A DNA stretch of 36,650 bases from Chrysochromulina tobinii. Lineage: Eukaryota > Haptophyta > Prymnesiales > Chrysochromulinaceae. This document shows positions 1-36,650 of the stretch, one piece after another. The notes under the pieces are model-generated. The model was not told the DNA's origin, made no database searches, and worked only from the letters and a program-made list of their open reading frames with translations. The first letter of the stretch is position 1. Each line of letters starts with the position of its first letter. Both the position numbers and the translations under genes were made by a program. The stretch covers positions 1-36,650 of the forward strand of contig JWZX01001800.1 in NCBI GenBank assembly GCA_001275005.1, written 5' to 3'.

Positions 1-1945
1 CCGGCATGGCGCCCGGCACGGGCGAGCCGGGCGCCGGGCCGGGCGCCGTCGGCGCGAGCAGCGACGCGCCCACGACGACGCCGACGAGGCCGCGGCGGCC
101 GCCGCGCACGGGCGTGAACGCAGCCGCCTTGGGCGCCGAAGAGGAGTTGCCTAATATGGACGATGACGACGGTTACGAGAGCTTCAAGACGGCGCTTCCT
201 AATATGGATGAGATCGACTCGATGCCTTCGAGCCCGGGGGCGTTCACACCGGCTGGGCAGCCGTTCACACCCGTGCGGCTGAGCTACGCGGAGCGCGCCG
301 TGCTCGCCTCGCGGCTGGACGGTCCGCAGGCGAACGCGCTGCTGCAGGAGGTGATTGCCACTGATGACCTCTTGATTGCCACTGATGACCTCTTGATTGC
401 CTCGCGGCTGGACGGTCCGCAGGCGAACGCGCTGCTGCAGGAGGTGCGTGAGTGCCACGGAGTGCCACTGAGTGCCACTGAGTGCCACGAATTGCCACGA
501 ATTGCCACTGATTACCTCTTGATTGCCTCCCTCATCAGGTGCAGCAGCGCATGGCGACCGTCGCGCTGCTCCAAGAGGCGCTGGTCAACTCGCTCATGCT
601 CAACGGACCGCTCGGCACGACGCTCGGCCTCGATGCGGACGATGGCGACGAGGAGAGCGGCGGCGGCGACGACGACGACGACGGGAGCGACGGCGAGGCG
701 CTCGATACGACGCTCGTTCGGCGGGGCGCCGAGTTGAGCGGGATCGCGCGCTCGGCTTACTCGCCACTGAAGGAATTGGAGGAGGAGCTGCCTAATTTGG
801 AAGGAGAGGAGTTTCCTAATTCGGTCGCACCGCCGGTCGGCGAGACGAAGACGATGACTCAGCGTCTTCATGAGCGGATCTTGAGCGGCGGACCTCCTTT
901 GCCTAATATGGATGAGCGAATCTTGAGCGGCGGGCCTCCTAATACGGTACCGCATGTCCAATACGGCGCTGCCCAATACGGCGCTGCGCAGCAGGCTGCT
1001 GAATCCCGCGCAGCGGCAGCCGAACGGCGTCCCCACGCGAATGAGGTGGCGGAGGGCGCCGTGATGGGCGGCGGCGCGGAGGCTGAGGGCGCCCTGATGG
1101 GCGCCGGCACGGAGGCGGCGGCGAAGGCGAAGGCGGAGGCGGCGGAGGCGGAGGCGGCACGCGTGGAGGCGCTCGAGACGGCGCGAGCCGCCCTCGCGCG
1201 CAGCGAGCAGCTTGAGGCGGAGGTACCCATGCCCGCCTCCAATGGCCTCTGATTGCCTCTGATTGCCTCTGATTGCCATCTGATTGCGTCCCTCATCAGG
1301 TGGCCTCTATCTGATTGCGTCCCTCATCAGGTGGCCATGCTTCGCTCCGCATACTCGATGGCGGCCTCGACGGCTTCCTCCGCCGCCGACGTGCTGCAAC
1401 TCGAGGCAGAGGTGGCTCTGCTACGCGCGGCAGGCTACGCGTACTCGCAGGCCCCCTCGCAGGCCGCCTCGCAGGCCGCCTCGCAGGCCGCCTCCCGCAG
1501 GCCATCATCTGATTCGGAGACGGCGGAGGCCGTGGCGCCCACGTCGGCGCCCTTGGACGCCGTACACGCCTACGCGCCCACCTCGGCGCCCGCCTTTGCG
1601 CCCGCCTATGCGCCCACCTCGGCGCCCGACTATGCCGAGACGGCGCCCCCCGACCCCCCTCCCGAAGTCCGCAAGTTCAAATCGGGCGCCGAAGCCGCGG
1701 CGGCGGCCCTCGCGGCAGCGAGATCGGGCGCCGCGCCGCTCGTCTCCGCCCCGGGCTCCGAAGTTTCGTTACTGCCGATCAAGTACAAGTCCGGGCGCGA
1801 GGCGGCGCTCGCAGCGCTCGCGGAGGCGCAGCGCAGGCGCGCGCCAGGCGAGACGCCCACTACGGCGCCGGGGGAGGCGCCCGTGACGGCGCCTGGTGAG
1901 GCGCCCGTGACGGCGCCAGCTGGGGAGCCGCCAAGCTTGATTTAG
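1..1945 (+). CDS. Ala-rich coiled-coil protein, 5' end possibly outside window
   Basis: Exons <1-350, 539-1222 and 1331-1945, both introns phase 0; stop TAG at 1943-1945. The frame is open to the left window edge. An ATG at 6 exists, so it is either the true start or an internal Met. I do not recognise a family. Visible features: an acidic N-terminal part with repeated LPNMD motifs, a Gly/Asp-rich acidic stretch, an Ala/Glu coiled coil from about 1110 to 1430 (AKAEAAEAEAARVEALETAR), Pro/Ala-rich TSAP repeats, then two copies of an FKSG/YKSGxEAAxAALAxA motif near 1672 and 1789, and a TAPGEAP tail. The reading across the second intron (EAE|VAMLRS) restores a continuous coiled coil, which supports the splice. 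The low-complexity composition suggests a scaffold or structural protein. Function unknown. Confidence 0.65.
351..538 (+). repeat. Family A introner-like intron with trapped exon copy
   Basis: GT at 351 and AG at 537-538, phase 0. The intron holds two TGATGACCTCTTGATTGCC units, then a second copy (about 398-443) of the preceding 46 bp of exon (301-350 region), then TGCCAC repeats ending in the CCTCATCAG acceptor. A second GT at 444 gives the same downstream join (LLQE|VQQRMATV). Unspliced, the first 93 bases stay in frame, so alternative isoforms are possible. Confidence 0.7.
1223..1330 (+). repeat. Family A introner-like intron, two units
   Basis: Donor GTACCCATG and final acceptor CCTCATCAG, phase 0. 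Two CTCATCAG modules occur, ending at about 1299 and 1330. The donor sequence GGTACCCATGC is a diverged copy of the downstream exon start GGTGGCCATGC. Confidence 0.75.
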
Positions 1946-2337
1946 CTGCCGCGAAGAGCGAGAGCAGGGGAGCCAAAGGTCGTGTCAAAAAGTCGCCGTC
2001 AGGCCCGTGTGGGGAAATCGAGTAGTCTGTCCAGAGCACGACCACCAACGGTGAGAAGCCCCGTTCAGCATGCCCGTCAGTCAGCAATCCGTCAGTCAAT
2101 CCGGGGAGGGAACGTGGGGCATGCCTGGCCATTAAATTGTTGAGCATGCTGTTCATGTCTCAGTCGATTGAATTTTGGACAGCATAAACAATTCGAAGTG
2201 GTCGGAATCCGACCCTATTAAATTACGCTTTACACGGAGGATCGAACATTATTTACAGTGCGCGTATAAAGTAACTGAAAACTCGTTAGATACTGCCGCC
2301 CTCAAAGAGTCCACTTTAGATTGCACCGGAGATTGTC
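1946..2337. other. Intergenic gap between convergent genes
   Basis: 392 bases between two gene 3' ends. It is AT-richer than its surroundings and has no coding signal, introner unit or clear hairpin. It presumably holds both 3' UTRs. No canonical AATAAA could be assigned with confidence. Confidence 0.5.
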
Positions 2338-5300
2338 TCAGGGCATTGCACGCCTCCGACGCTGCAGCGGCCTCGTCGCCGTCACCTCAAGCGCGACCTC
2401 CACCTTGCGCTTGCCACCCTTATTGCCACTTAGCATGGCGCCGCCCTCGCGCCTCGGAGGGGTGAGGGACACCTCGTCGCCGCGCAGCCAGATCACGTCG
2501 ACGGTGCTCGGCACGGTGCTCAGCAGCGCGCGCAGCCAGTCGTCGCGTCGCACGCTCCCGCGCCGCAAGCACGAGATATTGCACCCGTGCACAGGGCACA
2601 CACTGCTCCGCGCCTGGCACGACTGGTGGCGCCGACTCTCCTCGAGAGCCGTGAGGTTGCACCGGCTCAGATGCATGCAGCCCTCGAGCGTGGCGGGGTC
2701 GATCAGCCGCTGGTGCGAGAGTACGCACTGTAGCCTCAGCTGCTCCCACTCGACCTGCACCTCGAGCAGCGCCTCGTCCTCGTCCTCGTCCGACTCCATT
2801 GCCTGCGCCACGGCTGGTATCGCGCGCACCTCACGGCACTCCTCGTCCTCCTCCTCCTCCTCCTCGTCCTCGGTGGGCGTGAGCTCGAGCTTGACCTCGC
2901 CGTCCTCATCGTCGACCTCGCCATCGGGCTCGCCAACCTCGTCGTCCTCGTCGTCCTCGTCGTCTTCCTCGTCCTGCTCGTCGCTGCTCTCGTCGTTCTC
3001 GTCGCACTCATCGACATGCCCGGCGCCCTCAGCCTCTGCAGCCGCTTCGCCGCCGCGGGCCATGTGCTTTGCATATGCGACGGCGGCCTCGACGGCGGTG
3101 GCGAAGTATCCAAGAGAGACAAGTCGCTCATCACGCTTGTATCTGGCCTGGAAGGGCTTAGCTGGAGGCTGCCCTGATGAATAATTTGGAATGCGGTACA
3201 CGCTACGGTAGCCCGTGTTCGAGCGAGGTGAGAGATGCAGCCGGAGCCCCTCAGCCTCGGTGACCATGCCTGCTGCATCTGCCTCCCCGGCAGATTCGCC
3301 GTCGCGGGCCATGTGCCTGGCATACGCGACGGCGGCCTCGACGGCGGTGGCGAAGTATCCAAGAGAGACAAGTCGCTCATCACGCTCGTATTGGACCTGG
3401 AAGGGCTTAGCCCGAGGCTGCCCTGATGGATAATTTGGCATGCGGCGCACGCGAAGGTAGCCCGAGTTCGAGAGAGGTGAAAGATGCAGCCGGAGCCCCT
3501 CAGCCTCGGTGACCATCCCTGCTGCATCTGGCGTCAGTTCGACTCCATCCTCCTCCTCCTCCTCGCGTTCCTCGAGAGGCCCTTCTTCTTCTGCACCGCC
3601 CTCTTCGTCCCAAGCGCCGTCCCAAGCGCCGTCCCCAACGGCAGCCCGGCTGCGGCTTCGCTGCTTTGCAATCGCCACCTGCGACACCGGCTTGAGGCCT
3701 TCCAAGACGCGAGACGAAGGCCGCCGCTCGCGTGCACCTCTTACCAGCGTAGGAATTTGATGCAGGCCAGCATGCTTGTCCGGTAGGGTGCAGCCAAACG
3801 TACCACACTCGTCCCTGTCCTCGTCACTGTCCTCGTCCTCGCACTCATCACACTCATGCGCGACGTTGCTGGCGTGGACCGGAATGCCACGCGGCACTTG
3901 GTCCGCAGCGTCCTTGGCTGCGCCTTGTTCGCTCTGTGCCTCCTGCTCGTCGTCGTGCTCGACGCCCTCCGCCTCTGCAGCTGCTTCGCCGTCGTGGGCC
4001 ACGTGCATGGCATATGCGACGGCGGCCTCGACGGCGGTGGCGAAGTGTCCGAGAGAGACATTTCGCCCATCACGCCTGTATTGGACCTGGAAGGGCTTAG
4101 CCCGAGGCTGCCCTGATGGATTATTTGGCCTGCGGTGCACGCGTCGGTAGCCCGTGCTCGAGTTACGTGAGAGATGCAGCCGAAGCCCCTCAGCCTCAGT
4201 GACCATGCCTGCTGCATCTGCTTCCCGAGCTGCTTCGCCGTCGCGGGCTATGTGCCTTGCATACGCGACGGCGGCCTCGACGGCGGTGGTGAAGCATCCG
4301 AGAGAGACATGTCGCCCATCACGCTTGTATTTGGCCTGGAAGGGCTTAGCTGGAGGCTGCCCTGATGGATTATTTGGCAAGCGGATCACGTGAAGGTAGC
4401 CCGTGTTCGACTGAGGTGAGAGATGCAGCCGGAGCCCCTCAGCCTCGGTGACCATGTCTGCCCCAACCTCCGCCAGGTCACAAGCCTCCACGCCAGCGTC
4501 GCCCTCAGGTTCGAGAGACTCATCACGCTCAAGCGCGACGTTGCTGGCGTTGAACGGAATGCCGCGCGGCACTCGTTCCGCAGCGTCCTTGGCTGTGCCT
4601 TGTTCGCTCTGTGCCTCCTGCTCGTCGTCATGCCCGGCGCCCTCCGCCTCTGCTGCCGCTTCGCCGTCGCGGGCCATGTGCTTGGCATATGCGACGGCGG
4701 CCTCGATGGCGGTGGCGAAGCATCCGAGAGAGACACTTCGCCCATCACGCCTGTATTCGGCCCGGAAGGGCTTAGCCCGAGGCTGCCCTGATGGATCATT
4801 TGGCTCGCGGCGCACGCGAAGGTAGCCTGTGCTCGAGCGAGGAGAGAGATGCAGCCGAAGCCCCTCAGCCTCGGTGACCATCACTGCTCTTGCATCTGCC
4901 TCCCCAGCCTCAGCCTCTGCAGCCGCTTCGCCGTCGCGGGCCATGTGCTTTGCATACGCGACGGCGGCCTCGACGGCCGTGGCGAAGTATCCGAGAGACA
5001 CACTTCGCCCATCATGCCTGTATTCGGCCCGGAAGGGCTTAGCCCGAGGCTGCCCTGATGGATAATTTGGCTCGCGGCGCACGCTACGGTAGCCCGTGTT
5101 CGAGCGAGGTGAGAGATGCAGCCGGAGCCCCTCAGCCTCGGTGACCATGTCTCCCCCAACCTCCTCCTGGTCATCAGCCTCCACGCCGGCGTCACCCTCG
5201 GGTTCAAGAGACTCATCACGCTCAAGCGCGACGTTGCTGGCGTTGAACGGAATGCCGCGCGGCACTCGGCCCGCAGCGTCCTTGGCTGTGCCTTGTTCGC

Positions 5301-5748
5301 TCTGTGCCTCCTGCTCGTCGTCATGCCCGGCGCCCTCCGCCTTCCCAGCTAGGGTTAGCCCCAGCTGCCCTTCGCTTTCGCGGGCTATGTGCCTGGCATA
5401 CGCGACGGCGGCCTCGACGGCGGTCGCAAAGCATCCGAGAGAGACATCCCGCCCAGGCTCCAGCACACGCGTGTATCCGGCCTGGAAGGGCTTATCCCAG
5501 GGCTGCCCTGATGGATCATTATGACAATTTGGCCTGCGGAACACGCCAAGGTAGCCCGTGTTCGAGTGAGGTGAGAGATGCAGCCGGAGCCCCTCAGCCT
5601 CGGTGAGCACCATGTCTGCCCCAACCTCCTCCTGGTCATCAGCCTCCACGCCGGCGTCGCCCTCAGGTTCGAGATACTCATCACGCTCAAGCGCGACGTT
5701 GCTGGCGTGGACCGGAATGCCGCGCGGCACTCGTTCCGCAGCTTGCAT
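2338..5748 (-). CDS. Multi-AP2-repeat protein, seven AP2-like domains
   Basis: Single uninterrupted frame of 1136 aa from the ATG at 5748-5746. The frame extends upstream only to a TTG. It contains seven repeats of about 60-80 aa, each opening MVTEAEGLRLHLSP, followed by (S/N)TGYxxVxR, PSGQPxAKPFxAxY, a basic RDGRxVSLG and FATAVEAAVAYAxHxA. The last part matches the AP2/ERF core (strands plus EAA-AYA helix). Some repeats are separated by a duplicated acidic linker containing RVPRGIPFNASNVALERD. A CTFGCTLPDKHAGLH Cys/His motif lies between repeats 5 and 6, and after repeat 7 come a long Asp/Glu tract and a Cys/His-rich tail (CPVHGCNISC). AP2 domains bind DNA in plants and apicomplexans, so a nuclear DNA-binding role is inferred. 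It is unusual that the gene is intronless in an intron-rich region. Confidence 0.8.
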   Translation of the reverse strand: MQAAERVPRGIPVHASNVALERDEYLEPEGDAGVEADDQEEVGADMVLTEAEGLRLHLSPHSNTGYLGVFRRPNCHNDPSGQPWDKPFQAGYTRVLEPGRDVSLGCFATAVEAAVAYARHIARESEGQLGLTLAGKAEGAGHDDEQEAQSEQGTAKDAAGRVPRGIPFNASNVALERDESLEPEGDAGVEADDQEEVGGDMVTEAEGLRLHLSPRSNTGYRSVRREPNYPSGQPRAKPFRAEYRHDGRSVSLGYFATAVEAAVAYAKHMARDGEAAAEAEAGEADARAVMVTEAEGLRLHLSPRSSTGYLRVRREPNDPSGQPRAKPFRAEYRRDGRSVSLGCFATAIEAAVAYAKHMARDGEAAAEAEGAGHDDEQEAQSEQGTAKDAAERVPRGIPFNASNVALERDESLEPEGDAGVEACDLAEVGADMVTEAEGLRLHLSPQSNTGYLHVIRLPNNPSGQPPAKPFQAKYKRDGRHVSLGCFTTAVEAAVAYARHIARDGEAAREADAAGMVTEAEGLRLHLSRNSSTGYRRVHRRPNNPSGQPRAKPFQVQYRRDGRNVSLGHFATAVEAAVAYAMHVAHDGEAAAEAEGVEHDDEQEAQSEQGAAKDAADQVPRGIPVHASNVAHECDECEDEDSDEDRDECGTFGCTLPDKHAGLHQIPTLVRGARERRPSSRVLEGLKPVSQVAIAKQRSRSRAAVGDGAWDGAWDEEGGAEEEGPLEEREEEEEDGVELTPDAAGMVTEAEGLRLHLSPLSNSGYLRVRRMPNYPSGQPRAKPFQVQYERDERLVSLGYFATAVEAAVAYARHMARDGESAGEADAAGMVTEAEGLRLHLSPRSNTGYRSVYRIPNYSSGQPPAKPFQARYKRDERLVSLGYFATAVEAAVAYAKHMARGGEAAAEAEGAGHVDECDENDESSDEQDEEDDEDDEDDEVGEPDGEVDDEDGEVKLELTPTEDEEEEEEDEECREVRAIPAVAQAMESDEDEDEALLEVQVEWEQLRLQCVLSHQRLIDPATLEGCMHLSRCNLTALEESRRHQSCQARSSVCPVHGCNISCLRRGSVRRDDWLRALLSTVPSTVDVIWLRGDEVSLTPPRREGGAMLSGNKGGKRKVEVALEVTATRPLQRRRRAMP
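3040..5613 (-). repeat. Tandem AP2-coding repeat array (7 copies)
   Basis: Seven near-identical coding repeats with the shared signature CTCAGCCTCGGTGACCAT (plus strand) at each repeat start. Copy 1 (nearest 5613) is the most divergent and carries a short insertion before PSGQPWDK. Copies 2 and 3, 4 and 5, and 6 and 7 lie close together without the long linker, which suggests expansion by pairs. Confidence 0.8.
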
Positions 5749-5934
5749 GGCTGTTCCACGCGCTTTTCCCAAGTTTCACTCCACCATTCCTAATGCGACT
5801 GCATGCAACTAGTCGAGAATGAAGGAAAAACGAGTATATTCCAGCGCCGTACCGGTTTTTCGTCTTCCCGGTCCGGAGTTTGTGCGAATTTTGTGTTTCA
5901 CAGCTGCCCAGGCTTCGGCGAAGCTGCTGTGCCG
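5749..5934. promoter_or_regulatory. Divergent promoter region (inferred)
   Basis: About 187 bases separate the start of the minus-strand AP2-repeat gene from the likely GNAT start. The stretch is AT-richer than the flanking coding DNA. Two head-to-head genes this close must share a promoter region. No TATA box can be assigned. Confidence 0.35.
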
Positions 5935-6588
5935 ATGATGCTCGCTGTAGCTCCAACCATCGCCATGGCCTGGGTGATCCGCGTCGCAGCGCCGCACGAG
6001 CTCGCACGCGTTGCCGAACTTCAGTTTGACACGTTTGCGCCGCCGCCCGAGCCGCCCGCTCTTTTGCCGCTTTTAGCCTCCTTTTACGAGCGTGGTCAAG
6101 CGTCCGTACGAGGCAACATGCTACGCAAGCTGATGGATGAGCTGAACTCGCGCATAGACACGGGCTCGGACGTGTTTGTGGCGGCGGAGGCGGACGACGA
6201 TGCTCTTCCGAGCGGCGGCGTGGACGAGAGTGGACGATACGTAGAAAAGGGGGCTCCACTCCTCGGCACGGTGGACCTGTCGCAGCAGGAGATGCAGCTG
6301 CCCACCCATGGCATCGCCGAGGGGCTGTACATGAGCTGCATGGCCGTCGCGCCGGCCGCACGCCGCCGTGGCATCGCTCGTGCTCTGCTGGCGGCGAGCG
6401 AGGCGCGCGCGCTCGAGCGCGGCGAGTCGATGCTTTGGCTCCACGTCGAAGCTGGCAACCACGCCGCGATCTCGCTGTACGAGCGCGAGGGCTTCTTGCG
6501 CCAGCCCGACACGCCGCTGTTCCAGGGCTTCGCACGTGCGCTCAACCTGCAGGAGCAGCCGTTGTTGTTCAAGAAGGAGATTGGGTGA
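5935..6588 (+). CDS. GNAT-family N-acetyltransferase
   Basis: 217 aa from the ATG at 5935; the frame is open back to another ATG at 5803 and also has ATG 5965 in a good context (GCCATGG). The GNAT fold is clear: motif A LYMSCMAVAPAARRRGIA contains the acetyl-CoA-binding RRRGIA loop, followed by the ALLAASEARALERG helix, then LWLHVEAGNHAAISLYEREGF, the typical motif B with the N-x-x-A-x-x-LYE-GF pattern. It should transfer acetyl from acetyl-CoA to an amine or a protein N-terminus. The arrangement LHVE-N-AAI-LYE-GF resembles the plastid protein acetyltransferases of plants. If the 5803 start is used, the extra 44 residues could be a targeting sequence. Substrate unknown. Intronless. Confidence 0.85.
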   Translation: MMLAVAPTIAMAWVIRVAAPHELARVAELQFDTFAPPPEPPALLPLLASFYERGQASVRGNMLRKLMDELNSRIDTGSDVFVAAEADDDALPSGGVDESGRYVEKGAPLLGTVDLSQQEMQLPTHGIAEGLYMSCMAVAPAARRRGIARALLAASEARALERGESMLWLHVEAGNHAAISLYEREGFLRQPDTPLFQGFARALNLQEQPLLFKKEIG

Positions 6589-6966
6589 CATAGCCGTCGT
6601 GACGAGCCTTGTGGGCCAAGCTGCGGACGAGAGAGGGACAATACACTGCTTAAAAACACACGTTACCCTCACCCAAACCGTACATGTGACTAGCTCAGAG
6701 TATAGTACAGCCGGTATAGTCGTTATACTTGTGGGGGCCGCACTTAGGAGGGTCGCAAACGAACCACCCGCCCTGCCAAGGGGGAGTTGGCAGTTGCGCG
6801 AGTTGCTTCTCTAGCCGCCAGATGAAGGTCGCCCGCCTCGTAAGGTACGGTCCGGTGAGACAAAAGAAAACTTTTCTACAGCCGGTACAGTGATACCCTA
6901 CCTTTTATCACAGACACTCTCAAGACTCCCCCCAAATCGTCATTCACACCGCACTTCACGGTATCC
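6589..6966. other. Intergenic gap, tandem plus-strand genes
   Basis: 378 bases with no coding signal. A short motif, ACAGCCGGTA(T/C)AG, occurs twice (about 6708 and 6876), possibly shared regulatory sequence for the downstream gene. Nothing else seen. Confidence 0.4.
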
Positions 6967-7731
6967 ATGTTGTGTGGCGTAGCGCTGCTTGCGCTCCTGC
7001 CCATCGCCGCTGGGCTATGTGAGGACGCCCATACGGACACCGATAGGGCGAGCTGTGCATCATGGGCGAAAGGCGGCGAGTGCGACCGTAATCCTGACTA
7101 CATGCGGCTGAACTGCGCTGCGTCATGTGGTTTCTGTTCCACACCTCCGTCAACTTCTGCTGGACACTCTTCGACTACGAGTATACCCATCGAACCGCTG
7201 CTTGCGAAGCTGAAGACGGCGCGTGCTTGGCCGCCGGCACAGCTAGCAAGTCTGCGCGCAGCCTTGGACCCAGATGGCGATGGGCTTGTCGACGCTGAGG
7301 ATTGGATGACGCTGACTGGAAGCGCGCATGCTTCTGGGAGCATGCAACCAGAACGCTCACTGGGAGCATGCGCCGAGGCCGCATCGCCCGTGACGAGGAC
7401 GCCAAGCTCTTCGGCGCATCCCTCCTCCTCCTCCTCGCCGCTGCCAGGCGACGGTGCGCTCTCGACTCGTGTGGCCGAGCGAATGCCTACGTTCGTTCTG
7501 AGTAAGACGCCGCCGAAGGTCGGGGCCGAAGACCTGTACTACGTCCTCCGAGCGGAGGTGGGCTCCGCCCTCGATGCGCACGCGGAGGACGTGTTCGAAA
7601 AGTGCGCCTCGCGCTGCCTGCAGAGCGATGAGTGCTGGATGATCTCGATCTCCCCACAGGCGGGCGGGCGCCCAAATAGGAACTGTTGCATGCATACCAA
7701 GTTGTGGGGTTTCACGAGCGTGACCGTGTAG
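6967..7731 (+). CDS. Secreted ShKT / EF-hand / PAN-like protein
   Basis: 254 aa, intronless. Residues 1-16 form a signal peptide (MLCGVALLALLPIAAG). Residues about 18-58 are a ShKT domain: six cysteines, with ASCASWAKGGECDRN followed by YMRLNCAASCGFC. An EF-hand-like calcium loop, DPDGDGLVDAED, lies at about residues 99-110. After a Ser/Pro-rich linker, the C-terminus (FEKCASRCLQSDECWMIS to NRNCCMH) has the Cys spacing of a PAN/apple-like module. ShKT domains are common extracellular Cys-rich modules in algal and animal secreted enzymes and do not by themselves mean a toxin. Likely a secreted or cell-surface adhesion or matrix protein. No enzymatic domain is visible. Confidence 0.75.
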   Translation: MLCGVALLALLPIAAGLCEDAHTDTDRASCASWAKGGECDRNPDYMRLNCAASCGFCSTPPSTSAGHSSTTSIPIEPLLAKLKTARAWPPAQLASLRAALDPDGDGLVDAEDWMTLTGSAHASGSMQPERSLGACAEAASPVTRTPSSSAHPSSSSSPLPGDGALSTRVAERMPTFVLSKTPPKVGAEDLYYVLRAEVGSALDAHAEDVFEKCASRCLQSDECWMISISPQAGGRPNRNCCMHTKLWGFTSVTV

Positions 7732-7998
7732 AGATTCCGGATTATTCGGGTTGTAAACGACTTGTCCGGCGGCTGCCAAGTCGCGCGGCGGCGCGGCAAG
7801 GTCAACACACGAGCCGAACATTGGAGCCGAACTAGTGCGCGTTTGCACATCGGCGCGCCCGCGCGCGCCGCAGCCCGCACTGAGCTCTCGCGTGTGTCGA
7901 CGCGTCGTGGTGGTTGCTGGTTCCGAGACTGCTTACCACGTACAATTGGTCTAGATGCAATCGGCTCCTTACTTGCCCAAAAAGGATCGCTTCACACA

Positions 7999-10900
7999 AT
8001 GGGCGCATGCGCGAGTAAGGAGCCGACTGATGCTAGTCCTGTGGATGTCCGACTGGACCCGGAACCACCAGCTCGAGCAGAGAGTCCGCCGCATCTGAAC
8101 GTCGAGTGGCCTCCAGGGACTGCGAGCACTTGCAAGCAACATCAGCACACCTCTGAGATGCTTGCGAGCGCTGCTCCGGTGGCCGCCAAAGGCGACGCTA
8201 GATGTACGAGCGCTACTCTGCCGTCGCTGAATTCAGCGGCTGATGAAGTCGAAACGCGAGCACCTGCAACTGCGCAGTCGCCTATTTCAGTGGCCGGCGC
8301 AGATGACGATGCAGGTGCAAGCCCTCCTCTGCCTCTGCTCGATCCGGCTGCCGAAGTCGATACGCTAGCAATTGCATCTCCATCGGCCACCGCAGACGAC
8401 GATCCATGTACAACCAACGCTGCTATGCCATCGCTCGATCCAGCAGCTGCCGAAGGCGAGACGCTAGCATCTCGAGACACTATGACTACGCCCACGAAAA
8501 GGAGCTCCAGTGGCAATCAGTCGCAATCAGAGGCCATCAGAGGCAATCAGTGGCAATCAGTGGCAATCAGCACGAAAAGGAGCTCCAGTGGCAATCAGTC
8601 GCAATCAGAGGCCATCAGTGGCCATCAGTGGCAATCAGTGGCAATCAGCACGAAAAGGAGCTCCAGTCAGTTCGCCAGTCCTAGGGTTTCCTTGGCTACT
8701 GCGCAAGTACCTATTCTAGCCACGGGCACCCGTGACTCCCAGCCCACGCCTCCCATGCGCACAAAGTGCTACTCGAAATCAGCCGCGGATTGGGCCGCGG
8801 CACGGGCGCAAACGCCCACACCGGAGATGAAGCTCGTCATCGAGACCGTGCCTGCAGCGTCGCCGCACACGCCGCCAGCTGCGGCTGCCAAGCCGCTGCC
8901 ACATCATCCATCCATCGTAGCGACGCGTGCCCCACCCGTGAGCAGCCCAGCTGCTGGGAGCGTGTGGAATGCCCCACCCGTGAGCAGCCCAGCTGCTGGG
9001 AGCGTGAGCAGCCCAGCTGCTGGGAGCGTGAGCAGCCCAGCTGCTGGGAGCGTGTGGAATGAGTTCCTGGAGGCGTCCGAGATGCAGCCGGCCATGGCTG
9101 CGATTGCGGCGCTGCGAGCTCACTTTGAGATTTCGGATCGAATCCGTGGCCTAGAGGTGATTGAGGCACTCATCACGCGGGCTGAAACGACCATGCCCGC
9201 TCGGGTGAAGGAGATGATGCGTGCCCTGGTGCGCCAGCTGATGGCCTCTGATGGCCTCTGATTGCAACTGATTGCCACTGAGTGCGTCCCTCATCAGGTG
9301 CGCCAGCTGATGGCCTCTGATGGCCTCTGATTGCGACTGATTGCCACTGAGTGCGTCCCTCATCAGGTGCGCCAGCGAGAGCGACGCAAGGCGGCGCCGC
9401 CCGCCGCGGGCAAGCCACCGCTCGTCGTCGTCATCAGTGGCGCGGGGCCTGTCGGCCTACGCTGCGCAGTCGAGTGCGCTCTCTATGGGATTGCCACTGA
9501 TTGCCACTGATTGCCACTGATTGCCACTGATTGCCACTGATTGCATCCCTCATCAGGTGCGCTCTCTATGGGATTGCCTCTGATTGCCACTGATTGCCAC
9601 TGATTGCCACTGATTGCATCCCTCATCAGGTGCGCTCTCTATGGGATGAGTGTTACCGTGATCGAGCTACGCCTCACCTTTAGCCGCGTCAACATCCTCA
9701 CGCTCTGGCCGCAGACGGCGGACGACCTCATGGGTCTTGGAGCCAAACTCTTCTACCCCAAGTTCACCAACCATGGCGACCTGCTGCACATGGGCACGCG
9801 AGAGATCCAGTTGGCGCTCTTTAAGACGGGATTGCTCCTCGGGATCCGTTTCCTGAACGGGGCGGAGCTCGTCGCCGTGCAGGCCCCCACACGCAATATT
9901 GGTTCGAAGACGCACTGGCTGGCATGGGCGCGTGACAAGACCGCCGGGCAGCAGCACATACGGGCAGCCGCCACGCCCCCAGCCCCGCCCATCCCTAGTA
10001 TGGATCGATCCATCCACTCGAGCCTTTCCATATTAGGGACGAGCGCCGATGTGGTCGAGGCGGCAGGTCACCAGCCCGGCGCTGATGGCCTCTGATGGCC
10101 TCTGATTGCGTCCGATGGCGTCTGATTGCCACTGATTGCGTCCCTCATCAGGTCAACAGCTCAGCGCCCGTGATGGCGCCCGTGCGTCCCCGGGCACCTC
10201 CGCTGAGCAGTTGGCGCCCTTGCCCAGCAAGCTCAAGCTCCCACAGCAAGCTCCCACAGCAAGCTCCCACAGCAAGCTCAAAATCCCACAGCTCTTTCAG
10301 GACTCGCAGCCGCTCGTCACTCCCGTCGACCCTCGTACAGCCGCTTTGGCACGCGCTGCCACGGGCGCCTTGTCACGCGCCGATCAGCGCTCGCGCCAAC
10401 CCGCCGCCAAACCTCCGTCGATGGGCAGCTGTGCGAGCAGTCACATCGCGACCAGCGGTTGTGGTGGCAGTGGGCGCGCGCATGGCGTCGCGAGTGGCAA
10501 CGCGCTCGACTCGACTCTCGACCCACGCCTCAAGGCCGCCCTCGACTCGACGCTCGACCCACGCCTCAAGGCCGCCCTCGACTTCAAAGAGGACAAGACT
10601 GCCACGTACACGCGCGGCGCGCTACAGGGAGTGTGCAACACGATGGCGATGGCCGAGGTGATGCGCGGCTTTGTGCTGCCGGGTGCCTCCCATCCTCCAG
10701 ACGACGTGCGCCGGCTGCACTTTGACGAACCTCGTGATTGCGATGGATTGCGATGGATTGCGACTGATTGCCTCCCTCATCAGGTGCGACGGTTACACTT
10801 TGATGCTCTCGTGATTGCCGAGGGCGAATGGAGTACGACCTGCAGCCTGCTGGGCATCACCAAAGCGGTCGACAAGTTTGCCACCGCCATCGGCCTCATA

Positions 10901-12646
10901 GTGAACATGCACCTGGACACCTCGTCCCCGTCCTCCCTACGATCGTTTGTGGCGACGGGCGTCGCGCCGCAGCTTGTGCAGCTGGCCCAGGCGGGTCTCG
11001 AGTGCGAGAATCTCGAGTATCTCAAGGGAGAGACCCATTACATTGCGGCGACGATGAGGAAGAAGACGTTGCTCACCGAGGGGGTGCTCAAGGCTGATGC
11101 CGTGGGCCCCGCACTCCTGCACGCGAGCAACGTCGACATCGAGCAGCTGCTGCGCTTAGGGCGTAACCTCGCTACCTTTGTCGGCATCCCAGACTCTGCG
11201 CCTTTTGCAGACTTCCACCCTGTGAAGCTCTTCGACTTCAGCTCGCGCGCGCGCTGTATTGCTCCCTTTCGCGTGCTCGGCGTCGACCCGACCAACCAAC
11301 CCTGCTGCCTCGACCTGGAGGTGTGCGCGTGCCTGCGCGAGGCGCAGAGTCGCTATCTCGCCCACGAGGTGGCGCAGCAGGAGGCCGTCGTCCGCAGCTG
11401 CGAGGCGAAGCGCAACGAGGCAGCGCAGGCCATCGAGACGGCAGCGGCCGCGGTGGCCGCCGCCAAGGAAGCGTTGCGCGCTGCGACGAGCACACACGAG
11501 AAAAAGGCGCGCGTGCAAAAGCTGGCCGAGGGAGAGGCAGTGCTGACACGAGCACAGCAGGCCCTCCCTCCACTCGAGGCACAGACGGTGAGCGTGATTG
11601 CATGCCTGACTACCTGTGATTGCCTGTGATTGTCGCCCTCATCAGGCCCTCCCTCCACTCGAGTCCCAGACGGGTGAGCGCTCGCGCCATTGATTGCCAT
11701 TGATTGCCTCCCTCATCAGGTGAGCGCTCGAGCCAAACTCGAGGTGCACGTGGACATTGATTGACATTGATTGCCGTCGATTGCCTCCCTCATCAGGTGA
11801 GCGCTCGAGCCAAACTCGAGGTGCACGTGGAGGCCGACGCCGCTTGGAGGCAACGGTGCTCCGCAGCGCGTGGTGCGAAGAGCCTGTGCCCCGTCTTCCC
11901 CATCGGCGACGCGCTGCTGGAGCCGTTTTGGCCGCAGGTGAATGTGAATGTGAATGTGAATGTGAATGTGAATGTGAATGTGAATGTGAATACTTGGATG
12001 ACTGGAGCCGTTTTGGCCGCAGGGGTTGGGCTCGAATCGGGGCTTCCACAGCGCACTGGATGCGGCATGGTCCATGTATGAGATGCAGTGCCACGGCGTC
12101 GTCGAGCAGGCGCTGATCGAGCGAGCGTTTGCGTATGATGTGATGCTGCACACCGCCTTTGCCAAGGGCTGTGTGCAGCCCGGGGCTGGTTGGACGGCGG
12201 ACAGCATGACCCGGTACCCATTGCATGCTGATTGCCTCCCTCATTGTGTGCAGCCCGGGGCTGGTTGGACGGCGGACAGCATGACCCGGTACCCATTGCA
12301 TGCTGATTGCCTCCCTCATTGTGTGCAGCCCGGGGCTGGTACCAGCCGAGTCTGATCAAGGTCGAATTGCATGCTGATTGCCTCCCTCATTGTGTGCAGC
12401 CCGGGGCTGGTACCAGCCGAGTCTGATCAAGGTCGAATTGCATGCTGATTGCCTCCCTCATTGCATGCTGATTGCCTCCCTCATTGCAGGTACCAGCCGA
12501 GTATGATCAAGGGCACGATGCTCACGTACGAGGACTCGGCGTCGAAGCGAAGCCATAAGGGGCGTGCGGCCGTGCCGCCCCGCTACCTGACGCTGATCGG
12601 CGCGTCGCTGGCGGTGCTCGGGGCGACGCCTAGCGATCGGAAGTAG
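7999..12646 (+). CDS. MICAL-like flavin monooxygenase, predicted N-myristoylated
   Basis: Exons 7999-9228, 9367-9473, 9630-10066, 10152-10705, 10784-11587, 11797-11937, 12023-12213 and 12490-12646 sum to 3621 nt (1206 aa) with all phases matching. The start is chosen at MGACASKEP, a Gly2/Cys4 myristoyl-palmitoyl signal; the frame is open upstream to 7762. Residues 1-400 are low complexity. The FAD domain follows: GAGPVG at 435-440, then VTVIELRLTFSRVNILTLWP and GLGAKLFYPKF, as in MICALs. The canonical DG motif reads IAEGEW (residue 789). Then GETHYIAATMRKKTLL, NLATFVGIPD and VKLFDFS, the GD motif FPIGDALLEPFWP (1081-1082), and GSNRGFHSALDAAWS. Two insertions split the domain, one Pro/Ser-rich and one coiled coil. 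No CH or LIM domain follows. MICALs oxidise actin methionines using NADPH and O2. Here activity and substrate are inferred. Confidence 0.8.
8493..8666 (+). repeat. Antisense family A copies retained in coding exon
   Basis: Two 78-bp tandem units starting at 8493 and 8571, each beginning CACGAAAAGGAGCTCCAGT, with a third partial copy at 8649. Between the copies lies the reverse complement of family A (GGCAATCAG, GGCCATCAG). 78 is a multiple of three, so it translates in frame as SSSGNQSQSEAI and similar. No GT-AG pair brackets it. Confidence 0.8.
8938..9053 (+). repeat. In-frame 24-bp minisatellite (VSSPAAGS)
   Basis: Four copies of GTGAGCAGCCCAGCTGCTGG plus GAGC, with a spacer after the first. 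It encodes VSSPAAGS repeats in the MICAL-like linker. Each unit contains GTGAG and CCCAG, so cryptic splicing is conceivable, but the reading frame is intact. Confidence 0.75.
9229..9366 (+). repeat. Family A intron, two 69-bp tandem units
   Basis: Phase 0, GT-AG. Units 9229-9297 and 9298-9366 are near-identical; each starts with a copy of the exon sequence GTGCGCCAG and ends in GTCCCTCATCAG. The downstream exon restarts with GTGCGCCAG. Confidence 0.85.
9474..9629 (+). repeat. Family A intron, two tandem units
   Basis: Phase 2. Units 9474-9556 and 9557-9629 each begin with the exon copy GTGCGCTCTCTATGGGAT, which reappears at the start of the next exon (9630). The donor GT therefore belongs to duplicated exon sequence, while CATCAG is supplied by the element. 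Confidence 0.85.
10067..10151 (+). repeat. Family A intron
   Basis: Phase 1. The intron start GTCACCAGCCCGGCGC is a diverged copy of the next exon start GTCAACAGCTCAGCGC. The body is TGATGGCCTC/TGATTGCGTC units and the end is CCTCATCAG. Confidence 0.8.
10706..10783 (+). repeat. Family A intron, 78 bp and in frame
   Basis: Phase 0. GTGCGCCGGCTGCACTTTGA at the donor is repeated with changes after the acceptor (GTGCGACGGTTACACTTTGA). The host exon itself contains GTGATTGCC, the family A core, at this point. Retention would add 26 codons without a stop. Confidence 0.8.
11588..11796 (+). repeat. Family A intron, three nested units
   Basis: Phase 0, 209 bp. Three CTCATCAG modules end at about 11646, 11720 and 11796. 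Each module is followed by a copy of neighbouring exon sequence (CCCTCCCTCCACTCGAG, then GTGAGCGCTCGAGCC twice). Splicing from the first GT to the last AG restores QT|VSARAKLEVHVEA. Confidence 0.8.
11938..12022 (+). repeat. Hexanucleotide (GTGAAT)n intron
   Basis: Phase 0. Begins with about nine GTGAAT repeats, then ACTTGGATGAC, then a copy of the preceding exon, GGAGCCGTTTTGGCCGCAG, whose CCGCAG is the acceptor. The donor is carried by the repeat and the acceptor by the duplicated exon, the reverse of most family A introns. Confidence 0.85.
12214..12489 (+). repeat. Compound family A intron with nested exon copies
   Basis: Phase 2, 276 bp. Contains five TGCTGATTGCCTCCCTCATT modules, interleaved with copies of the upstream exon (TGTGCAGCCCGGGGCTGGT) and of the downstream exon (TACCAGCCGAGTCTGATCAA). 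The final acceptor is CATTGCAG. Joining gives MTR|YQPSMIKG. Confidence 0.75.
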
Positions 12647-13091
12647 CGCCGCAAATCAGCGGAGCACTCAGTGCATATGAGCATTGTCAACCAGTTTTTC
12701 ACAAAACGACACGCGGGGGACCCCTCTCGCCACGTGTACGCTGCCGATATGCGTGTTTTACTTACTTACTTACTAAGCGGGGTACCGCGCCGTCGAGGTG
12801 CGCGTTTCGCCATTGGCATTGCTACGCCATGTCCTGAGACGCGGAACCAGCGGAACCGTCCACACACCAACACGTTCACTCAAATCAATCGAATGATCGT
12901 GGTGGGCGACGCACACCCACTCTTGGTGGGCGACGCACACGGATCAGAGTCGCGTACCCCGAGTCATTCGGAAATGTCCAGGATTTCATACACGCACGAT
13001 CTTCATCATCAACTTTGCCGGCGCCTCCGAAATCTTGATCTCGTTTTCGCTGCATCGACGCGACCCGCGTCCGCGATACAGTCCGTAACAA
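12647..13091. other. Intergenic gap before the F-box gene
   Basis: 445 bases without a gene. Holds a (TTAC)n stretch at about 12757-12774 and a tandem 21-bp duplication, GGTGGGCGACGCACAC, at about 12901-12941. Presumably the upstream gene's 3' UTR and the promoter of the next gene. Confidence 0.4.
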
Positions 13092-14215
13092 ATGGCCGAG
13101 GACTCGCTCGTGGATGCCGTAGCCAGCATCTCCCTTCGAGAGCTGAATCATGACGTGGTTCGTCTCGTCGCGGTTGCGCTGACCGAGTCGGCATCGCGTC
13201 GCGTGTCGTCGTCGTCAGCTGCTGCATTCAACCCTGCTGACTTTGCTGCCGAACAACACGCACGAAATTGCGCTGGAGCCACGGAAATCGCCGCAATGCT
13301 GCAGGTGTGTCGGGGTTGGCGCGCAGCCATCTGTGCGACGGACGAGATCTGGGCCCGGCTGCTGCAGGCAGCTTTCCCGCGCCTGAACTTTGACGAACGT
13401 GCCGCATCATTTCGGCGAATCTTTGTTGCCGTGCAGCAAGCGCAACGGCTGAACTCCGAGCCGCCGGTGACGAGGACGCCCCCACACTCACCCGGCGCGT
13501 CGCTCGCCGACTTCACCTTCGTCATCATGGCGCGCTTCCAGCGCTGGGATGAGAATGAGCCCGTCGACGACCTCGACCGCGAGGTGCTCGAAAGCAGCGG
13601 CCCGATTGAGACATGGGCGGGAGGCATGAGCGCGTCCAGCCTCGGATCCCGACCGGACACGGAGGCGCCCTTCTTAGGCCTCCTGCAATGCGACGCCGCC
13701 GTATGCACCCTGAGCGTCTACGTCACCGCTCCGCCCGACGCCGAGGGTCGATGTCGCACGTGGCCACTCTATCGGGAGGGCGTGGCCGAGGGGAGCGATG
13801 AGGACTGCAGCGAGATGTGCGTGCCCCTCCCATGGCCTCTCTCATGGCCTCTCTCATGGCCTCAGACTGCCTCTCTCATGGCCTCGGACTGCCTCTCTTA
13901 TGGCCTCGGACTGCCTCTCTCCGCAGGTTCACGTACTACACCACACAAGAGTTGCCGTACGCGCACTACGCCGTTGGTGTGAATGACCTCGACGACTTCG
14001 GCGAGGACGGTGTGAAGTTCACGATGATGCCGCGCAATTACGAGGGAAGCGTCTCACTCGGCCTCCAATATGACGATCAGCTCTACGAAGAGGACTGTGT
14101 GCGCTACCTGCGTGGGGAGCCGATTACGACCCACCTCGTCGATCGCGAGCTCGCCGCGCGGCTCGACGCCGAGAATGGCCCCTGGAAAGTACCGGTACTG
14201 TCAGACACTAGTTAG
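13092..14215 (+). CDS. F-box-like protein
   Basis: Two exons, 13092-13816 and 13927-14215, 1014 nt in total (337 aa), intron phase 2 (SEM|FTYYTTQELPYAHYAVG). The N-terminal region has a degenerate F-box pattern: a hydrophobic helix HDVVRLVAVAL, then MLQVCRGWRAAICATDEIWARLLQAAFP, matching the VCRxWR...D..W..L signature that binds Skp1 in SCF ubiquitin ligases. The rest (DFTFVIMARFQRW, then DLDDFGEDGVKFTMMPRNY and LGLQYDDQLYEEDCVRYL) shows no recognisable substrate-binding repeat. Role as a ubiquitin-ligase adaptor is inferred from the F-box pattern only. Confidence 0.65.
13817..13926 (+). repeat. Minisatellite intron of a different repeat (CTCTCATGGC)
   Basis: Phase 2, donor GTGCGTGCC, acceptor CTCTCCGCAG. 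The body is repeats of CTCTCATGGCCT and CGGACTGCCTCTCT. The style is the same as family A but the unit sequence differs, so I count it as a separate family. Confidence 0.75.
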
Positions 14216-14318
14216 TGTACATTGTACCGTACAATCATCTTCCTCCTTCTCTTGTCGTTCGGAGCTGACCTTTTCGCTCAACTCGAAGAAGCGTTGTCGG
14301 TTGCCGGGTTGGATAGCG

Positions 14319-17300
14319 ATGCGGCCCAGAACAGCCTTTGTCGAGTATGGCGGCGGCGCCTTGACCGGCGCGTCGCGCACGGGCACCACGCCGCGGCTGC
14401 ACAGCTCGCCCGCCCTGCAGATGGTCACCGGCGGGTCCACCAACCAGACAGCGCTCTACCAGCCGACATATGAGTACCGCGTGCTGCCTGGGCCATTGAC
14501 TACACCGCCCGGGGCCATGAGCATGGAGTCCAAGGGCATGCAGATGGAGCTCGTCGCGACCAGCGAGCTTGAGGGCGCCAAGAAACGACTCGTCGACGCG
14601 GCCGTGGGGGCGGCGGTCAAGGCAGCCAAGGCGAAGGCGGCCAAGGATCATCTGCATGGCGAGGAGGCGGCGGCCGCTGAGGCGGAGGCAGCGGCGAAGG
14701 CCAAGAGCGCTGAGCCCTCGATGGTCGACCTCATCAACGCCATCCGCACGGAACGGAAGGAGAGCGGCATGGCGCCCGAGCAGGTGCCCGCTCTCGACCA
14801 GGTAGTGGCCCTGCTCCCTCACACCACCGGAGCCAAGTGGCGGCTCGAGCTGCAGTGCACCGGATGGCAGAGCGCCGTTGGAGTGATGACCGAGGCGCCC
14901 ACCGCCACCTTCAAGCTCGCGCGCGCGGGGCAGCTGGCCCTCGATCGGCGCCTCTCCGCGCGCAGCGCCGTCGTGGGCACGGATGGCAAATGCTCGCACT
15001 GGTCCGAATGGCAACACGTCGAGCCGCCGCCCATCCATATTAGGCAGCGGCACGTCGAGCCGCCGCCCACCCATATTAGGCAAGTCGGTGGCGACAGGTC
15101 GACGACGATCATCGGGCGCGCCGCTGCTGATGAGACGGCAGCCAAGGTCGCGGCTGAGGCGGCGGCAGTGGAGGCGGTAGCGGCGGTTGAGGTGCGCATG
15201 AGGCAGGAGGCGCAGGCGCAGCTGGAGGCGCTGCAGCAGCAGCAGCAGCACGCGCTCGAGACGGCGCTCGCCCAGCAGCGCGCCGAGCTGAGCGCTAGCT
15301 TTGAGGCGCGCCTGGCGGATCGGGAGGCGCGCCTGGCGGATCTGGAGGCGCGCCTGGCCGCCGAGAGCGTGGCGCGCCATAGTGAGCCCTTGCATGCGCG
15401 CGAGGCCGCCGAGAGCGCGGCGCGCCATAGTGAGCACTTGCATGCGCGCAACGCGGCAGGCCCGGTGCACCCCGCACGTTACTCCATCGTCGACCTGAGC
15501 GAGGCCGCGACTCCACAAGGCGGCGCGATCGACATCGTCGAAGATCTTGAGGATGCGGAGAAGTACTACACGGACGTCACCAAGGGGAGGGTGCCTCCTC
15601 AGAAACCAGAAAGGCCGCGGCTGATCATAATGTATGGCCCGCCTGGATGCGGCAAGAGCTACGCGCTCAAGGCGCTATACAAGCTCAAGAACTGGTCGAA
15701 AGAGGAGTTTGTCCACCTCGACCCCGATGAGTGTCGCATGTACTGCCGCGAGTACCGCCTGTGCATCTCCGGGGCTCACGCAGCGAAGTTGCAGTCGGTG
15801 CAGGAGGAGTATGGCGACCGGCTGAAGCCTACAAAGTGGATTTCGCCCGACGGCAAGTTCGAAGAGGACGGGTTCACTGTCGACGGTCACTACCTTGCGC
15901 TCTCGAGCGCCACCATGCGCTCGCAGTTCCTTGTGCGAAAGAAGATGCTCTGGCCGCACAAAGAGGAGAAGATGACGGACGCCTTTGTTGACCGTGCGTT
16001 CGTCGCTGGCTACCATGTCGTCTACGACACAATGGGCAAAGAGCCAGATAAGTTCCTGAGAGAACTGATGAGTCGCGCGCGCAGGAACCACAACTACCAG
16101 GTCTTTGTCTGCGGCTGCTTTGCGCCCTGGGAGATGGTGTACAGCCGAGGCCGCATGCGCGCGCTCGAAACAGGGCGGGATGTCAACGCGGGCTTCGCGC
16201 TCGAACAGTTTGAGAACATTTTCCGGCGCGCGAACGGGCAGCTCCGGCCGGGTGAAGTGGACCGATCGCACCACGACAGATTCGAAAAGGAGCTCCGGGA
16301 AGGAGACGAGCTGTTCCTCTTCGACCATTCGGTTCAAGACGAGGATCTGAAGGTGGCCTTGCACTCAGTCAAAGGATCCGACGACTCCTCACGAGACGGT
16401 GAATTTCAACTGGAGGTGCAAGAGCAGCAGCAGGAAGTGGAACCCGACCCTCTGGATGCGGACACGCTGCTCAAACACTTCGATTCGTCCAACCCGGGCA
16501 AATCCGATGCGCCTGTGCAATTATGCGTGGAAGAATGCTCGGCAATGCTCAACGCGCAGACTCGGATGAGGACCACCATCGATGAACTCGCGCATCAGCT
16601 CAAGGAGATGAAGAAAATGGGTACAGAGTTGATGCGCAAGCAAGACCTTTCTCATCACAAAAAGGACATCACAAAGCTCGAGAAGAAAATTTCGGAGAAG
16701 ACGAAGGACTTGGAGGAATTGGAGAAGAGATACCCTGAACGGCGGGACAACACGATCTCGCAGTACACCCCGCTCCTCAGCCAGTCGGTCTTCCGTTTCG
16801 ACGCAGCGTACGAAAAGCTGCGCAAAAAAGAGAAGCAGCGCATCGAGAAGGGCGCACCGGCAATCAAGGAAGACGCACTCGAGCACATGAAGGTGCGCTG
16901 CGAAGAGGTGAACAAGCTCAAGGTGGATATGGTGCAGCCCTTGGCGAAGAATGACTTCACCGACGCCGACGATGCTCTCAACACTCTACTGGCGTTGATC
17001 CATAAGGCGAAGAAAGCCGTTCCAGTGCTCAAGGAGGTTATGGACGCGGTTCAGTCGCATGTTGAGAAAACGTGCCAAGAGTGCCAAGATGAGAAGCAAG
17101 AGTGCCAAGTTGAGAAGGGTAAGGTGACACTCGAGGGCCCTTCAATCAAGGGCGTGCCGCGCTGCTGCGCCAAGGTTGCTGAAGAATATGCCGGCAACTA
17201 CCGGAAGCTTTGCGACCTCGTGCGCTGCACCCTTGTCTTTCCGTCCCTGCACGCGATGGCTGTCGCCTTGAGCTTCCTCACCGACGGCGGACCTTGGACC

Positions 17301-18665
17301 GGCGACGACCAGCACAAGGGCTATCAGGGGGTATCGCCCCACTTGTCTCGCGCAATTGTCTGCCGCGCCAAGGATCGCATGAAACCCGACTTCGACGCAA
17401 GGAAAGCCGGTGGGAACCGCGACATCCTTCTCAACCTGTGGCTCAAGCTCGAGGATTCGGATTGGATCCTCGCTGAGCTGCAGCTGCACGTCAAGCCACT
17501 CTTTGATCTCAAGCACCGTCTTCACGTGCTGTACAAGGGAGCGCGCATCCTCGGTGCGCTCGAACCGGAGACGGTTGAGCATCAGGGCCAGCTCACCGCG
17601 CAAGCACTTGATCGCGCGGGTAGGGGCATTGTGCTCCACCTCAAGTGCTCCAACTCAACGCTCGATGAGCATCAGGAGAAGCTACAAGAGTTGCTGCAGA
17701 AGGACGAGTGCCCGCTTCTTGAGCTTTCGCTGAAAAGCTTTTCGGCTGTGTGGCAAAACGCGTGGAAGGGGGAAAAGAAGCCCTATTGGCCTCCTATCAC
17801 TAAGGATTCGTTGCGGCAGTCTCGAAAGATGAACGACTTCAATTGCTCGCTGCACGACCTGCTCATCAAAAGCGACGACCAGCAGCTCCATTGCCGCCGG
17901 CTGCGTACGCTCGACCTCAAGGGCCGTGGACTGCACGGCACGCTCCCGGAGAAGCTCGCGACCTGTATAGAAATGGAGACCCTGCATCTGGGCTATAATA
18001 GCCTCAAAGGTCCGATCCCGAGGGCCTTCAAGTTCATGACGAAGCTCAAAAACTTGAGCCTCAACTACTGCGAGCTCACTGGCGAGCTACCTGCAGAGCT
18101 CGGCGAGCTCAAAAACCTCGAGCGCCTCTGTCTGGACAACAACAAGCTGACGGGCTGCATCCCATCGAGGTTCGGTGGCCTGTCGGGCGTGGAGAAGGAG
18201 AAGATGAATGAGCTCGCGAAACAGAAAAAAGAGGCAGAGAAAAGCGGCTCCAAGATGGGCAAAGACGATGAGGCACGGCTGAAGGAGCTCACTCGGTTGC
18301 ACAAGGAAGCAGGCCTGACGAAGCTAAAGGGATTGTTCCTGAACGACAATCAGCTGAGCGGTGCGATTCCGGACACGCTCGCGAACTGCCGGGCGCTCGA
18401 AAGAGTGGATTTGACCAACAACCGATTGACCGGCACGGTGCCTCCGGTGTGGCTTGTTGAGAAGCAGTGGCCGAAGCTCGAGTTTTTCTGGCTCTACAAT
18501 AATGAGCACATGACTCAGGACAGTGGCCGCCTCGAGCAGCTGGAGCAGATCGCTAGGGATGGCGACGCATACTGGAAGCGTGTCGTGGATGAGTCAAAGT
18601 GGCGAACCGTTCGCCTGGAGGCCAGTCGTTCGCCCTCCCGTAGCCCCGGCGACGGACCCGCATGA
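14319..18665 (+). CDS. P-loop kinase / RelA-SpoT-like / LRR fusion protein
   Basis: Intronless, 1448 aa from ATG 14319, chosen because it follows the upstream stop by about 100 bases; the open frame itself extends back to 14070, overlapping the F-box gene. Domains: an Ala-rich helical N-terminus with QQQQQ and ARLADREARLADLEARL coiled coil (about 270-385). A P-loop NTPase of zeta-toxin/AAA_33 kinase type starts at Walker A YGPPGCGKS (about 439-447), followed by HLDPDECR and VYDTMGKEP. A second coiled coil spans about 740-910. A RelA/SpoT-like nucleotidyltransferase region lies at about 945-1085: LCDLVRCTLVF, CRAKDRMKP, RDILLNLWLKL, AELQLHV. Plant-type LRRs of LxGxIP class run from about 1195 to 1390, broken by a Lys-rich insertion. 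Likely a cytosolic sensor or signalling protein. Activity of either enzyme domain is not proven. Confidence 0.8.
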   Translation: MRPRTAFVEYGGGALTGASRTGTTPRLHSSPALQMVTGGSTNQTALYQPTYEYRVLPGPLTTPPGAMSMESKGMQMELVATSELEGAKKRLVDAAVGAAVKAAKAKAAKDHLHGEEAAAAEAEAAAKAKSAEPSMVDLINAIRTERKESGMAPEQVPALDQVVALLPHTTGAKWRLELQCTGWQSAVGVMTEAPTATFKLARAGQLALDRRLSARSAVVGTDGKCSHWSEWQHVEPPPIHIRQRHVEPPPTHIRQVGGDRSTTIIGRAAADETAAKVAAEAAAVEAVAAVEVRMRQEAQAQLEALQQQQQHALETALAQQRAELSASFEARLADREARLADLEARLAAESVARHSEPLHAREAAESAARHSEHLHARNAAGPVHPARYSIVDLSEAATPQGGAIDIVEDLEDAEKYYTDVTKGRVPPQKPERPRLIIMYGPPGCGKSYALKALYKLKNWSKEEFVHLDPDECRMYCREYRLCISGAHAAKLQSVQEEYGDRLKPTKWISPDGKFEEDGFTVDGHYLALSSATMRSQFLVRKKMLWPHKEEKMTDAFVDRAFVAGYHVVYDTMGKEPDKFLRELMSRARRNHNYQVFVCGCFAPWEMVYSRGRMRALETGRDVNAGFALEQFENIFRRANGQLRPGEVDRSHHDRFEKELREGDELFLFDHSVQDEDLKVALHSVKGSDDSSRDGEFQLEVQEQQQEVEPDPLDADTLLKHFDSSNPGKSDAPVQLCVEECSAMLNAQTRMRTTIDELAHQLKEMKKMGTELMRKQDLSHHKKDITKLEKKISEKTKDLEELEKRYPERRDNTISQYTPLLSQSVFRFDAAYEKLRKKEKQRIEKGAPAIKEDALEHMKVRCEEVNKLKVDMVQPLAKNDFTDADDALNTLLALIHKAKKAVPVLKEVMDAVQSHVEKTCQECQDEKQECQVEKGKVTLEGPSIKGVPRCCAKVAEEYAGNYRKLCDLVRCTLVFPSLHAMAVALSFLTDGGPWTGDDQHKGYQGVSPHLSRAIVCRAKDRMKPDFDARKAGGNRDILLNLWLKLEDSDWILAELQLHVKPLFDLKHRLHVLYKGARILGALEPETVEHQGQLTAQALDRAGRGIVLHLKCSNSTLDEHQEKLQELLQKDECPLLELSLKSFSAVWQNAWKGEKKPYWPPITKDSLRQSRKMNDFNCSLHDLLIKSDDQQLHCRRLRTLDLKGRGLHGTLPEKLATCIEMETLHLGYNSLKGPIPRAFKFMTKLKNLSLNYCELTGELPAELGELKNLERLCLDNNKLTGCIPSRFGGLSGVEKEKMNELAKQKKEAEKSGSKMGKDDEARLKELTRLHKEAGLTKLKGLFLNDNQLSGAIPDTLANCRALERVDLTNNRLTGTVPPVWLVEKQWPKLEFFWLYNNEHMTQDSGRLEQLEQIARDGDAYWKRVVDESKWRTVRLEASRSPSRSPGDGPA
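15015..15085 (+). repeat. In-frame 36-bp duplication carrying CCATATTAGGCA
   Basis: CACGTCGAGCCGCCGCCCA at 15015 and 15051, each followed by CCATATTAGGCA. The duplication adds 12 codons without breaking the frame. The same decamer (reverse complement TGCCTAATATGG) recurs in other genes of the window. Confidence 0.75.
15356..15451 (+). repeat. Antisense family B copies inside coding exon
   Basis: Two 48-bp units, each GGCCGCCGAGAGCG followed by GGCGCGCCATAGTGAGC and TTGCATGCGCGC, the reverse complement of family B's core. The units are in frame (16 codons each) and translate as ARHSEPLHAREAAES. The host DNA duplication GGCCGCCGAGAGCG flanks the insert. Confidence 0.75.
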
Positions 18666-19264
18666 ACGCGGCGATTTCGTCAATTCCGATACCACGCGAA
18701 CGCTTGAAACCGTCTGCCCGTCATGCGGGCGGGGATGTGATCATTATGCCGGGGATGTCTCTACAGTTGCTTCACAGTGCCCACGACTGCTCCGCTCGTC
18801 CACTCATACTTATAAACCGTTTTAAACCCGTTACCACGTAGCAACATGTGTCGAATACGGGCGCCTATGTATTGAAAATGCAAACATTAATAATAATATA
18901 ATGCTGTTTCGCAAGCGTGACGGCGGTCGCCGGTCGGCCGTGCGTGCTGTGCGTGAGTGTGCTGTGTGGTGTGTGCGGTGCGGACTGGTTGAGACGTCTT
19001 GAACCATTACACCAGGCGTCCGTCCCGGGTCGTCAATTATTATATTGTTTGGAATTTATACTTATCCAACTAGATCCTACCGTGAATGTTATTACTGTGA
19101 GTGTGTCCTCCATTACATTTCATTACAGTCCTCCAGAGACAGTCCACAGGTATCAGGTTCCCCTGCTCCTTACCTCCTTTGCGTACACGTTCGACCTTGG
19201 AGCTCAGGGTCATGGCATATTGGGCATAATGATTGCGCTTTTTGGGGTGGATCTGGCGGACCAT
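18666..19264. other. Intergenic gap between convergent genes
   Basis: 599 bases with an AT-rich patch at about 18885-18901 (TTAATAATAATATAAT) that could hold a polyadenylation signal for the upstream gene. No gene, introner or strong hairpin seen. Confidence 0.45.
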
Positions 19265-21418
19265 TCAAGCGAGCCCTCGCTCGTATGACCAGATGTCACC
19301 TTTGGGAGGGTTGCCGCGCTGCAGCACCTTCCGAATGCGCGCCTGATGAGGGAGGCAATCAGCATGCACTCAGAGACGCAATCAGAGACGCAATCAGCAC
19401 CTTCCGAATGCGCGCCTCGTCCTCATCACTGATCGGATTCGCGCCATTCACGATCAGCTTCGCAAGTTTCTTGTGCTCCTCCTGCCAAATTAGGACGACA
19501 CTTGCCCAATCAGGGAGGTGCTCACAGGCAATCAGGCACTCACAGTCAACCAGGCACTCAGTGGAGCTCGTTGAGGCGCACCAGATGAGTCGTATCTCGT
19601 ACTCCGAGCACCACCCAGCCGCCCTGAGGCCCCAACTGCCGCAGCACCTGTGGGGAGAGGTGAGGGCGCCGTGGTGAGCACTTGCATGCACACCAGGGGC
19701 CCCAGCTGGCGCAGCACCCAGCACACGGCGATGTTGGCTATGGTCGTGCCGTGCCGATCCGCCACGAGCTTGAGTTCTCCGAGAAGCTCTTGGAAGAGTG
19801 CCCAGCTGCCCCACCTGATGAGGGAGGCAATCAGCATGCCATCAGAGACGCAATCAGGGAGAAGCTCTTGGAAGAGTGCCCAGCTGCCCCACCTGATGAG
19901 GGAGGCAATCAGCATGCAATCAGATACGCAATCAGGGAGAAGCTCTTGGAAGAGTGCCCAGCTGCCCCATCGGTCGAGGTTCGCCTTGTAAACATGCGCA
20001 TCATGATGCAATCAGTATGCCATCAGTATGCAATCAGTCAGCCATCAGTCAGCCATCAGTATGCCCCACCGGTCGAGGTTCGCCTTGTACATGCGCATCG
20101 AGACGGTCGACAGCTGCCGGGGCGGCGCCGCAAGCCCAAGGAAGCGGTCCGAGAGCCAGCCTCCCGCGACAGTGCCGAAGCAGGCGAGCTTCAGACGATG
20201 CTCCCTTGCAAATGCGAGCATGCCATCAGAGGTCATCAGTGGTCATCAGGGGTCATCAGTGGTCATCAGTGGTCCTCACCTTGCAAATGCGAGCATGCCA
20301 TCAGAGGTCATCAGTGGTCATCAGTGGTCATCAGTGGTCATCAGGGGTCATCACCTTGCAAATGCGAGCATGTCATCAGAGGTCATCAGTGGTCATCAGT
20401 GGTCATCAGTGGTCATCAGGGGTCATCAGTGGTCATCACCTTGCAAATGCGAGCATGGCATTCTCCGGCCGCAGGTCGATGAGCGAGTACTGGACCTGGA
20501 CGAGTGGCAATCAGTGGCACTCAGTGGCACTCCGTGGCAATCAGTGGCAGTCAGTGGCACTCCGTGGCAATCAGTGGCACTCAGTGGCACTCCGTGGCAA
20601 TCAGTGGCAGTCAGTGGCACTCCGTGGCACTCAGTGGCACTCAGTGGCACTCCGTGGCAATCAGTGGCAGTCAGTGGCACTCCGTGGCACTCAGTGGCAC
20701 TCAGTGGCACTCCGTGGGACTCAGTGGCAATCCGTGGCACTCCGTGGCACTCAAAGGCTCTCAAAGGCACTCCATGGCGAGCAGTGGCGAGTCCTGGACC
20801 TGGTTCGCCGTGAGCGGCAGGCCCTCGTCCACCACGAGCTCGCGCAGGTGCGCCGTGTCGAAGTTGCATGCGGCCGCCTCGCCGAGGAGCCCTTCGCTCT
20901 TGAGCGTGAGTAGGTGGCGAGCGGCCTGCCGGTAGGCGCGATCGGACCAGTCCCACCCTGCCGAGATGATGTGAAGCGAGGGGAGTGCAGCGCGTGAGGC
21001 GTGGCGTGAGGGCCGCACCAGCCAGGTCGGTGTGGGGTTCGTCCGGCCGCCGCCGCGCCGTCGCCCTACAATGAAACTGCACGAGGCTCGGCACGACTCC
21101 GAGAGCGGTGCGAGATTGGGCGTTGACGGCTCGCGCGTTGGCCTCCGAAGCATCGGATGTCACGTACTTGGTGTAGATGTGCTTCGCTCCTGCGCGACCC
21201 AGCAGCGACTCCGACTTGCCATAGATGTCCGCCGTGTCAAAGTGCTCAAAGCCCGCAGCCATGTACGCCCTGACGGTCTCGACCGCCATGCTTTCATCGC
21301 GGTGGCGCTCGAGGAGCTGCCAAGCGCCGATCACGATGCGTGGGCTGCCGCCGTCCGCGCACGACTCTGTCGTGCTCGCGAGGAGGGCGACCAGGAGGGG
21401 CAGAAAGACCGCGATCAT
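19265..21418 (-). CDS. Aldo/keto reductase with signal peptide
   Basis: Eight exons in transcript order: 21418-21070, 20957-20800, 20495-20440, 20204-20070, 19814-19718, 19647-19582, 19481-19401, 19327-19265. They total 1005 nt (334 aa) with all phases consistent. Residues 1-21 (MIAVFLPLLVALLASTTESCA) form a signal peptide or anchor. The AKR barrel follows: IVIGAWQL, then GFEHFDTADIYGKSE (catalytic Asp and Tyr), HIYTKYV (catalytic Lys), SLVQFHWWDWSD (catalytic His, rebuilt across intron 1), NFDTAHLREL, NQVQYSLIDLRP, FGTVAGGWLSDR, and the C-terminal NIAVCWVLRQLGP and VVLGVRDTTHL. It should reduce carbonyls with NADPH. All four catalytic residues are present, so the enzyme is probably active. 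Substrate unknown. Confidence 0.85.
19328..19400 (-). repeat. Family A intron
   Basis: Phase 0. Donor GTGCTGATTGCG is carried by the repeat. After the CCTCATCAG module comes an exon copy, GCGCGCATTCGGAAG, whose AAG is the acceptor. The join gives ARIRK|VLQRG. Confidence 0.7.
19482..19581 (-). repeat. Degenerate family A intron
   Basis: Phase 0. The body has weak GAGTGCCTG/TGATTGCCTG units. It ends CCTAATTTGGCAG, so the dispersed CCTAATTTGG motif provides the acceptor. Join THL|EEHKKLAK. Confidence 0.65.
19648..19717 (-). repeat. Family B introner-like intron
   Basis: Phase 0. A full family B block (TGCATGCAAGTGCTCACC to CTCCCCACAG) with exon copies on both sides (GTGCTGCGCCAGCTGGGGCC and GTGCTGCGGCAGTTGGGGCC). 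Two GT donors are possible: the exon-derived one, which gives the family-like length, or the element's own GTGTGCATG, which would repeat VLRQLGP. Confidence 0.8.
19815..20069 (-). repeat. Compound family A intron, three units
   Basis: Phase 2, 255 bp. Contains one TGATGGC-type stretch and two TGATTGCCTCCCTCATCAG modules. Each module is followed by the exon copy GTGGGGCAGCTGGGCACTC. A further exon copy (AAGGCGAACCTCGACCG) is trapped inside. Confidence 0.75.
20205..20439 (-). repeat. TGATGACC-type intron, three tandem units
   Basis: Phase 2. Units of (TGATGACCAC)n, each closed by the exon copy CATGCTCGCATTTGCAAG. The repeat supplies the donor (GTGATGACC) and the exon copy supplies the acceptor. 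Join FA(AG|G) restores LAFAREHRLK. Confidence 0.8.
20496..20799 (-). repeat. Long GAGTGCCAC-type minisatellite intron
   Basis: Phase 0, 304 bp, almost entirely 10-bp GAGTGCCACT/TGATTGCCAC units with higher-order repetition. It begins with a copy of the downstream exon (GTCCAGGACTCGCC against GTCCAGTACTCGCT). The longest such array in the window. Confidence 0.8.
20958..21069 (-). other. Conventional intron
   Basis: Phase 1, GTAGGGCGA to CATCTCGGCAG. No repeat structure. It splits the codon of the first Trp in QFHWWD, so the splice is strongly supported by AKR conservation. Probably an older intron than its neighbours. Confidence 0.8.
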
Positions 21419-22934
21419 TCCGATTTTGACCCTGCTGTGAGCGTGAACACGACAGGGCGTGAAGTCAAAACGGGTCTACGCGAGGGCGCAGTCTGGTCTG
21501 TAAAACTAGCCGCTGCCAGAAGCCGCTGTCATCGATTATGTCCGTCTGTCCGCTCACGAACATTCCGATTTTGACCTGCCTGTGAGCGTGAACAGGATCA
21601 AATTAAAGTCGTCTGTCCGTCTGTCCGACTGTCCGTCTGCCCGTCCCGCTTGAAATCTCGCGCGATCTCCTAACCGCCGGTCCGCCGCATGCGATCCGAC
21701 ACTTCGGGGAACCGGCTGAGTGAATTCACACCTCAATATCGTGATCTTTACTTTCCTTGTATGCTCTGTGTCCCTGCTCCACCACCGTCTGACCCGTGGA
21801 TGACCAGCGTGTGTTAGGTATATGTGTCGGTCCCATCCCCAAGGTCAACCTAGGAGAACCTGGGAATGAGTAAATGGCTCTGTTCGGATTTTCCGCTGTC
21901 TTGCACCACGACTCGGCGGCTGAGAGTGAGACACTGAGAAGGACTGGAGTGCTGAGTTGGAGCGCGCCGCTGTGACCGCTGAGGCCTGACAGCCGCCCGA
22001 GCATGTTCGACGGCGGCTTCGTCTTTTATCTTTTTCGTAGTTGGAGTTGCCTCGGGGGCCGCCTTCAGACTGTAGAGTGTAGTCCCGGTCGTGGCATGAT
22101 CCATATATTCCATAAATTATGAATCTCAGGGTGTCATGATCGACCGCAACCATAGCGAACACACCTCCAGACCCTTCATATGCTACCTCGATGCGCTACC
22201 GCTAGCGCCATGGCTAGCTAGCGCTTCTCGCATCTCGGTTCTCCATGTTCACACCTACACGCTATGGTTAACATTCACGCTTCATGCGCTTCTCGGTTCT
22301 CCCTTTTCGTTTCGCTGTTCGCGCCTCTTCACGCGCCTCCCGCCCGTCACTCCGAGGGACCTGTAGCAAGACCCTTTCGATCGCCGACGATCGCTCTCTC
22401 CTCGCGGATGCCGTACTGTAACATGGATGCAAACTCATGGCAGTCCCTTAGCAGTCCCTCGTGGCTTTCTAGCGGCGAAGACAGGGCGCCCTCTGCCCCT
22501 GTTCTCGCGGCCGTTGAAGCAGACGCACGGTGCATCACCAAAAGGCCGCACGCGGCCCTGCACAATGCAGAACGCGACACTTGGTGCGCGCGGAGCCTCA
22601 CCGCGTGAGGTCGCGCATGCTGAGCGGCGGTGGCGCATGCAAGGCGGGAGCAAGACCCCCCCCGCAGAGGCAGCGCCGCCGCTCATGGGGGGGAGGGCAC
22701 GCTTCTTGCGGCTGGTCCGAGGGAGGCTCGCAGCTACTCCTTCAAGCAGCCGCAGCAGTTTCACGTCGAGCTGCCACACCTCCACTCCCAGCAACAGACC
22801 CTGAGCGCAGCAAGCCGGGTGGAGCAGGCGTGAGGGGCAGGAGGGCGCTCAGCGGTGGGAGCACACGAGGGGCGCGCGGGGCGGGGACCAAGCCGAGCGG
22901 TGCGGGAGGCTGCGGGTTCGAATCCTTCGGGGAG
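21419..22934. other. 1.5-kb intergenic region
   Basis: No convincing gene on either strand. It holds a direct repeat of about 37 bp beginning CATTCCGATTTTGACC (about 21416 and 21563), a (GTCTGTCC)n stretch near 21608-21645, and GC-rich sequence at 22600-22930. The right part presumably carries the 3' UTR of the next minus-strand gene, and the left part the promoter of the reductase gene. Confidence 0.45.
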
Positions 22935-25077
22935 CTACCAAGGACGCCCCCCATTGGATCCTGCGGGCACAAGGCCATGTGGAGGCACGCCGGCAGAAAG
23001 TAGCGCCTGAGCGCGACGCTCCTCTTTCGCGCGAAGTGCTGCGGCGGCCTGCGCGGCCGATAGTTCCGCGGCGGTTGCAACGGTGCACTTGAGCGCCGGC
23101 TGCGCGGCCCACGCAGAGCTGCCAGCTGTAGCAGGCCTCGGATTTATTTTAAGCTCAAGCACCTTCAACTGGTTCGGAGCTGGGTCTCCAAACAATTCGT
23201 TGACGGCCTTCAGCTGCCCTTTAGCTAGAAGACCGCATGCCTGCTCTGTCACAACTTTGCCTTGAGCTGATCGGGTATCCTCTTGACCATGAGACGTGTC
23301 GGTCGCGAGAAGCCTGGCCCCGTACCAAGCCTCTACGATGTTCGATGCTGAGGGCCCATCGTCCGAAGCCTGGACGACATCCCCTTCTTTGAAGGTCATC
23401 TTCACAGTCTTGGCCTCAGCGGCGCTTGCTTGCCAGATCGCGGAGCTCGCATCCGGGCTGGCAGCATCTGCGTCCGTGAGCATCAGAGCGCCCTTCTTCT
23501 GACCAAGGTCGGCCTCGGGCTGCCCACGCCAGTCAGCTCCGTCGAAAGCAACCCAGCAGCTTCCGTTCGTGTGCTTCCACGCGGGCCGGCCGTTTACAAT
23601 ACCATCGAGCATGTAGAGGCCCATGTACTCGGTCGCTTTGCCACGCAGCGAGCCACCCTCAATCTTGAGTCCGAGCGGAGCCCGCTCCATCACGATCGGC
23701 ATCACGCCGCGCTTGATCGCCTGCGCGTGCGTCTGCTTGGCCATGCGCGCGGCCGCCGCCTCGCCCTCAGCCCTTGTCATCGCCTCCGCTAGGGGCACCA
23801 CTTTGGCGTCCTCTCGCTCCTTGGCCGCCCGACACTCAGCCTCCGCTCGCGCGCGTGCGGCCGCCGCCTCGCCCTCAGCCCTTGCCATCGCCTCTGCTAG
23901 GGGCACCACTTTGGCGTCCTCTCGCTCCTTGGCCGCCCGACACTCAGCCTCCGCTCGCGCGCGTGCGGCCGCCGCCTCGCCCTCAGCCCTTGCCATCGCC
24001 TCTGCTAGGGGCACCACTTTGGCGTCCGCTCGCTCCTTGGCCGCCCGGCACTCAACCTCCGCTCGCGCCGTCGCCTCCCGGCACTCACGCTCGCCCTTCT
24101 GGTGCTCGGCCTTTGCACGCTCCACCGCCCCGGCGTTCGCCGCAACCAGCTGCTCCAGCTGCGCATCGATCGCTTCGAACGCGCCTTGCACCGTGGCGTC
24201 GAGCGCCTTGATCTTGGGCAGCTGGTCTTGCTTGTCGCTCTGGTTGGTCACCATCACGTCCGGCTTGGAGAGGAAGTCGAACGCCTGCTGAGGCGTCTTG
24301 GTGGCCCAAGTGTCGACGAGCGCCTTTTTGTACAGCTCAGCCTGTTCGGCGGCGCCCTGGATGCACACGATGTGGTAGCGCGCGTTTTCTGTGCTAACCG
24401 CCGACTTGAGGCCGTTGGGCGTCGCAAACTGCATGCCCAGCCACGCCTCGAACTGCGTCCAGAAGCGGGATGCGTACGAGAGGTCGTAGAGGATGAGGAC
24501 GGTCGTGCCCAGGAAGAGCATGTTGACCTGCGCGCAAGTGTACGGGGGAGAGCCATTGCGGGGTGTTAACATAACATAGGCGGCTGAGTCGCAGGGAAAG
24601 GGTGGCGAGGAAAGTGCGCTGTCCGAGGCAAAGCGCGGCACAGACCTCCGACAGCATGGTCTTGAAATCGGCCGTGTCCTCAACGCTGCGACTGAGGCCG
24701 ATGGTAGGCTGGTGCTGTGGCATGGAGCCGCCGTCGATCCACACGAGCTCGATCCGCTTGCCAGCCGACGAAACGAGAAAGGCCTTGATGGCCTTGAGCT
24801 GTTCGCCGTCGGGGTCGGGCTGAGTAGGCTCCATCCAGCGATGGGAGATGGACAGAATCTTCTCGACATGTGCCCCGCGGACCACCTCTTCATAGCTGAT
24901 GGTGACCTCGACGAACGCACTCGGGTGCTCCGCGCGCAGCTCCTGGAAAAAGGGCAGGTTCGTGCCGGAGAAGGTGCGCAGGAAGTCCGCCTTGATCATC
25001 CAGAACCTGCACGAGACTGGGCCTGATGGCGCTCGAACAGCGTCGGCTGGCGCTACGGCACTCTTAGAACGAGACAT
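22935..25077 (-). CDS. ISHRW-type (HET/TIR-like) coiled-coil protein
   Basis: Two exons, 25077-24646 and 24527-22935, 2025 nt (674 aa); intron phase 0 (LSE|VNMLF). An in-frame ATG at 25146 is an alternative start. N-terminal domain: ILSISHRWMEPTQPDPDG, QLKAIKAFL, ELVWIDGGSMPQ, then across the splice NMLFLGTTVLILYDLSYASRFW and QFEAWL. The pattern SHRW, PD, W.D, MPQ, Y..RFW..FE.W is that of HET/TIR-like domains in algal proteins. A long Ala/Glu/Arg coiled coil follows, containing near-identical 36-residue repeats (AKEREDAKVVPLAEAMARAE). A C-terminal module (YMGLYMLDGIVNGRPAWKH, GSCWVAFDGADW, GDVVQASDD) may bind ligand or protein. A signalling or defence role is inferred by analogy only. Confidence 0.7.
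23742..24060 (-). repeat. In-frame 108-bp coding repeat (36 aa)
   Basis: Near-identical units with a period of 108 bp, seen by GCCATCGCCTCTGCTAGGG at 23884 and 23992 and a third, slightly diverged copy at about 23778. They encode the coiled-coil repeat of the ISHRW protein. Copy identity is high, so expansion is recent or conversion is active. Confidence 0.8.
24528..24645 (-). other. Conventional intron
   Basis: Phase 0, GTCTGTGCC to TTGCGCGCAG. No repeat content. Joins ML.SE to VNMLFLGTT within the ISHRW domain. Confidence 0.75.
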
Positions 25078-25549
25078 GTTGAACGACACGATGCCGCCCC
25101 ACCGCAGGTAACAAACAGAACTTCGTGAGATATGCGCATCGGACATTCAGTTGGCGACATGTGATTGCATTTTGATTCTACTTGAAGGACCATGTCAATT
25201 ATCAAATTTCGTGTGCTTTTGTGGGAGTTTTTTCCGTTTTGTTGTTGTGTGCATGCTTCGAGGTGAACACGAGGTGAACTCGACGGTCGTCGCACACATG
25301 TCCGTTGTATGCATCCGATGTGACCGCATGAGTTTCAAGGCGGTGACCCGGTGTGAGATTCATCTTCAAGTCCGACGGCGCGGGGCGCGCGCGCGCATCA
25401 TCGGTACTCGGATCCGTCGCTCCGGACGTCCGCGCGCGCACACTTAGTCCGGTCTCACACTTCTTTCACACTTCGGTCTTCGCACGGCAAGCCTTCGAAC
25501 TTTTAGACCAACTTATACCCATTACCTGAACTCACATGTACCAGAAGGC
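25078..25549. other. Intergenic gap, tandem minus-strand genes
   Basis: 472 bases, AT-richer on the left and with a CGCGCGCGC stretch near 25383-25440. No gene or introner seen. Expected to hold the promoter of the ISHRW gene and the 3' UTR of the peptidase gene. Confidence 0.4.
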
Positions 25550-27479
25550 TTACAGTACACATCCTCCTTCACCTTTGACCTTGCGAAGTTCCCAATCGAA
25601 TCCCTCGGCCTCGGCGCGCTGCTCGGCGCACTGATAGCCGAGCACAGTGGCGACCAGCGCCACCTTCGTGGGGCTTCGTCGGGATGGTGTGGCGAGACGC
25701 TTGGCGTGAGCGCGCCATTCCTTGACGCTCCCATTGCCTAATTTGGGTGGCGGCGGGCGAGTGCTCGGGAGGACGCGCCCTTCCTCTACGCTCATCGCGT
25801 CGCCCATGGCGTCCACCCATCGGGCGGCAAATTGGGTTACGTCAATTGAGACGCTCATCACGGCGCCCATTGAGTCCACCCGTCCGGCGGCACGTTGTGC
25901 TACCGGTACGTCCCTCTCGTCCTCCTCCGCTGCTCGGCCACTCGCGCTGATGACGGAGCTCATCATGGACTCGAGGACGCTCAAGGCATGCAGCTCGCAG
26001 GGCAGACGCGCCACCGCTTGACGAAGCTCCGCCACGGTCGCCGTCCGGCACGGCCCCAGTTTTGATGGGTGCGCCCACACCTGTGGGGAGCGGTGAGGGC
26101 GCCGTGGTGAGCGCTTGCATGCGCGCCAAGGCACACACCAAGTTTGGGTGGGTGCGCCCACACCCAACGAGGGCCAGTCTGGAGGCGCTCGCTATCGGTA
26201 CGCGCCGTCCTGGGCGAGCCAGCCCGACCCACTTCGAAGCGGAAACGCGCGTCCAGCGCCGTGCCGAGCGCTTGCATGTCTGCCTTCTCCTCGGCAGTGC
26301 CCTGCGGAGCGAGATGGCAATCAGTGGCCATCAGTGGCCATCAGTGGCCATCAGTGGCCATCAGTGGCCATCAATGGCAATCAGTGGCAATCAGTGGCAA
26401 TCAGTGACCACCGCCAGCGGTTATCAGCGCGGCAATTCAGTGACATTCACCTGTGGAGCGAGGCGGGAAAAGGGGACGACCGTCCGCGTGAGCGTTGGCT
26501 GCTCGATCACCTGTGGGGAGAAGTGATGGCGTCGTGGTGAGCACTTGCATGCACACCCGAGCGTTGGCTGCTCACACCAGGAGGCTGCGCGCATCGCAGG
26601 CCTCCTCCAGCTGTGGGGAGAGGTGAGGGCGCGCGCGCCGTGGTGAGCACGTGCATGCACACCAGGAGACTGCGCGTGTCGGAGGCCTCCTCTAGGCAAA
26701 GCTCTCGCGCTCCGAATGCCTCGTCGCCCGCCTCGCCCGCCTCGCCCGCCTCGCCCGCCTCGCCCGCCTCGCCCGCGGCGACGTGCCGTCGGATGGCACG
26801 GATGGCGACCAGTGCGAAGCGATTGGACGATCCAGCGCACCTGTGGGGAAAGGGCGCCATAGTGAGCACTTGCATGCACTCGAAAGCACGAGCGCGAAGC
26901 GATTGGAGGATCCAGCGCACCTGTGGGGAAAGGGCGCCATAGTGAGCACTTGCATGCACTCCAAAGCACGAGCGCGAAGCGATTGGACGAGCCAGCGCAC
27001 AAGCTCGCGAACATGGCCCGAGCGCCGCGTACGAATGCGTCGCGGCTCTCCTCGCCAGGAGCGGCGTCGGTTTGCAAGTGGAGGTACAGGACCTGGGCGT
27101 CGGCGTCGTCCAGCAAGCGCCGAAGCCGATCGGCGGCGCTGTGAAGGCGCGCAAAGTCTCCATCATGCACGGCCGGATCGTGATGGCGAAAGATGTGCGC
27201 GTGCTCCTTGGTGCGGTAACGCAGGTGCCCACCATGGCGCTCACGTCGAGGCGTTGGAGCGGAGCCGCTCACGTCGGGGCCTGCGTCGACGCTGTGCAGC
27301 TCGCGCCGATTGAGCAAGGTCGCACATCGATCTTCCAAGCACGCGCTGACCATCTCGGGCGTGGAATGGATCCAGTCGAACGGCAGCGCGAAGGAGGTGT
27401 GGCCGCGAGCTCTCAAAAACTCCGCGCCATGGCACGACGGCCCGAGGCTGCAGCAGTGCGTGATCGTGGAAATCAACAT
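25550..27479 (-). CDS. DUF1796-type papain-like cysteine peptidase
   Basis: Six exons: 27479-27001, 26840-26663, 26610-26578, 26510-26451, 26301-26164, 26080-25550, 1419 nt in total (472 aa). Start is ATG 27479; the open frame runs 12 codons further only to a GTG. The N-terminus has the DUF1796 signature: CCSLGPSCHGAEFLRARG (Cys nucleophile candidate), SFALPFDWIHSTPEMV, later IFRHHDPAVHDGDF (candidate His) and QVLYLHLQTD. The middle has an (AGE)n stretch, EAGEAGEAGEAGEAGDEAF. The C-terminal third (TATVAELRQAVARL, FDWELRKVKGEGGC) is unrecognised. Family members are predicted peptidases found in bacteria, algae and giant viruses. Substrate unknown. Exon 3 (33 bp) repeats the last 11 codons of exon 2. 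Confidence 0.75.
26081..26163 (-). repeat. Family B intron
   Basis: Phase 0. Starts with the exon copy GTGTGGGCGCACCCACC, repeated after the acceptor as GTGTGGGCGCACCCATC. The body ends CCGCTCCCCACAG. Confidence 0.8.
26302..26450 (-). repeat. TGATGGCCAC-type family A intron
   Basis: Phase 0. Donor GTGAATGTCACTG, body of (TGATTGCCAC)n and (TGATGGCCAC)n, acceptor TCTCGCTCCGCAG, which is a copy of the upstream exon end TCGCTCCACAG. Confidence 0.75.
26511..26577 (-). repeat. Family B intron
   Basis: Phase 0. GTGTGAGCAGCCAACGCTCG precedes the block and is echoed after the acceptor as GAGCAGCCAACGCTCACG. Ends CTTCTCCCCACAG. Confidence 0.75.
26611..26662 (-). repeat. Minimal family B intron (52 bp)
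   Basis: Phase 0, with its own GTGTGCATGCACGTGCTC start and CTCTCCCCACAG end. No GT lies in the flanking exon copy, so both splice sites appear to be the element's own and the duplicated exon (LEEASDTRSLL / LEEACDARSLL) stays in the mRNA. Confidence 0.65.
26841..27000 (-). repeat. Family B intron, two 80-bp tandem units
   Basis: Phase 2. Units 26841-26920 and 26921-27000 are almost identical; each is an exon copy (GTGCGCTGGATCCTCCAATC) plus a family B block ending CCTTTCCCCACAG. Join FAS(TT|G)CAGSSNRFALV. Confidence 0.85.
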
Positions 27480-27770
27480 CGCGAAAGATTCGCGTTCTGT
27501 CGGTGTGAAGGACACGTGTGAAGAACCACTTCAAGTTGAACGAGGGTGCGCCAAGCGCGGGCACGCGACGGGCAGACGGGAGTCGGACTTAACGGGGTAG
27601 GTGTGGACGATTACAAAAGTTCAAACAATAATTTCAGACTGTAAATACACTCTACAGTATTGGTGCGCATGCTGCACCTCAAGCCCGAGACGTGGCATGA
27701 GCGCGCAGGATGAAACGTAGGTTACATAGACAGCAGCTCGTTGCCGTGCAGGCATTCTTGTGCTCACGCG
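27480..27770. other. Short intergenic gap
   Basis: 291 bases between two minus-strand genes, the right half AT-rich (TTACAAAAGTTCAAACAATAA). Expected promoter of the peptidase gene and 3' UTR of the filamin-type gene. Nothing else seen. Confidence 0.4.
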
Positions 27771-29097
27771 TCACGGCCCATGCTCTTGTTGTGCAGATTC
27801 GGGCGGGTTCACTTTCTCTTTGCTTTGTCGGCGTACTTGCCGGCCCTCGGCAGGACCCTCCGCCTGCTGCTTCCATATCTTGGCAGTCGCAGCCGCGGCC
27901 GCATCCTGAATGAGCGCCGTCACGGCGGCTTCCGGCGCGACCTCGGCCTTCATCTCGGCCTTTATCTCGGCCTTCATCTCGGCCATGGTCGGCTCGCGCA
28001 CCTGCAGGTTCACAGTGGGCAGCTCGACATTCTCCGATTAGTCAATGACAGCGCTCATCAGTGAACACACAGTCGCGCACCTGCAGGTTCACAGTGGGCA
28101 GCTCGACGTTCTCCAGACGCGCTTGCATTCGGTAGTCGCCCGGGACCGACGCGCTAAAGTTGATCGCATACGAGCCGTCGCCGCGGTCGATGACCTGATG
28201 AGGGAGGCAGGGATTGTGCACTCAGAGACGCAATCAGAGACGCAATCAGAGACGCAATCAGAGACGCAATCAGATTGCATACGAGCCATCGCCGCGGTCG
28301 ATCACCTGGCAATCCGAAGCCTTCGGTCATCAGCGGTCATCAGCGGTCATCAGTGTTCATCAGTGGTCATCAGTGGTCATCAGTGGTCATCACCTGGCAA
28401 TCCGAGGCCTTCGGGCCAAAGACTTTGGCCTCGAGCCGACTGCCGCCCACGTCGACGTTGTTGTTGAACCGGTCGACGAGCTGCACGAGGACCTCGCAAG
28501 GCTGGCCCGTCGAGGGAGCCCCCCCCCCGAGGCTCGTGGCTGGGAAGAGCTTTGACTTGGGCGCGAAGGGTGGGCCGGGGCGCACGATGAACTCCATCGG
28601 GGAGCCTGTGAAGATGGGGTGTGAAGATGGGTGTGAAGATGGGTGTGGAGATGGGATGGGGATGCCCGTTGAGCATGCACTCGGACGCAATCAGTATGCA
28701 CTCGGAAGCAATCAGCATGCATTCGGTGGTCATCAGTGGCCATCAGTGGTCATCAGTGGCAATCAGTTGGCAATCACCTGTGATGGGGTGCCCGTTGAGC
28801 TTGATCGTGGCCGAGTAAGTTCCCTTGAGGGTGAGCTCCGAGCTCGAGCTGAACTCGTGCGCACCTGTGGGGAGGCGAGGGCGCCGTGGTGAGCACATGC
28901 ATGCGGGCAGGTGGAGGGTGAGCTCCGAGCTCGAGCTGAACACGAGCGCACCGACGACCTCGGCCTGGCGCACGACCATCAGGGCTCATCAGTCGCAATC
29001 AGTGCTCATCAGTCGCAATCAGGGCGCACCGACGACCTCGGCCTGGCGCACGACCGCCGCGGACTTGCGAGCGTTCGCACCGCCGCCGCCGCCGCCT

Positions 29098-29135
<38 letters not shown>

Positions 29136-32100
29136 CTCGCCCTGTGCCGAGCCTCGGTCGCCCAACACGGCGCCCACATTGGCCCTCAGCTGCATCGGAT
29201 GCTCGCCGTCCGGCGCATGCAAGATCGTCTTGAGCTCCGATTCCACAGCCTTGAGCGTCGCCTGTGGGGATGCGGGGGCGCCGTAGTGAGCACGTGCATG
29301 CTGGCTGAGAGGGGATGTGCATCGGGACGGCTCGGCCTTCAGGGTCAGGGCGCCGTGGTGAGCACATGCATGCTGGCTGAGAGGGGATGTGCATCGGGAC
29401 GGCTTTGGCCTTCAGGGTCACCTGATTGCTATACTCATCAGTGGTCATCAGTGGTCATCAGGGGTCACCTGATTGCCATACTTATCAGTGGTCATCAGTG
29501 GTCATCAGTGGTCATCAGTGGTCATCAGTGGTCATCAGGGGTCATCAGGGGTCACCTGATTGCCATACTCATCACGCATCTGCACACGCAGCAGCAGCCG
29601 CTCGCCCGCTGGGTGCTCTGTGATCGCGTCGCGCAAGAAAGACGATGCGGCCGTTGGTCGGCCAGGGTCGACATGCACTGCAAACGGGCAGCCCGGTAGG
29701 AAGATGCGCGTCAGGATCGCCTCGCCTCGCCTTGCCTCGCCGCCGCCGTCGACAACGGCTGCCTTGGCGGCAACGGCCGCCTCATGCTCCGCGTTGGCTT
29801 TGGCGCCCGCCGAGTGCTTGCCTGATGAGGGACGCAATCAGTTTCAATCAGTGGCAATCAGAGGTGCAATCAGAGGTGCAATCACTGCGCATGCAAAGTG
29901 CTTGCCTTCTCCGACGTGCTTCACGGCTGCCTCAAGCTTCTTCTTCTCTTCTGGACTGACGTGCACGTCCGTCCACATGTAGAGCTCGTAATCTCCCGAG
30001 CTGTGAGGCTCATAGCTCACCTGTGGGGAAGGGACGGCGCCGTGGTGAGCACATGCATGCAAGGCAGGGGCTCGTAATCTCCCGAGCTGTGAGGCTCTTA
30101 GCTGACCGCGATCGTGGAGCCCTGCCATGAGCTGTGATACTGCAACGTCTGCATCGCGCGCACGAACGCGTTGCGCTCCGCCTGGTTCATCAGACGCAAT
30201 TCGTGGCAATTAGTAGGGCGCTCAATCGCAATCGGTGGCACTCCGTCGCACTCAGTGGCATTCAGTGGCATTCAGTGGTACTTAGTGGCACTCAGTCGTA
30301 CTCCGTGGCACTCAGCGGCACTCAGTGGCACGCACCTGCTTCATCAGGCTCGGCGCCTTCTTGTTCGGATCCGCATCGGTGTGTGCCTCCGTCTCCCCCT
30401 TGAGCTTCAACGGCTTCTTGCCTGTGGGGAAGGGACGGCGCCGTGTTGAGCACGTGCATGCAAGGCAGGGGCCCATCATCTCCCTCGAGCTTCAACGGCT
30501 TCTTGCCTTCGTTCGATGGAGTCTCGACGATGAGGGACGCCATCAGTGGCAATCAGAGGTGCAATCACAGCGCCCGCCGAGTGCTTGCCTTCGTTCGATG
30601 GAGTCTCGACGAGACCGAACCCAAACTTGAGCGACGACTGCGTCGACGGCACCGCCGAGTTGCCAAACGCATCTCGACAGATGATCTCGAGGCGCATCAT
30701 TTCCCCACAGGCCGCGCTGCGCAGCCCGCCGACACCAGTCTTGCCCTTCCAGAGCACCTCGCACCGCGCCACGTCGGGCGCCGCCGAGAGGACCGTTACG
30801 GCCGTTGGAGAGCCGCGCACCTGTGGAACAGGCCAGGCGCGCCGTGGTGAGCACTTGCATGCAAGGCGGGGCTGTTGGAGAGCCGCGCACGGGGGCGTCG
30901 TTGATGGTCACTAGGAGAGAGTACTCGCCCGCGACCTTGCCCTTCCATGAGATCTCGTAGCTCCCGTTGCGCAGATCGCTGATTTGGGGCACGGGTGCGG
31001 TCTCCTCCGGCGTGATGCGCACCTGATGAGGGAGGCAATCAGCATGCAATTCAGATCGCTGATTTGGGGCACGGGCGCGGTCTCCTCCGGCGTGATGCGC
31101 ACCTGATGAGGGAGGCAATCAGCATGCAATTCAGAGCTGGTCAAGGTTCGTCAGGTGAGCTCCATCGGGGCCTGCCTCCGTGATATGCCCCTCTGATTGC
31201 ATGCTGATTGCCTCCCTCATCAGGTGAGCTACTCCATCGGGGCCTCCGTGATATGCCCCTCTGATTGCATGCTGATTGCCTCCCTCATCAGGTGAGCTAC
31301 TCCATCGGGGCCTCCGTGATATGCCCCTCTGATTGCATGCTGATTGCCTCCCTCATCAGGTGAGCTACTCCATCGGGGCCTCCGTGATATGCCCCTCTGA
31401 TTGCATGCACCTTGATGTCCGCGCCGCCTTCGACGCCCATCATCAGTGGCAATCAACGCACATCATCAGTGGCAATCAACGCACCTTGATGTCCGCGCCG
31501 CCTTCGACGCACAGGTTGCCCATGTTGTCGCACAGCCGAAGCACAAAGGCGCCCCGGTTGCCCGCCACGCTGCTCAACGGCAGCTGCTCGGACGGCATCA
31601 AGGTCGTCGGGGCGTGCGCAGGGCCGGGCTTCACGTGGAGTGTGAAAGGCGAGCCTGGGAGGCGCGGGCGCCGTGGTGAGCACATGCATGCGCTCGGCCC
31701 GTTCGGGTTCAGTGTGAAAGGCGAACCTGGGAGGCTTGCGGACTGTTGACGAAGCCCCACGTGGAGCTTGTACGTGCCGGCCGCCCCGATGGAGTAGCTC
31801 ACCTGATGAACCTTGACCAGCTCGCCGTGTGCATGCAACCTGCCCGGGAAGATGCCCCCGAATGCAAACGCGATGCCGCGGGCATCAGCCGCGAGCTCAT
31901 ACGAGAAGCTCGGACCGACCTGTGGGGAAGAGGCGGGGGCGCCGTGGTGAGCGCTTGCATGCTGAGGCTCATACGAGAAGCTCGGACCGACCAGACGCTC
32001 AGCCAATTCCACAGCGCTTGGAGCCAACCCACTGAGCAGCTGGCTCGCTAGGCTACTCGTCGCCACGCCGCTGTGATTATTCACGCCAAGCGCCCCAGCT

Positions 32101-35100
32101 GCCTTGTAAGGCGCGACGCTCTCATCCAGATGGACGCCAGCACCGCTGTTAGCCTTGAGCGCCTTTTCGAACGCCTTGTCGGCGGCGAGCCGCTTATTCC
32201 ACAGCTCAAGCTGCAATCGGCGCTCATTAGCGTCGACCTTGGCGTGCTGGCGCGCGAGCCGCTCCTTGCCGCCCTTTTGGACCGCGGTCACCCATCCGCG
32301 TACCTGATGAAAGAGGCAATCGGTGGCAATCAGAGGCAATCACATCCCCTACTTGGACCGCGGTCATCCATCCCGCGTACCTGGATGAAAGAGGCAATAA
32401 TTGGCAATCAGTGGCAATCACATCCCCTACTTGGACCGCGGTCATCCATCCCGCGTACCAGCGTCCCGTCCGGCAATCATTGGCAATCAGTGGCAATCAT
32501 TGGCAATCAGTGGCAATCAGTGGCATCATCCATCCAGCGTACCAGCGTCCCGTCCGGTAGGGTCGCTCCCTCGACAACATACTGCACCTTAACACCAGTC
32601 GCCACAAGCACCTGTGCAGCAGGCATGGCGCCGTGGTGAGCACGTGCATGCACCATGGCGTGCGCCGTGGTGAGCACTTGCATGCACCTCAGCTCGCGTG
32701 CCGCCGTCGGCCGCTTGCTCTCGCCGCAGCTGCTTGAGGAGCGCGCCGGGTAGCACCTGATGAGGGAGGCAATCCGCATGCAATCGGAGGTGCAATCTCA
32801 GAGGAACGAGCCGGCAATCACCATGGCCAACTCGGCATTCACTGGCAATCAGTGGCCATCAGTGGCAATCAGTGGAAATCAATGGCAATCAGTGAAGATC
32901 AATAAAAAATCACCTTGGCCAACTCGGCGCTCTCGGTACTCAGAGCCTCGCGAAGGATGAGCGGCTTGGTGCCCACGACGGCGCGCGCCGTGCCGAGCCG
33001 TTCCCACAGCGCCGTGTCGGCGCTCTCCATCAGCCATGGGGTGGACGAGACCGGAATCGCCACGTCATCCGGATCGGCGCTGTCGCCCCCCACTTCCAAA
33101 TCGGGCAAGTTTGGCAAGTTTGGCAAGTTTGGCAAGTGGCTCCCAAAGGAGCTCGCGCCCACCACGGCGCTACCGCCACCGCCCTTGGCCCCCGCCTTGC
33201 CCCCCGCCCTGCCCACCCCCTCCTTGGCGCCCACCACGACGCCCGGCGTTGCCCTTGCCGTTGGGCGATTTGTTACCGGCCGGCCCGACGTCGGGCGCCG
33301 TGGTGGGCGGCGCCGTGGTGGGCGGCGGCAGCGACTTGGCGGGTGCGGGGGGGGGAAGCGACTTGGACGTGACCGGCGCCGTGCTGGGCGACGATGGAGG
33401 AGATGCGATCTCGATCTCGTCGGCGAGCAGCTGCGGCCTCGCTGAGGGCAAAATCTCAAGCGGCTCCACGTGCACGTCGAGCTCCTCCGCGTACGCGACC
33501 TGATGAGGGAGGCAATCCGCATGCAATCAGAGGTGCAATCTCGGTCGCATCTCGGTGCCTCCGGCGTGATGCGCACCTGGCCCAGATTGTCGACGAACTC
33601 AATGGCAATCAGTGGCAATCAGTGGCCATCAGTGGCAATCAATGGCACGCACCTGGCCCAGATTGTCGACGAACTCAATGTCGAACGACATCGGTTGGCG
33701 CGCGACTGCATGCTTGAGTGCGTCGCCGCGCAGCAGGCATCGGGAGGGCTCCGCCTTGAGTGTCACCTGTGGGGAGGCGAGGGCGCCGTAGTGAGCACTT
33801 GCATGCCGCGCAGCGGGGATGTGCATCGGGCCCTTCACAGCCGATGCAATGACGCCGTGATGGGCACATGCATGCTTGGAGAGGGGATGTGCATCGGGGC
33901 CTTGAGTGTCATCGCATCGGCTGTGGAGGGAGCTGTGAAGGGGCTGTGCAGGGGCTGTGCAGGGGCTGTGAAGTGAGCGTCACCGCATCAGCTGTGAAGG
34001 GGCTGCCCGAGATCGCGATCCCATCGCACGAGATCGAAATCTCGAGCTGGCCTGAGACCTCGGGCTTGTAGGTCACCTGTGGGGAGGGGAGTGGGGAGGG
34101 CGCCGTGGTGAGCACTTGCATGCACACTCGAGGTGGCCCGAGACTTTGGGCTTGTAGGTCACCGTGTAGCAGCCGTTGTCGTGGTCCAGGACCTTGGCAT
34201 GTAATTTCTGCGGGTTGGGGCGCACCCCGCGCACCTGTGGAACAGGCAGGGCGCGCCGTGCTGAGCGCTTGCATGCAAGGCGGGGCCATCCGTGTGGGGC
34301 GCACGCCGCGGCAATCAGTGGCCATCAACGCACCTTGACCACAAACGGGTCGCCGCCGGTGGTTCGTCAATCAGTGGTTCGTCAATCAGTGGTTCGTCAA
34401 CGCACCTTGACCACAAACGGGTCGCCGCCGGTGGTTCGTCGATTGCCATCGCCATCATGGGCCGTGATGACAAACTGCGCGGCCTGATTGACCAATGCCC
34501 ACTGCAAGCCGCGCCCATCGCACTTGCACTTGCTCGCGAGCGCTCGCGACGGCGCTTGCGGCACTGTGGGGTCCTTTGACGGATCCGGCAGCACCGTCGC
34601 CGCCGGCGCTCGCTCCACTGCGACGGGCTCCAAGACCGCCTCCTTCTTCTTCTTCTTCTTCTCATCGGCGCGCTCACCACGGCGCCCTTTCGTATCGGCC
34701 GGTTCGCTCGCTTTGGGCTTCTCGGCCGCCGCCGGCGCCCTGGCCGTGATGAGCTCAAACGCGAGCTCGGACGGCCTGTGGAATCCGCCGTGATTGCTCG
34801 GGCACTTGAAGAAATAACGGTCGCCGATTCGGCCGTTGCACGTGCCCACGGGTTCGTCGAACTGGATGCCGCACCAGACCCCCTGGCCCAGCGTCGGGAT
34901 CGTCCCCACGAACTGCACGACGCCGTGCTTGTCGCCCACGCGGCAACGGTCGCCCTGCCGGTAGGTCGGTATTCGGGTGTTTGGCGGCTCGACGGCCACC
35001 GGCGGGCTCAACTCTTGAGAGTCGGCTCGCCGGTGCTTCGCATGGGGCTTCTTGTCCGTCGAGCCGGATGCCTCGGGTCCTGGCGCGGCCGCGGCAATGT

Positions 35101-35257
35101 CCGTCAACGTCGAGGACAGCGAGGCCGCGGGCTCTGCGGCATCGCCCTTTCGCTGCTTGGCGTTCTTGATGACCTCCTTACCGACCGCTCGGAGCTTCGC
35201 TTTGGGGCCTTTGTCCGCGGCGGGCGACGCCAGCCCGGAGCTGAGGACGTCCGCCAT
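27771..35257 (-). CDS. CAP-Gly plus filamin-repeat scaffold protein
   Basis: 22 exons: 35257-34406, 34234-34163, 34076-33984, 33766-33653, 33499-33290, 33222-32914, 32756-32688, 32611-32543, 32303-31992, 31919-31727, 31654-31485, 31022-30891, 30820-30589, 30421-30336, 30181-30107, 30020-29906, 29821-29556, 29261-29030, 28864-28778, 28605-28394, 28194-28081, 28001-27771. Total 4245 nt (1414 aa), all phases consistent. A CAP-Gly domain lies at about residues 98-167 (QGDRCRVGDKHGVVQFVG, GVWCGIQFDEPVG, FKCPSNHGGFHRPSEL); the GKNDG box reads GTCNG. About five to six filamin/Ig repeats follow, marked by DxxGN, NGxYxVxYxP and G(S/C)PF: HDGDGN, SGSPFTADA, CDNMGNLC, RNGSYEISWKG, MRDEYGNQ, GDGSYAINFSASVPGDY. 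A coiled coil (WNKRLAADKAFEKAL), a poly-Gly tract and a Lys/Glu-rich tail are also present. Inferred microtubule/actin linker or scaffold. The least certain join is exons 5-6. Confidence 0.8.
28002..28080 (-). repeat. Exon-duplication intron
   Basis: Phase 0. GTGCGCGACTGTGTG to a copy of the upstream exon, AATGTCGAGCTGCCCACTGTG..CTGCAG, which supplies the acceptor. Only a trace of family A (CACTGATGAGCG) remains between the copies. Confidence 0.7.
28195..28393 (-). repeat. Compound family A intron
   Basis: Phase 0, 199 bp. First unit is (TGATGACCAC)n closed by an exon copy (AAGGCTTCGGATTGCCAG); second starts with a copy of the next exon (GTGATCGACCGCGGCGATGG) and ends TCCCTCATCAG. It thus combines a donor-borne and an acceptor-borne unit. 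Confidence 0.75.
28606..28777 (-). repeat. Mixed minisatellite intron
   Basis: Phase 1. Family A units near the donor, a GCATGCTGATTGC middle, then an exon copy (CTCAACGGGCATCCCCATC) and a separate (CCCATCTTCACA)n array giving the acceptor CTTCACAG. Confidence 0.7.
28865..29029 (-). repeat. Family A plus family B compound intron
   Basis: Phase 1. A TGATTGCGAC/TGATGAGCAC array, then a copy of the upstream exon (GTCGTGCGCCAGGCCGAGG), a copy of the downstream exon, and a family B block ending CGCCTCCCCACAG. Confidence 0.75.
29079..29137 (-). repeat. (GGC)n poly-glycine tract
   Basis: About 19 GGC-type codons in exon 18 of the filamin-type gene, encoding a run of glycines in the middle of a filamin repeat. 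Likely length-polymorphic. Confidence 0.85.
29262..29555 (-). repeat. Long TGATGACC array plus two family B blocks
   Basis: Phase 0, 294 bp. Two or more units of (TGATGACCAC)n, each closed by the exon copy GATGAGTATGGCAATCAG (some diverged), then two family B blocks preceded by CCGTCCCGATGCACATCCCC. Acceptor CGCATCCCCACAG. Confidence 0.75.
29822..29905 (-). repeat. Family A intron with GC donor
   Basis: Phase 1. GC-AG intron: GAAG|GCAAGCAC, which fits the GC donor consensus. The same GCAAGCACT starts the next exon. Ends GCGTCCCTCATCAG. Join VGEGKHSAGAKANAE. Confidence 0.7.
30021..30106 (-). repeat. Family B intron
   Basis: Phase 0. The intron begins with a 36-bp copy of the next exon (GTCAGCTAAGAGCCTCACAG), which carries a TAA in the host frame, so it cannot be read through. 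Ends CCCTTCCCCACAG. The start CCCCTGCCTTGCATGC is a family B variant without its own GT. Confidence 0.8.
30182..30335 (-). repeat. GAGTGCCAC-type intron
   Basis: Phase 0. Array of 10-bp GAGTGCCACT units from GTGCGTGCC. The acceptor is a copy of the exon end (CTGATGAACCAG against CTGATGAAGCAG). Confidence 0.75.
30422..30588 (-). repeat. Family A plus B compound intron with GC donor
   Basis: Phase 1. GC donor GAAG|GCAAGCAC. The first part, GCAAGCACTCGGCGGGCGC, matches the exon at 29821 rather than its own flank, so it looks copied from there. Then an exon copy (GTCGAGACTCCATCGAACG) and a family B block ending CCTTCCCCACAG. Confidence 0.65.
30821..30890 (-). repeat. Family B intron
   Basis: Phase 0. 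Begins GTGCGCGGCTCTCCAACAG, repeated at the next exon start as GTGCGCGGCTCTCCAACGG. Ends GCCTGTTCCACAG. Confidence 0.8.
31023..31484 (-). repeat. 462-bp intron with inverted exon-plus-introner array
   Basis: Phase 0. Right part: CATCAGTGGCAATCAACGCA units and an exon 11 copy. Middle (31134-31400): four 68-69-bp repeats that read as family A and filamin exon 10 sequence on the PLUS strand, inverted to the host gene. Left part: family A module, exon 12 copy (31023-31090), and a second module as acceptor. The longest intron here. Confidence 0.75.
31655..31726 (-). repeat. Family B intron, 72 bp
   Basis: Phase 1. Donor GTTCGCCTTTCACACTGAAC copies the next exon start GCTCGCCTTTCACACTCCAC. Ends CGCGCCTCCCAG. 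Open in frame if retained. Confidence 0.75.
31920..31991 (-). repeat. Family B intron
   Basis: Phase 0. GTCGGTCCGAGCTTCTCGTA occurs at the donor and again at the next exon start. Ends CTCTTCCCCACAG. Confidence 0.8.
32304..32542 (-). repeat. Compound family A intron, three units
   Basis: Phase 0, 239 bp. Units each begin with a copy of the next exon (GTACGCGGGATGGATGACCG) and end TTTCATCCAG or TTTCATCAG, with (TGATTGCCAC)n bodies. A CTTTCATCAG acceptor variant. Confidence 0.75.
32612..32687 (-). repeat. Family B intron, two blocks
   Basis: Phase 0. Two shortened family B blocks in tandem: GTGCATGCAAGTGCTCACC, then GGTGCATGCACGTGCTCACC. Ends CTGCTGCACAG. Confidence 0.75.
32757..32913 (-). repeat. 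Compound family A intron
   Basis: Phase 0. GTGATTTTTTATTGATC start, (TGATTGCCAC)n body, exon copy (AATGCCGAGTTGGCCATG), second unit ending CCTCATCAG. Join ELAK|VLPGALLKQ. Confidence 0.75.
33223..33289 (-). other. Candidate 67-bp intron (frame switch)
   Basis: Proposed because the frame used by exon 5 ends at 33170 while clear downstream coding is in the next frame. GTCGGGCCGG to GGCGCCAAG gives the needed length. A nearby C9 homopolymer (about 33346-33354) is an alternative cause, either an indel or a sequencing error. Confidence 0.35.
33500..33652 (-). repeat. Compound family A intron with foreign exon fragment
   Basis: Phase 0. First unit ends in a copy of the upstream exon (TTCGTCGACAATCTGGGCCAG region). 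Then comes GTGCGCATCACGCCGGAGG, which matches exon 12 of the same gene 2.5 kb away, then a family A module ending CCTCATCAG. Confidence 0.7.
33767..33983 (-). repeat. Family B intron, two blocks plus CACAGCCCCTG array
   Basis: Phase 0, 217 bp. (CACAGCCCCTG)n near the donor, a first, altered family B block (CATGCATGTGCCCATCACGG), then a complete block ending CCTCCCCACAG. CCCGATGCACATCCCC occurs before each block. Confidence 0.7.
34077..34162 (-). repeat. Family B intron
   Basis: Phase 0. Begins GTGACCTACAAGCCCAAAG, repeated as GTGACCTACAAGCCCGAGG after the acceptor. Ends CCCCTCCCCACAG. Confidence 0.8.
34235..34405 (-). repeat. Family A-like plus family B compound intron
   Basis: Phase 0. (TTGACGAACCACTGA)n closed by an exon copy (GACCCGTTTGTGGTCAAG), then a GTGCGTTGATGGCCACTG unit, a diverged copy of the next exon (GGCGTGCGCCCCA) and a family B block ending CTGTTCCACAG. 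Confidence 0.75.
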
Positions 35258-35644
35258 GCTGCGGCGGCGGCTTTGCCTGCTTCGCGCCTATCGCTGCCGT
35301 CTTGACGACCTGGTGTGGCGGACAGCCCGTTCCGAAAAAGAGGGTCGCTCAATTCCTTCGCTCTTTGCGTTTCGCGTTTCAAACCGATTCTATTTTTGGA
35401 ACCTCTTCGGGGAAAAACAAGCCGGTCAAGTCTAGTCATACGTGTCCTTTTTTGTCTGCCCCTGGTGTGCCCTCACCCTGTCGTGCCCTTTCCTAAGCTC
35501 TGGGTGTTGAAGCATCTGTGAAGCTCCCGGGATCGGAACGGTCGTGGCTGTCGACGACCTCTACGTGCTGCTCGGCCGAGAGCACCCCAATAGACGGGCT
35601 GCGTGCCCGTGACGAGCGACTCGGCCACCTTGTCCTGCTCCGCC
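35258..35644. promoter_or_regulatory. Divergent promoter region (inferred)
   Basis: 387 bases between the head-to-head CAP-Gly/filamin gene and the ankyrin gene. AT-richer than the genes in its middle part (35380-35420). No core element can be named with confidence. Confidence 0.35.
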
Positions 35645-36650
35645 ATGGGCGATCTCGACAAGCTGGACAAGGACAAGTCCAAGCTCATGCTCGCGTGCGA
35701 GATGCGCGATCCGGCCGCGGTGCGCTCTCTGCTCTCTGCCAAGGCGACGATCGACCTGACGAACAGCGACGGCCAGACGGCGCTGTACGCGGCGGCCAAG
35801 GCAGGCGCGTACGATTGCGTGACCATGCTCATCTACGCGGGCGCGCAGACGCACATCGCGACCAAGGCCGGCTACAGCCCTCTGTACATCGCGGCGCGTG
35901 AGGGCCGCGCCGAGGTGGTGCAGGCGCTGCTCGCGGCGCGCGCGTCGGTCGACCAGGCGGCGCGGAATCGCGCGACGCCTCTGTCAGTCGCGTCCGAGCA
36001 CGGGCACGTGAGCGTCATGTCCGTCCTGCTCAAGGCGCGCGCCGATGTGAACTCGGCCAAGAATGACGACTCGACCTCCCTCATCATCGCCTCGTATCTG
36101 GGCAAGGCCGAGTGCGTCCAGCTGCTGCTGGACGCGAAGGCGTCGCTGGAGCCGCGCGACGATGGCGGCACGGCGCTCGACAATGCGATCAAGCAGAAGC
36201 ACGACGGGGTGGTGCGCTTGCTTCGCGCCGCTGCGAGTGTTCGCGCGCGCGAAGACGGACTCCGTTTCGAACGTTTCGAAGGGCATGGTGACGATGAGGT
36301 GATCGACGAGGTGGGGAGCCCGACGCAGAACTCGCCGCCGCGTGCGCATGCGCGGGGAGGCGGCGGCGGCGGCGGCGGCGGCGGCGGAGGAGGAGGAGGA
36401 GGCGATGAGGAAGATGACGTGGATGAGGAGCTCGCCGAGGTCGCTGATTACGTTGATGACGAGGTGGAGGAGGAGAAATTCTCCGCGCAACCCCAATTAG
36501 GCAATGGGGCTCCGCGACCCCCGCCGGCCAAGGCCTCAGCTGCCGGCATCACGGCCAAACGGACCGCCCGACCGGGCACCGGACGCGCCCGAGACGGCGC
36601 CCGACCGGGCACAGCGACCGGGCGCACGATGGCGGCGAAGCCCAACAGCT
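35645..36650 (+). CDS. Ankyrin-repeat protein (3' end outside window)
   Basis: Starts at ATG 35645 in a good context (GCCATGG) and is open to the window edge, 335 codons. After the N-terminus MGDLDKLDKDKSK there are about six ankyrin repeats, each near 33 residues, seen by DGQTALYAAAKAGAYDCVTM, AGYSPLYIAAREGRAEVVQA, NRATPLSVASEHGHVSVMS, DDSTSLIIASYLGKAECVQL and DGGTALDNAIKQKHDGVVRL. Then come a poly-Gly tract, an acidic stretch (DEEDDVDEELAEVADYVDDE), one QPQLGNG motif, and a basic Pro/Gly/Arg-rich region. Ankyrin repeats mediate protein binding. The partner is unknown. Confidence 0.85.
   Translation, partial: MGDLDKLDKDKSKLMLACEMRDPAAVRSLLSAKATIDLTNSDGQTALYAAAKAGAYDCVTMLIYAGAQTHIATKAGYSPLYIAAREGRAEVVQALLAARASVDQAARNRATPLSVASEHGHVSVMSVLLKARADVNSAKNDDSTSLIIASYLGKAECVQLLLDAKASLEPRDDGGTALDNAIKQKHDGVVRLLRAAASVRAREDGLRFERFEGHGDDEVIDEVGSPTQNSPPRAHARGGGGGGGGGGGGGGGGDEEDDVDEELAEVADYVDDEVEEEKFSAQPQLGNGAPRPPPAKASAAGITAKRTARPGTGRARDGARPGTATGRTMAAKPNS
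36354..36401 (+). repeat. (GGC/GGA)n poly-glycine tract
   Basis: About 15 consecutive glycine codons in the ankyrin protein, GGC then GGA. Like the tract in the filamin-type gene, likely to vary in length. Confidence 0.85.

Follow-up and report, generated by a model that had tools for sequence, protein, structure and literature searches.

Introner-like inserts flanked by long exon duplications in the haptophyte Chrysochromulina tobinii

Direct duplications of exon sequence flank many of the repeated inserts found in genes of Chrysochromulina tobinii, with a median length of 27 bp for one family of inserts (A) and 38 bp for another (B), and this long target duplication is the most distinctive feature of the introns concerned. 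We propose that the inserts are probably introners of unusual make: short, non-autonomous cassettes put in at staggered nicks or breaks, with the target duplicated by fill-in. The bulk origin of introns has long been a puzzle, and most published introners have been interpreted as DNA transposons whose duplications are short. This genome, in which the modules are present in hundreds of copies and many recent-looking inserts lie between perfect duplicates of 20–50 bp, offers material for a direct test of the insertion mechanism. Here we analyse a stretch of 36,650 nucleotides (contig JWZX01001800.1 of assembly GCA_001275005.1), termed the window, and take copy numbers from the whole assembly (53.15 Mb, 2253 contigs).

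Two families of repeated inserts

Family A consists of 10-bp units in tandem arrays, with the end module TGATTGCCTCCCTCATCAG. Exact copies of this module number 879 in the assembly (438 on the plus strand and 441 on the minus strand), far above chance, compared with 0 copies of the same pattern read backwards. The module is followed directly by GT in 590 of the 879 copies, by GC in 120 and by neither in 169. Family B elements are single-copy cassettes, about 42 bp long and bounded by GCATGCAAGTGCTCACCACGGCGCC and CCCCACAG; the core of the cassette is present in 668 exact copies. A preliminary description of this DNA had called the units minisatellites, which holds for family A and not for family B. 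The ends of the B cassette are nearly fixed on both sides, and inspection by eye found no terminal inverted repeat between them. Family A inserts have ragged ends: the 5′ end in acceptor mode, in which the insert would supply the 3′ splice site, and the opposite end in donor mode, in which it would supply the 5′ splice site. Within a single gene, sister B copies have extra 5′ bases in common, and tandem copies of entire duplicate-plus-insert units are also present. Only 22 exact copies exist of the donor string AGGTGCGCTGATTGCC, so donor mode does not represent one fixed module. Two unrelated acceptor cassettes and a donor type are found in one genome.

Both families are mostly located inside genes. 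The window holds 11 exact copies of TGATTGCCTCCCTCATCAG and 26 of CYTCATCAG, and A or B motifs occur in five predicted genes (3–1945 and 7999–12646 on the plus strand; 19240–21418, 25578–27483 and 27774–35258 on the minus strand). Similar sequence is shared by the introns of unrelated genes, as A or B is also present in predicted HSP90, DnaJ, RFC1 and other genes. The window contains 212 unit matches; with gene limits that are rough calls, 181 of these are sense to the host gene, 29 are antisense and 2 are intergenic, against about 29 intergenic matches expected by length (5034 intergenic bases). Matches in the window are thus enriched in genes, and the pattern that would count against an introner system, with copies scattered evenly across intergenic DNA and in either orientation, is not seen there. 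Two antisense copies persist as in-frame coding repeats (8493–8667 and 15348–15449).

These data confirm the earlier report of A and B elements in five unrelated genes, with tandem arrays of 10-bp units and an acceptor module; the flanking exon duplications had escaped it. The introner-like system that it proposed also stands in part, on the strength of the same modules in unrelated genes, their mostly genic and sense placement in the window, and an exact removal that matches HSP90 and DnaJ proteins, although not quite as it was described. Its figure of about 40 of 44 introns built from repeats was not reproduced: our crude models contain 51 introns across the five genes, and candidates were limited to element motifs or element-type acceptors, so that the intron fraction is not readable from these models. 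At least one ordinary intron is visible by eye in a minus-strand gene (about 24.53–24.65 kb). The models of 27774–35258 and 7999–12646 each keep two internal stops. The window also encodes an LRR protein with four close proteins (52–99% identity), and Rfam at gathering thresholds gave no matches in it. The HSP90 exon is 96% identical to that of Calcidiscus leptoporus.

Flanking duplications and splicing

In a survey of 197 kb, 184 element-bearing spacers were found between duplicates of at least 12 bp. Exact GT–AG excision is possible in 88 of these and GC–AG excision in 17, other dinucleotide pairs are possible in 2–43, and 79 allow neither GT–AG nor GC–AG. The median duplicate length for 86 GT–AG events is 27 bp, and A duplicates range from 12 bp, the chosen cut-off, to 59 bp. 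A duplicate is anchored at the A acceptor in 48 of 102 cases, compared with 3.4% with swapped flanks, and the duplicates of 24 of 35 B elements (21–47 bp) lie above the 99th percentile of swapped flanks; the remaining 54 A acceptor sites and 11 B elements show no significant duplicate. Duplicate lengths differ between the families (46 A acceptor-mode versus 24 B; Mann–Whitney p = 6.5e-5), perhaps owing to selection on total intron length. Overlaps of at least 3 nt are found at the ragged end of 9 of 38 A inserts, against about 1.2 expected, and the far end of the duplicates shows no clear base preference. We discarded a duplicate scan based on any GT..AG pair, as self-matches of the arrays swamped it and TG..GA and other pairs gave even more hits; the scans that replaced it left out element-like duplicates. 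Among 102 events with one splice solution, 46 have duplicates that are 100% identical, and recent activity of the system, which the preliminary description had called active or recently active, is plausible.

In the acceptor type, which is the common one, the cassette would bring the AG, along with a putative branch site and pyrimidine tract, and no 5′ splice site. The GT with which the first target duplicate begins would act as donor, the intron would comprise this duplicate plus the cassette, and splicing would give back the old mRNA. The exon before this GT often does not end in AG, so that a duplicate by itself would not be spliced. The donor type is the mirror image: the insert would start at or beside the GT and the acceptor would be the AG that ends the second duplicate; in some such cases AG|GT sits inside the duplicate.

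Both types are represented on the plus strand of the window. The donor-mode A intron at 351–443 has a 45-bp array between 48-bp exon duplicates (306–353 and 399–446) that are 100% identical, with its GT 3 nt before the end of the first duplicate and its AG within the second. The acceptor-mode A intron at 444–538 ends in the exact module and has no clear duplicate. Two tandem A introns (9229–9297 and 9298–9366) have the 10-bp duplicate GTGCGCCAGC in common, another tandem pair (9474–9556 and 9557–9629), within a predicted FAD/NAD-binding motif, has the 18-bp duplicate GTGCGCTCTCTATGGGAT, and the acceptor-mode A intron at 10706–10783 has a decayed duplicate (17 of 20 positions identical).

On the minus strand, the A introns at 19815–19892 (a member of a tandem pair) and 31023–31102 have duplicates identical at 34 of 34 and 50 of 51 positions, and the A inserts at 31411–31484 and 33577–33652 have duplicates of 30 bp and 33 bp with, near the right end, their own AG|GT and CAG|GTGCG, respectively. 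B introns on this strand have duplicates of about 25 bp (19648–19717), 43 bp (the tandem introns 26841–26920 and 26921–27000), 40 bp (28865–28951), 44 bp (30021–30106) and 39 bp (30422–30506, with GC–AG ends). The duplicate at 30821–30890 is identical at 20 of 21 positions and that at 31920–31991 at 25 of 25; at 26081–26163 it has decayed, with an anchored alignment of about 39 bp and an ungapped one of 17 bp. A filamin repeat contains a B intron with a duplicate of about 37 bp (34077–34162) and two adjacent predicted introns, one with a B end (34235–34333) and one with A units (34334–34405).

Exact splicing of the inserts is well supported at the protein level, where their predicted removal restores the coding sequence. 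Reading frames agree across 55 of 85 removed introns (p = 3e-9); the agreement weakens when the flanks are extended to 150 nt (42 of 85, p = 0.0016) and is not significant for GC–AG events (8 of 16 at 60 nt). Removal of the predicted introns restores the whole filamin repeat (89.8 bits, versus 23.3 and 27.1 for the unspliced pieces), and the RFC1 alignment continues across predicted junctions. After intron removal, HSP90 and DnaJ match uninterrupted JGI proteins at 706 of 706 and 258 of 258 residues, support that could stem from intron-free gene copies. The HSP90 intron has no recognised flanking duplicate. The DnaJ site (L017) was rejected as a clean donor-mode case: the A insert alone gives no GT–AG, and only a composite of A and B inserts is excised.

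Origin of the inserts

The length and variability of the duplications speak for insertion at staggered nicks or breaks rather than for a classical transposase. We infer a movement of the cassettes that involves nicks, fill-in, a template and selection. A nick or break would have a stagger of tens of nucleotides, and filling in the staggered ends would produce the target duplication. As a working route, synthesis might be primed from the staggered nick with an existing intron, as RNA or DNA, for template. Selection would retain sense copies that are in register, which act as introns, and a small number of antisense copies, which are read in frame as coding repeats. The variable duplicates and the ragged 5′ ends of family A in acceptor mode fit the pattern of target-primed reverse transcription; set beside that pattern, the 5′ end of B is nearly fixed, and in donor mode it is the opposite end of the inserts that is ragged. 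No enzyme for cassette movement was found. There are 26 RVT_1 matches, and the one examined, on contig L046, is LTR-type; this contig has no copy of TGATTGCC on either strand, nor of CTCATCAG on its plus strand.

More tentatively, it may be half-introns that move: cassettes made up of hardly more than a branch site and an acceptor, or of a donor and an array, would spread by nick-and-fill with staggers of tens of nucleotides, perhaps from excised intron RNA, and would form a distinct repair- or RNA-based class of introner. If so, almost any exon GT (or AG) could turn into a splice site, and the class would differ from transposase-driven introners and tend to escape the published screen.

The same introns could have arisen without a dedicated mobile element, if accidental double-strand breaks with staggered ends were repaired and template switching brought in filler from introns close by; A and B would simply be fillers that splice well. 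Variable duplicate lengths, ragged array ends, junction overlaps at A inserts, the extra 5′ bases common to sister B copies in one gene and an inverted copy of neighbouring exon sequence (31155–31408, by eye) are all consistent with this account, and the available text of a study of Daphnia neointrons describes staggered-break footprints of 4–12 bp (PMC4202315). Two cassettes nevertheless recur hundreds of times genome-wide, and the B ends are nearly fixed on both sides, more than expected of accidental filler, which leaves such repair a doubtful, if serious, candidate. Most published introners are read as DNA-transposon derived, according to the sections available of PMC9860276, yet non-autonomous, classical cut-and-paste transposons with target duplications are improbable here, given duplicate lengths that range over 12 (the cut-off) to 59 bp in A and over 21–47 bp in B, ragged A inserts and, by eye, no terminal inverted repeat between the B cassette ends.

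It is very improbable that the introns were made by tandem duplication of AGGT-holding exon pieces in which minisatellites grew later. Such an origin would suit the duplicates with AG|GT around the 31411–31484 and 33577–33652 inserts and the tandem copies of whole duplicate-plus-insert units, but insert sequence is common to unrelated genes and to 879 (A) and 668 (B) genomic copies, and for B the shared cassette refutes it. We give hardly any credence to the reading of the inserts as repeats in coding or non-coding DNA, or as assembly artefacts: the antisense copies at 8493–8667 and 15348–15449 do read as coding repeats and internal stops remain in some gene models, but frame restoration, the restored filamin repeat and the letter-for-letter protein matches for HSP90 and DnaJ all speak for introns.

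Comparison with known intron-forming systems

One model of intron gain invokes tandem genomic duplication of an AGGT-bearing exon. There, as in the staggered insertion that we favour, an exon duplicate gives splice sites; here, however, a foreign repeated insert lies between the duplicates and in many cases contributes one of the splice sites, so that the intron is not duplicated exon only. Target duplications of published introners are quoted as 3–9 bp, and the short duplications of the DNA-transposon type contrast with the medians of 27 bp (A) and 38 bp (B) in this genome.

In the available text of Gozashti et al. 2022 (PMC9860276), introners of Symbiodinium microadriaticum leave the mRNA unchanged, as here, but have 4-bp duplications and terminal inverted repeats, against 12–59 bp (A) and 21–47 bp (B) and no inverted repeats by eye in our case. 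Those of Chrysochromulina sp., also a haptophyte, are given 4-bp duplications, a comparison by description rather than by sequence (PMC9860276). The same text reports that insertion in Aureococcus sp. can add codons to the mRNA, which resembles an apparent case in the window (26573–26692), although an 8-bp duplication and 12 added bp there compare with about 33 bp here, by eye (PMC9860276). The screen as outlined there demands similarity from near both splice boundaries and no low complexity (PMC9860276); the 5′ part of an acceptor-mode intron is a locus-specific duplicate and family A is an array, so the screen would be expected to miss these introns, which suggests that screens needing both-end similarity and rejecting low complexity may undercount introners.

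Daphnia neointrons share with the present inserts direct repeats at exon ends, ascribed to staggered breaks, but the repeats are 4–12 bp long and, in the passages available, the inserts are not portrayed as one recurrent splice-signal cassette (PMC4202315). The introner elements of Amoebophrya likewise combine direct repeats at exon–intron borders with many repeated introns in a protist, and differ, in the portion of the report at hand, in their 3–5-nt direct repeats, 8–20-nt inverted repeats and mostly non-canonical splice sites (PMC7789003). Long copies of the landing site, often 20 to 45 bp, set the inserts of C. tobinii apart from the intron-making elements in the literature examined.

Target duplications and the two element families

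Exon sequence adjoining the element introns recurs on the other side of the insert, and the distinctive fact of this system is that a half-intron cassette obtains one of its splice sites from a long target duplication. Two families of cassette are involved. Family A consists of arrays of 10-bp units closed by an end module, and family B of a single cassette (median length 42 bp) with ends of roughly GCATGCA and CCCCACAG; the preliminary description had proposed minisatellite units, which holds for family A and fails for family B. An exact-motif search of the whole assembly (53.15 Mb, 2253 contigs) found 438 forward and 441 reverse copies of the A module TGATTGCCTCCCTCATCAG, no copy of this pattern read backwards, 154 additional copies of a variant whose eighth base is G and 668 copies of the B core GTGCTCACCACGGCGCC. 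A core match is not always a whole cassette, as the acceptor end is missing from those in two other stretches of the assembly (L038 and L040). The dinucleotide following the 879 A modules is GT in 590, GC in 120 and another in 169; directly 3′ of 35 B elements it is GT in 27, GC in 4, GA in 3 and CT in 1.

Duplications were surveyed in 197 kb, comprising the window and stretches L010–L029, a non-random sample picked for contigs holding the A module, often in several copies. We counted element-bearing spacers with flanking duplicates of at least 12 bp (our cut-off) that were not themselves element-like. Among 184 such spacers, an exact GT–AG intron was possible in 88, a GC–AG intron in 17 and neither in 79; eight other dinucleotide pairs, used as a control, gave 2, 8, 16, 20, 27, 29, 32 and 43. 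In the 86 GT–AG events with a single solution, the duplicate had a median length of 27 bp (5th–95th percentile, 15–50), and the AG|GT point lay at most 3 nt from its left end in 43 and at most 6 nt from its right end in 24, leaving 19 inside it versus 54 expected if uniform. When the comparison was started from the first base beyond the A acceptor, a duplicate scoring at least 9 was present at 48 of 102 sites, versus 3.4% with flanks swapped between sites, and absent at 54. For family B, 24 of 35 elements had a duplicate above the 99th percentile of swapped flanks, 21–47 bp long (median 38).

Intron architecture and evidence for splicing

The insert and the duplicate divide the splice sites between them in two main ways. 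In 46 family A events, termed acceptor mode, the intron is the first duplicate plus the insert, the duplicate beginning with GT and the insert ending with AG; the exon bases ahead of the GT are often other than AG (for example, TTCGAT, CTTTTT and CCAAAC), and the acceptor is therefore supplied by the insert. In 33 others, termed donor mode, the insert begins at or near the GT and the second duplicate ends with AG, and in nine more the splice point falls well within the duplicate. The A units contain CTGAT and the B cassette CTCAC, both of which fit the usual branch-site consensus; judged by sequence, the cassettes may therefore act as movable modules that bring a branch site together with an acceptor.

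Both families meet in a DnaJ gene (stretch L017), where two inserts share one point, ATCGAGAAGG|GTATGCC. The A insert, whose 22-bp duplicate spans the point, is not GT–AG alone; the duplicate of the B insert, about 46 bp by eye, begins at the point; and the stretch removed is the composite 1346–1501. At 11938–11991 of the window, (GTGAAT)9 directly follows CAG and precedes about 20 bp repeated from the upstream exon (GGAGCCGTTTTGGCCGCAG); by eye, this is an intron built in the same way around a different type of array. A single intron site in an RFC1 gene (L027, 5628–5892) carries five tandem 53-nt duplicate-plus-insert units, which are introners expanding in place.

Four lines of evidence support splicing. 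Best coding frames on both sides were compared across the removed intron, using flanks of 60–150 nt; they agreed in 55 of 85 GT–AG events at 60 nt (P = 3e-9), 49 at 90, 47 at 120 and 42 at 150 (P = 0.0016). Agreement in GC–AG events (8 of 16 at 60 nt) was not significant. In a filamin-like gene of the window, removal of the predicted introns 34077–34162, 34235–34333 and 34334–34405 yields one complete repeat (profile positions 4–93 of 93) scoring 89.8 bits, compared with 23.3 and 27.1 bits for the pieces before splicing. The hand-edited RFC1 model of L027, from which 14 introns were removed (13 with duplicates), aligns with human RFC1 (6vvo_A, E = 7e-52) and yeast RFC1 (1sxj_A, E = 2e-37). Its junctions SAK|VKS and VANE|GYK are gap-free against both; at DGK|VGG small gaps occur in both alignments a few residues from the junction, and at GNADQ|VKRL two additional residues are present in the human chain and none in the yeast chain.

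The strongest line comes from protein matches. Spliced HSP90 of stretch L030 is identical to the database protein P0049 over 706 residues, and the L017 DnaJ, after removal of 453–706, 870–1278, 1346–1501 and 1750–1888, is found letter for letter within the 330-residue P0165. Both proteins derive from JGI data; their contigs are no longer than 3264 and 2464 bases, respectively, as would be expected of metatranscriptome contigs, but the proteins may instead be encoded by intron-free gene copies. The HSP90 exon is 96% identical to a Calcidiscus leptoporus protein (90% of the query covered) and 95% identical to Emiliania huxleyi proteins; the DnaJ is 74% identical to a Coccolithus braarudii protein and 76% to one of Chrysotila carterae. 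These matches identify the source as a haptophyte allied to the coccolithophores. The HSP90 intron (L030, 1397–1502) is a chimera of A-type units joined to a B cassette, in which no duplicate was recognised. Another JGI/ENA protein, P0045, is identical in the HSP90 exon and differs in its translation of the upstream intron, so this intron may vary between strains.

The introner interpretation stands, and the earlier count of 40 of 44 introns built from repeats was not reproduced. Our gene models for the window are rough: those of 27774–35258 and 7999–12646 each retain two internal stops, and that of an aldo/keto reductase shows only partial matches to its family.

Orientation, age and insertion

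Unit matches in the window (n = 212) are mostly sense to the host gene (181), with 29 antisense and 2 intergenic. In the gene at 27774–35258, 10 of 13 antisense matches sit in one rearranged array (31194–31398). In the surrounding 31155–31408 of this minus-strand gene, a 68-bp unit bearing plus-strand A modules is repeated three and a half times; by eye, exon sequence from around 31750–31820 seems to recur in inverted orientation in its flank. An antisense A array at 8493–8667 of a plus-strand gene, present as two insertions flanked by a 19-bp repeat and with a 78-bp period, is seemingly read as an in-frame 26-residue repeat and not spliced. An antisense B core (15422–15437) lies inside a 48-bp in-frame repeat (15348–15449) of an open LRR/kinase-like frame. 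At the sense B insertion 26573–26692 the duplicate seems, by eye, to be retained in the mRNA, adding about 11 codons (product LEEASDTRSLL-LEEACDARSLL). These few antisense and retained cases suggest insertion without regard to orientation, with the outcome left to selection. Tandem repeats of 249-bp and 267-bp period are also present in coding sequence at 3046–5148, in a long open minus-strand frame (2341–5775).

The duplicates are identical in 46 of 102 events and at least 95% identical in 74. Three of the 102 introns are shorter than 60 nt, 68 measure 60–100 nt and 31 are longer. In single A introns (n = 40), the duplicate tends to be shorter where the insert is longer (Spearman −0.37, P = 0.019), and the two lengths add up to a less variable total than they do after shuffling (P = 0.009), which fits selection on intron length.

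The length of the duplicates and its variability speak against insertion by a classical transposase. On the simplest reading, staggered nicks with fill-in would produce the duplicates; the data accommodate either target-primed synthesis or break repair with template switching. Overlaps of at least 3 nt at the ragged end of A inserts, judged by extrapolating the 10-bp period, occur in 9 of 38 versus about 1.2 in shuffles, and are compatible with target-primed synthesis and template switching alike. Of 26 reverse-transcriptase matches, the single one examined as a possible partner enzyme is of LTR type; its open frame (stretch L046, 710–6001) encodes the reverse transcriptase, RNase H and a DNA_pol_A_exo1 domain.

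Comparison with published introners

Among the titles and abstract openings listed for introner papers, none mentions introners with duplicates this long or made of minisatellites, and no literature linking introners with coccolithophores was found. In the extracts consulted, Gozashti et al. (2022) quote duplications of 3–9 bp, with examples of 4 and 8 bp, and describe a screen that required similarity near both intron ends and dropped low-complexity families (PMC9860276); the similarity requirement would probably exclude acceptor-mode introns, and the complexity filter family A. Corresponding extracts describe 4–12-bp repeats attributed to staggered breaks at Daphnia neointrons (PMC4202315), direct repeats of 3–5 nt and inverted repeats of 8–20 nt at Amoebophrya introners (PMC7789003) and, for Micromonas, a spread of intron copies taken as favouring reverse splicing (PMC3879977). 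Among these partial accounts, the nearest is a survey of 213 introns with direct repeats of 4–30 bp (mean 11.4) near splice sites, a range that overlaps the duplicates described here (PMC11782384).
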